Source of the DNA: Aphrocallistes beatrix
Taxonomy: Eukaryota; Porifera; Hexactinellida; Sceptrulophora; Aphrocallistidae
Assembly: GCA_963281255.1 (NCBI GenBank)
Contig: OY725494.1
Location: forward strand, 4,911,934 to 4,975,933
Direction: 5' to 3'
Length of the DNA: 64,000 bases
How positions within the stretch are numbered: position 1 is the first letter of the stretch; each line of letters starts with the position of its first letter. The position numbers and the translations under genes were made by a program. Below are positions 1-64,000 of the stretch, in pieces. The notes beneath the pieces were generated by a model that was not told where the DNA came from, did not search any database, and worked only from the letters and a program-made list of their open reading frames with translations.

Positions 1-2269
1 AATGATAAAATGTCGAACTATTTCTTTTTCGAAAAGTCAAACCATTTCCGCATTACTGGTATTCCACTATGTAGAATCCCATTCATACTTGTATTGAGAG
101 TAGTCCATGAATCACTAACGTATATAATAAACACATTCCACACTCTAACTGCGTTTCCATGGAGCTGCACTAGCACTCTGTCGACCGACATATTTTTGTG
201 GAGGTTAGTGAGAATAAATAAATTTGCGACGGTCACACCGAAACTTCATCGATGAGACATGATCCCAGATACAAAATTTGATAGATACCAGACTGTTAGA
301 TTCTGAAGGAAGGCATGTAACACGCACTAATGTAGTTTACCGTCATACATTCAATTAGAACATCTCCCAATAGAAATTAACAATTGAGAAAGACTGAATT
401 ATGAATTAGCTTTGTTAAGATTATTGGAGAGTTTGCAACTATTTGTGTCTTGTTGCTAAACCAAATTGATTACTTCATTTCATTAGCTTAAACCTACTTC
501 AATTTCATCAAACGTAGTTATAATTTTTGGTGACATTTTCAGTGTTACAATATGCTTTTGATGAATTCTGCAAAAAAAGGTTTTTAATTTTAAAATTTAT
601 TATATCAATTTTCAATACATTATGTAGTTATATTGATACCACAAAAGTTTCATGATTTAATATTATATCATTAGGACACTTTTGCCTTGGATTCTACCGT
701 CGGTGCCATCATCTACAATCATGAAAATACCACTTTAATCAACTGAAATGCTCATTGGTTGGCTGATGCAACTTTTAAATATTAAACATTAATTTCAATA
801 ATTTTATTTTTGCAGAAAACGGTTCAAGTACAATGGAACTAATAATCTTTTGATAAAGTCTCGATCGAATATCTAATTTGTGACTGATATTTCTTGTACG
901 GACTGGGTATCTCAATTGATTATTTATGGAGTTTCAAATCTCAGCTGCTACAATGTAACCCAATCAGTTGACAGAGTTTGATAATACGTCTGTCTACGCT
1001 GTAGCAATGATCTCGCAATGAGAACACTTCTGTCCACTGTTCTTTCTTACTTTCATTATGCAATTCTATTGGCTGATACTATCTGGTTACATCGAGCTGA
1101 TGTGTTCAGTATCTCTCATCTTACTCGAGAATAACGTATACGACTGAGAGTAGCTTCCAGCCAATCAATTTCCTACGTCGACAGAGTTTCCATATTCTTA
1201 TCCGGTGTGATAACCTAACTGATGAGCCAATCGGATCAAAGACTTAAGATTATAATTAAATGTAAATGAATCACAGAGTAATTAAGGCGGGTAATAGTTT
1301 TATATGACATTGATAAATAATAGAAAATATAGAATTCTTATGGTTGCCATGTTACTAATTATAGCTTCTGCCTTAAGCACACAAGTCTCTATGGAGTCTT
1401 CTGATCTTGAAATTAGTTCCATTGCACTTACACAGCATAGACAAATCACATTGATTAGTCGATATATCTTAGCAACTTTCTATTTATAATTTTGTTTAAA
1501 ATAAGAAAAAAAGTTAAGACTTTCTGAGTTATACATTCTATTTCCGTAAAAGGCTAACACAATGTTTATGTTTTTTGATTTCACACTGAAGTAATCTTTT
1601 CTGAGTTGAAATTGAATGCGATTTGGTTCCAATTCGTTATCAATAGTTCCGTTTCGTTATAGTTTTGGATACAAATGAATTTTACTCTTCAAAAGGTTCA
1701 AACGAATAATTTAAATTTCGAGGAAAAATTCTTCTCCTTACTAACCAGATATATCTTAAATCAAAATATACATACTCTGTATGCAACCAAATCATCGCAT
1801 TTCGTTCTAAGTTAACTCAATGCTACCTCAACTTTCTAGAAATTATGTTTCACACCATAATGTCAATTTTAATTAGATTATAAAGATGTTCTAGCTCAAT
1901 ATGTGAGTACTAAGGATAATATGATGGACTATTAACGATTTCAGTCATAACAAATTCCTTGTGGTCTGAAATCATGTCATGTAGCGAGTAGGATCCTGTG
2001 TTGAAATATGCAACGCCATTCTTACGCAGGTTAGATGGCACTAGGGTGATTTGTTTGATTATAATATGAGATGTATGACCCCTCAAACCACTTCTCTTAG
2101 TGCCAATAAGGACTATTAGCTGTTCTAAAATAGCTAAGATATGATTGGCCATAATACTTCTGAAGTTTATTGAGGTAATTCAGGCGTTCAATGCTATCTA
2201 GATGGAAGCGTTTTATTCGACTAACGCACTGAGATACATCCTTACTTCAAAACTCGATTAATGTGTATA
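1..2269. other. AT-rich intergenic region, no gene recognised
   Basis: No convincing coding region. Open frames here are short, lack homology I can recognise and have no codon bias. I see no RNA gene. The left edge of a foldback element begins at 2270. Confidence 0.5.
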
Positions 2270-2811
2270 CCTTACTATTAAAACTCGATTATTGTTTGTT
2301 TGTTTGTTTGTTTGTGTATATATATATATATCTGTAACGAATTGATTGAAGAAACTGCCAGGCGTAGAAAGCTGATTTTTGGCATGTGGGAGTTTTTTGG
2401 CTATGGGTCCAGTAAGTTCTGAGCTCAGACCAAAATGTCGACTCATCATGGAATGATGACGTCATTGTCACATTTTTAAAAGTTAAGCAACACAGTTATT
2501 CGAGCATAACTCAGCCATTATATGAGATAGAAGGCTGAAATTTTAATAGAATCTGTATACTAACATACCTCACATATGATGCAACTATCATCAAAAAATG
2601 ATAACTCATCATTTTTTGATGATAGTTGCATCATATGTGAGGCGTATTAGTATACAGATTCTATTAAAATTTCAGCCTTCTATCACCTAAAATGACTGAG
2701 TTGTAGTCTAAAAACTGAAATTTCTAATTATAAAAACGATGACAATGACGTCATAATTCCATGATGAGTCGACATTTTGGTCTATATATTAATCGAGTTT
2801 TAATAGTAAGG
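2270..2811. mobile_element. Foldback element, family E
   Basis: The two ends are inverted copies of CCTTACTATTAAAACTCGAT. The whole element folds back on itself: arms at about 2526-2601 and 2606-2683 are near-perfect complements around a 4-base loop, and the outer parts (both with GTCGACTCATCATG or its complement) are also paired. A GTTT microsatellite and a TA run lie just inside the left end. Two more copies are at 63174-63769 and 63770 to the window end. It carries no coding sequence, so it is non-autonomous. Confidence 0.8.
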
Positions 2812-3314
2812 ATATCTCGATTTATGAATGTAATAGAAACTATAACTTACACTACCTACAGATGGATCTGTGTTACTAAAAATAGGATAATCTCCCACGC
2901 TAGTTTCAACTTGTAACAGTTAGAATGTAAGCGAAACTAGAGAAGAAATGAGCGGGAGAAATGACGTACATTATCAACTCAAGTTCATCTTGGGAGTTAT
3001 CAACAGAATGTCAGCTGTTTATGCAATGGAATCTTGTTGAATTATTTTCCATAGAGCTTTGAAATAAAATATTTTTGTGATTGAATATCTCAACAACTCA
3101 AGTCGTATATCTCAAAAGGATAATCTATAAATGTGGCATCATTTCTATCTCTAAACTTGTAGTAGCAACTAGTTTCAATTTCGGAATTTGAAATATGATA
3201 TTGTAATTTGATAACTTCGATGGAACCATAGATTAATCTAAACATTGGCTTTACTGTAAATAAACCTCCATGATTTGATACCAAAATCTCTTGTTATTAT
3301 TATTATTATTATTA
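2812..3314. other. Intergenic, simple repeat only
   Basis: No gene seen. A TTA/ATT trinucleotide run lies at about 3294-3313, immediately before the hAT-like element. Confidence 0.5.
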
Positions 3315-3322
3315 CCCTAAAT

Positions 3323-3591
3323 CAGGGGTTCTTAAACTTTTTGACCCCATGCCCCCCTTGGCCAATCTGTGAATTATCACGCCCCCTACGTGGCTACACC
3401 TACACTTTTTCAGACTACCAAACTCGGAGAACACACCTATTTTCTAATATAATTAAGAATATCTATTTAAATCAAACAACTCTATTAATGTAAAGGATGT
3501 AACTGTTTCTTTTCACAAGTTTCTTTAAATTTTCATCCCGTATTACGCCCCCCTTACAATATCCTTACGCCCCCTAGTTTAAGAACCCCTG
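3323..3591. mobile_element. hAT-like MITE with 8-bp target duplication
   Basis: The termini are CAGGGGTTCTTAAAC and its complement GTTTAAGAACCCCTG. It is flanked on both sides by CCCTAAAT (3315-3322 and 3592-3599), the 8-bp duplication typical of hAT transposition. The interior is non-coding. Confidence 0.85.
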
Positions 3592-3599
3592 CCCTAAAT

Positions 3600-3860
3600 G
3601 GTGTGGATTTTTTTGTTTCTCTGTGAAGGTGTGAAATTTCCGATCAGCTATTCCCTCGAAATATAATATATACAAAAGTGCACTTCACGATTTTACTTAC
3701 AAATACGTAGTACAGAATGGGTATATTTATGATGACCAATACTTCTAATGGTAAAGTGTAGAACTAATTGGATTTCAGATTCAAGTTCACTATCATGATG
3801 GTCTGGTGGCACAGGTTGAGGAATCTATTAGAAATTTTCAATTATACTTGTAACTAATTT

Positions 3861-3897
<37 letters not shown>

Positions 3898-4051
3898 TTA
3901 AAGGTTTAACAAACTTAAAATTTCCTAATTACTCGTATCGACACGATACGGAGGTTCCTACCCAAATCCTAAGTTTGTACTATTCCTGTTGAATTGTGTT
4001 AGTCGTACCATTGTTTCTGAACAATCACACTGTTTCTCTGAAATTGTGTAA
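3600..4051. other. Intergenic with GA microsatellite
   Basis: A GA dinucleotide run lies at about 3864-3892. Nothing else is recognised. Confidence 0.5.
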
Positions 4052-4053
4052 TA

Positions 4054-4224
4054 CAGTCGACTCTGCTTAATCGGGTCACTGTTTAATAGGGTCACTTTTG
4101 ATAGGACCGGAATAGCTCTCACACATAGAAGCTAATACAAAATATTTTCGGTTAATAGGGTTCTCCGCTTAATCGGGGGAAAATAACCTCTGACTGATGT
4201 GACCCTATTAAGCAGAGTCGACTG
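4054..4224. mobile_element. pogo/Tigger-like MITE, family A
   Basis: The termini CAGTCGACTCTGCTTAAT and the inverted ATTAAGCAGAGTCGACTG are flanked by TA on each side (4052-4053 and 4225-4226), as for Tc1/mariner/pogo elements. Four further copies lie at 7436, 15663, 33265 and 33613. The interior shares a phrase around TAGGACCGGAATAGCTCTC. It is non-coding. Confidence 0.85.
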
Positions 4225-4226
4225 TA

Positions 4227-4722
4227 TGTCGTCTGAGTTTTATTATCGAAGGCTGCTGCAGACCTCTCAACTCTCACGATCTCGTGTGTCTCACGATTAG
4301 AACCATTGTCCATAATACTATATTCCCATAGGATGAGTATTTTCAACATTTGTAAAGGTGTAAATCAAGACATTTTTTCAGAATTACGCGCTAAAAATTA
4401 TCGATTTTTTATCTGAGAAGGAACAGATCCACCTGGAAATTCCTATCAATTGATTGGCCAGTCTGTCGCTAGTTTCTAGTTTAATTTCTCCAGTTTCTCT
4501 TGACATTTATTGAAATAAATACAGAAATGTTGCATGCTTATTTGTTCATTCATTGCAATTCAAATATGTGAGATTGCATTTTGTATAAACTCCTGGGAAA
4601 GGTGCGATTCTTATTTCCACTCTTTCCGCGCTGTTATGAATAATATATTAATTGAAGAATTTTTCTTCAGCAGTCAAGTTAAGTAAATTAGTTTAAAATA
4701 GCGACGCCTCATGCACATCCCA
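4227..4722. other. Intergenic, 3' flank of a minus-strand gene
   Basis: No gene recognised. It would hold the 3' UTR of the small bZIP-like gene that ends at 4723. Confidence 0.4.
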
Positions 4723-5031
4723 TCATTGCAGAAGTTTCCTGTATCGCTCAATCTCTAAAATCAGCTGATTTTTTTCTTTTTCGAGCGAGGTTTTCTCATC
4801 CTTCATTCTCCGAACATCGCTTTCAAGATTGGAGTCTATCTTTTTGATTTTTTTGTCGTAGTTTTTTTTGTACCCTCTTTGTTTCAACTTCCTGCGCCAC
4901 ACCTTGACAATCTTTTTATCGTCCTCCGAGAGATGGTCGGTGAATTCATCCAAATCTTCCAGAGATGCTTCCCGAATGAAACTTTCCTTCAATTGTTCGC
5001 CTTTAGAATTTGTAATTTTGAATTCAGACAT
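4723..5031 (-). CDS. Maf-like bZIP-family protein, copy 1 (102 aa)
   Basis: Single-exon gene starting at the ATG at 5031; the open frame extends a few codons upstream but without ATG. Residues about 22-45 resemble the Maf extended homology region (a helix ending in SEDDKKIVKVW). Next comes a basic region RRKLKQRGYKKNYDKK, then a heptad coiled coil to the C-terminus. It is the copy closest to true Maf proteins, whose basic region reads RRRTLKNRGYAASCR. Here the invariant Asn is Gln and the invariant Arg is Asp. Six paralogues occur in the window. A TATA box lies 62 bp upstream. From family knowledge it should dimerise through the zipper in the nucleus; whether it binds DNA is doubtful given the replaced contact residues. 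Confidence 0.75.
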   Translation of the reverse strand: MSEFKITNSKGEQLKESFIREASLEDLDEFTDHLSEDDKKIVKVWRRKLKQRGYKKNYDKKIKKIDSNLESDVRRMKDEKTSLEKEKNQLILEIERYRKLLQ

Positions 5032-5084
5032 TTCAGCTTTTACTCTCAAATTTTTACAGTTTTATTATACTAGCCTTTAAATCT

Positions 5085-5093
5085 CTTTATATA
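5085..5093 (-). promoter_or_regulatory. TATA box of bZIP-like copy 1
   Basis: On the minus strand the sequence is TATATAAAG, 62 bp before the ATG at 5031. All seven family members have a TATA motif at a comparable place. Confidence 0.6.
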
Positions 5094-5099
5094 CCTCTT

Positions 5100-7435
5100 C
5101 ATTTCTTAAATGCTTCCTTGGGACAAATTTACCCAATCACATTTCTAAATCATTAGAAGTTATGCAATTTTGAATTTTGTTTGTTTTTAATTGTGTGCTG
5201 CTTACATCACCAAAATTGGAATCTGGATTGCCCCGGTTTCGATTTGATTTGTTTGTTTTGTAACTTAAAACGCAAACAAATATACATTTCTAGACTTCTA
5301 ATTTGACGTATGTTAGGGACGAAAATGTATGAACGCATGTATATTGATTAATGCAGCGTTTTCCAAATTAAACAGACAATCTAAACTCTGCTTGTTTTTA
5401 TTATTTGGTTGAAAAGATTTTGAAACCTCTTTTTCGAATCTACTTTCGATTGGAAACTCATCCCTTTGATTCGAATATTAAATTGTGTCGGATGGGGAAC
5501 CCTGTTGTCTTTCGAGGGGTGAGGTGGCATACCGTATAGTCTGTCCAATCAAATCTATTTTGTTCTATTTTTACTTTCGAGACAATTTGCTTCTTAAGGA
5601 TACTCTTTTTTGTTCTGGAATGCTCTGTCAGTTCTTTAAATAGCACATCTTCGATAGTTTATTTTCTGTCATTATTTATTCCATTTAAACCTTTCAATTT
5701 GGGTCACATTTTTATCTACGTAGATTCAGTGGAGTTACTAATGAACCAATGGAATGTTAAAAAACCAAACTGTATCTGGAAATGGTTCAGTTTCTGGATA
5801 AAATGCGACTAATGTTATCTTTCTAAGCAAATAAAGTCGCCGTTATGTACAACTTCAATATTTTCTCTATTTATCCAGACCTCTGTCCAAATGTATCTCA
5901 TGAGTTGGAGATTGGGGTGCACCCAGCTGTCTTTATGACGAATACTCTGCGGTTTTGTCAAGAAGGAATGTTCCACTGATCGTAAGCAGAGTATTACACA
6001 GACCTCAGAGAATCTCAAACCAGAAATTTCCATGCGTCTAAATCTATAAATAGCGTTCTAATATAGAGTAAATTAGGTGCATTCTAAATTTTCACGATCC
6101 TAAACACTTTTGGAGTTAAAATCATGCGCCTAAAGGAGCGTCTCAGCTCCTTTATAATTCCTTGATCGTAAGCAGCAATCTGTTCGTTATTCGCACAATT
6201 GTTAGAGTAACGAAGTTAATCTTGCTTGGAATCTGAAATTGCAACAGAGAACAACACTGAATTTCCTTAGTTAGGGAGTTGTATATTGATGTGGATTGAA
6301 AAACTCAAACTATTGCGGAAAATGCCAATATAGAATTATGCACATGCTGATAAGTTACTAATTATAAACTTTCCCTTATCCTGCTTATACAACATTAATC
6401 CCATCCATGGTACATCTGTTAGATCTACGATCAATGCTATTCTGCTTAATAATCATGGATCAGCTTATTACACACAAATAAAGCAATAGTGAACACATCT
6501 CAGCAAATTTCAAACTCTGCTTAAGGCTTGATTTCTTACTTCAACATTTGCAATGTAATGCAACCACATGTAGAAAATGATTTGAACCGAGTTGCTTTCA
6601 TCATTCATCTAATCCCAGAAAAAAGATTTTAAGAAATAATAATATTTAACTGGGACTCACATACATACACACAGGCGACAATTTTTCACATTTTTTTTTG
6701 GATTTTCCACTTCATCCATTTACTTTCAATTCACTGCGATGCTCCCGAATGCAGAATTTTGGTTGATTACTTAAAATCAATAATTTCACTAAGCTGTGGC
6801 TAGTTAGCTAAATTTAGAATTAGTTGACGTGTGGGGCTGTTTGGTCTTGTAAACAAAATCGGAAGAGCTAAATAATAGTAGAATGGGAACTATTTGCAAG
6901 GAAATAACCGATCTAATCCGAAGGGTAGAATCAGGTTGAATAAGTTTTAGAATTTGTAGGTCATTATAGAGTTAGATTTGAGTCACAATACCAAGATCTC
7001 AGCATGGAATTCACCATGCTGAATTACATGCTTCGAAACTGAAAGTGTGCTAGGGGGAAAGATTACCAAACATTTCTTCTTCTGTACTTGAACATAGCTA
7101 ACAGTGAGTTTCGTCTCCTAGCAATTGTTTGGTGGCAGCATTCCTTCTACCATCTAATGTTGCGAGGGAGGGATAGAGGTGTGTAGGTGTCAGACCCATG
7201 TCCTCTAGGATTTAATAATATCATCGCTTTATTGACTATCTGGACGATAAAGGGTTTAATATACGAACGTGATTGGGGAATAAACTGCAAATTCAAATTT
7301 AATTCGATCGCATATTTTGTATCCTTCCCCTCCCAGACCACACACGGAGTTAGGCTCTGCTTCCCTTGAAAATTCCTAGTTTTGTCCCTAACTACATTGA
7401 ATTCAATTGTGAATGCTGTTTTTGCATTTGATATA
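5100..7435. other. Intergenic, degraded repeat remnant
   Basis: No gene recognised. At about 6050-6170 there is a remnant of the hAT-like family seen complete at 36840-37031 (shared phrases TTAAAATCATGCGCCTAAAGG and GAGCGTCTC). Short open frames here lack support. Confidence 0.45.
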
Positions 7436-7597
7436 CAGTCGACTCCGCTTAATAGAGCCACTGGTTAATCGGACCACTTTTGGCAGAACCGGAATAGCTC
7501 TCACACATAGAAGCCAATACAAATTATTTTCGGTTGAATAGGGTTCTCCGCTTAATCGGGACAAAATGTCCTCTGACCGATGTGACCCAATCGACTG
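7436..7597. mobile_element. pogo/Tigger-like MITE, family A
   Basis: It begins CAGTCGACTCCGCTTAATAG and ends CAATCGACTG, with TA on both sides. The right terminal repeat has lost about 15 bp compared with the other copies. Confidence 0.8.
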
Positions 7598-7599
7598 TA

Positions 7600-8312
7600 C
7601 ATCATCTTAACAGGGCCGTATCCACCGGTCCTGTTTCAACCTGACCACTTCACACAGGCGACTACGGCCTTGAATCCATCAAGTCTAGATCCATAGACTC
7701 TCATCACCAAGGACGTGCATCTAGAATTCCACTACGTAAGTCTATCCACACTCGCTGAGCTAATGATCAGCAGTTCTGTGGCTAAGTATTCTAGCGACAT
7801 AGTCCTAGTATGGATTCGACCTGAAAATCCTGACATGTTCTCATAACTTTTTATAAATGCCACAGGGAGGATTAGACGGAGGAGGAGATGGGTACTTTCC
7901 TCAGTGTAATCGCTATCTTAGTTGTAGCATGCAATTAAATAAGTGAACCATGGGACCTGCCCCCTGGCACTCCCTTGAGTACAAGGGTTGGGAGTGTTTA
8001 TTCATTGGTACGGCCGCCAAATCTGTTTCTCTTCTCCGAAACTGGAGAGAATACTGTTATAAACCGAATTACGAATTAGTGTCGACTTATAGAGTGGAAA
8101 CAGTCCAGATTGACACCCAAGGGACTCACAAACACGACCCATTGCACCCATGGTCGTTCATTGTAATGGGGAAGCCAACGAAGAAAATGATTGGTCAGAC
8201 ATAATTTAGGGAGAGCAATAGGCTTAACATACCACACATCTGTGCACACAGAAGTGCATGGAGGTGTGGGGCATTTAGTTAAACCTGTCTGAAACCACTT
8301 TAGCAGTCTGTG
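7600..8312 (+). other. 5' flank of the MTA gene
   Basis: Holds the promoter and 5' UTR of the MTA gene, but no clear TATA box. An 84-codon frame at 7950-8204 shows no recognisable domain and is not called. Confidence 0.4.
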
Positions 8313-8586
8313 ATGGCGGAAGGCCTGTACAGGTTGGGAGACTATGTCTACATGGAGAGTCTGCCCCCCCCTCAGCCCTACCAGATCTGTCGGGTGGAGG
8401 AGCTGAGGAAGAACTCCAAAGGCAGCGTTGAGGTCTACGTGAAGTGTTTCTTCCGACGGAGAGACCTCCCCACTGCGCTGGTCCAGCTGGCGGACAGACA
8501 CGCCAGTCAGATGGAGCAGGACCACATCTACGAGGTGGAGGAGGAGAGAGACCGCATGCGGACCCAAGGGATGGAAGTGGAGGATG
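8313..8586 (+). CDS. MTA exon 1 (BAH domain, first half)
   Basis: Encodes residues 1-91 plus the first base of codon 92. It includes GDYVYMES and FFRRRDLP, hallmarks of the MTA BAH domain. The donor is GTGAGT at 8587. Confidence 0.92.
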
Positions 8587-11500
8587 GTGAGTTCTATTTA
8601 TAGACTCTTTAGTTTGTTATTGTCTATTTTTTCAGGAATAATTTGCGAGTATCTGGATGAATTATAAACAGTAAACTACTCAGTATATAATTGGGTTGAA
8701 CTCATTGGTCAGATTGTAGTATATTTTAGTACTGTTGTGCAAACACCTTCAAAATCTCCGGAATTGGGAAGAAGGCTAACTCTGAACTTCTTCCACGCAA
8801 TCTGAACTGGGAGCTGTTAGTCGAGATCTTCGGGAGGAGATTTACCATTTGGGGACTTTAGGTTCCAAGAATCCCGAATTAACCTTCTAACTTATATATT
8901 CCTGAACCAATCAATACTGAGACTATATTTTGAAGGGAAACCTCAATTTATCCACAGCTGTTGGTTGGATCCATTTCTCACAGCATCCATGGTTGGATCC
9001 ATTTCTCACAGCATCCATGGTTGGATTCAGTTTCTCATGCAACAGGTCTGACTAATGTGAGATATCAATAATCCTTTATTAGAAACTGATTATTCATATT
9101 TTGCATATTTCGAAAAGTATTGACAAATAATCTGACCAATCAGCTCCTCTCCCTGGCCCACCTCCCACGATGCATACTAGCTTACCGTGGTGGTAGATAT
9201 CTAAACAGTTTTAAAGGAGGTTTGGGAGATGTTTTCTGTGCCATTTCCGATCAGGATACTTAGTGGAGTATTGAATGACGCATTAACTATCTCCAACGTT
9301 GATCAATCAGGAATTCACACCTTTCCTCTAATTGCTTGCTATATTATCAACTTGAAGATATTGAATTTCCCTAACTACTTGATGATACGTATGGAATTTG
9401 CTGTATACCTGGTCATTACTTGAATATACTGAAAGGACGGTACGTACATTATGACGGAGAGGTTTCAACATCAATTTTTAATTTTAAAATCGTTTCTTCT
9501 CTCAAGAATTAGATGCACTGCTTTCACTCTGTTAGTTATGGTTGAGGTACCATGGATACATTGATTCAACTCGTTTAATTAATTAATTAAGATTGTGAGA
9601 AATTTTTTTAAATCTTAGATACTCAAATATCGATATACAGCTATTGTTGTTACCTAGGGAAAATAAAATCTCGGACTATAGTGGAAGAAAAATGTAATTG
9701 GGATATATTTTTAGACTCAATTAACATACTTTTGGGGTTTAGTTGTAACCTATAAGTTTGTGTGGAGTCCTGCCATACTACAGCTTCCTACACTGTTCCA
9801 CTGCTCAGCACCACGGCCCCCCACAGGCATGGGCGTAGCGACCAAATATTATTTGGGGAGGCTGGATATATTTTAGGGGGGCCCATTATTTAGATCAAAT
9901 TTCAAAGTGATTTATTTATTTTGGGGGGGGCGAGTGAAAGTTTTTGGGGGCCAGGCCCCCCCATGGCTACGCCCATGCCCACAGGCTCCAAACCTGGGGG
10001 TAGCCCCCCCCCAGGTACCCACACTTGGCGCCTATGCCCCTCTCACATGTTATCTATCGATTTAGGCGTATGAAATGTATCGGTTTGAGACTAGGAGCGT
10101 ATCTCTGTAGAGCTGTATACTCTGTGTGTACTAGGTTAGTCCATGCTCCCAGCCTGGGTCCATGGACCCTTAGTGGTCCACAAAGATATCAGGGGTCACA
10201 GGATTATAAATTCTGTATTACGGTTAAGAGGAGGGATCACCGAATAGAATAATTGCTTAGGAGATTCACAGCCAAAACAGGCTGAAACCGCTGAGTCAGT
10301 CTCCATCATCTGATTCATCTATGTCAGAGAATAAACTGATTATGAAAGGAGGAAGTCGTGTCTAAATTTAACTCGGGGTAGTTAAAAATATTTTTTATAT
10401 TCTCCTTCCAAATATGGTAATACTCGTATTACTATTCTAAAAATAGAATTATCATAATTGTGTGGTGTTTACTCTTAAATACTTTCAAATTGGATCACTG
10501 TTTAATGATTTTCCAATTTTATTTTGCTTATTTCATTAATTAAACTTTAATAATCACAAAAATTCCTGGAAATATGAAATAAGATGTTTGTTGCTAATAT
10601 CGCATTGGAATGTCTGAGAATGAAACTTCAACCAATCACTTTCCTCTCTTTCACTATGATTTAATCACGAGCTAATACAATAGTGTTTTACTTTCGTTTA
10701 AAATTAAATATATTCTAAGTATTTGCGTATTCTAATTTGTTTACTTGACACTTCTACACATTGTTGTTCTATTTTTATTAGTAAATATGGTTTCAGTACT
10801 TGTTTACAATCGACTCTGAAACAAATACTCACGCATCATCAGATGTTGTGTTGATTTTAGGATTCTAATGCGGTCTACTCAATATTGGCTAGAACAGGGC
10901 CGGAAACCTTTTGAATGAAGTGTGCCAGTTTATCTATAATGTCGACACATTTATGAACTTGTGTGCCAGTGGCAGGCCTGAATATACATAAATGTGGTGT
11001 GTCGACAGATTTATTTTCAACTCCGCGTAGGTTACCTGGACGAGAATGTATTCTTAAAATAAATCCAAAATTATATCTTTCGACTTGAGGCCCCAATATG
11101 TCACACTGTGTGCCACCTTTTCATTTAACCTCGATTAAATCTCTGAAATACGACACAAGCGCTGCTCCCAAAAGTGTCGTATTTCGGAGGTTTACCTGAA
11201 ACAGACTTTTTGGTTCACTTCTCACGACACAGTTTGGATCCCAGTTAACCAAGTTCTATATTTATCCCAGTTCTAAAAATAGGAATTGTATCAATCCACT
11301 GAATTCATGAACTCAACACTCAATAGTCACACTACGCCAGCTCTGAGCTGTCTACAAAACTAAGCACTATAAGCTATGCAGTGAATACATGCAGTCTAGA
11401 GTCATATGGACCATGGATAACAGCGTAGCTAAGCTATAAGTTCAGAGTCCTGCAGAACTTGTCGAGGTCTTTCTTCGTGAATTTCATCTGACTGCAGTCA

Positions 11501-14500
11501 CTCCCGATTTCCTCGCACATCCCGCAGAGGTGGCGTTTGTGCGCCTCTTTCCTCTCTTCTGGCTTTCTATTGGTCAGCTTTTTCGGCTGTTTCAGCTTGA
11601 ACGGCTTCACAGACCGTCGGCACTTGCCGCACTTCTGCTCGACGTTCTTGTAGGCGTACTCGCTCCGCCACTTCTTCCCGCACTCGCACGAGAAACTCCC
11701 GCCTTTCCTGCTGCCCGGAATGCCGGTGTCCAGCGGGATGTGGACTGGCGGCGGATAAGATTCCTCTTCTAGGCCGAGAGAGGGCGGAGCTTCCCTCGAG
11801 ATCTCCGTGGATGTGTTTTTGCAGACAGGACAACACCCTGAGTGTTCAAACCACTCCGTGATGCAACCGAAGCAGAAGGAGTGGCAGCATAGGAGGTGGC
11901 CTTTCGTGCCACCCATCACGTCCTGGCAGATGGAGCAGATTGGCTGTCCAGGGGGCGTGTCTGTAAACTCGTCAAAAACTCCTCCGCATGTCGGACACTT
12001 TTTGGAAGCATTCTTTTCAATGCAATTTATGCAAAAATAATGACCGCAGTTGATAAACCGTTTCTTGTTCGTTTCCACCTTTGAGTGGCAGTGTTCGCAT
12101 GTGAATGTAGTGGCAGTCGCGCGGCTAGACATTTCGTTGTGTCGTTCTGTTTCGTTCTGTTCTGTTCTGAAGTTGTTGTTGTTGTTATCTTGTAATGTGT
12201 GAGAAATAGAAGTTTGAATTTGGAATAATCAACTATATTATATAAATACTAATATGTGTTAGACCAAATATTCCTGGGATTCTATTTTAGTCTATCTCTG
12301 TAATATTTGATGGAATTCCATTACAGTCTTATGGAAGCATTCTATTTATAGTATAGGAGTACCAGTGGATTGACGTCAATTTTTAAGTTCAGTCTCGTAA
12401 ATATTACTCGTCACTTTCACAATAATAATATTAAGATGTGTCTGCATTTGATTGGTTAATATTTTATTTTCTCATACATTGGAATAATCGATGAGAAATT
12501 GTTTCTCATTTAAGCTAGATTCTAGATTATTTCGGTTTCTAGCATGTTAACCCTAATTTGACGTGGGGTCAAAAGTATAAATAGAAATGACCCCACTTTC
12601 ATTTTCAATTTCAATTCACTTTCAATTAACTTTCACTTTCAATTCAACATTCCTCGGCAAGTTGGGGTTAATGTTGTTAATTTTGTATATTTTAACCCGA
12701 GGATTACTTGGGGTCAAAGGTATAAATAGAAATGACCCAGCTTTCAATTTCATTTTCAGTTTACTTTCAATTAACTTTCACTTTCAATTCAACATTCCTG
12801 GACGTGCTCGGGTTAAGTGAAATGTGACTGCTATTAATAGATTTCGCAGTTAAAAGCCTCTTAATATTTCAAAATTTTCACATCCTCTAGTCACTACTGG
12901 ATCTGCACTAGCTTCTGTCGACGGACATTTTAGTGCATTTCCTAGTAAGGAGATGCTAATGGCATTATCGGCGTGTAACGTACGTATGCCAGTAAGGCAG
13001 AGATTTGAACCTGAGTGCAACTTTTTCAAAATTTTCACACCTTTTAACAAACGCTGCCGAATCATATTAGCCAATCAGAATCCAGGGATTTAACTTAAAT
13101 AATATCTCTAAACTTGAAATCTGATTGGCTGACCATGACAAAAGGTGCTGACCAATGAAATTGCAGGGTTTAATATCTTAGGAATTTATAAGACCTGGAA
13201 TTTTCTGCATAGTGTTTAAATACATCTGATTATTTCCGAGGCATTTCTCTGAGGAAAATAAATTGAATTCAATTAAAACCTTCCTTTATTTGCCTCTAAA
13301 TACTCAAAGAATAAAGAAAAAATGTAAATTACAACCAGTGCCGAACTGCTTCAAAATGGATCAATAAAAATGTAATACAAAATCGAATTCTAGTTGTAAG
13401 TACAAGTTATCCGATTCTTCTATATACCGTATAACCATCTATCAAATAGTCTAGCAATACGTTTCTGACTAGTCATTAAGTTAAAACTGATACGAGGTAA
13501 ACAGAAGCTTACAGCTTACAAGCGCGGCTGGCGGACACTTTGTTTTAATATATAAGATTAGGGATTGGTAATATGATTGTACACTACGCAGAAATCCCTC
13601 TACGTTCGCGAGGTTAATTAAGTTATTGAAATACCACAGCTACATTCCTATATTTAAACTCACACGAATACAACCAATGATATATCAGATTGAGTTTAGA
13701 GAGAATGAAATAGTGTTGAGACTGAGTAGTCGATTGCTGCTGAGGATTATATAAGCAGAATAGTCCATTGGAATGAGCCTACTATTTATAGTTGGAGATT
13801 CCTGATGCGTCATCCTCGTAGCTACATGAATAACTAATCGCGTTTTCAAGTATTGGTTAATCTGTTAAGTAATTTAGATGTAAAATTCCAATATACAGTC
13901 GAACCTGCTATAATGGCCACTCTCTATAACGGTCACCTGTCTATAGCGGTCACCAATGAACAGTCCCTTCCGAAATTCCATAATATTGAACCTGTGTATA
14001 GCGGTCACCTGCTCAACGCGGCCAGCGGCCACCCGTTTGCAGTCCCTTACTGACCCAAAAACTGTGTATAACGGCCACTACCTGTCTATAATGGTCACTA
14101 CCTGTGTATAACGGCCATCACCCTTTTTACTTTTTTATGTGTTTATGAAAGGACCTGTTACGAATGATAAACAAGTTTCATTATATTACTTCAAGTAATG
14201 GATTTCTAAAAGCTTGATATTTATTGCACTACGTTGATACCTTTGGGGATTAAGACAATCACCTGTATATAACGGTCACCTGTGTATAACGGCCAATTTT
14301 GTCCAGTCCCTTGGGTGGCCGTTATATACAGGTTCCACTGTACACGTATTTCCATCTTGTTAAAGTTTTTGGGATGATTCAAAAGCTGAATATTTATTGT
14401 GTGCTGTTATTGTGGATCCAATGCAATACTAACAAAAGTTCTATTAGCAAGCTGCATATGAACCAATCATTTATTTCGATCAAAATGCGACTTAATTAAT

Positions 14501-17463
14501 AAACTAGCTAACCAATGATTTAACTCTTTCCCGAGAAAGGATCAAATAATAGTAAATTTCTAAATTTCGTCCTCACCAAAGCAGGAATCAGCGTCCCACT
14601 CTGTTCTATTTTTAGACAACCTCTCCATCGAGGGGATATGGGGCGGGATCACGGACGTGTCGAGACACCAGCTGAAGCACAGAGAGCTGTTCCTCTCCAG
14701 ACAGATGGAGACCTTCCGCATCGACGCAGTGCGAGGGAAGTGCAAAGTCACAGTCCTGAACGAGCTGGAGAGTCTGGTCTCCTACCTGAAAGACGAAGAC
14801 AAGTTCTACTACTCCATGGTCTACGACCCCAACCAGAAGACGCTGATGGTGGACAAAGGTAGGCACCGTATCCATGGTCCAACTCAGCATTATCATACAA
14901 GTCCGAGCTGTACCTTCTAATGATTAATCCTATTTACGTACAAAGTGTCCCCTCGCCCTCCTAGATAAATGTGTCCCCTTGCCCCCCAGATAAAAGTGTC
15001 CCCTCGTCCTCCCAGAAAATGTGTCCCCTCGCCCTCCTAGATAAATATGTCCCCTCGCCCTCCTAGATAAATATGTCCCCTCGCCCTCCCAAATAAATGT
15101 GTCCCTCGCCCTCCAAAATAAATGTGTCCCCTCGCCCTCCCAGAAAATGTGTCCCCTCCCAGATAAATGTGTCCCCTCCCAGATAAATGTGCCTGTTCCG
15201 TAGGAGAGATGCGGATTGGCTACAGGTACCAGGCCGAGATCCCGCCCATCCTTGCAGACCCGCAGGCCGAAGACAGCCGAGACCTGAAACAGCTGGAGAC
15301 ACCTGTGTGGGTCCCGTCCCAGCTGCCAGAGGCCGACATAGAGAAGTTCCTAATTATAGCTCGTTCCATTGGGACATTTGCGCGGGCTCTCGTCGACGAC
15401 AGCAACAATATAAATAGAATGCCACTGAGACTGGGCGCCGCCACTGCTTCCAGAGACATAACTCTGTTCCACGCCTTGGATACGCTCCACACGGCCAAGT
15501 ATGACCTGGCGGCCGGCGTGTCTGGGTTCGTCATCAACGGACGTCCGATCGTGTGCTGCGATGAGTTGGAGGCCTGGACAGCTGAGGAGGCCAGTTTGTT
15601 CCAGCAAGGTAGGTCAATATACGTAATTTGACACCTTTAATCACATTCCCTAATTGCAAATACAGTCGACTCCGCTTAATAGGGTCACATCGGTCAGAGG
15701 ACATTTCGCCCCGATTAAGCGGAGGACCCTATTAACCGAAAATATTTTGTATTCGCTTCTATGTGTGAGAGCTATTCCGGTCCTGCCAAAGTTACCCGAT
15801 TAAACAGTGACCCTATTAAGCGGAGTTGACTGTACTTGGTTTATATTGTACTAGCGCGGCTAGCAGACACTTTGTGTTTGCAGAGCCGCCCTTCGGGCGC
15901 CAGGGAATATCAACAAATTCAGAAGTCCCTACGGCTGCCAAATATTGATGACTGCCACTAATCCTTTTCAAATTTGCTTGCTTTATGAATTTATTGTAAA
16001 CAAAAAGAATTATCAATATCCTTTAATAATAATAATAATAGGTCAAAAGCTAGTCCCTAGCATATTTTAGATTTGTTTACTTTATGTATTTATTGTAAAC
16101 AAAAGTAAACAAAATATTGATTATATATATTAAAAAATATGATATTCGAAATCACGCCCCTAAAAACCACATGTCAACCGTTGAAAGCAAGTTTCTAGCA
16201 TATTTTTGAGATTTGTTTACTACAAGTTTATGTACTGTGAGTATTCCTGGTGATTATAATATGCAACTTTGTGAAAAATGAATAAATGATTGAATAATGA
16301 ATTGATGACTAAATGAATGGATATTTGGGTGATTAATAATGTGAGAGTGTCCCCCCTTTCTAGGTCTGATAGAGAATAAAGACTTTCTCTTCATCCAACG
16401 GAAGTTTTTCCCTAAGAAATCCCTCAAGTCCGTAATCTCGTACTACTACCTGTGGAAGACCACGCAGCAGTACCAGATACAGAGGAAGGTTAAGCTGGCG
16501 GACAAGCAGAACGACCTGAAAGAGGTGATTGTGCACTTAATCCGAGCGTCCGGACCTCCCACGCAGGCCCCAACGAACCTGTCCGGACAAGCCCCAACGA
16601 GTGGAGAGCTGCCAACTGCCATCCCAGCTGACACCCAAGTTAAATCAGCTGATGGGCAGAAAGCGTGTGAGAGTTGCTACGCAACGGTTAGTAACAAATG
16701 GCATGTGTGGGGGGACGCAACGCGTGGCTGCCGCGTGTGCAACCACTGTATGAACTACTGGCGCAAATACGGCGGTCTGAAACTGCCCACCAGCTGGGAG
16801 CACCACGAGAAACACCCCGAGCAGATCTACACCTGCGGGCAGTGCAAGAAACAGTTCAACCGACAGGAGAGACTCACGAACCACTTAAGACAGCACCAGC
16901 CGTTCTGCTGTCAGGTGTCCGGATGTGGCAGAGCGTTTAAGAGTAAGAGCACTTTGCGGCGACACATTTCCGGGCAGCACCAGAATCAGCCGGGGTACCC
17001 CATGCAGCCACTCATTTCTCCTTTCTTGATGTTCGCTAACTCGCTTTCTCTGTTCACGCGCACAAAGTTCACGAGAGAAAATGTGTACCGAATGTGTCGC
17101 AATCCGTTTAAGTCTCTGCCACCTGAGTTGATTGAGGTTCCAGAGGATGCGGAGTTTCCGCTCAAAGTCCGCAGGAAAGGTTTGCTGTACACGAAGAAGC
17201 GTTCCATGCATGAAGTGATGGAGCAGCTCAACGAATCAGCGCTCACGCACACTCATCCAACAAGCCCAATCGTGCGCTTCCTCATGAAAGGTTCACACCT
17301 TTCTAAGCCCATGACAGCCCTCCCAGACCCGCCTACCCTCATGCCAGTCCAGAACCCAAAGCGACACCGCCCCACTTCCATCGACGGACAAACTCCAGCC
17401 TCCAAAATGATCAAAGAAGAAACCGGCGCTCCTTCCACTCTCTCCCATTTTAATGTTTCTTAG
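8313..17463 (+). CDS. MTA (metastasis-associated) family protein, NuRD subunit, four exons
   Basis: The joined exons 8313-8586, 14616-14858, 15204-15608 and 16364-17463 give 673 aa; all three introns are phase 1 with GT..AG ends. Domains in order: BAH (about 1-170), ELM2 (from about 174, [13 protein letters not shown]), SANT (about 293-350, with SYYYLWKTT), a GATA-type zinc finger (C409, C412, C430, C433), then two C2H2 fingers (C465/C468/H481/H485 and C490/C495/H508/H513). A tail contains [14 protein letters not shown], which resembles the RBBP4-binding stretch of vertebrate MTA1. In known NuRD complexes MTA is the scaffold that binds HDAC1/2 through ELM2-SANT and RBBP4/7 through the tail. 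Vertebrate MTA1-3, as I recall them, lack C2H2 fingers at this place. Start chosen at the ATG giving [13 protein letters not shown], which aligns to the MTA1 N-terminus; upstream is only an in-frame GTG. Confidence 0.93.
8960..9045. repeat. Short tandem repeat, about 30-bp unit
   Basis: About 2.5-3 copies of a unit beginning GGTTGGATCCATTTCTCACA, the last degenerate. Confidence 0.7.
9829..9977. mobile_element. MITE with GGGCGTAGC inverted ends
   Basis: The left end reads ATGGGCGTAGCGACC and the right end TGGCTACGCCCAT. Flanking copies of CCCACAGGC suggest a target duplication of about 9 bp. The interior is G-rich and non-coding. A related relic (CTTGGTGCCTATGAC) sits near 44950, beside a sequence that in this copy reads CTTGGCGCCTATGCC at about 10024. 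Confidence 0.65.
11434..12132 (-). CDS. Double RING-finger protein with ZAR1-like 3CxxC zinc finger (232 aa)
   Basis: Intronless gene lying antisense inside MTA intron 1. RING 1 uses C12, C15, C29, H31, C34, C37, C46, C49. RING 2 uses C66, C69, C82 or C83, H84, C87, C90, C101, C104. After a Pro-rich linker the C-terminal part has [13 protein letters not shown] (C149, C151, W155), C168/C171, a basic Pro-Phe stretch, and HLCGMC...C (C203, C206, C213). This order matches the 3CxxC zinc finger of ZAR1/ZAR2 oocyte proteins, which bind RNA, except that the first pair is CxC rather than CxxC. RING pairs suggest E3 ubiquitin ligase activity. I know no standard family with this combination. Its GC-rich codons contrast with the surrounding intron. 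A TATA-like stretch lies about 110 bp upstream. Confidence 0.85.
   Translation of the reverse strand: MSSRATATTFTCEHCHSKVETNKKRFINCGHYFCINCIEKNASKKCPTCGGVFDEFTDTPPGQPICSICQDVMGGTKGHLLCCHSFCFGCITEWFEHSGCCPVCKNTSTEISREAPPSLGLEEESYPPPVHIPLDTGIPGSRKGGSFSCECGKKWRSEYAYKNVEQKCGKCRRSVKPFKLKQPKKLTNRKPEERKEAHKRHLCGMCEEIGSDCSQMKFTKKDLDKFCRTLNL
12551..12667. mobile_element. piggyBac-like MITE carrying a TATA motif (P1)
   Basis: Flanked by TTAA on both sides (12547-12550, 12668-12671); ends CCC...GGG. The core reads GGGGTCA, then AAAGTATAAATAGAAA, then TGACCCC, i.e. a TATA-box-like sequence inside a short inverted repeat, followed by CTTTCA/CAATT-rich sequence. A second copy follows 28 bp later. Confidence 0.75.
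12696..12812. mobile_element. piggyBac-like MITE carrying a TATA motif (P2)
   Basis: TTAA at 12692-12695 and 12813-12816 flank a second copy of the same element, same orientation, with ends CCCGAGG and GCTCGGG. The TATAAATAG core and the CTTTCAATT-rich tail are conserved. Confidence 0.75.
12817..13895. other. MTA intron 1, central part
   Basis: No exon recognised. At 13523-13545 there is a fragment of the GC-rich dispersed repeat (ACAAGCGCGGCTGGCGGACA) found elsewhere in the window. Confidence 0.45.
13896..14340. mobile_element. pogo/Tigger-like MITE, family C
   Basis: The termini CAGTCGAACCTGCTATAATG and the inverted ATATACAGGTTCCACTG are flanked by TA. The interior is built of repeated phrases (TATAACGGTCACCTGT, TATAACGGCCAC) in several copies. 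Related in design to families A, B and D but with a different terminal sequence. Confidence 0.8.
14616..14858 (+). CDS. MTA exon 2 (BAH domain, second half)
   Basis: Encodes residues 92-172. It contains [14 protein letters not shown], nearly identical to the vertebrate MTA stretch, and [16 protein letters not shown]. Acceptor TTTTTAG, donor GTAGGC. Confidence 0.93.
14941..15192. repeat. C-rich minisatellite in MTA intron 2
   Basis: About ten degenerate copies of a 22-27 bp unit of the form GTCCCCTCGCCCTCCTAGAT AAAT. It fills most of this 345-bp intron up to the branch-point region of the acceptor at 15203. Confidence 0.85.
15204..15608 (+). CDS. MTA exon 3 (ELM2 and start of SANT)
   Basis: Encodes residues 173-307. 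It opens with the ELM2 signature [11 protein letters not shown] and contains [14 protein letters not shown], highly conserved in MTA proteins, then [16 protein letters not shown], the first SANT helix. Donor GTAGGT. Confidence 0.93.
15663..15832. mobile_element. pogo/Tigger-like MITE, family A
   Basis: CAGTCGACTCCGCTTAATAG at the left and the inverted TATTAAGCGGAGTTGACTG at the right, flanked by TA, inside MTA intron 3. Confidence 0.85.
15850..16363. other. Remainder of MTA intron 3
   Basis: Begins with a fragment of the GC-rich dispersed repeat (AGCGCGGCTAGCAGACACTT), then AT-rich sequence with two partly repeated segments sharing GCATATTTT and GATTTGTTTACT. No exon seen. Confidence 0.5.
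16364..17463 (+). CDS. MTA exon 4 (SANT, GATA and two C2H2 fingers, C-terminal tail)
   Basis: Encodes residues 308-673 and the stop TAG. The rest of SANT ([13 protein letters not shown]) is followed by a GATA-type finger, the conserved [12 protein letters not shown], and two C2H2 fingers beginning [10 protein letters not shown] and [12 protein letters not shown]. The tail has Pro-rich and basic segments. Acceptor CTTTCTAG. Confidence 0.93.
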
Positions 17464-18189
17464 CCCTTGGCTGCCATTTCTAGGACTATGTGACTATACT
17501 TAGTGCGTATATGTAAGTTTATACCACTATTAATAATTTGGCATTCCAATGTCACATTTAGGTATCTATGTTCTGTTCAAGGGTTAAAAAGCCATTTGTG
17601 CCAATGTCTATTCAGCAATCCTAGAAGATGATTTCCTGAAATTGGGGACTTTGTTTGACCATCCAAGTAAGATTGCTTATTGATTCGTTTCCTAGATGAC
17701 TTAGAAATATTTATTCCAAAATATTTTCTAATGCTAATCAGCAGATCAAGTTGTCCATAAGGATGACATCGCTATTCCATTAACCCACTCGACACAATAC
17801 AACATCAGTAACAAGGGCATTTGATTGGCTATGTAGACCTCAAACTTTCATTTTATTAGAGAAGAGATATCTTCTAATGAATTTGTGCCATTCTGCCTTT
17901 CAATTAAATGCATTGTAAAACTTTCTATGTTCCAGAATGATAAATTTCGCTAGCTAGTTTATTTGACAGAACAGTAATTGATTTTATTCCACACTTGTAT
18001 AGTTACCTCGAACCACTCGTCTCAGGAATTGTCACTTCGCTTCATGTTAAACAATGCATTCCAATGATGGCGAAATGTCCTATCCTCTTCTACTCACATT
18101 ATGATCACAAACTCTAACGAAGAGTTACTTGCTCGAAAAAGTGAAATATCAATAATCACGGAATTATGACGTCATTGTTGCATTTGACC
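17464..18189. other. MTA 3' flank
   Basis: Presumed 3' UTR followed by AT-rich intergenic DNA. No gene seen. Confidence 0.45.
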
Positions 18190-18357
18190 AAGGTTTGACA
18201 CCGATATATCAGAATGGCCAAAATATCGGGAATTTCGATAAAATATCGAAATTTCAGAAAAAATAGTATGTAACCGATATTTTCAATATCTGAAAAAAAT
18301 CGCTATCTGCAATTTTTCCGATCTATCGTATCGATATCGGAGATTTTGTCAAACCTT
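18190..18357. mobile_element. MITE with AAGGTTTGAC ends
   Basis: The left end AAGGTTTGACACCGATAT and the right end GATATCGGAGATTTTGTCAA ACCTT are imperfect inverted repeats. The interior is full of ATATCG-type words. No clear target duplication. Confidence 0.6.
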
Positions 18358-18462
18358 CGACGATCATCACACAAGGCAGTAATGCGTCCCTAATTCCCAG
18401 TAAACTCAAACTTTTTTCTTGTCTTAAAATATTCCTGTGACTTTCATTTGTGTTCAGTCTTT

Positions 18463-18583
18463 GCAGTTATATCACCGTACTCCTCGTGGGTTAACATTTC
18501 CATGTTATATCACCGTACTCCTCGTGGGTTAACATTTCCATGTTATATCACCGTACTCCGTGAGTTAACATTTCCATGTTATG
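18463..18583. repeat. Three-copy 38-bp tandem repeat
   Basis: Unit beginning GTTATATCACCGTACTCCTC and ending AACATTTCCAT. The third copy is missing a few bases. Confidence 0.85.
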
Positions 18584-18865
18584 TAGATATGAGTGAGAGC
18601 ATACCAACCAAAAATAGCTACAAATATTCCATTTTAAACTTTCAGAGAAAAAGTTTGTTCAAAAATAGATTAAAATTTTGGTAGTTAGTTTAATTATAAA
18701 ACGGAGAGTGTTAAATTTTCAAATTCCTAATCCGATTCCTGCACAAGAATATACGTAACTCAGTCCATATCGAAAGAAGATACAATCAGTTAAAACTGAT
18801 TGGTTTAGAAGAATCCCTAATATTTGCCATGGTAGACACATGTGGGTATTTTCAAATTAGATCCA

Positions 18866-18873
18866 TATAAAAG
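18866..18873 (+). promoter_or_regulatory. TATA box of bZIP-like copy 2
   Basis: TATAAAAG, 52 bp before the ATG at 18918; conserved in the inverted copy. Confidence 0.65.
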
Positions 18874-18917
18874 CAGATCTAAACGATGGAAATAAAAGAA
18901 ATAAAAACACAAACAAT

Positions 18918-19346
18918 ATGAATAACATCGAGGCATTTTCAGAGGTTCCATTTGAGGATTATTCAGATGTGTCACATTCTGATTTGGATGTTTATCTGCC
19001 GAATAAAAAAGGTGTTAGTTCCATTCGGGATTGCATTGACACACTCCCTCACTTCCCTTACCTCCCAGACAGCGCTATCCGGGGGATAAAACTGTCCGAA
19101 CTCTACAAGCGGCTGAGTGCCGCGCATGCCAGCAGTGAGGAGATAGAGCAGATTCGCGTTCGGAGACGGAGACTGCAGAAGTCACACTTCAAGAAGAAGT
19201 ACGACCGACAGGGAAGAGAGGCGTTCGAACAGCTGAAGTCCAGTCTGTCTCTCCTCACACTTCAGAAAGAACAGCTGATCCAGGATAGAGCTGAGTTGCA
19301 AGAAGAGATACGTTTCTATGAGAAAAGCTTGCAGCTTGAAGCCTAA
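18918..19346 (+). CDS. Maf-like bZIP-family protein, copy 2 (142 aa)
   Basis: Single exon. An acidic N-terminal 35 residues (SEVPFEDYSDVSHSD) is followed by FPYLPDSAIRGIKLSELYK, matching the Maf extended homology helix, then EEIEQIRVRRRRLQKSHF as the basic region and a Leu/Ile heptad zipper to the C-terminus. Where Maf has the invariant Asn and Arg this protein has Lys and Asp (RRRRLQKSHFKKKYDRQGRE). Nearly identical to copy 4 at 27974-28402. The acidic N-terminus could act as an activation segment; this is inference only. Confidence 0.8.
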   Translation: MNNIEAFSEVPFEDYSDVSHSDLDVYLPNKKGVSSIRDCIDTLPHFPYLPDSAIRGIKLSELYKRLSAAHASSEEIEQIRVRRRRLQKSHFKKKYDRQGREAFEQLKSSLSLLTLQKEQLIQDRAELQEEIRFYEKSLQLEA

Positions 19347-19560
19347 AATTAGTATCGCTACAACCAATGCAATTACTCACTTCAAATAGATTCTCACTGC
19401 TAATTTCTATGAAATGCCAGAACGCAAATATTAGATGCCTGCTTTTATTAAATTATTTGCCCAATCAACTCCGATTGTTTGAGATTTCGCTTAATTAACA
19501 TTATAATGACATTGCGACTACGTGGGATATCTGCTGTGGCTATCTTGAATATGTGATTAA

Positions 19561-22500
19561 TCATATGAAACTAGTTTTTGTTAAATGGGATTGTACTCAA
19601 TGTAGAGTCCAATCCATGAATCTTATTAACAGTTTGGTAATTATTGAGATATTTCAGTTTCAACCAATGAGAGAGTGGTGTTGTAATCACGAGCTACGAG
19701 TAGTTTCAGAATGATTAGGAAATAAATTTCAATTTTTCAATTTTAATTAAAAGATTTACCAATAAACTCTTGCTCTCAGCATGATTTAGGAATTCCCGTA
19801 CAATCCAAGCATCTCAGATCTCTCATTAAGAGCTATGCTTACGTCATCATTCAAAGATTCCATTTCCTTGCCAGAGATTTCCCGAAATTTCGTGAAATTT
19901 CTTTAGAATATTTGTCCTAAGATAGCTGGTGCTGCCCCATCTTATTGCAGTATCAGGTTACTGAGGTACCCAATCAAGTTTCAGTATTCCAACAGAGCTA
20001 CTCATGCGCCAGCTCAGGAGTCAATTGATCATTACTGCCTCTCCATTTGACTAGGAATTCTTGAAAAATACTTGAAAGTACATTCCATTTCGCAGGTTTG
20101 GTTGTTTGGTATGATATTATATATGGTATCTGCCTATTTTAATACAAAAGGCTCGACGATATTAAAATTTTTGGTGGCAATCGTAGCCACTATTTAATCT
20201 CTATCGTTGAGATATTATATTTGTACATAAAAGCATGAGAGGTTAATTTTCACTATAAACCTTATTGTTGTTATTTACCATTAGTTGTTTTGTATATTCT
20301 TTGAATTTTAGTTATTTTCTAAAACATTCTACGTAATTATTATTTTGACCTTAGAGGGACAAATTCACTTAAAACAATCCATGGAATTCCACTGCGTTTG
20401 CTTTATTTCAATACATCGGTGTTTCATCGTATGTAATCATGCTTAAGGATCCTTCAGGGAACTTTCTTATAATTTCACTGGGAAATTTCTTATAATTTCA
20501 CTGGGAACTTTCTTATAATTTCAGCCTTTTATGCCAATTAATAGGGTTTACTAACTGAAACTATTTTAAACTTTTCTTTCAGTGGTTTAGTGAGTGATGT
20601 CAGTTGTGACGTCATCATGAATTGTAAGGTCTATTCTCTATCTTTCCAATTTTGTATTTTTGTAAAAAAGATTTTTTATTTCAATATTTGATTATTAAAT
20701 CTAACATGATTTTGTAAATATTTTTAGATAATTGTTTGCAATTTGACTATTTTCCCGTGAACATGTTCAATGCTATTATTTATTTGTCATCATTATTATT
20801 ATTGTGACAGTAATACTAACTTTGTCCCTCAACCAGATCCTTACTTTAATGAAAGTGGAATTATTCACTTCCTGAATGTTGAGTTGTGTTTAGTGGCATT
20901 TAAGGTTGGATCATATTCAGTGGTGTATGATACACTGAAAAACACAAATTACATGTTTTGGGGAATTCTGAAGTTTGGGGGAGAAAGTGGAGAATGCAGA
21001 GTGAACAGAACTGATTTCAGTTTAACCATGCATTATTTGTAAACACATCTTCATAACCTTATATGGAAGTGGAATGGATATTGATAAATTTTTAATGCTT
21101 TCAGAGAAACACTAAACTGTTTCGAACTAATCCAGTTCTGTGAATCTAATGGAGAATTTGCTATAATTCTAAGACTTGTATGTTTCAAGTCGACAACGGA
21201 CAATTTGTGTCCGCCTGAGTCGCTTTTCGTAAAGTGGATGGATTGGCACTCTCAAGAAGTACTTTAACTTCAGTCATCGTGCTATCAGCATTTTGAAATT
21301 ATGCTTGAATTTGCATTTCCCATTCAATATATATTAATTGCCTTTTCCAATCAGGATTCTGTCATCTGACTTTGATTCAGTTATCCACTGCAAAGAGCCA
21401 GAAATTTGTGCAAACTTTCTTAGAAATAATTAGACCCGTATTCAAAGAAATTGTCTTATTCAGTGAAAGAAAAATTATGTCCAGGATTGAGCTAGCATGA
21501 ACATCTGGGTACGAGTGGAAATTTCGAGTTTATCTCAAAACCGAGCTATTTCATTGGCACAAAAGCAACAAATTATTCTTCGTATTTTAAAAAACATAAT
21601 GATTCGGGTTTTTTAAATTTTATTATTCAAAATATAACAACATTTCACATTTTCACCTGATTTGTATGAAAGTAATCATTTCTGGTTTCCAGACAGCTGA
21701 AACTATTGCCAATAGTCAGTCAGACTAGAATGAGTGATGTACTGCAGAGCCAGCCTTACTCTGCTAAACTGAGTGAAAAGGATTGATATTATTGGCAATA
21801 CTTTACAAAACGGATTGAGTTTTTGGAGCAGGAATTGTACGCTGTTTCCTTTAGTCTTAGCTAATGTGTCGATTGTCCAATAGAATTCGTGGATTTGCCT
21901 TAGTGTCTAGTTTGGACTTTAGATATGTTGTTTCCTGTTGATAGTGTTTCGTATTTGTGCCGCAAGAATATAAAATGATGTTTACATTATCTGTTGTTAT
22001 TTTCTATAAACATTGACACGTGAATGACGTCACAGCATCAAAAATGCAAACGATGAATCCATGATACTTAATGAAAGTGATAAAATTCCATTGAGCTATC
22101 TGCATCATCTAATCATATTGAAATGTGGAATCTTGTGATTGACTTTCATGATGAGTGCTTTACAGCATAGGTACCGTTAGTTTCACTACTACACACAAGC
22201 GATCAGCTCTTCTCGAAATAGTCACAGAACATATGTTGATATTTCCCAAATTACATATCACAACTTGTTTACACGACTGAAACTCTGTTGTCTTATTTTC
22301 TGTCAGCGTCATAACGTAAGCATTCCTTATCCCAATTTGATTCGCTAAAAAGGTTTACAACTCTTTACAATACATAAACATTAGAAGTGTTTACGTAAAG
22401 TGGACACTTCAAATATTTATGATTGTAAAGAGTTGTTATGTTTTCCCATTTTAATGCTGATACCAAAATTGTTATTTCAATTTAGCTATAAAATCAATTT

Positions 22501-22902
22501 CGATATGTGTTAGTTGTATAATGGCAGTGGAGATTGGACAGTTTTAGTGCTGAAGTGTTCTGAGCACGTAAGAGATGAAACTAACACTTTTTGTTTTTCG
22601 TAACTAACAACAGACAGTCTTAAAATGAAAACATGAAAATACCCCGTTACCTATCCATTATTTAAAGTATTCCAATTTCCAACTGGCTGTTTTAGTTATT
22701 TGTCTAGGAAGCATCTATTATGAATTTATAATAATGAAAAAACCCGATTCTTCATAGCTTAATAAAGGACACATACATATGTGGACAATAATATTTTGCA
22801 AATTTCGTTTAATTATTGATTGTTAATTGTTCTTCTCACCAGATTCGTTGGTAGTAATAATGCAGTGATGAATTTGTATTATCCAAATTGTACTATCTAG
22901 AG
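19561..22902. other. 3.3-kb gene-poor intergenic region
   Basis: No gene recognised. A triple short repeat of TTTCTTATAATTTCACTGGG lies at 20462-20525. An imperfect inverted repeat with arms TTTACAACTCTTTACAAT and its complement spans about 22350-22438. A 90-codon frame at 20770-21042 has no support. Confidence 0.5.
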
Positions 22903-23262
22903 CAGTGTTTCTCAACCTTTTTCTTCTCGCGGCACCCTTTCTAAACTTATACCTTTCAGCGGCACCCCTTAATTTTACTTAGGGGCAGGCCAATGAACAA
23001 ATGATAGTAAAAGTGGAGATTGATTTGAATTATTACGACTTTAATATAGAATAACTAATTAATAAACTAGGAAATTATTGTGAATATTGTGTAATAAATT
23101 ATTCCAGAGGATTGTCAGAGGACAATCATCAAATTCAACATTGACAATGGTATCAATAGAAAATAAAATAAAGCAGTATGTAAATGTGGTAAGGCCTACG
23201 GCACCCCTAGAGGAAGCAAATGGCACCCCAGGGTGCCGCGGCACCCCGGTTGAGAACCACTG
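22903..23262. mobile_element. hAT-like MITE, copy 1 of pair
   Basis: Starts CAGTGTTTCTCAACC, ends GGTTGAGAACCACTG, with an 8-bp target duplication ATCTAGAG on both sides (22895-22902, 23263-23270). About 98% identical to the element at 24365-24724, so recently active. Confidence 0.9.
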
Positions 23263-23354
23263 ATCTAGAGTGTTAACCGAATTTTTCGCTTTGTATTCTC
23301 AAATTTAAGGATATTTAACCAAAACTTGAAGACAAATATTTTGAATATCTAATG

Positions 23355-23479
23355 CAGCGGTTTTCAACCTTTTTGGGCTGTGGACCCCCTATAAAAATTT
23401 TCCTATATTCTGTGGACCATCTCCTATTAACCGTAACACAAAATTCCGAATCCTGTGGACCCCAGGTTGGGAACCGCTG
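23355..23479. mobile_element. Short hAT-like MITE
   Basis: Ends CAGCGGTTTTCAACC and GGTTGGGAACCGCTG, with 8-bp duplication ATCTAATG on both sides (23347-23354, 23480-23487). Interior carries TGTGGACCCCC phrases and is only 125 bp. Confidence 0.88.
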
Positions 23480-23487
23480 ATCTAATG

Positions 23488-24356
23488 TTTAAGGAATTTA
23501 GGGGTATTTCGGGTTTGAATTAATTCCTAGTGGTTAGCTATGGGTGTAGCATTTCTAGTGCAGTTTAGATTTGAATATTTTATGACATGGAAGGGTACTA
23601 TTCTTACGTCCGTACGCGCGATACTGCAAAATCTGAAATTCGACTCTTTCTAATTTGGTATTTCAGGTCCTTCCATGTTGAGATATACGACTGCTGTTAA
23701 TCATGCACAAGAATTATGAATGGTAATTAGAGTTGTTATCATGTGACTATGTTTTAATGGTTGCTTTCTTTCTTGAACTAGACCAATAGTCTGTCAGCTT
23801 TTAGTGTAATATGTACTTCATTCAAACCGAAAATATTTTAAATTTTTTTGATCTGGCATTATTTGAAAGTGTGAGTTCAGCTGTAGAAGTTATCTGTTCT
23901 AACAAGTTAGGAATAACTTTCGTAAAACTGTTTCCGCTCACTAAACTAGTGTTAAGGAATTGGCCATGCCGTCTTGTCATCTCTTAAACCAGTGGTTTCA
24001 ACCTTTTGAGTCGAAATCACTTTTGATATCGAAATCAGCATTTGTCTATTCAGCATTTTTATATTCTCTAACCATCATAACTAATACGAAACGAATCGTC
24101 AGTAAATTGCCATGGAATGCCCTGTGGTATCTCGCTATACACAACACTATCATGACTGACGAGACAAATTTAGAAATCATTCACTTTCTATTTTACTGAA
24201 ATAGATGGAATGATAAATGAAAACAATGTGTTTATTTGGTTATATTATACATTTTCACAAAAGGTGTCAACATGTATGGCCAATCAGAATCCGGGATTTA
24301 ACACTACAGTTGGCTTTCATTTTATTGACCAACAAGCACGATTTTCTATTGTGATA
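23488..24356. other. Intergenic, nothing recognised
   Basis: AT-rich DNA without a supportable gene. A short frame at 23960-24199 lacks any domain. Confidence 0.45.
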
Positions 24357-24364
24357 GTGTAGTC

Positions 24365-24724
24365 CAGTGTTTCTCAACCTTTTTCTTCTCGCGGCACCCT
24401 TTCTAAACTTATACCTTTCAGCGGCACCCCTTAATTTAACTTAGTGGCAGGCCAATGAACAAATGATAGTAAAAGTGGAAATTGATTTGAATTATTACGA
24501 CTTTAATATAGAATAACTAATTAATAAACTAGGAAATTATTGTGAATATTGTGTAATAAATTATTCCAGAGGATTGTCTGAGGACAATCATCAAATTCAA
24601 CATTGACAATGGTATCAATAGAAAATAAAATAAAGCAGTATGTAAGTGTGGTAAGGCCTGCGGCACCTCTAGAGGAAGCAAATGGCACCCCAGGGTGCCG
24701 CGGCACCCCGGTTGAGAACCACTG
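24365..24724. mobile_element. hAT-like MITE, copy 2 of pair
   Basis: Same family as 22903-23262, flanked by the 8-bp duplication GTGTAGTC (24357-24364, 24725-24732). The few differences between copies are mostly single-base changes. Confidence 0.9.
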
Positions 24725-24732
24725 GTGTAGTC

Positions 24733-25772
24733 ATTTATTTTGTATAGAAAAGGTGTGGAAAATTGTTTTCCATTTTGTTTGCAGATGTGTGAAAATTTTG
24801 CTTAGATCTTAGAACTTAATCGTAGTCATATCATTTGACACCTACATGCCAATTTTCATATCTCTACGACTTCCCAATTCTTCAATCAATTCGGACAAAC
24901 ACACACTTAACGACTCAATACATATAAATGAATGACAATGACTTATAAACTTGAAATCTGATTGGTTGACATGGAGAAAATTGTTTAAAATGTAATTAAG
25001 GAATATATTATGCAAATTCTCCTCTGATACTTAGATTCATGGCGTTATAGCATTCATTGTCAGATCCTGTTACTAGATAAATTATACGTGTCGTGGTGGT
25101 CGTTTTTGTTTGTGGTCGTTTTGACTAGCAACCACATTAAGCAATGGCGCATTAAACAAGAATCAATACGTGACATTAGCATTTCTATAGAATTATGGCT
25201 TCTGTGCCATGTGCCATACACAGCAAACTTTGCTATCTCGAACTTTGACCAGAAGGGTTGTTTTGCATTATACGTATAAATGCTAAGGGGATTTTTGAAA
25301 CATTGATGGAACATATGTATTCAGCTGGCTGAAGGCTGATGTAGCTTTATCGATGGGTAGCTAGGACATGATTGGTTGTTGCATGAGCCAATTTATTTTC
25401 AGTATCGGTTCTCTAATGACTCAATTGTATGCATTGTGGCATTAAACATCTTTTTACATTCAAAAGCAACTGTGAAACAAACCCGAGAATGATTGGAACA
25501 TTTGCCACTTTGCTAGGCGAGGTGTTACTTAGATTTTGTTCCTTTTAGTCGAGAATTAATTAGAATCCACTGAGATTTGAATAAGTTTATAAAATGGATA
25601 CTTGCGTTTTTTCAGTTTATTCGTTCAGTTATTCTGTATAATTGAATATTATAGTAATAATGAATTAATTAATAAATATTTATTTTGGACAACGAAAACA
25701 AATAAAATTGCAATTTCTAAAAAAAGTTGTAAACATTAAAAATCCCTTTTTATGAGAACAACAATCCGCGAG
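24733..25772. other. Intergenic, nothing recognised
   Basis: No gene, repeat or RNA recognised before the promoter of bZIP-like copy 3. Confidence 0.45.
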
Positions 25773-25780
25773 TATAAATA
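25773..25780 (+). promoter_or_regulatory. TATA box of bZIP-like copy 3
   Basis: TATAAATA, 39 bp before the ATG at 25812. With a start site about 30 bp downstream, the 5' UTR would be about 10 nt, and the in-frame upstream ATG at 25752 would lie outside the transcript. Confidence 0.6.
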
Positions 25781-25811
25781 CATTTTCAAATTTGTACTCA
25801 AACAAATTCAA

Positions 25812-26222
25812 ATGGACTACGAAACTAAAGACACAGACATCTCCAATCTTCTCTCAGAATTTTTCGAGTTAGATTCGGAGAAAAATGAACTTAGTTCCAT
25901 TCCTGATTGCATTGACACACTCCCTCACTTCCCTTACCTCCCAGACAGCGCTATCCGGGGGATAAGACTGTCCGAACTCTACAAGCGGATGAGTGCCGCG
26001 CATGCCAGCAGTGAGGAGATAGAGCAGATTCGCGTTCGGAGACGGAGACTGCAGAAGTCACACTTCAAGCAGAAGTACGACCGACAGGGAAGAGAGGCGT
26101 TCGAACAGCTGAAGTCCACTCTGTCTCTCCTCACACTTCAGAAAGAACAGCTGATCCAGCTGAAGAATGAGCTGGAAGAAGAAATTAACTTTTATGAAGA
26201 AAACACCAACACAACCAATTAG
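25812..26222 (+). CDS. Maf-like bZIP-family protein, copy 3 (136 aa)
   Basis: Single exon. I chose the ATG at 25812 (MDYETKDTD) over the upstream in-frame ATG at 25752 because the TATA box lies between them. The N-terminal 27 residues are acidic and unlike copies 2 and 4. The middle (SSIPDCIDTLPHF to KEQLIQ) is almost identical at DNA level to copies 2 and 4; the last 20 residues diverge again. Basic region RRRRLQKSHFKQKYDRQGRE with Lys and Asp at the usual Asn and Arg positions. A Leu zipper follows. Confidence 0.8.
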   Translation: MDYETKDTDISNLLSEFFELDSEKNELSSIPDCIDTLPHFPYLPDSAIRGIRLSELYKRMSAAHASSEEIEQIRVRRRRLQKSHFKQKYDRQGREAFEQLKSTLSLLTLQKEQLIQLKNELEEEINFYEENTNTTN

Positions 26223-27764
26223 TCAACAAATATGCTACCAGCTAATTAGCTCTAAACCACGCTTTTCTACGCTTATTATAAGATAGTTAATATTGCTATG
26301 CAAATATCAAATGCTGAATCCTGAATTTTATTTACTATTATTGATATGTGCGGCTATTTATAACTATTTGTTTACTCGGAAAATTTCGTGATTTCCTTTG
26401 TAGGATTTAAGACATTGTTGCCACAGTTATTAGTGTTAGAAGAAATTGATTTTATTGGTTCGCTTTCGTTGTGCGACTAATGAATGCAATTCCTTAGCAT
26501 CAATTAGCAACCATTAAAAAATGATGTGACGTCATTAACTGTGATTGCTCTAGTCATTCCCATACAAAATATGCCAATCAACCGATGTAATTTTGTATTA
26601 ACTTCTACGTATTTATAGAAACTATTTCCTATTTCCTTGAGAATTGTTTTTTGAGTTGTCTCTTTTTTTTGAGTTGTCTGTTTTTTGAGTTGTCTGTTTG
26701 AGTTGTCCCATTGTAATGGATTTTAAAGTGCTTTCCTAGCTTACGTTTTGAAGACATAATGAAAGTATTTTTAAAACGACTGCAAAACTTTCGGCCGAGA
26801 TTAGAATTGATTGATTTATAATTTCAACTAATTTAAATGTTCCAATGGAACTAGCACTTACAAGCTAAGTACGTATGACCACTGATCCAACACTTATAAG
26901 CGAGATTCAATCCTTATAGTCGAGACGTCTTGCTTTTCGTAAGCTAAATTTATTCGGAGCGAATTGAGATTCGTAATAGGGGTCGATTTTATAAACGAAC
27001 GGAATTTGCGCATTTTTGTTTACATAGAAAGTGTGGACGTATGTTGCAATGGGTATTATCCTTGATTTTAAGCTGTGTACAGCAAGTGATAGAAAATCAA
27101 AAAAATTGATTGGTTGTAACCCCAGAGATCTAACTATACACCGCCAGCTGTGTTATGATAACTCCGTAGAGACGCTGGAGGGAGAGTTGGGATTTTATCC
27201 TCAAATCCCAACTGTATATAAATAGGGATTTGATTTCGAATCAACCCAACTCTAAATCTCTGATTTGAGCAATCCTGTTCCAATAATGAGCCTTCAATGT
27301 AAGTCCGATTTCTATGGAAATCTGCTCTCTTATTCGAATCCCAAAACTGCTTGACTACATGATATAATCCATCTGGAGAACACTGGTTTCGGCTCTGTAG
27401 AAAATGTCCATATTGAATTATACATTATCAATGTCTCCTATTGTTATAAAATGAAATTTAACCTTTTCATTTCGAAAGTGTAGACTTGGTGAATCAAATT
27501 GTCCAATATAATGCTCCTATACTGAGATAGCTTGAACTATCATAGCACTCGACGAGTTGAAACTGAAGTCTGGAAGGTCTGCAATGCTGTACCAAGATTC
27601 AATCTTAACAGCGAGTAACTTCTGTCCGTTTGCTCTTCCTCGAAATCTACTGGGCAAATTGCACCAAACTTACCATATGTTTTCTATGTGATGGGGATCT
27701 GTAGATGGTTACAATTTATAAAATCTTACCGCCTTTTTCAGGTGTCAAATTGTATTGGCCAATC
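26223..27764. other. Intergenic with short tandem repeat
   Basis: About three to four copies of TTTTTTGAGTTGTCTG lie at 26645-26712. No gene recognised; a 64-codon frame at 27031-27225 has no domain. Confidence 0.45.
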
Positions 27765-27973
27765 AGAGTATTCAAGATATCCACAGCACATATTCCACGT
27801 AGACGCAATGTCATTATAATGTTAAATAAGCGAAATATCAAACAATCGGAGTTGATTGGGCAAATAATTTAATAAAAGCAGGCATCTAATATTTGCGTTC
27901 TGGCATTTCATAGAAATTAGCAGTGAGAATCTATTTGAAGTGAGTAATTGCATTGGTTGTAGCGATACTAATT

Positions 27974-28402
27974 TTAGGCTTCAAGCTGCAAGCTTTTCTC
28001 ATAGAAACGTATCTCTTCTTCCAACTCAGCTCTATCCTGGATCAGCTGTTCTTTCTGAAGTGTGAGGAGAGACAGACTGGACTTCAGCTGTTCGAACGCC
28101 TCTCTTCCCTGTCGGTCGTACTTCTGCTTGAAGTGTGACTTCTGCAGTCTCCGTCTCCGAACGCGAATCTGCTCTATCTCCTCACTGCTGGCATGCGCGG
28201 CACTCAGCCGCTTGTAGAGTTCGGACAGTTTTATCCCCCGGATAGCGCTGTCTGGGAGGTAAGGGAAGTGAGGGAGTGTGTCAATGCAATCCGGAATGGA
28301 ACTAGCACCTTTTTTATTCGGCAGATAAACATCCAAATCAGAATGTGACACATCTGAATAATCCTCAAATGGAACATCTGAAAATGCCTCAATGTTATTC
28401 AT
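27974..28402 (-). CDS. Maf-like bZIP-family protein, copy 4 (142 aa)
   Basis: Single exon, differing from copy 2 at only about five residues (for example Pro for Arg in SSIPDC, Gln for Lys in KSHFKQKYD). Same layout: acidic N-terminus, Maf-type extended homology helix, basic region with Lys and Asp in place of the invariant Asn and Arg, and zipper. Its promoter region was copied again at 34929 onward by the tandem duplication whose left edge falls within its first codons. Confidence 0.8.
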   Translation of the reverse strand: MNNIEAFSDVPFEDYSDVSHSDLDVYLPNKKGASSIPDCIDTLPHFPYLPDSAIRGIKLSELYKRLSAAHASSEEIEQIRVRRRRLQKSHFKQKYDRQGREAFEQLKSSLSLLTLQKEQLIQDRAELEEEIRFYEKSLQLEA

Positions 28403-28446
28403 ATTGTTTGTGTTTTTATTTCTTTTATTTTCATTGTTTACATCTG

Positions 28447-28454
28447 CTTTTATA
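28447..28454 (-). promoter_or_regulatory. TATA box of bZIP-like copy 4
   Basis: TATAAAAG on the minus strand, 52 bp before the ATG at 28402; the same spacing as copy 2. Confidence 0.65.
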
Positions 28455-28475
28455 CAATTTGAAATACTGAAAGTC

Positions 28476-30552
28476 TACTTAACCCATTTAATTTAATACC
28501 TGGACATGACCTAACCTTGTACATTGTAAATAGCTTTTTGGTTTTGAAGTATATTTCAGATAATGACTTAGATAATTTAATTGTTCTTGCTCCATTTGTT
28601 GTTCAATCTAAACTTACTATGACGCCTCAAATGATTATTACCCTCTTCGCTTAGTTTGGACAGTATTTACACCTTACTCCCAGTTTGTAAGTAAATAATG
28701 ATGACAGGTTCTTTATATTTACAAATATTACTATTGACTCATAAATTTACTTATCCCATTTTTTTACCTTGTGTAAACATGTTAAGGTTGTGCCATTATC
28801 ACCTTCAATTTAAGGATAGAAATCAGAGATGAAATTTAATATTAGAGTATAATTTATGAGAGAAGATCTTTGACCAATGAAAATTAGATACGTTTCTAAT
28901 GGGACAGAGCTTATTTTTTGTATTTTCAAACTACCCAATCAGAATATCGCCCTAGAGGTAAGGTTCTAGAATGGATCTCTTTAAGACGAGTCAAATTTCA
29001 TTAATTCCACTGAGCGCCACATTATGAGGTTCCATATCCTATACAGCGTAGGAATATAATTAATTATTCACTGAATCAAGTTGCAAGTTCAACACCATTG
29101 ATTGAGTGTTGAAGCAATTAGAATCATTGTTAAGAAACCATATCTCATAATCTATCATTCTAGAAATCCTATAAATAGCTGGAGAAAGCTTATCAGTTGG
29201 TTCCGTAGTTGCTTCAATTCAATTTTATTACTTTTGTGTGAGTTGGCTAACTTCCGTTATTCTTATTCACTTGACTCTAAATTTAAGTGTGATCTCAATT
29301 TTGGTATATCTTTAAATGTGAATACTTTATCCAAGTTAGTAACTAATCTCAACTATCATGTTTTAAAAGTAACCATACAGTTTATATTAATATCTTTGTC
29401 TGTGAGCAGTTGGCTACAAATTCTATACACACGTATCTTCTGTGAAATCAAAGTTTGAATCACAACACACAAGCGTTTCAATATCAACATTTTAAAATTC
29501 TAAATTTAATTAAAATGAAATATTTCAAAATATGAATGAAATTTTCATTTACAGTATTAGTGAAAGTCTTCTTAAACTCGTGTGTGTGACTGGGAACTGA
29601 AAGATAACTTTGTTCCTATTGCTAATTATCTAATTATATATTTACATATATTATCGTGGAGTTGTGCTGTTATATTCTTAGCCACTATTCAATAGCATCA
29701 CTCCATTAGTAACTGATACTCTGTGTAGGCCGGAGTCTCCATATATTATTGCCTGATTGAAATAATCTAGTCTAGATTCACTTGAGATGTTCGGATTTAT
29801 CACAGAATTCTTATTGTAAGTTTGAATTTTTATTGTTACGCGAGTTTTATATATATTGTCACCTATTTTTTAATTTTATTAGTTGTGTCGATAAAAGAGT
29901 CCTTTTACAAATTTGAACAATTTTTGTGTGTCGCTTAACGTGAATTTCCAGGGGAGAAATACTTGTTCAAATTGAGATACTTTTATTTGAATTACTGGAA
30001 TTTAAACCATTGTAGATTGGAATCTAATTTCAGCTCCGTTCCCACATATACATCCTCATTGCTTCTATATATCATTAGAGCTATTCACACGTCTCTCTAC
30101 TTTATGCTTAGTAAATTGAGAATGATTCTCCAAAAAAGAATTTTACCTTAAACTGCCAGTCTCAAACCAGTTTCTGATATTTCTGAGTATTTTTGCTCAA
30201 GCAAGTTTGCCATTGATACATTTTCAACAATTCTAGGAATTCTAGTTCTCAACCAATCTGCCAATCTTTGTGATTTGAGTTCGAATCACAGGAATAGTGT
30301 ATAGAACCACTCACATGAAAAGCAATAGTGATGAGTCAAAGTGATGAGTCATCGTTAACTTATTACGTCATCATCACTACCATGGGTTGGTGCTAATATT
30401 ATTGTGTTACAAGGACATAACTTCCTACACCATGACATGAGATATAGAAATCCTTGCATCTATGTTTATGTAATGTAAATAATAATGAGCGCCTTTTCGT
30501 TTAAGTCCACAAAGCGCCTAATGCGGACACTATTTTTTTCAGTTCCACAGCG
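28476..30552. other. Intergenic part of duplication unit 1
   Basis: Nearly identical to 35020-37263. Two matched open frames (29102-29458 and 29963-30151) recur in unit 2 but begin with TTG and show no domain, so they are not called. Confidence 0.55.
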
Positions 30553-30621
30553 ATGGACGAGCGAAGTTCTTATCCAATACATAGGACGTCGATATCAGAA
30601 TCATTTGTATTGAGTAGATTG
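30553..30621 (+). CDS. Candidate first exon of chimeric REEP copy
   Basis: ATG at 30553 opens a frame ending ...SESFVLSRLVV, which resembles the REEP N-terminus (SWIISRLVV) and would lead straight into exon 2. The splice phase does not fit any nearby GT donor cleanly, so this exon is tentative. Confidence 0.4.
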
Positions 30622-30738
30622 GTGGTTCAATAATGACGGAGTATTCTCAATTAGTTTCTCATTCATTGCTCTGATTGTGTTGTCTAGAGCAATGTTACGA
30701 TAACGATGTTTAATCTGAAATCTCCCAAATTGGATATA

Positions 30739-30923
30739 CAGTCAGGGTCGCTTAATACGATCCCGCTTAATATGAACATTCGTTTATTATGAACTAACCT
30801 CCTGGTCCCAATTTCATTTTTTAGATAGGATTTGTATTGAATCAAGTTCGCTTAATATGAAGTATCTCTATTATGAACAGATTTTTTGATCCCCTGGTGG
30901 TTCACAATAAGCGACCCTGACTG
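30739..30923. mobile_element. pogo/Tigger-like MITE, family B
   Basis: Ends CAGTCAGGGTCGCTTAATAC and the inverted AATAAGCGACCCTGACTG, flanked by TA. Unit 2 lacks it (37435-37455 shows the uninterrupted site), so it inserted after, or was lost since, the duplication. Confidence 0.88.
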
Positions 30924-30976
30924 TAATTTGCATATTTATTACTCAACCAATTGAGTAGTCACAACAATGCTTGTAG

Positions 30977-31049
30977 GCTATTCTGCTGCAAGCTCTATCC
31001 AGTCTTTGGCTCTTTCAAAGCTATCAGGAGGAGAAACGGAGAGGAATAC
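30977..31049 (+). CDS. Chimeric REEP exon 2
   Basis: Encodes LFCCKLYPVFGSFKAIRRRN and GEEY; acceptor GCTTGTAG, donor GTAAAT. Confidence 0.75.
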
Positions 31050-34000
31050 GTAAATACTTCATATAGACACCTCGGATAATATTACCAATTCACACTTCCT
31101 AGTATGATCTATGCAGTAAATCTGCCGATTTATAGTATAATCTAAAAAAAGAAGGATTTGTAAGTTCTATTTTTAGTTACCTACTATGCAATTGTGTATA
31201 TTAACATTATAAAGAGGCATATAACATGAGCAACCTTTTAACCACTTTTGGGCATAAAATCTGTACTAATGTTGATTTTGAATAATTCATAATTCTTCAT
31301 CTTTCAATGAATTTGTCAAATAAGCTTATTAGTGTAATCAACATTACCTAATTTATTTGACTAATTTCAAACATTTCTGGAATATAAGTATTACAATGAT
31401 TTGTCTGAAATGTACTGTCATTGCTTAGTACTTACTGAAAGTATAATTTGCTGTAAACAAAACTGTAAACAAACAGACATTTTTGCATTTTTGCCTATTT
31501 GTTTCTTAGCTCATTTGTACAAACAAATGAGCTAAAAACAAATAGGCAAAAATGCGGTCGACAGACCGATAGTGCAGCTCCATTAAGTGACTCGTGGAGC
31601 ATTTACATAATATATATCCTTAATTGAGTTAATTGAACAATTTTTTTCATTTCAGTCAATCAAATTCAAGAGGATTGTGAAAATATTTCATAATTTGGAC
31701 CCAGATTCAAATCTCCACCATATAAGGAATATATGGTCCAAATTTGATGCAATTTGATCCAATAGAATTTCCAGGAGCGAGCAGACGGACGTACGGACGT
31801 CGCAAGCCGATCATGACATAAGAAATCTCCTATACTAGGAGCTGCACTAAAACAATGACAGAACCTTATATATTAAAAATCTTCCCTTATATATTGCAAT
31901 GGTTTTTTAGTGCAGCTCCTAGTATAGGAAATGTCTTATGTCATGATCGGCTTGCGACGTCCGTCCATCCGTCTGCTCGCTCCTGAAACTTCTATTGGAC
32001 CAAATTGCACAAAATTTGGGCCATATATTCAGTATATGGTAAAGATTTGAGCCTGGATCCAAATTCTGAAATATTTTCACACCTTTCCACGAAAGTTGTC
32101 AATACGTATTAGCCAATCAGAATCCAAGGGTTTAACAATACAGTTGGCTTTGATTTTATTGACTATAATAGGGATTACACTTAACTAACTCAATATTCTT
32201 ACAGTAGAACTCGGTTAGTACTCGGATAATACGTTCTTCGGCTTAGTACGTACTCATTTTTCTGAACCAAAATCCATCTGTAACATAGACAAGCGCACTT
32301 CGCTTGCTTGCAGACACTGCGTGTCCGCAGAGTTATCCAGTGGGCGCTTGGGGATATTAGAGAAACGATACGTCGCTTTCTTGTTCTCTACTAAGTATGC
32401 TAAATCGCCATTTGTCTGCAGTAACATTAATGAAATCAGAAATGTAGCAGAAATTTGGGTTCGCGATAAATATAATTTACTTCGTATTAAGTAAATTAAT
32501 CTTGAATGTAAGGTCAATTTGAATCCACAAAGTTCACATTGCTAAAGATTATTATACTTGAATAATCAACCAATTTCAGTCCATGTCGTTAACAACTATT
32601 GAAGTGTGTTATATAATCAATCAATTCAATCATAAAATAACTTTTAACAATCAAATTATAGACTCAAAATAGCAGTATTCAATCATTTATATGGAATAGA
32701 ATCGTGTGAATCGCATTATAAAAGTTTAATCATTGATTGGTTCTCACATAAACCAATGAATTTCAATCACAAATAGTCTTTTCATTGTATGCATAAGTCA
32801 CTACTGTTTGATCCCAATGTATTTGCATTATAAAATAATCGAATTTGATTGGTCAGCACATTTTGTCACCTATCCCGGCGAGGTGTCAAGATATTGTTTA
32901 GATCCTCGAACTCCCTTCTAGACTGATTATTATTTACCTGTGTGCCAATTTTCACATTTCTAGCGCCTCCCAGTTCCTCAATTAAATTTGCACAAACAAA
33001 ACATTACGTTTTTAATGTATAAAATTCACACTTCTTGTTCTACTCATACAGTCACTTAATATGCTATACTATCAGACTGTCGACACATTCAAAAAATGAC
33101 TAGTTACTTAAGGTGATGCCGAAACACATCTTGACAACCGATTCTGGACTCTGATATGTGGTTTATATATGTTGATAATACATTTTTAAGGTCTATCGTC
33201 TCTTGGACATAATATTTTTTTTTTTTGTCAAATCCCTAACTCATTTCATCCATGGTCCAAAATACAGTTGACTCCGCTTAATAGGGTCACATCGGTCAGG
33301 GCATATTTTGCCCCGATTAAGCGGAGAACCCTATTAACCGAAAATAATTTTGTATTAGCTCCTATGTGTGAGAGCTATTCCGGTCCTACCAAAAGTGACC
33401 CAATTAAGCGGCTGATCCGATTAAACAGTGACCCTATTAAGCGGGGTCGACTGTATATAAAGTGCCCATTACCTCAGTTATCAAACTCTCTTCCACCTAA
33501 TGCTACTATGTGCATCCTTAGGCTAAATGGCTCATGTACTGGATCACCTTTGCACTCTTCTCCACAGTTACTTACTTCACAGACTATGTTCTATGGTGGT
33601 AGGTGTCAAGTACAGTCGACTCCGCTTAATAGGGTCACTACTTAATCGGGTCACTTTTGGCAGGACCGGAATAGCTCTCATACATATAAGCTCATACAAA
33701 ATATTTTCGATTAATAGGGTCCTCCGCTTAATCGGGGCAAAATGTCCTCTGACCGATGTGACCCTATTAAGCGGAGCCGACTGTATTTTAATTATATTTT
33801 TAGAGGTGTGAACTAAAGTTGGGTCTAACCCCCTGAAGTTGTGGCTAGAAACAACCTTGGTGTCAAATCTATTCTTAGATCTTTGTACTCACAGTTTCAG
33901 TTTCAGTTTGGTCTAGGTTTCCTCTCTACGAGATTCTGAAGTTATGCATTGCCATCTGGCTGCTGCCATTCTTTCGGGTTAGAATATATATTTAGTATTG

Positions 34001-35007
34001 TTCTATTTATAGAAGTTTTATAAATGTAAACTAACTTGACTCTTTTGTCTGCGTTTGTTTACCTGTGTTTATTTGTGTTTACCTTTTAGGGTTCTAAGAT
34101 ATTGTACTTAGGACTAGTGCACCCAAATTTAGCAGAGAATGAAATGGTGAGCTATTATTAGTACACACGTGTACCTTATTATAGATCAGCGCTTTATAAC
34201 AGGCGGCCCGCGACCTTGGTTTGTGCGGCCCGCGTTGCCTGCTTCAATCTCCCCTTTTTTACCCACTTATAGAAACTGAGTCGGATGTAAGCCAGTTAGG
34301 AGTAAGTTCTGGTAGGGACATAGGGACATAGGGCTGATAGACCATGGTCCTACTAATTCTTTCAATAGATATTAGCTTCTATTGTTCACGATACAAATTG
34401 TCCAAAATGCCTCTATCCATATCCATCCCGAGTGCACGCCCCTGTATTGCGGCCCGCCAATAAATGGTATGAAGCAGTTGCGGCCCGAAGTAAATATAGT
34501 TGTACAGCCCTGTTATAGATTGAATGAAAGGAAGCTTTCTTAAACTTTAACAGATGAGTTTAATTTCAATTAATTTACTCTACATCTTTTCTGATTGTGC
34601 TTGCTTTAGTTCATTGTTTACTTTTCTGACATTGCGTAAGGTATAAACCTAACAACTTCCTGACACTTGCTCCACTCTAGCAATTGGAGATGTTTGTGAA
34701 CTCGATTAGTGGGAGGTTGCTGTCGCTTGGAAGAGTTCTATTCTCGTTCGCACTACAGAAAACCACTGAGGTTATTATCCATGGTCCATTTTGTGCTGTT
34801 GCAACACACACACTCGGAACTGCACTCGGCCCAATGCAACAGCCCATTCCCGCTACCCAACAACCACATGTGACCCCAGGAATGCAGTACCAACCCTACT
34901 CCCAGCCATCAACAAAGTCCTATATAAATGCATCGATGTTATTCATATTGTTTGTGTTTTTTATTTCTTTTATTTTCATTGTTTACATCTGCTTTTATAC
35001 AATTTGA
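30977..35007 (+). CDS. Chimeric REEP1-4-like gene (proximal copy) with novel hydrophobic tail
   Basis: Exons 30977-31049, 33522-33598, 33917-33977, 34090-34146 and a terminal exon 34681-35007 join in frame. The product has LFCCKLYPVFGSFKAIRRR, MYWITFALFSTVTYFTDYVL, WWFPLYEILKLCIAIWLLP and ILYLGLVHPNL, the TB2/DP1/HVA22 fold of REEP proteins that insert as hairpins and shape ER tubules. In the distal copy a 62-nt intron follows codons ...QKTTE. Here its 3' half and acceptor are deleted, and the frame reads straight through into the tail exon. After the Gln/Pro-rich tail the frame crosses the duplication junction near 34928 and continues through sequence antisense to the bZIP start region, giving a 20-residue hydrophobic stretch (MLFILFVFFISFIFIVYICF) and a stop at 35005-35007. 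Expression is unproven. Confidence 0.7.
31483..31554. repeat. Short perfect hairpin
   Basis: GCATTTTTGCCTATTTGTTT and the following bases pair with their complement after the central TTTGTACAAA; arms of about 34 bp with one or two mismatches. Absent from unit 2. Confidence 0.8.
31668..32085. mobile_element. Foldback element in REEP intron
   Basis: Arms of about 180 bp (31668-31852 and 31908-32085) are inverted copies with about 85-90% identity; the inner ends read TAGTATAGGAGATTT and the reverse. A 55-bp spacer separates them. It is missing from the corresponding place in unit 2. Confidence 0.75.
32202..32266. mobile_element. Truncated pogo-like MITE, family D
   Basis: Starts ACAGTAGAACTCGGTTAGTA like the complete element at 41635-41821 but breaks off after about 65 bp, where another dispersed repeat begins. 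Confidence 0.65.
32270..32760. repeat. Dispersed repeat F, copy 1
   Basis: Begins with a GC-rich stretch (ACAAGCGCACTTCGCTTGCT, then CAGACACTGCGTGTCCGCAG) and continues AT-rich. It matches 41852-42260 over about 400 bp. The GC-rich start alone recurs at 13523, 15850 and, inverted, at 63640-63728. Confidence 0.75.
33265..33453. mobile_element. pogo/Tigger-like MITE, family A
   Basis: CAGTTGACTCCGCTTAATAG and inverted TATTAAGCGGGGTCGACTG with TA flanks. Unit 2 has the empty site (CCAAAATATATAAAGTGC near 38748). Confidence 0.9.
33522..33598 (+). CDS. Chimeric REEP exon 3
   Basis: Encodes AKWLMYWITFALFSTVTYFT and DYVLW; the REEP transmembrane hairpin. Donor GTAGGT. Confidence 0.82.
33613..33783. 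mobile_element. pogo/Tigger-like MITE, family A
   Basis: CAGTCGACTCCGCTTAATAG and the inverted TATTAAGCGGAGCCGACTG with TA flanks, 14 bp after the donor of exon 3. Unit 2 has the empty site (GTGTCAAGTATTTTAATTAT). Confidence 0.9.
33917..33977 (+). CDS. Chimeric REEP exon 4
   Basis: Encodes FPLYEILKLCIAIWLLPFFR, matching the WFPFYYELK region of REEP1-4. Donor GTTAGA. Confidence 0.82.
34090..34146 (+). CDS. Chimeric REEP exon 5
   Basis: Encodes GSKILYLGLVHPNLAENEM, including the conserved Val-His-Pro of REEP1-4. Donor GTGAGC. Confidence 0.82.
34187..34512. mobile_element. hAT-like MITE in REEP intron 5
   Basis: Begins CAGCGCTTTATAACAGGCGG and ends TTGTACAGCCCTG, flanked by the 8-bp duplication TTATAGAT. 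The interior has GCGGCCCGC words. Unit 2 carries the single, uninterrupted TTATAGATTGAATG. Confidence 0.9.
34681..35007 (+). CDS. Chimeric REEP terminal exon (fused)
   Basis: Starts QLEMFVNSISGRLLSLGRVL. It comprises former exon 6, the left part of a former intron now read as coding (VIIHGPFCA), part of former exon 7 (Gln/Pro-rich) and, past the junction at about 34928, novel hydrophobic sequence. One extra T in a T-run compared with 28408 onward keeps the frame open. Confidence 0.65.
   Translation, partial: QLEMFVNSISGRLLSLGRVLFSFALQKTTEVIIHGPFCAVATHTLGTALGPMQQPIPATQQPHVTPGMQYQPYSQPSTKSYINASMLFILFVFFISFIFIVYICFYTI
34926..34946 (-). pseudogene. Truncated start of bZIP-like gene at duplication junction
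   Basis: ATG at 34946 and codons MNNIDAF match the start of copies 2 and 4, then a stop follows because the duplication junction falls here. The TATA box (minus strand, 34999-34992) is kept, so this is an orphan promoter with a 7-8-codon frame. Confidence 0.75.
34992..34999 (-). promoter_or_regulatory. Orphan TATA box at duplication junction
   Basis: TATAAAAG duplicated from the bZIP-like copy 4 promoter, now lacking a gene body. Confidence 0.55.
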
Positions 35008-35009
35008 AA

Positions 35010-37263
35010 TACTAAAAGCCTAAATAACTCATTGAATGAATTAACATGACTTAATCTTGAACATTGAAATTTACTTTTGAATTTAAAATGCATTTCAGAT
35101 AATGACTTAGATAATTTAATTGTTCTTGCTCCATTTGTTGTTCAATCTAAACTTACATGACGCCTCAAATGATTATTACCCCTTCGCTTAGTTTGGACAG
35201 TATTTACACCTTACTCCCAGTTTGTAAGTAAATAATGATGACAAGTTCTTTATATTTACAAATATTACTATTGACTCATAAATTTACTTATCCCATTTTT
35301 TTACCTTGTGTAAACATGTTAAGGTTGTGCCATTATCACCTTCAATTTAAGGATAGAAATTTCAGGGCTGAAATTTAATATTAGAGTATAATTTATGAGA
35401 GAAGATATTTGACCAATGAAAATTAGATACGTTTCTAATGGGACAGAGCTTATTTTTTGTATTTTCAAACTAGCTAATCAGAATATCGCCCTAGAGGTAA
35501 GGTTCTAGAATGGATCTCTTTAAGACGAGTCAAATTTCATTAATTCCACTGAGCGCCACATTATGAGGTTCCATATCCTATACAGCGTAGGAATATAATT
35601 AATTATTCACTGAATCAAGTTGCAAGTTCAACACCATTGATTGAGTGTTGAAGCAATTAGAATCATTGTTAAGAAACCATATCTCATAATCTATCATTCT
35701 AGAAATCCTATAAATAGCTGGAGAAAGCTTATCAGTTGGTTCCGTAGTTGCTTCAATTCAATTTTATTACTTTTGTGTGAGTTGGCTAACTTCCGTTATT
35801 CTTATTCACTTTTTAAATGTGATCTCAATTTTGGTATATCTTTAAATGTGAATACTTTATCCAAGTTAGTAACTAATCTCAACTATCATGTTTTAAAAGT
35901 AACCATACAGTTTATATTAATATCTTTGTCTGTGAGCAGTTGGCTACAAATTCTATACACACGTATCCTCTGAAATCAAAGTTTGAATCACAACACACAA
36001 GCGTTTCAATATCAACATTTTAAAATTCTAAATTTAATTAAAATGAAATATTTCAAAATATGAATGAAATTTTCCATTTTCAGTTTAGTGAAAGTCTTCT
36101 TAAACTCGTGTGTGTGACTGGGAACTGAAAGATAACTTTGTTCCTATTGCTAATTATCTAATTATATATTTACATATATTATCGTGGAGTTGTGCTGTTA
36201 TATTCTTAGCCACTATTCACTAGCATTACTCCATTAGTAACTGATACTCTGTGTAGGCCGGAGTCTCCATATATTATTGCCTGATTGAAATAATCTAGTC
36301 TAGATTCACTTGAGATGTTCGGATTTATCACAGAATTCTTATTGTAAGTTTGAATTTTTATTGTTACGCGAGTTTTATATATATTGTCACCTATTTTTTA
36401 ATTTTATTAGTTGTGTCGATAAAAGAGTCCTTTTACAAATTTGAACAATTTTTGTGTGTCGCTTAACGTGAATTTCCAGGGGAGAAATACTTGTTCAAAT
36501 TGAGATACTTTTATTTGAATTACTGGAATTTAAACCATTGTAGATTGGAATCTAATTTCAGCTCCGTTCCCACATATACATCCTCATTGCTTCTATATAT
36601 CATTAGAGCTATTCACACGTCTCTATACTTTATGCTTAGTAAATTGAGAATGATTCTCCAAAAAAGAATTTTACCTTAAACTGCCAGTCTCAAACCAGTT
36701 TCTGGTATTTCTGAGTATTTTTGCTCAAGCAAGTTTGCCATTGATACATTTTCAACAATTCTAGGAATTCTAGTTCTCAACCAATCTGCCAATCTTTGTG
36801 ATTTGAGTTCGAATCACAGGAATAGTATATAGCACCACACAGGGTATTATACAGCCCTCCAGAGATACGCTCCTAATCTAAAATCCCTAAATTTTCATAC
36901 GCCTAAATCTATAAATTGCATCATAAATTAGGGTAAATTGGGTATTATTCTGGATTTTTACGCTCCTAAACACTTTTAGACTTAAAATCATACGCCTAAA
37001 GGAGCGTCTCGCGCTCCTAGATAATCCCCTGAGCACCACTCACATGAGCAATAGTGATGAGTCATCGTTGGCTTATTACGTCATCATCACTATCATGGGT
37101 TGGTACTAATATTATACACAGAACTTCCTACACCATTACCATTACATGAGATATAGAAATCCCTGCATCTATGTTTATGTAATGTAAAGAATAATGACCG
37201 CCTTTTCGTTTAAGTCCGCAAAGCGCGCCTAACGCGGGCACTATTTTTTTCAGTTCCACAGCG
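35010..37263. other. Intergenic part of duplication unit 2
   Basis: Counterpart of 28455-30552, without gene. It carries an hAT-like insertion at 36840-37031 not present in unit 1. Confidence 0.55.
36840..37031. mobile_element. hAT-like MITE specific to unit 2
   Basis: Ends CAGGGTATTATACAGC and AGATAATCCCCTG; AGCACCAC flanks both sides (one extra A on the left). Unit 1 has the empty site (ATAGAACCACTCACATG). A degraded relative lies at 6050-6170 and another at about 47510-47670. Confidence 0.82.
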
Positions 37264-37332
37264 ATGGACGAGCGAAGTTCTTATCAGATACATAGGACGT
37301 CGATATCAGAATCATTTGTATTGAATAGATTG
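37264..37332 (+). CDS. Candidate first exon of distal REEP gene
   Basis: ATG at 37264 opens MDERSSYQIHRTSISESFVL, with a tail resembling the REEP N-terminus. As in unit 1 no donor with matching phase is obvious, so the start of this gene remains uncertain. Confidence 0.4.
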
Positions 37333-37500
37333 GTGGTTCAATAATGACGGAGTTTTCTCAATTAGTTTCTCATTCATTGCTCTGATTGTGTTGTCTAGAG
37401 CAATGTTACGATAACGATGTTTAATCTGAAATCTCCCAAATTGAATATAGTTTGCATATTTCTCACTCAACCACTTGAGTCGTCACAACAATGCTTGTAG

Positions 37501-37573
37501 GCTATTCTGCTGCAAGCTCTATCCAGTCTTTGGCTCTTTCAAAGCTATCAGGAGGAGAGACGGAGATGAATAC
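37501..37573 (+). CDS. Distal REEP exon 2
   Basis: Encodes LFCCKLYPVFGSFKAIRRRD and GDEY. Acceptor TTGTAG, donor GTAAGT. Confidence 0.8.
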
Positions 37574-40254
37574 GTAAGTATACTTCACTGACACCTTGGA
37601 TAATATTACCAATTCACACTTCCTAGTATGACCTTGGCAGTAAATCTGCTGTTTATAATAGAATCTAAGGTTGATTAATATTAGATACTCCTTAAATTAC
37701 CGGGGGTCATTTCTATTTATAGCAAAGACCCCACACTTCTAAGGTTTCCCCGCCCAAAATAAACCGGAAATTAGTTAGCAAAAATCTAGCGTCATTTAAG
37801 AACTTAAGAAGGATTTGTAAATTCTATTTTAGTTTCCTACTTGTTAGCTAAGTTGACTGATTCATGAATTATCAATGAATTACTCAAAATATGCAACTAA
37901 AATAATGAAAAAAATATTTGATATTTCGCTTAGGGACTGAGCAATGTTAGAGGTATATAACATGAGCAGCCTTTTAACCACTTTTGGGCATGGAATCTGC
38001 ACTAATGTTTGAGATTTTGAATAATTCATAATTCTTCATCTTTCAATGAATTAGTCAAATAAGCTTATTAGTGTAATCAACATTACCTAATTTATTTGAC
38101 TAATTTCAAACTTTTCTGGAATATAAGTATTACAATGATTTGTTTAAAATGTACTGTCATTGCTTAGTACTTACTGAAAGTATAATTTGCTGTAAACAAA
38201 ACTGTAAACAAACAGAAATAAATGCAAACAAATGAGCTAAGAAACAAATAAGCAAAAAATAAACGAATTAAGCAACAAATAAATAATAACAAACAAGCAA
38301 AAATCCAACAAATAAGTCTGCAGACGAAATGCAATAATCATTTTTCCTCAAGCATAGCGTTCTATGAAATCTGATTGGTTGGCTGACATAGGGGAAAATT
38401 GTTTACAACACAATTATAGCTGAATATTATGCAAACTAATTGATCAAAGTTCTCAATGATTACTGTTATGGTATTTCATTATGTAGATTTAAAACTCTGT
38501 AGAATGAATATTTCCAGATTTATTTGAACACACACTTCGTGTTCTACTCATACGGTCACTTGATAGGCTGCACTATCAGTCTGTCGACACATTTAAAAAA
38601 TGGCACAAAACACATCTTGACAACGGATTCTGGACTTTGATATGTAGTTCATATATGTTGATAATACATTTTGAAGGTCTGTCGTGTCTTGGAAAATATT
38701 TGTTTTGTGTTTTAAAATCCCTACTATAGTACCATTTCATCCATGGTCCAAAATATATAAAGTGCACCATTACCTCAGTAATCAAACTCTCTTCTATCTT
38801 GTGCTACTATGTGCATCCGTAGGCTAGATGGCTCATGTACTGGATCACCTTTGCACTCTTCTCCACAGTTACTTACTTCACAGACTATGTTCTATGGTGG
38901 TAGGTGTCAAGTATTTTAATTATATTTTTAGAGGTGTGAACCAAGGTTGGATCTAACCCCCTGAAGTGGTGGTTAGATACAACCTTGGTGTCAAATCTAT
39001 TCTTAGATATTTGTACTTAGTTTCAGTTTCAGTTTCAATTTGGTTTAGGTTTCCTCTCTACGAGATTCTGAAGTTATGCATTGCCATCTGGCTGCTGCCA
39101 TTCTTTCGGGTTAGAATATATATTTAGTATGGTTCTATTTATAGAAGTTTTTATAATTAAGTAAACTAACTTGACTCTTTTGTCTGCGTTTGTTTACCTG
39201 TGTTTATTTGTGTTTACCTTTTAGGGTTCTAAGATATTGTACTTAGGACTAGTGCACCCAAATTTAGCAGAGAATGAAATGGTGAGCTATTATTAGTACA
39301 CACGTGTACCTTATTATAGATTGAATGAAAGGAAGCTTTCTTAAACTTTAACAGATGAGTGGGTTTAATTTCAATTAATTTACTCTACATCTTTTCTGAT
39401 TGTGCTTGCTTTAGTTCCTTGTTTACTTTTCTGACATTGCGTAAGGTATAAACCTAACAACTTCCTGACACTTGCTCCACTCTAGCAATTGGAGATGTTT
39501 GTGAACTCGATTAGTGGGAGGTTGCTGTCGCTTGGAAGAGTTCTATTCTCGTTCGCACTACAGAAAACCACTGAGGTTATTATCCATGGTCCATTTTGTG
39601 CTTTTGATGCTAAATTGAGCTACGTAGCTATATTTAGGTATACGCAACACACACACTCGGAACTACACTCGGCCCAATGCAACAGCCCGTCCCCCCTACC
39701 CAACAACCACATGTGGCTCCAGGAACGCAGTACCAACCCTACCCCCAGCCATCAACAGAGTCCTATCTACCTCCCTCTTACTCCGACGTCATCACGACTG
39801 ACCAATCGGAAGAAGGGAAGAAGGAAGACCGTCGGGAATTCAGTGATGATGAGTTTGGAGAAAGTTCTGCCAAGAAAGGTAGGCTTATGGGTGCTTAGTA
39901 TAAATATGGAGTTTCAAATCTAAAATTTAGCCGCAGAGGTGTTATATCTATGAGACATCAACCTAACCAATCATTTTAGATTCAGACGACACATCACAGC
40001 CTCGAATGCGCGACACATCTCGACACTCTCAGCGTCCCAAGAGCGAGCTTCCTCTCGGCCAGCAGAGACCCGTCTCCAGGCAGAAGAGTCCCTCCGGCAG
40101 ACCCACCCGCGCGCAGAGCGAAGCGGAGCCGGAGAGAGCGTCCGAGAGGAGACGGACTTCCAACAGACAGCAGACACTCGACGCGGCGGTAAGGGCACTG
40201 ATTGCGATTTTGATAGAATTTCAGATCCCACGCGTGAATGCCAGTGATGGCTAA
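37501..40254 (+). CDS. REEP1-4-like ER-shaping protein (distal copy)
   Basis: Exons 37501-37573, 38823-38899, 39049-39109, 39225-39281, 39486-39575, 39638-39878 and 39980-40254 join in frame. The first four carry the TB2/DP1/HVA22 membrane region (LYPVFGSFKA, MYWITFALFS, WWFPLYEILK, LVHPNL). A 90-nt exon encodes an amphipathic segment, then a 62-nt intron, a Gln/Pro-rich exon with a PPSY motif and an acidic patch, and a basic Arg/Ser-rich tail with SRHSQRPKSE and RQKSPSGRP. REEP1-4 proteins have basic C-terminal tails that contact microtubules, so this is consistent. GTAAGG at 40189 could start a further short intron ending at 40224; both readings use the same stop at 40252-40254. Family role: hairpin insertion in, and curvature of, ER membrane. 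Confidence 0.85.
37692..37797. mobile_element. TATA-bearing element, type 2 (P4)
   Basis: Contains GGGGTCATTTCTATTTATAG and GGGAAACCTT-type ends in reverse orientation relative to 55762-55845, and sits between TTAA words. Absent from the same place in unit 1. Confidence 0.55.
38823..38899 (+). CDS. Distal REEP exon 3
   Basis: Encodes ARWLMYWITFALFSTVTYFT and DYVLW. Differs from unit 1 at a single residue (Arg for Lys). Confidence 0.85.
39049..39109 (+). CDS. Distal REEP exon 4
   Basis: Encodes FPLYEILKLCIAIWLLPFFR; identical to unit 1. Confidence 0.85.
39225..39281 (+). CDS. Distal REEP exon 5
   Basis: Encodes GSKILYLGLVHPNLAENEM; identical to unit 1. Confidence 0.85.
39486..39575 (+). CDS. 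Distal REEP exon 6
   Basis: Thirty codons, QLEMFVNSISGRLLSLGRVL to KTTE. Donor GTTATT, followed by a 62-nt intron with a CTAAAT branch-like word and acceptor TATTTAG. Confidence 0.75.
39638..39878 (+). CDS. Distal REEP exon 7 (Gln/Pro-rich, PPSY)
   Basis: Opens VYATHTLGTTLGPMQQPVPP and contains YLPPSYSDV, a PPxY motif that WW domains usually bind, then an Asp/Glu/Lys-rich end. Donor GTAGGC. Confidence 0.75.
39980..40254 (+). CDS. Distal REEP exon 8 (basic tail)
   Basis: Phase fits exon 7 (codon GAT across the junction). Encodes an Arg/Ser/Gln-rich segment; GC-rich compared with its surroundings. Ends at TAA. Confidence 0.65.
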
Positions 40255-40351
40255 CTATGGGACTGTTCCTGGTTATCCTTAATGGATCTAACTTGGGATT
40301 CTGTCCTACCCTCTATACTGATCGGACAGAAGTGTTTGAATGAACACTTAA

Positions 40352-40684
40352 AACCCTTAGAAGACATTGGGGTCAAAGCAGGGTTTCATCCAGCTTTCCG
40401 AAGTCATACGCCTAAATGGGCGCCACCATTTTTCTACGCGCCTAGACTCTGCATTTTTATATATGTTTTATGCCACGCGCCTAAGTAGGCGTATGCCGCG
40501 CGCCTAAATCATACGCCTAATTATGATCCATGGGATCAAATACGCGCCTCTAGGCGCGCCCAGTACGCCTGGATGAAAGCCTGGGTCAAAGGTATAAATA
40601 GAAATGACCCCACTTTCACTTTCACTTTCAGTTCATTTTCAATTAACTTTCACTTTCATTTCAACATTCCATGTCCTGTGAGGG
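40352..40684. mobile_element. piggyBac-like MITE (P3) interrupted by an hAT-like MITE
   Basis: TTAA at 40348 and 40685 flank a P-type element with the TATAAATAGAAATGACCCC core at about 40595 and a CTTTCA-rich tail. It is split at GGTCAAAG by the element at 40379-40583. Confidence 0.75.
40379..40583. mobile_element. hAT-like MITE nested in P3
   Basis: Ends CAGGGTTTCATCCAG and CTGGATGAAAGCCTG; 8-bp duplication GGTCAAAG (40371-40378 and 40584-40591). The interior is rich in ACGCGCCTA words. Confidence 0.88.
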
Positions 40685-40689
40685 TTAAT

Positions 40690-41227
40690 TATTTCCCATA
40701 CAAATTGTAGTAAATATGATTTCTTCATGAAGAATTACAATCGAACTCTAAGAGATACTAAGAGTCTGATTTCAGATTCGGAATCTACGCATTCGAATTA
40801 GTCATAATTGAAGCATTCTAATAAATTCCTCATCCCCACTGGTGTATACTGTTAATTTAAGAATTCTAATTCTTGCTCTTATTTATGTAAATACTTACCT
40901 CTAGAGATCGTCTAAACAACAAGAGAAGATCTGATGCAACACAGTTCTGTATATATTGCTGTCGTGTAAATTAGTTGTGTATCATAAATTTGTTTACAAG
41001 CCGCTTGGCTGTTTTATGATCAGAAATTGTATTTTAAATCAAACACACACAAACATGAATATTGTGAGTATTTTGATCCGTGTAGAATGTTGTAGAATGA
41101 ATTGAAGTACATATTCAATGGCATTAGACGTATCTAGGATTTCAAATGGGGATTTGAAATATTTGGTAAAAGGATAAAAATAGCGATTAAAAGTCTCAAA
41201 AATATTTGAGATGCTTCTTACTCTACA
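40690..41227. other. Intergenic, nothing recognised
   Basis: No gene or repeat seen between the REEP locus and the first copy of the direct repeat. Confidence 0.45.
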
Positions 41228-41575
41228 TAGATACTAGATAAGACCCTTGATACCATTCAATATAAGAATGGCCAAGAGCGGATTGGTTATCCCGCCCTCG
41301 AGTACCAGACTCACTCGCAGTAGAAAACTTCAAATGAGATAGTAGAACTTCAGATTAGAAGACTAGGTCTGTCCACCGACATTTTCTTACTACTGTGTTT
41401 AGTATGACTTGTAATATTGGAGATGTTTTGGAGCATCGTATCATATTATCACACTTTTTACATTAATTCATATTTTCAGAAATTACTTCCAACTCTATAG
41501 TAAGTTAAGAAATTTCACTTGCATTAGACATACACGTATTCCTTAATTTCGCCTTCTAGAGATCTGGGGCCTTAT
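41228..41575. repeat. Direct repeat of the vWA 3' flank, copy 1
   Basis: Starts TACTAGATAAGACCCTTGAT and matches 42308-42748, with a 75-bp indel and a 3' part ending TTCTAGAGATCT. The second copy overlaps the 3' flank of the vWA gene. Confidence 0.8.
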
Positions 41576-41634
41576 TCTAAGATCGACTTAAACTTAACTT
41601 AAACTTCTATGGAAACTTAATGTGAAAACAAGTA

Positions 41635-41821
41635 CAGTAGAACTCGGTTAGCACGTACCCCTCCGGGAAGTGGAAAAAAATACGTACTATCCGTAAGTAC
41701 GTACTAACCGAGTGGATATTACATAGGAATCTATATAATAAATGAATTTTGGGAAAGAGAAATGAGTACGTACTAAGCCGAAGTACGTCTTATCCCAGTA
41801 CGTTCTAACCGAGTTCTACTG
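41635..41821. mobile_element. pogo/Tigger-like MITE, family D
   Basis: Ends CAGTAGAACTCGGTTAGCAC and inverted TAACCGAGTTCTACTG, flanked by TA. A second TACGTACT-rich palindromic interior. A truncated copy is at 32202. Confidence 0.85.
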
Positions 41822-41851
41822 TAATTACTTAGTTTTCATTAAGTTTTATTA

Positions 41852-42260
41852 GCTACAAGCGCGCTTCGCTTGCTTGCGCTGCGCGGCTTGCAGACACTGC
41901 GTGTCCGCAGATTTACCCAGTGGTCGCTTGGGGATATTAGAGAAACAATACGTCGTTTTATACTAAGTACGCTGGATTGTCATTTGTCTACGGTTACATT
42001 AATGAAATCAGAACCGTAGCAGAAATTTTGTTTCGTGATAAATATAATCTACTTCGTATTAAGTCAACTAATCCTGAATGTAAGCTCAATTTGAATACAC
42101 AAAGTTCACATTACTAATGATTATTATACTTAAATAATCAATTCCAGTCCATGTCGTTAAAAGTTATTTTGTGATCGAATTGATTGATCGTAGCATATAA
42201 CACACTTTAATTGTTGTTAACAATCAAATTGTAGACTGAAAATAGCAATATTCAATCATC
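41852..42260. repeat. Dispersed repeat F, copy 2
   Basis: GC-rich start (ACAAGCGCGCTTCGCTTGCT) and AT-rich body matching 32270-32660. Its right edge joins CACTATTAAAACTCAATT, a degraded end of foldback family E. Confidence 0.75.
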
Positions 42261-42307
42261 ACTATTAAAACTCAATTAATGTTTGTGTATATATATATGT
42301 ATATATA

Positions 42308-42748
42308 TATACTAGATAAGACCCTTGATACTATTCAATACTGGAATGACCAAGAACGGATGGTTTAAAATCTGTGTCTGACTATGCCTAATGGTGATCA
42401 AACTTGGGATCCCGCCCTCGAGTACCAGACTCACTCGCAGTAGAAAACTTCAAATGAGATAGTAGAACTTCAGATTAGAAGACTAGATCTGTCCACCGAC
42501 ATTTTCTTACTACTGTGTTTAGTATGACTTATAATATTGGAGATGTTTTGGAGCATCGTATCATATTTCCACACTTTTAACATTAATTCATATTTAAAGA
42601 TATCAACACTAAAATGCAAACAACCAAATTGAGCATAAAGCTAGTAGAGCATAAAAAGTTAAAATGTATGAATGTCCACTTTTTTATAGTAAGTTAAGAT
42701 ATTTCACTTGTATTAGACATATCTCTTAATTTCACTTTCTAGAGATCT
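42308..42748. repeat. Direct repeat of the vWA 3' flank, copy 2
   Basis: Matches 41228-41575. Contains the 3' flank of the vWA gene (stop at 42849). Confidence 0.8.
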
Positions 42749-42848
42749 TGTGTATAAAAGTATGTGTATGTAGTATCTGTTAAAGTCGATGCGCTTTCTG
42801 GATAAGTTTTGTAGTGAAGACATTCTCTTGTTTCCATTGTATCCACGT

Positions 42849-44327
42849 TTATTTGCTGGATTGGTTTGGACAATTGAGGAATTGATCGATCCTCTTTGAT
42901 GTATGAGATGTAGGGATTGGCGCTGAAGCACTTTTCTTTTTTGTATACTTTAAATATAAATTTTCTGCTGTCGTTCCAGAACTAGTTCTATAGGAATCGG
43001 AGCTACCATGTCTCTGGTTTAAGTTGCTGTCATGTATGCTATACAATATGGACTTCCCAAACTTACTGAAATTTTTTTTATCAGAAAGCCCTGTCAATGC
43101 TAAGTCAAGATCATCATTTATTCCACTAACCATGTCGCTCTTGTTAGAAGATTTGTCCATCTCCACTTGAGTATCCTTGATGACATTACGCGCTTTTTCT
43201 AAATCTCCCTTCTCAGCAATCTCAGCAGCTTTCTCTAACGCATGAGTTGCTTTGATTCGATTTCTCTGTTCGTCTACTTCCAAGGAAGTGCTGAGTGAGG
43301 CAGGTCTCAAGGATCGAGGAACACTCACTTCAGTACTCACAGTGGAAAGATTCTTTTTAATCACATTCAAGTAGTTAACACTTATTTTCGCGTATATCTG
43401 GGATATGCTAGTGCAACTGGAATCCTTCTTCATTTCAGGGAGATGGAATTCTACTATGGCATCTCGCTCTTCTTCTGCTTGAATGTCTCCTATGGGGACT
43501 TCTCCTTTCCTGTTCTCATCACTCAAGTTTGGAGGGACTTTTGAGATAATTTCCTTCAGTTTTGCTCCGTTACACGCCTCTATGCGAAGTGATATATTCT
43601 GTGCGACAGTGGAAAGGATTCCTCCAAGGCAGTTTGTGAAAATTTCAGGAATTTGTTCAGTTGTCTCAATGAAATAGTAGAGTCCATTCCATGTCTTGCT
43701 GAATTCCCTCAGCATATTCACGTTATGATCACTTCCGAATCCAAATGTATTGATCGTAAAACTTTTGTTTTCTCCGTACATTATCTTCATAGCCTTGATG
43801 ATAGTTCGTGTGCTCGTTAGTCCTACGTTAGCCATTCCGTCTGTGAAGAGCAAGACAGAAGCAACGTCTGCTTTCTCTCCTTTTCTCTCATTCATCATCG
43901 ACATTCCTTGGAACAGTCCTCCACTCAGGTTAGTGTTACCACCAGCGTTTATCTCATCGATTCTATCATTCAGTGTGGCACTGTTCGTCAGTGTCATCTT
44001 AGTAAGAGGAGCTATCACGTCTACTTTATCATCGTACATTACAATTCCCAGACGATCGAAAGTTTTCAAGTGTGAAACAATGAAACTTAGCACATTCTTA
44101 ACAAGTTCTATTCCATCACCTTTCATCGATCCACTACGATCTATGACTGCTACCAGGTCTATCGGCGCTCTCACTCCTCCATCCAATGGTAAGGAAGGAG
44201 CTGTCAGTTTAAGATCGATGCAGAAGAAGCATGGTTCCATGGGATAGGATGTGTATTCTGGATGGACGCTTAACTTTATCTCTTTTTCGTCAATGTTCAG
44301 GTTATTAAGAGCTGAGCATTCTGCCAT
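42849..44327 (-). CDS. vWA-domain protein of the WAV3-like type (492 aa)
   Basis: Single exon. A vWA domain spans about 54-235 with a complete metal-binding MIDAS site: DRSGS (D63, S65, S67), T132 in NTNLSGG and D163 in FTDG. The segment TFGFGSDHNVNML and the following IPEIFTNCLGGILSTVAQNI resemble vWA proteins of plant WAV3/EDA40 type and their animal relatives. The C-terminal 150 residues are helical and charged (LEKAAEIAEKGDLEKARNVI) and end in a Ser/Lys-rich tail. No signal peptide or membrane segment, so probably cytosolic; it has no RING, unlike plant WAV3. A decayed paralogue lies at 46140-47172. An AT-rich TATA-like stretch (ATAAATAAAA) lies about 45 bp upstream. Confidence 0.85.
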   Translation of the reverse strand: MAECSALNNLNIDEKEIKLSVHPEYTSYPMEPCFFCIDLKLTAPSLPLDGGVRAPIDLVAVIDRSGSMKGDGIELVKNVLSFIVSHLKTFDRLGIVMYDDKVDVIAPLTKMTLTNSATLNDRIDEINAGGNTNLSGGLFQGMSMMNERKGEKADVASVLLFTDGMANVGLTSTRTIIKAMKIMYGENKSFTINTFGFGSDHNVNMLREFSKTWNGLYYFIETTEQIPEIFTNCLGGILSTVAQNISLRIEACNGAKLKEIISKVPPNLSDENRKGEVPIGDIQAEEERDAIVEFHLPEMKKDSSCTSISQIYAKISVNYLNVIKKNLSTVSTEVSVPRSLRPASLSTSLEVDEQRNRIKATHALEKAAEIAEKGDLEKARNVIKDTQVEMDKSSNKSDMVSGINDDLDLALTGLSDKKNFSKFGKSILYSIHDSNLNQRHGSSDSYRTSSGTTAENLYLKYTKKKSASAPIPTSHTSKRIDQFLNCPNQSSK

Positions 44328-44589
44328 GTTGATTGGTTGTATGTATACAGTTATGTCTTTGGTTTTATTTATGAAAGCCAGAAACTTTGGAAAAACGTTT
44401 TGTCTTCTTGGGAATGATCTTATTACTTAAATTAATGAAATCCTATCTATATAATGAATTGTTTTATGGAAGTATGTAATATGAGCCGGTGTAATACTAC
44501 GAACTATGCATACATGACACTGGTACAGAGTGCAACCGACATACGTATGTGTAAGCTAATAAACTAGAGAATCTTCCTTACGTGTAATT

Positions 44590-45510
44590 GATTAGATATA
44601 GTTTCGTTTGTAACTAGAGAATGGAATAATCACGGGAAATAATTTTTTCTCATCGGAATCCCCACATGGCTCCAGAGGCATAAACTTGGTCAGTGAGAGA
44701 GGAGCCCCGCACTTCAGAAGTGTGGATAGTTTGTACTCCTTGTTTGCCTCTAATTTTGGTGAAACTTTGCCTATTACCATTAAGGTGAATTAGTGTTAAA
44801 AGCTTTCTCCAAGAGTGACTAAAATGACTGTAGATCGATATTTGAGCGTCTAAGATTCAAAATATTTTATGGGGTTCCAACTCCCCAAACCCCCGTCTCA
44901 CCGTAGCTCGCTCTGGCCCCAGGCTTTTATTTATTTCCCAAACTTGGTGCCTATGACTGCATACGTTTGTCTACGACATAATGAGGGTTTCCTTGGAGAC
45001 AAGATATGGTGCTGAGTTTACTGTCGAGGATTTGAATTCGATTATTGAAGCGATCAAAGACATCTCCGTTGATAAGATCTTAAACTGATTATAATATATA
45101 CCATACCTTATGCCGCACTATTCTAATGTGAGATGAAATTCTGAGAATCCTTACTACAATAAACATCGGGCTTTTGACACCCCATTTGCATGGAAAAATG
45201 TCATGATAGGTTATTTGGATTTTAGATTAGAGCTAATTCTGATGCACTCTACAAAGTACATACTCTGTAATATGCTGATACAATGATGTAAGAATATCTC
45301 TGTAAGTACAGGGTTCTATCCAGTCTGCTATGGAGTATCGTGTCGTTACGCCTTCGGAAATATGATATATACCTTTTGAATACATAAATCTACGTAACAT
45401 GTCTAATATATCAAATGGATACAATACAGTTGCAATATTGTATACCACTGATATTTGACTATTGTATATAGCTACCGTACGCAGTGGCGTAGACAGGAGG
45501 AGCAAATGGG
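44590..45510 (-). pseudogene. NHL-repeat gene relic
   Basis: Short matches in the right order to the intact NHL gene at 49198-50427: RTVAIYNSQIS (near 45470, compare RGVAIEPNTNQIY), GDVFDRFNNRIQILDSKL (45010-45065, compare GEVFVADRCNSRIQVLD, with six bases deleted) and, weakly, a LTKF segment near 44690. Frameshifts and other sequence separate them. It follows the vWA gene as the intact NHL gene follows the vWA relic. Confidence 0.5.
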
Positions 45511-46139
45511 ACATGTGCTCCTCTCGACAGGATTGAATGTACGAAATTTATAATTTGTCATTAGTTTATACTAACTTCAGAGAATCTGGGCATTTTATAG
45601 AATGAATATTATCAGCTTCAAGGTGAAGTCCTGTGGACCTTACTGTGGGCTTACAGTGCCTCCTGACCCCAGCTGGATATTGTGCTTCATAAAATTCCTG
45701 AAGAGGATCCTGAAGCCGAATGTACGGTAAAACCTATGGTCAATATTTTGAACTGTATTCAGTGTAAACTGCAAACTATAACCAGTATATTAACAGGATG
45801 TTAATATAAGTGCAAGGACATCTTACTGAAAGTCATTAGATTTGAAACTGGAGTAACGATATTTCATTTTAGCTCTACACAGATCATGGTCCATAAATGT
45901 TCTGGAACTCTGTGAGGTTGAAATCTGATTGGATCTACATAACATACTTAATTGTTATAAACAAATCAATATGATTTAACACCTTTTAACAAATTATTAT
46001 ACGTATCACTCTAGAAAAGATCTCTTAGCAGATCAACAACTATAACGGGACGTTTTGTGGTGTGTAGATTTGAATGTTTCATGGGGTATTTGCTTTTTTC
46101 ACGTTTTAAGTATGAGTCAAGCATGCAAAGTAGATTGCA

Positions 46140-47172
46140 CAACTATAAATCTTGATAATTCCTACTTTCTTTCATTTGTATCGTGTTCTCCCAATTCACT
46201 GATAGATGCTCTAGGTTCGTATTTGAGTTCCTGTTCGATTGATTGATAGTCGCGGAAAGGTGAAAAGGTCTCTGCTTACTTGTTGGGATTCCAGAAAGTG
46301 GTCTCACCCTTTTCTTCTTTTCTGTTTCAACTCCTGATGCCTTTGGTGTAGTGTCTATTTGAGGAATTATATCTCTTGGTACAACAGTATAGGGAATAGG
46401 CGTGGCTTCTTCTTGGTTTATGTCATAAAATTCTGAGATTGATTTTTTGAGATCTAGTATTGTAGGAATTTGAGTGGTTAGAAGTAGATCTCTGCGAGTT
46501 GTGGCTGTCGCATACTTACTAACCCCTTTTGAAAATTTCCATGGTAAATCCTTGGCTGTTATTATATTTTTTAATTTTAATGACTAAATTAGCATTAATC
46601 AATAGACTTAAATTTCGAAATTCCCTGGATTTTAAATAAAGGCCGAATATATGTAATAAAGATTTCGAAATGGACAAGTAAGTGATTTAGGGAAAGGTAC
46701 ATCATATATAAACTCATCTAACGCGTTAAATAATCACACTTGATTAAAATTCTAGAACATTTTTCGAAATTCGCGATACAGGAAATTTTCCTGATTCCCT
46801 GAAGACTTGCTAAATAATGAGGAACCTAAAATTATTCAATAAATTATATAAACTATATTGCAATAATGAAAATTATTATAGGCTAGTTAAAAGCTCAAAA
46901 TCCCTGGATCCCTGGATCATAAGTCATTTCCTGGATAATCCAGGGATCCCTGGAGGGTTGGTAAGTATGCTGTCGTTCAAAGTTACTAAACTATACTTTC
47001 CACGCCTTTTATACTCAAACTCATTATAAATCCCTTTTGACGCTGAGTTAAGATCAGAAATTATGGAAGCAACCAAGTTCCTCCTGCTAGAAGGTGACGA
47101 GATAATTTTCTCGACACATTTCCTGATAATTCCACCTGCTTCTTCAAGCTTTCCCTTATCAACTATTGTATA
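46140..47172 (-). pseudogene. vWA-gene relic split by a MITE
   Basis: The 5' piece (about 47172-46975) reads VDKGKLEEAGGIIRKCVEKI and YNEFEYKRRGKYS, matching the C-terminal AEKGDLEKARNVIKDTQVEM and FSKFGKSILYS of the intact vWA protein. After the inserted element (46511-46969) the frame continues as SHNSQRSTSNHSNSYNTRSQ, then shifts. A separate frame down to about 46150 retains a Lys/Pro-rich tail like the intact protein. The vWA domain itself is missing. Confidence 0.65.
46511..46969. mobile_element. MITE with CATACTTAC ends
   Basis: CATACTTACTAACCC at the left and the inverted GGTTGGTAAGTATG at the right, with CTGTCG duplicated on both sides. It interrupts the vWA relic. The same terminal words flank the minisatellite at 53298-54516. 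Confidence 0.72.
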
Positions 47173-47737
47173 GTATCACTTACTATATCCAATCCTCTTA
47201 TCTATTCGAGTAGTACGAGCCAGTTTATAAGGGTAATATGGATACATGGGAATGATGTACTTCGTCTGTAGACAATACAACCTACATATATTGGACTGGT
47301 CGACTCAGGATAAATATCTAATCGATGATGTATTGTTGTGTATGGCCCTAAAGAAAGGAAAAAAACAGGATAATACAAGCATGTTATTGATACGTGCAAT
47401 ATGCAAGATGTTGATCTAATTTTCCGCTACTTGCAACTATGCAGAGTATAGTTGTATACTGTGAATTATATCTATGAAATTGTAACTGCACATAGCTACA
47501 TATTATCTAGAGATACCTCCATCTCAAACCCTTGAATTTCCATACACCTAAATCGATAAATAACATGATATAAGGTAAATAGGGTAATATTCTAAATTTT
47601 TACACTTCTAAACACTTTCGGGCTTAAAGTCATACGCCTAAAGGATCGTCTCACACTCCTAGCTATTCCATAAGTATGACATGTACAAGTAGTATAGTTA
47701 TCTTACTAATCAAACAGCAAAACAGAGTAGAAGTATG
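47173..47737. other. Intergenic, degraded MITE
   Basis: Contains a degraded copy of the hAT-like family of 36840-37031 (about 47510-47670). No gene. Confidence 0.45.
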
Positions 47738-47739
47738 TA

Positions 47740-49076
47740 CTACGGGCATTCAATAAGTAGTCGTTATCATAGTATACTTTCCCCAAAACAAGTAATATAA
47801 TTAATATCAATGCTGCAATTTCTCGAACTACTCTCCTTGATGCTGTATAACTAGTATTAGCCTCTTAATCCAATCCAAAAAACTTTTTTGAAGTCTTCAC
47901 GCGGTATACCTTTCATATACTGAAAAATCGCCGATCCGAGGTGAGGCCGACTTTCGAATTCCCTCCCTGACAGGTGTTTCTTCAGCTTAGGGAAGAGCCA
48001 AAAGTCGCATGGAGCGAGGTCTGGTGATTAGGGAGGAGGATCTAGCTCTACAACTCTCAGACTTTCCAACTTTTCCATTACCAGCTTGGTCTAGTGGGGT
48101 CGGGCATTATCATGCAATAATCTCAATCCTCGAGTCCCAGTCCTTGGCCGTCGATTGTGGTAGAATTTCTCAACCTCAGATAGGCACTCATTCATGTAAA
48201 ATGATCCAGTAATAGTGGTATTCTTGGGGACACAAATCTGGCACACTGGACCATAAGAATTAAAAAAAAACAGTACATAACCTTGGGGTTCCGGAAGTCA
48301 TGTCGAGGGATCATTGGTGGGTCCTGGCCTTTAGCTACCCATACTTTGTTAGCTTCCTTTGACAAAGGCTCGCTATAACGCACCCAAGTCTCATCACCAG
48401 TCACGATCTCGAATAGACTCCAGGAGTCGGTTCTATCGAAGTCAGAAAGCAACTTTTGAGCACATTGAACCCTCTTAGTTTTTTGGGCCTGTGTTAGTGC
48501 ATGCGGGACCCACCGAGCGCAGATTTTCATAAATTGCAAATTGTCACACACAATGGTATGAACGGTTCCCGTTGAGACCCCAACTGCATTAGCTATCTCT
48601 ACCAATGAAATATGAGGGTCTTCTTCAAGTAATTCGGAAACCTCGAGGACAAATTTGTCACTGGCGCCGGAAATCGGCCTCCCTGCTCTGGGCTTATCTT
48701 CTATCGACTCTCTTCCCTCACAAAAACGTCGGGTCCAGTCAACTATCGTGGAATATGGAAGAGTTCTATCATTATAAACCACAATCAAATCCTTGTGGAT
48801 GTCGGTTGAAGAAACTTGGAGCAGTGTACGAATCTTTACATAGGCTCGCTGCTCAGTTTTGAAATCTGCACTCTCGGAAGCCATAATAAATGCCAGTATA
48901 TAAAAATGCCAAACTAATAATAGCCACAGTTTAAAAACCAAAGCTCAGAAGTGAAAAAGTAAAGTATCATTTGAAAGAGCATCGGTAGGGTTACATTAGA
49001 TATGCTAACCCAATTCTGAATCAAATGAAACAACCAAGATAAATAACAAAAACGACTACTTATTGAACGCCCGTAG
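47740..49076 (-). mobile_element. mariner element (1337 bp)
   Basis: Inverted terminal repeats of about 26 bp start CTACGGGCATTCAATAAGTA (left) and CTACGGGCGTTCAATAAGTA (right, complement). TA flanks each side (47738-47739, 49077-49078). It contains one transposase gene in reverse orientation, which is broken. Confidence 0.95.
47857..48881 (-). pseudogene. mariner transposase, frameshifted
   Basis: ATG at 48881. The N-terminal helix-turn-helix region, the WVPHALT motif and the first catalytic Asp (TGDETWV) are intact. A run of nine A (plus strand, about 48262) causes a frameshift after VMYCFF. Downstream the other frame retains LLHDNARPH (second Asp) and SPDLAPCDFWLF (third Asp), consistent with DD34D, but with two in-frame stops. 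It can no longer make a full transposase. Confidence 0.93.
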
Positions 49077-49197
49077 TACAATTAATTTTCCTTAAATTCT
49101 TTCAATTCGTGTTTTATTAATAGGATAATGTACTCAAATAATAAAAAATATTTTAATATATAAAAAGAGGCAATACGTAACTCTCAATCAATAAACA

Positions 49198-50427
49198 CTA
49201 TTTAGAAGAGAATATTTGAAGTCGATAGTTGTCATTAAGAGACGCAACAACTAACTTAAGCTCGCTAGTTAGAGCTATTCCAAAAGGTTTTGTGAGTCCC
49301 CCCACTTCGTGTCCAGGTGTTCCTATCGTGTGGAGGAGTGCTCCTTCTCCGCTGACTATCTTGACCTGACTAGCTCCCCGATCACTGATGACCATGTTCC
49401 CATTCTCGTCCAGGCAGAAGAAGGCGGGTTCTATTACCAGCATACCGGCGCCTCTTGTGACCAGGGAGCGTATTTTCTCTCCGGCGTAGGAGAGCACGTA
49501 CACACAGGGAGAGTCCCAGTCTGTGAGAACGTAGATCTCGTCAGGCGTCAGTTTAACGTCACACGGGTACCTCAAGCTGTCGTGTGATAGACAGCGCTGG
49601 AATTGGAGGTCTCGATCTAGGACTTGAATCCGACTGTTGCAGCGATCAGCGACGAAGACTTCTCCGTCGACAGAGACAGTCAGCTGTCTAGGGTCATTAA
49701 ACTGAAGATCCCCAGACCCTCTGCTTCCTATCTTCTTCCTGAAATGGATGTCAGCTCCCACTTTAAAATGGAACACGGAGTGCTCTACTATGTCTGTCAC
49801 GTATACACTGTCACCATGGACCGCTATTCCCCATGGATTCCTCATTTGCTGATGCGTGAAAGTTCCCAGGAATTCCCCCGTGGCTGAGAACACTGACACG
49901 CGTGAGGCGTCGACCATTCCTTCCGCGATGTAGATTTGATTCGTATTGGGTTCGATTGCGACACCTCGAGGCGACCAAAGGTGTCCGCATGTCTGGCCTC
50001 TCTTCGCTACGGCCACTATTGGTCCTATGTCCTGATACTTTGGGACATTCAGTGGCTCAACAGCTGCCACTTCTTCCACCACCTCCCCCACACCTCGGAT
50101 CAGCTGCTCCAGCTCCTGGCTACGGCCTCGGAATATCACGCGGGTCTCAGGCAGAAGAGTCCGAACTTCTGCGAGTTTCTCGTCAAGGCCCGCCAGGATC
50201 CGCTCTTGGAACTCGCGGAGCTCGTTCGATCGGAGTCCGCGCTCCGTCTCGGTTCTCATCTTCATCAGCTCCTGCTCCTTACGCGCCAGAGCAGCTGGGC
50301 GCGCTGCGATTTCTTGAACTTTGTCGAGGAGTTCCATTCGTCTCTGGTCGAGACACCTGGCTAGGTGGTCGAAAAAGTGGTTTATTTGCACCTCAAGCTG
50401 TGACTCTTCAGGAAATTGAGTGGCCAT
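49198..50427 (-). CDS. NHL-repeat protein with coiled coil (409 aa)
   Basis: Single exon, GC-rich relative to its flanks. Residues about 10-135 form a charged coiled coil (QEIAARPAALARKEQELMKM). From about 140 to the end there are five or six NHL repeats, for example SPRGVAIEPNTNQIYIAEG, NPWGIAVHGDSVYVTD, DPRQLTVSVDGEVFVADRCN and KPFGIALTSELKLVVASLND, which should close as a six-bladed propeller. It resembles the C-terminal half of TRIM-NHL proteins (TRIM2/3/71 type) but has no RING or B-box. In TRIM-NHL proteins this propeller binds RNA or protein. No membrane segment. Confidence 0.88.
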   Translation of the reverse strand: MATQFPEESQLEVQINHFFDHLARCLDQRRMELLDKVQEIAARPAALARKEQELMKMRTETERGLRSNELREFQERILAGLDEKLAEVRTLLPETRVIFRGRSQELEQLIRGVGEVVEEVAAVEPLNVPKYQDIGPIVAVAKRGQTCGHLWSPRGVAIEPNTNQIYIAEGMVDASRVSVFSATGEFLGTFTHQQMRNPWGIAVHGDSVYVTDIVEHSVFHFKVGADIHFRKKIGSRGSGDLQFNDPRQLTVSVDGEVFVADRCNSRIQVLDRDLQFQRCLSHDSLRYPCDVKLTPDEIYVLTDWDSPCVYVLSYAGEKIRSLVTRGAGMLVIEPAFFCLDENGNMVISDRGASQVKIVSGEGALLHTIGTPGHEVGGLTKPFGIALTSELKLVVASLNDNYRLQIFSSK

Positions 50428-52264
50428 TTCTATTAGCCTATATTGATATATGTATTTCTAAGTCTACAATAAGTAATAGATGGAAATTCCTGGTTAGGAA
50501 GTAGTGCAGTGGATGTCCATCATATCTTCATGTATAGAGGAATGTGGTGTAAGTGAATGTAAAGTAGCAGCTACATCCTAGTGGGCCTAACTAACTATAA
50601 AGGACATTTCCAAAATTTTCATTTGTCGAGTAAGACACTATGTTTTTGGATTATATTATTTTCTCATTTTTGCTGAAGAAATTTGGAATTAAAATTAAAA
50701 TTAATAATGAGAATAAAACATTGTTGAAAATTACATTCACGAAATGATTCTTATCTTCCGAATCGTTTGTCCATTTAATCCAAAACCAAAAGAAATTTTC
50801 TGTTTATCAACATTCCTCTCTCAATTAATTCAGAAGATTATTAATATTGTAAATACATGATAGAATGGTTACTATTTAAGTAATTGACATTATTAGCCAC
50901 ACAAACTACGGCACTTCTGCAATACACTATACTGCTGCTGCAGAGTATTTGTGGTAGATAGGACATTGACTCAGTTAGAGTTGAAACCATGTGCACTAAG
51001 GAATGGTTTAGTTGCAATACGAGATAGATTGCAACTCGACGTACTATGTTGAAAGGTGGAGTAGCAGACCTTGACCTCTACAATCTCTAAGTTATGCAAA
51101 CCTTATGCTCTGAACACCTTTCAAGTTTGCAAATGAAACTCTTTCAGGGTTTATTGTGGAGAAATCTACTCAACAAGATTGAGTACCTCTCTGATGCTAT
51201 ATTTACCTGGGAAAACGTGTAAATTAATATCCGACCTTCGCCAAAGCTTTTTTTGTGATAAAAGTGCTAATTGTTCTGCTGAAACTTTCAATTTCTTAAA
51301 GTAAGATTATTAAGTCAGGACTTGTCTACAAAGGGACTGGAACATGCATAACTAACATTATTTCCTTGTGACTAATACGAAGAGAATCAAACTTAAATCA
51401 ATGCAGACACATCAGAAGTGGAACAGTCGCATTCTAATCTTAACTTTCATAAACTCTGGCCTTTCTAATAAATATTTTTGTGGCTCCAAATCTCAGGAAT
51501 CAAAAAATTCTAACTTTTGTATATATTTATGATGAAATTAGGAACCTTTAAGATAAGATTAGACCACACAAGTAGATTACCTGATTAGAGTTTCTTGTTG
51601 GCTTCAAAAAATTAGAAAACACGAATCGCAAAGTGGATGAAGGTATGTCCACTACGCCACAGTGTGTCTGAGGTAAACTGTGTTGTGGTCGAGGAGGAAC
51701 AAAAGCTACAGGGGCGTGAGGGAGACCGGAAAGGACCAACCCCGAAGGGCTCATTAATTAAAAAGGAACGAAGAGGCACTCGAAGGGTTGCGGACTCTAA
51801 GTGTTTTATAGCCGCACTGGAAACATGTCTGCTTTAGAAAGGGATTCGATAGGAAGCAATACGATTCTATTTTTAAATTAATTGAAAAGAATCAATGGGG
51901 TCATAGATACCAATGAACTTATCCGTGTAATGCATACTTTGCTCTCTTCAGTACATTGGACTCAGAGAATGGGACTACCCAGACTTCCCTGTTGCTCTGT
52001 TGCTCCTGCTTATATTCTGCAATACTTTACATCATCATAATTACGTAGCATTAAATCTGCTGTAGAGAATATTAGAATGAATACCACCTGCCGATTTGAA
52101 TAAATAAAATTTCACCATATGTAAAGAGAAAAACGCGTATTATTATTATGATTATTGGTCTTGTAAACAAGGCTTGTTTTCTCTATAGTGACTTCCCCTA
52201 AGAAGAATTTCTGACCACAGATGCAAAATATGAGAACTCTCAGAATATGTGAAGAATCGGATGC
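50428..52264. other. Intergenic, nothing recognised
   Basis: AT-rich DNA between the NHL gene and bZIP-like copy 5. No gene or element recognised. Confidence 0.45.
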
Positions 52265-52273
52265 TATAAATAG
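52265..52273 (+). promoter_or_regulatory. TATA box of bZIP-like copy 5
   Basis: TATAAATAG, 70 bp before the ATG at 52335. Confidence 0.6.
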
Positions 52274-52334
52274 AAAGACTTACAACAATTAAATATTCAG
52301 AAGCATTTTTGAACAGTTGAGAGATCTTACAAAA

Positions 52335-52673
52335 ATGAATCGTTCAATCAAAAGTTTACCTAAATTTCCTTATTTGAAAGACAGCGAAATTCGAGATTTG
52401 AATTATAATACTTTTAAAATCATTCTTGAATATTTCAACGCAAGCGCCGAAGAGATTTCGGCTCTCAAAGGGAAACGGAAAAAAATGAAAAAGACGCTTT
52501 GGAAACAAAACCACGACAGAACACTCCGCGCAGAAGACGGAGAGCTAGAAGCAGCTGTGAGGAGACTCGTGCAGGAGCGGAGTGACCTGTCTCGACTCAG
52601 AGATTCCATCATTGAGGAGATTGAGCAGTACAAGCATTTAATGGTGGATGGGAAGGAATCCAGTTCAGTGTAG
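52335..52673 (+). CDS. Maf-like bZIP-family protein, copy 5 (112 aa)
   Basis: Single exon from the ATG at 52335; the frame extends upstream without ATG. FPYLKDSEIRDLNYNTF is the extended homology helix. The basic region GKRKKMKKTLWKQNHDRTLR has Lys at the Asn position, Trp at the aromatic position and Asp at the Arg position. A Leu/Ile heptad zipper follows (RLVQERSDLSRLRDSIIEEI). Copies 5, 6 and 7 form a subgroup with Trp and Asn/Asp-His-Asp. Confidence 0.78.
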   Translation: MNRSIKSLPKFPYLKDSEIRDLNYNTFKIILEYFNASAEEISALKGKRKKMKKTLWKQNHDRTLRAEDGELEAAVRRLVQERSDLSRLRDSIIEEIEQYKHLMVDGKESSSV

Positions 52674-53293
52674 TGTGAGGTTCACCATTTCCTACAGAGC
52701 TAGCACGTACTTTCTTATGTTGTTTTATTGCTTAGTTTGCATGGATATGGCTGCTACATTCTGCATAATTTACAATGGCATTTTAATCAGCATTCGTTCT
52801 CTCACTGAGCTGAGAGATACAATTGTGTTTTGTAATTATTTGTACAAATTTGTGAAGATGTTAGCTTCTCATATATTCTAGTGCAGCTCCTCCATAGAGA
52901 TGCCCCACGCCGTATGGTATGCGTGGCATGTAACTTGGGTTTCATACAGATTTTATTTGCATGCACCTAGCCTATGCTTGAATACTGCGATTAGGAGTTT
53001 AGGCAAAATTTGCCGCAGCTACAACAATATTGGTTTAAACCTCCGTAAACATCTCAGAAAAATCTACTGGAACAATTAACCAAATTTAGACAGGATATTC
53101 CTTACATGGTCTATATATTTTCACACCTCACACAAAAGGTGTCAATTAAGTTGACCAATAATAATGGTTTAGTGTTACAGCTGGATTTGTATATGGATTT
53201 GATTAAGACTAATTCTACCTAAATAAATGTATACAAACAAGTTATGATCACTCTCTGAACTTGAAATCTGATTGATTGTGATGAAAATGTATA
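52674..53293. other. Intergenic, nothing recognised
   Basis: 3' flank of bZIP-like copy 5 and AT-rich DNA. No gene. Confidence 0.45.
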
Positions 53294-54520
53294 TTACATA
53301 CTTACCAACGATCCCGTTTTTCAGACATAAGTTGAAAATAATGTCCCGCGAAACTTTCCAAAAAGTAGAATTGTCCCGATTCTCAGTGTATAGGATTAAT
53401 ATATCCCACCAAATAGCTCAATATCCCACCAAATAGCTCTATATCCCGCTAAATAGCTCTATGTCCCACCAAATAGCTCTATATCCCACCAAATAGCTCT
53501 ATATCCCGCTAAATAGCTATATGTCCCGCCAAATAGCTCTATATCCCGTTAAATAGCTCTATATCCCACCAAATAGCTCTATATCCCGCTAAATAGCTCT
53601 ATATCCCGTTAAATAGCTCTATATCCCACCAAATAGCTCTATATCCCACCAAATAGCTATATATCCCGCTAAATAGCTCTATATCCCGCTAAATAGCTCT
53701 ATATCCCGTTAAATAGCTCTATATCCCACCAAATAGCTATATATCCCGCTAAATAGCTATATATCCCGTTAAATAGCTCTATATCCCGCTAAATAGCTCT
53801 ATATCCCACCAAATAGCTCTATATCCCACCAAATAGCTCTATATCCCACCAAATAGCTCTATATCCCGCTAAATAGCTATATATCCCGCTAAATAGCTCT
53901 ATATCCCGTTAAATAGCTCTATATCCCACCAAATAGCTCTATATCCCACCAAATAGCTCTATATCCCGCTAAATAGCTATATATCCCGTTAAATAGCTCT
54001 ATATCCCGCTAAATAGCTCTATATCCCGTTAAATAGCTCTATATCCCACCAAATAGCTCTATATCCCACCAAATAGCTCTATATCCCGCTAAATAGCTCT
54101 ATATCCCGCTAAATAGCTCTATATCCCGTTAAATAGCTCTATATCCCACCAAATAGCTCTATATCCCACCAAATAGCTCTATATCCCGCTAAATAGCTAT
54201 ATATCCCGCTAAATAGCTCTATATCCCGCTAAATAGCTCTATATCCCGTTAAATAGCTCTATATCCCGCTAAATAGCTCTATATCCCGTTAAATAGCTCT
54301 ATATCCCACCAAATAGCTCTATATCCCGCTAAATAGCTCTATATCCCGTTAAATAGCTCTATATCCCGCTAAATAGCTCTATATCCCGTTAAATAGCTCT
54401 ATATCCCGTTAAATAGCTCTATATCCCGCTAAATAGCTCTATATCCCGTTAAATAGCTCTATATCCCGCTAAAATATTACTTATGTCCCGATTTTTTCCT
54501 TGCTGAGGTTGGCATGTATT
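53294..54520. mobile_element. MITE expanded by an internal minisatellite
   Basis: The outer ends are CATACTTACCAAC (left) and GTTGGCATGTATTAAT (right), similar to the MITE at 46511-46969. ATGTCCCG occurs on both sides of the interior, suggesting that the satellite grew from a word native to the element. A degraded relative with GGTTGGCATGC lies at about 58240-58395. Confidence 0.6.
53395..54475. repeat. 20-bp minisatellite, about 54 units
   Basis: Unit AAATAGCTCTATATCCCNNN, where NNN is ACC, GCT or GTT (once GCC), with occasional CTAT for CTCT. The variants recur in the order ACC-ACC-GCT-GCT-GTT with local shifts, a higher-order period near 100 bp. Stop codons occur in every unit frame, so it is non-coding. 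Confidence 0.95.
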
Positions 54521-55028
54521 AATCATATTAAAAATATCCCAACGTTTGATTCATAAATGACGATGTAATGAGAAGAAATATATTTATAGAATTCTGTCTA
54601 AAAGGACTCTTGTAATAGTATAGAGCAGTGCTTATGCTATTTTCAATGATTCAAATTTAATTAATAATTATTATTAACATTAGTCCACATTTCATTTTAC
54701 AAATAGTTGCTTATATACAAATTTTGAATTTATTTAATTAAGCATGTCATTACTATTATCTGTGCATGTTATAGGTTAAAGTTCCACTCTGTATCCTAAC
54801 TTGGTTAAATTTAGGTGACTGGAAACCCAATTGGGATGATCTTTCAACCAAAATGTCCACCTTGCAGGTACTAATCTGAAACAGTGTCGGGCACACATCG
54901 GTTTGTTGTATTTACCGTCGAGAGTTTTTAGACCAATGAAACATTCTCTTTCTCCCTGCTGATGATATTTTGTAAATTTAGGATGTTATACACAGTTTAT
55001 GTGCACAGGAATTGTTGACACAGCAAAT
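54521..55028. other. Intergenic, nothing recognised
   Basis: 5' flank of bZIP-like copy 6. Confidence 0.45.
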
Positions 55029-55040
55029 ATATATATATTT
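55029..55040 (+). promoter_or_regulatory. TATA-like box of bZIP-like copy 6
   Basis: An AT run (TATATATATTTA) about 40-50 bp before the ATG at 55078. Less specific than in the other copies. Confidence 0.45.
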
Positions 55041-55077
55041 ATTTATGTTGAATTAATCATTAAAAAATTGGTCGAAA

Positions 55078-55437
55078 ATGGCTGAGAATTACATGGGGAG
55101 CTTCGTGAATTCTTCCATTCAGTTTTCACGAGACTTTCCGTATCTGAGTGACAGGCAGATACGAGACTTGCACTACATCGATTTCGAACTCACTCTGCAA
55201 TCAGTGGGAGCTAACGTCTACGAAATCTTCAGTTTGAAACTGAAACGGAAAAGATTGAAGAAATGTCTTTGGAAGCAAAACCATGACACAGCATTTCGAA
55301 TAGAATGTCAGAGGTTGGAGGCTATTGTGGAGCGTTTGATTGGAGAGAGAAACGATCTGTGCGATCTAAAGGAATCTCTCATTGCCGAGATGGAGCACTA
55401 CAAGCGAATGCTGCAAGTTGAGCCTACTCAAAAGTAA
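55078..55437 (+). CDS. Maf-like bZIP-family protein, copy 6 (119 aa)
   Basis: Single exon. Contains FPYLSDRQIRDLHYIDF, then LKLKRKRLKKCLWKQNHD as the basic region with Lys and Asp at the positions of the invariant Asn and Arg, and a zipper (RLIGERNDLCDLKESLIAEM). Closest to copy 7. Confidence 0.78.
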   Translation: MAENYMGSFVNSSIQFSRDFPYLSDRQIRDLHYIDFELTLQSVGANVYEIFSLKLKRKRLKKCLWKQNHDTAFRIECQRLEAIVERLIGERNDLCDLKESLIAEMEHYKRMLQVEPTQK

Positions 55438-56957
55438 CTAAGTGTCAGTAACTCTTGGTGCTAGGACTGTAAATATTGTGTCTAATTAATCATTGCTCAT
55501 TTATCATCAACTTTGCATGGGACACTAACTACTCCTACTGTACTGTCCACTCATTATTTATCTCTCTTTTTTTTGTAGTATTTGTGCTATTATAGGTTGT
55601 TAGTTATTAATTTTTAGATTTTATTATCCAAATTTACATTCTACTAGTAGTTGAGCGGTTCGATAGCTATAACGTCTCGTTCTTCAATCAAGTCTCAACA
55701 AATCACTGATGTTTTTCATTTGCTTTAATTAAAACTCGATTCGGACTAGGAATTTTGCTAACTCATTTCCGGTTAAGCCATTTAAGGCGGGGAAACCCTA
55801 AAAGTGCGGGGTACATTCTATAAATAGAATTGACCCCAAGGGTAAATCGGGGTTTAAGCCACCACTCACATTTAGTTCTAAACACGCTAAATAGTAGTGT
55901 GCTTGTATTCAGTATTCATTGGACTGTCACAATCAAACAAGCTGAGTTATATTTTTAGTTTACTTGTACGTCTACATTTTATCATTAAATAGTATTAAGT
56001 AGTAGGCCCCTTGAGGTCGTGAAACACAATACACTATTTGTAGCAGGGAAAACATTCAAGTATCACCAAGCGATTGTATAATTTCTACGTTTAAATTCGA
56101 TGGTTTACGAGTTATTAGACAATTTAGCATATTGGTCACATCTAGTAATTTGTCGAATAACTTGTAAACCATTGAAAAAAGTCCAAATTTTTCGCATCAA
56201 CCCATTCACTGCTCAGTTCTATGCAAACAACTTTAAATTAAAAACACCTAGGCTTTGAAAATCACTAAATTCGCCACAAATATAATCTATTGTACAATAG
56301 TATTATGACTAATCAAAATTTTAGTGACGAATATTTATATATTCTGGTAGTACATTCCTGAGCTCTATTCTTCGTAGTTAATTATTTAAGGCAGATCATG
56401 TAGTATTAGTTCAATCATCTCCTATCGCATCCCTAGTCCAAAATCCGCAAGTTACTGTGAGGCCTTATATGTAGTAGGCTATGCTGGAATATATCCTTAC
56501 AAATTCAAATTAGTACAGGAGGTGCCTATTGATTCAATCTATGCTGTATTTGGACCACAAGTCGATCGGAGTTCGTTGCTGATTTATTCGTATCGAAAGT
56601 TACACCACCATTCCTTTTTGATATTTCGAGTTAATCTCTGAATAACTTATTTGATAAGAATTCTTGCTTCTTTCAGGATTAATATTGTCTTGATAACTGA
56701 ATAATTAATAAAATATACTAGCATGCAATTATTAAATTCTTATTTCAACAGTAAATAATACAAATGAAAACTAACAAAACAATATCAAAAGTGCAGAGGA
56801 TCTAGCATAACGCTATAGTGGCTCTCTACGAAGGTTCACAGATTAGTTAAAAGTGGGAGTTTTATGATTCAATATATTAATTGCATGGTTTGTTGCGCGC
56901 CTAACTGTTAATGCATTGCAACATCATTCATCTTGCCTGGGACACTCCACTAGAATA
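55438..56957. other. Intergenic with one TATA-bearing element
   Basis: Contains the P5 element (55762-55845). Apart from that no gene or repeat recognised. Confidence 0.45.
55762..55845. mobile_element. TATA-bearing element, type 2 (P5)
   Basis: CATTTCCGGTT...GGCGGGGAAACCCTAAAAGTG then GGGGTACATTCTATAAATAG and TGACCCC. Matches the complement of 37692-37790. Confidence 0.55.
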
Positions 56958-57323
56958 CTAGAATGAGGTATCGCTAGCATGCATCTGTTCCAGCAATACC
57001 TTGTAGTGGCTGATTTCTTCGACGATGCAGTCCTTAAGTCGAGATAGATCGCTCTTCTCCTGTGCGAGTCTACTCACGACTGTTTCAAGCTTACTGCATT
57101 CCATACGCTCCAATCGGTCGTGGTCCTGCTTCCAATTGGATTTCTTCAAACTCTTTCGTTTCAACTTAAGAATAATAGCCTCGACGCTGCTAGCTCCCAC
57201 TAATTGCAGTGCTAGTTCGAAATCTATGCAATCCAAGTCTCGAATTTGTTCATCAGTTAAATAGGGAAATTCTGGCATTATTTGGATGGAAGAATCGACC
57301 AAAATTTGATTCTTCGCTTCCAT
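56958..57323 (-). CDS. Maf-like bZIP-family protein, copy 7 (121 aa)
   Basis: Single exon. FPYLTDEQIRDLDCIDFELA is the extended homology helix. The basic region LKRKSLKKSNWKQDHDRLER has Lys at the Asn position and Asp at the Arg position. Zipper RLAQEKSDLSRLKDCIVEEI. Divergent orientation to copy 6, 1.5 kb apart. Confidence 0.78.
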   Translation of the reverse strand: MEAKNQILVDSSIQIMPEFPYLTDEQIRDLDCIDFELALQLVGASSVEAIILKLKRKSLKKSNWKQDHDRLERMECSKLETVVSRLAQEKSDLSRLKDCIVEEISHYKVLLEQMHASDTSF

Positions 57324-57357
57324 TTGGATTCCAACTTACAATGAGAGTTCTTCTTAA

Positions 57358-57365
57358 TATTTATA
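57358..57365 (-). promoter_or_regulatory. TATA box of bZIP-like copy 7
   Basis: TATAAATA on the minus strand, 42 bp before the ATG. Confidence 0.6.
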
Positions 57366-57540
57366 TGAGAAGAATTCATGTTCTGTTGTTCGAATTCGGG
57401 ATTCTCTCTTCAGGAAAGCATACTTTAGACAAATCTTTAGACAATTAAGCTTTGATGCGCATTGTTTATGCAAATATATACTTAGCTGCAGACATCCCAG
57501 CTTCTAAATCTATTTATAGAAATGGCAGTAATCAGAATTA

Positions 57541-58095
57541 ATATTATGCAATTTAACCCTAGCTTACTCGAACAGAATTGGTATAAAGTAGAAAGTGAGG
57601 GTTGGACTTAACACCTCACAGAGACTTAGAGGTTTCAAGTTGCATTATAGCTGCAAGAATAGACTAGTACGGAGAGATATACAGGACTACTACAGCACAC
57701 AAGATACGGAATAGGAGTGTCTATAATGCAAAGGAGAATTCGGTTTATTGATTATAATATAATTATACGTATAATGTAGTGATTACCGAACATTAACGAA
57801 ATATTGCGATCATGGCAAATCATGTTATGCCATTTTCCAGCACAAATTCTTCGAAAATCTTCAGTATATTTGTCTTGGAATTAGTCTGCGGTGATTGGTT
57901 AATCGAAATTGGGGATTTGGTTCTTTGCAGAAGCTGAAGGAAATAGATAATAATGATACTACAAGTAAGTAGTGGGACAGTGCTATTAGGAATTGATACA
58001 CACAAGTTGTAATCACTCTCTAAACTTGATATTTGATAGGCTAAATTGAAAAGATATCTACCAAATAGATATCTAATCTCACCAATGGAATCGTA
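57541..58095. repeat. Diverged direct repeat, copy 1
   Basis: Shares ordered blocks with 61670-62030, including GGTGATTGGTTAATC and CAGAAGCTGAA, and a CTTACTCGAACAGAATTGGT block present in both in swapped order. It precedes the membrane protein gene, as the second copy precedes its partial paralogue. Confidence 0.6.
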
Positions 58096-59600
58096 GCGTG
58101 TTAATGTTACAGTTGGCTTTGTTATTATCGACCAATAGGGATTATACCTAACTCTGTGCAAGTAATCATAATGACCATCTTACAAGTGCTGCCATCCTGT
58201 ATCAGTTCCTCCCATTGTTCTAATTGTATTGTTCCGAATTATTCTATGGATACCAAACATGCCAAATTGAGCCATAATCAAAGCGGGAAGTATTATACAC
58301 CCAATTCCGAAAGTCGAGACATAATGGGGAGGTTTCATGTAAAAACGGGACACTCGTCAAAGTTACCTCAATAGAAGAGTGACGGTTGGCATGCATGAGC
58401 TACTCCGAGATTGTGAGGTGTGTTCCCATTCATAAGTACAGAAGTTATCCGTATTCACTTCTCACTATTATCTTAGTGCAACAATTAATCTTCAGTAAAC
58501 AATGGAAGAAGTAGTAATTGTGTTTAATTGGATGAAACTGGCCTGGAAATAACTGAAATCGATTGGATAGAATCGAGCTTCAGATCACAGTGCTTTGGTA
58601 CTTCCATAAGCGCAACTAGGGCCATTAAGGCACGTAGCCACCCAGAAATCGGAACCAGTAAGGCCAGGGGGCACTGTGCACTCATCCAACTTATTTTATC
58701 TAGAAGTAGGTCATCATTCAATTCAACACAACCTAAATCCTCTTCTTGTCATAAATGCTTTCTGGCAAACAAAGTTGAAATATTGGTAAGAAAATAAATT
58801 TACTTTCGAATGATAAAAAAAATCATATTGAATAAATTTAGAATCATAAACGAAATATGGTCTCTATGATACTTATCTTACGGAGAATGATTGAGAGACA
58901 TTCACACAATTTGGAGCATAATTATAACACACTTCTAACTCTTACATGCCAAACAGGGGTAGCTATATATGTCAAAACAATTGATGCAAATAATAAACTT
59001 ACCAGAATTATTGCAAAATTCCGGGAAATTCCTTTAATTTTATCTTAAAATGCCCTTCGACTTCCTATGGACTCAGTGCAGTTGAGAGCAATCCTAATTT
59101 ACAACATCAGGACATGACTGTTCAAAGAAGTTCTATTGTGTTGAGTGAAGACAGTTACTACTCATTCCATTATTATCTAACCTGGAGAAATGGATGGCTG
59201 TGTTCAGATTAAAATTAGAAGTGAAGATATATAACTATGGGCAACTTGGACACAATACGTCAACACCAAATGATAACATGTTCCTTTATCCCATTCTTGC
59301 AAGAATAAACCTGCAAACAATAAAATTTCTAAAGTAAGTGACAAATAATAGCATTATCAGAGGTGCAGGGAGCTGGCCCATACTAATAAGTTGGCAGTAC
59401 TTAAGAACTTTTTTGCTAAATAAGCTAAACAGTTGGACAACTAAAGTAAGTCTCTGGCACACAGTTTTCTATTACTTTATTTCTCTTACTTAAAGTGTGG
59501 CATTTGAAGTTGATATGCTTGAATTGTGTAAACCATCTTCATTATTTTTCTGATATATTTATTTACTCTTCTAAACTCAAATACGTATAATCTTGACAAA
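58096..59600. other. Intergenic, 5' region of the membrane protein gene
   Basis: No gene recognised. It includes a degraded MITE (about 58240-58395). The stretch before 59670 is similar to that before 63000, down to a shared acceptor-like TGTAG, so a 5' UTR intron is likely. Confidence 0.45.
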
Positions 59601-59672
59601 ATGTCTTATCTGCAATGTCTAAAATTGTTAATTTTATTTATTGTCTACTCTGTAGGACAGCATCAGCTTGAA

Positions 59673-60578
59673 ATGGCAGAAGTGATTTACATAAAAGAGG
59701 CATCGAGAATGAAATCGAAAAAAATCGCATTCGTTTGCATTCTATCGGTCATGATAGTCGTTGTGATAGTTCTAATTCTCAGTATTGGAATTGGTGTTGC
59801 ATTTGGTGTTGTCTTCATTGGAAAACAAAGCAATACCCAAACAGCTGAAACTACTCAACCTAGTACTCAACCAACTGAAACTACACAAACTAGTACTCAA
59901 CCAACTGGAAATACACAAACTAGTACTCAACCAACTGGAAATACACAAACTAGTGCTCAACCAACTGGAAATACACAAACTAACACTCAAGCAACTGAAA
60001 AAACACTAACTAGTACTCAAACAACTGGAAATGCACAAACTAACACTCAAGCAACTGGAAATACACAAAATAACACTCAAGCAACTGAAAAAACACTAAC
60101 TAGTACTCAAACAACTGAAACTACTCAACCTAGTACTCAACCAACTGAAACTACACAAACTAGTGCTCAACCAACTGGAAATGCACAAACTAATACTCAA
60201 GCAACTGAAAAAACACTAACTAGTACTCAAACAACTGAAACTACTCAACCTAGTACTCAACCAACTGAAACTACACAAACTAGTGCTCAACCAACTGGAA
60301 ATGCACAAACTAATACTCAAGCAACTGAAAAAACACAAACTAGTACTCAAACAACTGAAACTACACAAACTAGTGCTCAACCAACTGAAACTACACAAAC
60401 TAGTGCTCGAGCAACTGAAGCTATTCAAACCAGCACTCAGGCAGCAGAAACTACTCAAGCTAGTACTCTGGCTGCTGATATCAGTGTTTTCTCTGTGGAT
60501 TCTATTACTTTACAATCAATCGAGGCTACTCAAACTGTTAACAACCAAGACATGTTCTTTACTCAGGCATCACCTTAG
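59673..60578 (+). CDS. Thr/Gln-rich single-pass membrane protein (301 aa)
   Basis: I start at the ATG at 59673: the partial paralogue has its ATG at the matching place, both following a TGTAG acceptor-like sequence. An alternative ATG at 59601 would add 24 residues. Residues about 18-48 are a long hydrophobic segment (ILSVMIVVVIVLILSIGIGV). The rest is a string of about 20-21 decapeptide-like repeats, TQTSTQPTET and TQTNTQATEK type, rich in Thr, Ser and Gln, with no Cys. Such a region would be a mucin-like O-glycosylated stalk. A short non-repetitive C-terminus follows. No homology recognised; function unknown. Confidence 0.75.
   Translation: MAEVIYIKEASRMKSKKIAFVCILSVMIVVVIVLILSIGIGVAFGVVFIGKQSNTQTAETTQPSTQPTETTQTSTQPTGNTQTSTQPTGNTQTSAQPTGNTQTNTQATEKTLTSTQTTGNAQTNTQATGNTQNNTQATEKTLTSTQTTETTQPSTQPTETTQTSAQPTGNAQTNTQATEKTLTSTQTTETTQPSTQPTETTQTSAQPTGNAQTNTQATEKTQTSTQTTETTQTSAQPTETTQTSARATEAIQTSTQAAETTQASTLAADISVFSVDSITLQSIEATQTVNNQDMFFTQASP
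59836..60478 (+). repeat. In-frame 30-bp coding minisatellite
   Basis: Unit of about 30 bp, ACTCAACCAACTGAAACTAC followed by ACAAACTAGT, repeated about 21 times. Two 120-bp blocks (around 60110-60230 and 60230-60350) are almost identical, indicating recent expansion. Confidence 0.9.
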
Positions 60579-60699
60579 TTATGTCATGTCTACGATGTAT
60601 TTGCTAAATCAGGATTAAGTGTGTGTGTGTGTGCTTTTTCTGTAACTCCTTTAGTTTCATGCAAATTAATTATTAATTAACATTGCTTGCTCCTAACTT

Positions 60700-61120
60700 A
60701 ATTGCATAGAGCCGTGAAATTCTTATGCATTATAACCATGGATGGTTTTGTAGTGTAGAATTCTGAGATTATCCGTAGAATCGTGAGATTTTGTTTTGGT
60801 CACTTAAATGGCCTTGTGGATCAATCGGTTTCATCGTAACTTGATAACCATCGCCACCAAACTGGTACGCGACACAATTTACTATGGTAAAACCTCATAT
60901 GGACCATAAATGCAAGATAAAATTCATCCATGGTCCATATGGGGTTTTACCATAGTAAATGCCACAATTGTCACAATTTGGAGGCGATGATTATCAAGTT
61001 ACGATGAAACCGATTGAACCACAAGACCATTTAAGTAAGCGAAACAAAATCTCAAGATTCTACGGATGATCTCACACTAGGGTTATGCAGCATAAGAATC
61101 TCACGGATCTACGCAACAGG
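60700..61120. mobile_element. Foldback element, about 420 bp
   Basis: Arms of about 190 bp are inverted copies. Inner ends TTTACTATGGTAAAACC and GGTTTTACCATAGTAAA; outer parts share GAGATTTTGTTT and AATTCTTATGCAT-type words. Non-coding. Confidence 0.8.
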
Positions 61121-62560
61121 ACTAAAGCATTCAGTAACTGGTTCAATTTTATATCGCAGGACAAAAAGGTTTCAAGTTTGCTAGAGTGAAACTATGATTT
61201 CAAGAGGGATATGAGAGTAGTCGGATTATGATAAAACATTTGTTAGAAATTGGTTGAAAATATGTTCGAGTTGAAAAATGATCGAGTCATTCTTATATAT
61301 CTCATCTTAAATAGACTGTGCTTAGACTGTGTCACCTATTCCAATGCCTAAAAATAGAAAATCCTCTCGCTCGACTCTGGGCAACGTAGCGCCACTCAAA
61401 ATGCCATTCGTGCAAGCACCAAATTTTCGAATCAATTTCGATAAAGTTATAACTTCGTGGATTTTCGATCTTCTTTCAGGAAATACACTTTCGATCATTT
61501 TCCAACATCGAATAAAACATTTGATCAAATTCCAACTTTAGCTTTCGTTCATTTTCCAACTTGTTTCTATTAATTCCGCTTTTCCCGAACAAGAACAGAG
61601 GAACAGTACTCTCTGTAACAGTACAGGATAAGAGCTAGAGTGTAGAGAATGCTGATGGGACAACATGTGTAGAATCTTAGTGATCTCATCATTTGAACCA
61701 TTTCCAGCAAAATATTTTTAGAACTCCGAATATTGGCCTCAGAATTAATCAGCGGTGATTGGTTAATCAAAATTGGGAGGAATTTGCGTTATTCGCAGAA
61801 GCTGAAAGAGATTGATAATAACGATTCAGTCGAACCTCCTTAGTGAACTAAGTATTTTTCTGTCCCAAATAGTTCCAAATCAAATAATATTACCTCGCTT
61901 TAAACTGTGCAATTTAACTATTGCTTACTAGAACAGAATTGGTGTTAGCATCTAGTAACAGGTCTAATCTCATTCCTTACAGAGACGTAAATGTTTCAAG
62001 TTCATCAATTTGCTTTAGGAGTGCAAGAGAGATGCCAGATGTGGATATCATGTGAAGCCATGTTACATGATCCAACGGGTACTAGTGACTAGCTTTCAAC
62101 GATTCACTCAAGCTTTTTAGAGATGTAGATTCTAAAATTATAAATATTGCATTTTCAAAACTATTTGAAAAATAACGATTGTATCTAATAATCACTCTAA
62201 TCTTCTCTTCGAAATCCAATCAGAATCCTATTCTTGCTCGCGGACATAATGACCACACATCTCTTTATGATCTAACAGAGATTTAATCGTTGAGTAAAAC
62301 ACAATTTGAAGTGGATAGACACAACTTTGGGAAACTTAATACTACTCATCAACATCAAACTATTCTTTTATCTCATCATAGTTGAGAAGTATTTCAAGTC
62401 AGCGAGAACGAATAACAGTGTTAGAAGGGAACTCACCAATACGTATTGAGTGGTTGTATATATAATGACACATTTTCCTAAAATAGCTAATTCCAAATAA
62501 TCTATTATAGTTTCTATTCGCGACGATATTATTTGGTTTCGTATCGCAGTATCTAAAGAT
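61121..62560. repeat. Intergenic with diverged direct repeat, copy 2
   Basis: The block 61670-62030 matches 57541-58095 in part. No gene recognised; a minus-strand frame at 61322-61528 ends in LGIGIGDTV, resembling the paralogue, but this may be chance. Confidence 0.5.
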
Positions 62561-62983
62561 ATGACAATCCAAGTGAATATTCTTGAACTGTGTATCCACC
62601 TTCTTTTAAAGTTTTATAGTAAATCTATTTTAAAAATTCTTTTTTACACATCGGGATTGAGTATTTCAACACTGTCGCCACCTTATAACGATAAAGATGC
62701 TGAAATTATTACTGACAATATTCAAGAAATAGTTAGACATAAATATGTTATGAAAATTGAGAAAAATCAAGATGCGATCGAAAAAGAATTCCAGCGGCAT
62801 CTTCAGAATCATTTGTACATGATGGGATCGAGTTTTAAAAATAAGCTGAATATTTTTTTGAGTTATATGCAGAAAGACACAAAGTGGCACAATTGTGTCG
62901 CGATGTGTTGGATCCCAAAACATTATAAACGCTATCCGCGATGTATTCAATTACTGATCTTATATTTTTGTTATCTTTTGTAG
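62561..62983 (+). CDS. Unsupported open frame, 140 codons
   Basis: The frame contains a charged helical segment (VRHKYVMKIEKNQDAIEKEF) and Cys/Trp near the end. It lies directly upstream of the paralogue and reads into its presumed acceptor. No domain recognised; it may be chance or an insertion. Confidence 0.25.
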   Translation: MTIQVNILELCIHLLLKFYSKSILKILFYTSGLSISTLSPPYNDKDAEIITDNIQEIVRHKYVMKIEKNQDAIEKEFQRHLQNHLYMMGSSFKNKLNIFLSYMQKDTKWHNCVAMCWIPKHYKRYPRCIQLLILYFCYLL

Positions 62984-63000
62984 AACAACACTAGTTTGAA

Positions 63001-63194
63001 ATGGAAAGAAGCTTTTCTGCACGCAAGGATAAGAAATCGAAATACGATTCGAGAACATTGGCTATAGTTGGCATTGTAGCGATTTGTGTTGCAATCGCGA
63101 TATTTATATTCCTCGGAATTGGGATTGGAGCTATGTATGCCAGTCTACGATTAACAGTCAACCTCCCTTCCATCCTTACTATTAAAACTCGATG

Positions 63195-63195
<1 letters not shown>
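63001..63195 (+). pseudogene. Membrane protein paralogue truncated by foldback element
   Basis: MERSFSARKDKKSKYDSRTL is followed by a hydrophobic segment ending FLGIGIGAMYA, like the protein at 59673-60578 (SIGIGVAFG). After about codon 57 the frame runs into element E at 63174, whose sequence supplies the stop. No Thr-rich repeats remain. Confidence 0.6.
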
Positions 63196-63231
<36 letters not shown>

Positions 63232-63769
63232 GTAACGAATTGATTGAAGAAACTGCCGGGCGCAGAAGGCTGATTTTAGGCATGTGGGAGTCTTTTGGCT
63301 ATGGCTCCAGTAAGTTCTGAGTTCAGAGCAAAATGTCGACTCATCATGGAATTATGACGTCATTGTCACATTTTTAAAAGTTAAGCAACACAGTTATTCG
63401 GGCATAACTCAGCCATTATACGAGATAGAAGGCTGAAATTTTAATAGAATCTGTATACTAACATACCTCACATATGATGCGACTTTCATCAAAAAATGAT
63501 GACTCATCACTTTGTTATGACGTCATCATTACGCATTAAAAATTTTAAAATTGACAAATTTGGTGATTTTTCGAGTGAAATCGGTTTTAACACTAAGATG
63601 GACATATTTAGAGATGTTATCTCTCTTATAATTAACCAATGTGACTCCAGGCGACCGAAGGGAGCCTCCGGCGGGCACAAAGTGTCCGCCAGCCGCGCAG
63701 CGCAAGCAAGCGCGAAGCGCGCTTGTACAATATATATACACAAACATTAATCGAGTTTTAATAGTAAGG
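63174..63769. mobile_element. Foldback element, family E, second copy
   Basis: CCTTACTATTAAAACTCGAT at the left and its complement at the right (63750-63769). The left half matches 2270-2600 but the right half differs and ends in the GC-rich sequence of repeat F, inverted. A TA microsatellite lies just inside the left end. Confidence 0.8.
63640..63728 (-). repeat. GC-rich dispersed repeat, inverted
   Basis: Complement reads ACAAGCGCGCTTCGCGCTTG and GCGGACACTTTGTGCCCGCC. Shared with 13523, 15850, 32270 and 41852. Confidence 0.7.
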
Positions 63770-64000
63770 ATATATAATATCTCTGTAACGAATTGATTGA
63801 AGAAACTGCCGGGCGCAGAAAGCTAATTTTTGGCATGTGGGAGTCTTTGGCTATGGCTCCAGTAAGTTCTGAGCTCAGAGTGAAATGTCGACTCATCATG
63901 AAATTATGACGTCATTGTCACATTTTTAAAAGTTAAGCAACACAATTATTCGAGCATAACTCAGCCATTATAGGAGATAGAAGGCTGAAAATTTAATAGA
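63770..64000. mobile_element. Foldback element, family E, third copy (cut by window end)
   Basis: Continues as CTGTAACGAATTGATTGAAG, matching 63229 onward, directly next to the second copy. Incomplete. Confidence 0.75.

Follow-up and report, generated by a model that had tools for sequence, protein, structure and literature searches.

Among animals, the repertoire of basic leucine zipper (bZIP) proteins is described as remarkably stable, with little change in the motif, in the available text of a survey of 18 species that includes three sponges (PMC4736632). Departures from the usual DNA-contact residues are reported from elsewhere: oomycetes carry expanded "novel" bZIP classes in which Cys, Arg or Val stands in for the contact Asn (PMC4046829). 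Among the literature matches listed, this is the only comparable expansion, and their titles and abstract openings hold no such Asn-less expansion in an animal. Replacement of the Asn need not abolish binding, since Zta N182S is reported to gain a new binding site (PMC13228511), and maize opaque-2 is reported to lose specific binding when its Arg is changed to Lys (PMC4046829). An animal bZIP protein that lacks the Asn, CREBZF (also Zhangfei or SMILE), is reported to be non-DNA-binding and to act through partners (PMC3796484, PMC9917820). The subfamilies closest to the genes described here are the small and large Maf proteins (MafG, MafA, MafB; PF03131), with the contact signature NxxYAxxCR, and the CNC proteins (Nrf2, BACH1, Skn-1), with the signature NxxAAxxCR.

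The window analyzed here is a 64,000-nucleotide stretch of the genome of the glass sponge Aphrocallistes beatrix (contig OY725494.1). An earlier note on this DNA had described seven tiny, intronless, Maf-like bZIP genes that have lost both the contact Asn and the contact Arg, the latter always to Asp. All seven open reading frames are present, each beginning with ATG and ending with a stop codon, and whole-genome searches with two of the proteins located two further genes with the Arg-to-Asp change, bringing this group (hereafter D-type) to nine. Positions are those of the window unless a contig is given:

4723..5031, minus strand: small bZIP gene, Q...D type; 102 aa, the most divergent copy; bZIP_Maf 28.8 bits
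18918..19346, plus strand: small bZIP gene, K...D (Phe) type; 142 aa; bZIP_Maf 22.6 bits; structure predicted
25812..26222, plus strand: small bZIP gene, K...D (Phe) type; 136 aa; bZIP_Maf 20.2 bits, under the cut-off
27974..28402, minus strand: small bZIP gene, K...D (Phe) type; 142 aa; bZIP_Maf 22.9 bits
52335..52673, plus strand: small bZIP gene, K...D (Trp) type; 112 aa; bZIP_Maf 19.5 bits, under the cut-off
55078..55437, plus strand: small bZIP gene, K...D (Trp) type; 119 aa; no bZIP_Maf from the Pfam scan
56958..57323, minus strand: small bZIP gene, K...D (Trp) type; 121 aa; no bZIP_Maf from the Pfam scan
C8:4978783-4979121: eighth D-type gene, about 3 kb past the window end
C13:691041-691331: ninth D-type gene, on another contig

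In all seven window genes the coding domain is a single open reading frame, so that they are intronless in this sense, and introns may still occur in the 5' UTR. For the gene at 25812, an alternative upstream ATG at 25752 would give 156 aa instead of 136. The host genome does have introns, as judged from BAH and ELM2 exons (the exon reading is ours) that lie between the first two bZIP copies at 8313-8603 and 15167-15631; these two exons probably belong to one intron-bearing gene, which we take to be an animal MTA-type gene. The D-type proteins contain little beyond a Maf/CNC DNA-binding head and a zipper, and at approximately 102-142 aa a transactivation domain of the usual size would not fit. 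Two of the genes are carried by an inverted duplicate pair (18866..19558, plus strand, and 27761..28454, minus strand; 97.5% identity over 694 bp), which comprises the gene with ∼50 bp upstream and ∼210 bp downstream and is recent. The six D-type copies outside the recent trio of 18918, 25812 and 27974 are only 27-39% identical to the protein from 27974.

Several other features are found in the window. A 1.9 kb repeat occurs at 28382-30313 and 34926-36841 (96.7% identity); its edge extends over the opening 20 bases of the 27974 gene, and 74 bp of it recur at 18866-18938, where the 18918 gene starts. A satellite at 53400-54473, which separates two of the bZIP genes, consists of approximately 54 copies of a 20-base unit. 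Single open reading frames encode a VWA protein (42849-44327), an NHL-repeat protein (49198-50427), and a transposase-like fragment with a weak match to a Mos1-type helix-turn-helix (48192-48884). A further open reading frame, at 59601-60578, has a near-start hydrophobic stretch followed by Thr/Gln/Pro-rich repeats of 30 and 120 bases, and gave no Pfam match at E 0.01. No Rfam family matched the window at its gathering score.

The homology of the group to bZIP proteins is beyond chance. A search with the Pfam bZIP_Maf model (PF03131), which had been suggested as a check, gives a mixed result when the proteins are scanned singly: three of the seven (4723, 18918, and 27974) exceed the curated cut-off, two (25812 and 52335) fall under it, and two (55078 and 56958) are unreported, the last pair being 50% (E 1.8e-25) and 52% (E 1.1e-26) identical, respectively, to the 52335 protein. 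An in-house profile matches all seven at E 1e-15 to 7e-20, partly by construction because it was seeded with them; a more independent test, the profile of the nine Asp proteins against the PDB, retrieves MafG (1.1e-5) and Nrf2 (1.2e-5). Structure prediction, also suggested as a check, was applied to one copy (18918) as a single chain, and it yields helices at residues 51-56, 59-68, and 73-141, the last of which is one continuous basic-zipper helix. Confidence by blocks is pLDDT 93-99 from residue 51 to 140, and the model superposes on DNA-bound MafA with an rmsd of 1.2 Å over 92 residues (1.2-1.3 Å on the MafA and MafG chains). Extended homology region, basic region, and zipper, as first proposed, are common to all seven copies. 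A contig scan for bacterial relatives using the 56958 protein returned 91 pattern matches and zero confirmed relatives.

The replacement of the contact residues holds in an ungapped alignment. In the window genes the Asn position is Lys in six of seven and Gln in one, the Arg position is Asp in seven of seven, the Maf Tyr position is aromatic (Phe, Tyr, or Trp), and the second Ala position is Lys in seven of seven, as the earlier note had read by eye. Across all nine D-type proteins, Arg to Asp and Ala to Lys are invariant (9/9 each), Asn is replaced by Lys in eight and by Gln in one, and the Cys/Ser contact position is occupied by Tyr, His, or Arg. The Maf signature is accordingly found in none of the nine (and in four of four large Mafs of the same genome), and neither is the CNC signature (0/9). 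Positive charge has nonetheless been kept, since the gains of Lys at the Ala (9/9) and Asn (8/9) positions offset the loss at Arg: the net charge of the basic region is +6 to +9 in the D group (mean 7.7), compared with 8.2 in the large Mafs, 7.1 in the CNC-like proteins, and 8.5 in the class with Met at the Asn position. None of the 61 domains counted has a proline in the stretch from the basic region to the end of the zipper.

The genome-wide search for paralogs, likewise suggested, places these genes in a bZIP family that is real, unusual, and larger than first reported. In the 100.5 Mb genome the Pfam model gives at least 65 matches, all above the cut-off, and 76 distinct domains match the in-house profile at E no higher than 1e-3. 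In these 76 domains the Asn position is Met in 23, Asn in 19, Lys in 10, Ser in nine, Val in six, Arg in four, and Gln, Ile, Leu, Gly, or Ala in one each, while the Arg position is Arg in 56, Asp in 10, Lys, His, or Tyr in two each, and Cys, Asn, Ser, or Gln in one each. Loss of the Asn (57 of 76 domains) is therefore a property of the family, and not of the seven window genes alone; the change from Arg to Asp marks the D group and one other protein, and the window group is the extreme of the family, furthest gone in the replacement of contact residues. That other protein (L081, C2:493500-493880) keeps the Asn, and its Arg-to-Asp change is perhaps an independent case.

The 57 domains that are aromatic at the Maf Tyr position retain the Asn in only five (the four large Mafs at C18:38-54 kb, and L081), so that 52 of 53 small Maf-type domains are without it. 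In the 15 domains with Ala or Ser at that position (the CNC-like ones and two conventional-looking bZIPs), the Asn is kept in 13. The small members of the family are single open reading frames of 94-181 aa, and they include a second, Nrf2/CNC-like set that keeps the Asn (L039, L045, L053, L054, L062, L065, L066, L073, L075, L077, and L078). The family tree is built on few columns and has many open forks; on it, a single loss of Asn in the small family is not rejected by the AU test (p-AU 0.51), and parsimony counts 12 changes at the Asn column and six at the Arg column.

Maf-like, the term first applied to these genes, proves right for only part of the protein. In their extended homology region, their aromatic residue at the Tyr position, and their continuous basic-zipper helix, the D-type proteins are like the small and large Mafs; unlike them, they have replaced the Asn, Ala, Cys, and Arg contacts and carry a zipper of the CNC kind. 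The CNC zipper pattern (hydrophobic, Lys/Arg, Lys/Arg, hydrophobic at a14, a21, a28, and a35) is present in 9/9 D-type proteins, in 8/9 of the small CNC-like proteins that retain the Asn, and in the PDB chain of Nrf2. It occurs in none of the four large Mafs, 20 Met-class, eight Ser-class, or five Val-class proteins, in one of six others, and in neither the MafG nor the MafB chain. Conversely, the Maf-type core (Lys/Arg, hydrophobic, hydrophobic or Asn at a14, a21, and a28) is found in 0/9 D-type proteins. Membership of the Maf subfamily was rejected, given that both the contact signature and the zipper core fail. The likeness to the CNC proteins and to the small Nrf2-like genes of this genome is in turn limited to the zipper core and to profile similarity, as the D group lacks their contact signature, has an aromatic residue for the first Ala, and shows no other domain in its small open reading frames.

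Scores and profiles point the same way. By position-specific scores, the homology and basic regions of the D-type proteins are closer to large Maf than to CNC in 9/9, whereas the zipper is closer to CNC than to large Maf or the Met class in 8/9, although these zipper scores are mostly low, the lead is slight in some cases, and in 5/9 CNC is itself outscored by the Ser or Val class of this family. Among three profile comparisons, the D group is nearest to the small CNC-like set (E 5e-11 over 112 columns), the other two being with the Met class (E 2e-7 over 51 columns) and with large Maf (E 5e-6 over 91 columns). The yardsticks themselves behave as named: a small CNC-like profile built from seven of the Asn-keeping set retrieves Nrf2 first in the PDB (1.3e-14), and the large-Maf profile retrieves MafA (1.5e-19). 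A single clade of D-type and CNC proteins is not rejected by the AU test (p-AU 0.16) but is absent from the best tree.

These patterns suggest how the proteins may work. Lys or Arg at two central "a" positions, where Maf has Val, Ile, Tyr, or Leu, together with the reverse at the flanks, would disfavor D-type homodimers and favor pairing with large Mafs or with Met-class small proteins, much as Nrf2 pairs with MafG. Within such a dimer the D-type half could not make the usual half-site contacts, and the dimer would then either fail to bind or bind only through the half-site of the partner, so that the D group would titrate or retarget its partners within a family that is altering its DNA-reading residues. 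From the sequences and the single model we infer the choice of dimer, the loss of DNA reading, and the effect on targets alike. A home-made pairing score, with weights that we set, leaves the choice of partner unsettled, as large Mafs came out marginally ahead of self-pairing for six of the nine D-type proteins, level with it for two, and behind it for one (25812), and some CNC-like partners gave the best scores. Our main reading, with a probability of roughly 0.45, is that the D-type proteins are CNC-type dimer partners that leave the Maf half-site unread and modulate Maf-type partners. The block of Maf/CNC factors first proposed would accordingly narrow to blocking or modulating Maf-type partners. 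CREBZF/SMILE, also without the Asn, may serve as a precedent for a partner that does not bind DNA (PMC3796484, PMC9917820), and it differs from the D group in being a single mammalian member of the ATF/CREB family whose interaction motifs are different and which is reported to homodimerize.

Constant replacement by Asp had been taken as a sign of selection, and for the older copies this is upheld. In a pairwise likelihood script, all six pairs of the four 52335-type proteins give omega of 0.04-0.32 with omega = 1 rejected (2dlnL 9.9-29.9), at synonymous sites that are near saturation; omega = 1 is also rejected for 27974 against the C13 copy in a saturated fit (2dlnL 33.5). Several distant pairs are saturated, including one large-Maf control pair (t 27.8), and omega is rough there. 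In the recent trio, dN/dS is indistinguishable from 1 (2dlnL 0.5-1.3), a result that had been named as one that would speak against selection but has little power here, with 0-2.5 synonymous and 2-10.5 nonsynonymous changes over 92 shared codons; these three copies are compatible with neutrality.

The neutrality of the trio would also be expected if the genes were young, fast-turnover intronless duplicates of little or no function, many of them near contig ends. Decayed-looking copies do exist elsewhere (L052:2348-2707 and L048:4369-4656, one without an ATG before the domain and one with a truncated zipper), and of 38 gene clusters, 10 have a contig end no more than 150 kb away, compared with 2.1 expected under uniform placement (three of the 65 matches, on contigs whose length was lacking, were left out of this count). 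Clusters near contig ends include those at C18:37-56 kb, C8:20-27 kb, C13:20-27 kb, C11:4.846 Mb, C6:5.570 Mb, and C2:7.585 Mb. Nevertheless, all nine D-type open reading frames are intact, the 52335-type pairs are constrained at near-saturated synonymous divergence, and two sites of the basic region are fixed as Lys and Asp in spite of the low identity of most copies to 27974. Intact frames and constraint in the older pairs disfavor plain decay, which may yet apply to the recent trio, and we consider a family of little function improbable.

Under the preferred reading of the D group as dimer partners, the conservation of the basic region requires comment. Identity in the homology region, basic region, and zipper is 0.51/0.61/0.46 in the D-Trp set and 0.72/0.76/0.60 in the D-Phe set, compared with 0.53/0.92/0.58 and 0.57/0.76/0.42 in the Met sets, 0.43/0.63/0.57 in the large Mafs, 0.27/0.44/0.28 in the CNC-like proteins, and 0.21/0.50/0.22 in the Ser class. 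The basic region is thus the best conserved segment in every subfamily set examined, the D sets included, which a pure decoy would not need. Its excess over the homology region is smallest in the D sets, as expected of a helix that is kept for charge or folding while bases go unread.

The same conservation could arise if the whole small family, D type included, reads new half-sites with contact residues that are re-arranged and charge that is kept. The recurrent Met, Lys, Ser, and Val classes among the 57 Asn-less domains, retention of the Arg in most of the family, the balanced charge of the D group, and the precedent of Zta N182S (PMC13228511) would fit such a role. For the D group in particular, the exchange of Arg for Asp introduces a negative charge where DNA is contacted, the change to Lys in opaque-2 is reported to abolish specific binding (PMC4046829), and the small basic-region excess is contrary to base reading; we regard new half-site reading as unlikely on balance. 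Its broadest form is similarly doubtful, namely that an animal lineage broke the near-universal five-residue bZIP contact code at scale, deriving from a Maf/CNC ancestor over 50 small proteins, each encoded by a single exon, in which Met, Ser, Val, and Lys recur as classes at the Asn and one class has shifted positive charge away from the Arg and onto the Asn and Ala, all of them together forming a new combinatorial DNA-reading set.

A net charge of +6 to +9 that persists after the base-reading residues are gone might instead reflect a basic helix that binds RNA or protein, or that is only a nuclear signal, with the zipper working with other coiled-coil partners. None of our results points to RNA or to partners outside the bZIP proteins, and the homology region of the Maf/CNC DNA-binding head has been kept, and we consider this improbable. 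Overall, the D-type proteins probably act either through pairing with other regulators or through a new mode of DNA reading.

The family resembles the oomycete "novel" bZIPs in its lineage-specific expansion and in the replacement of the Asn in recurrent classes (PMC4046829). It differs in that the second site, Asp in the D group, is occupied by Arg or Lys in the oomycete classes C-R, V-R, R-R, and N-K, and no Asp class is seen among the oomycete classes in the available text of that study (PMC4046829). With at least 57 Maf/CNC-type domains lacking the Asn in one genome, this sponge offers a natural set for asking whether function can survive the replacement of the invariant Asn and Arg, and the same set bears on whether dimer networks expand through the addition of partners that read no DNA.
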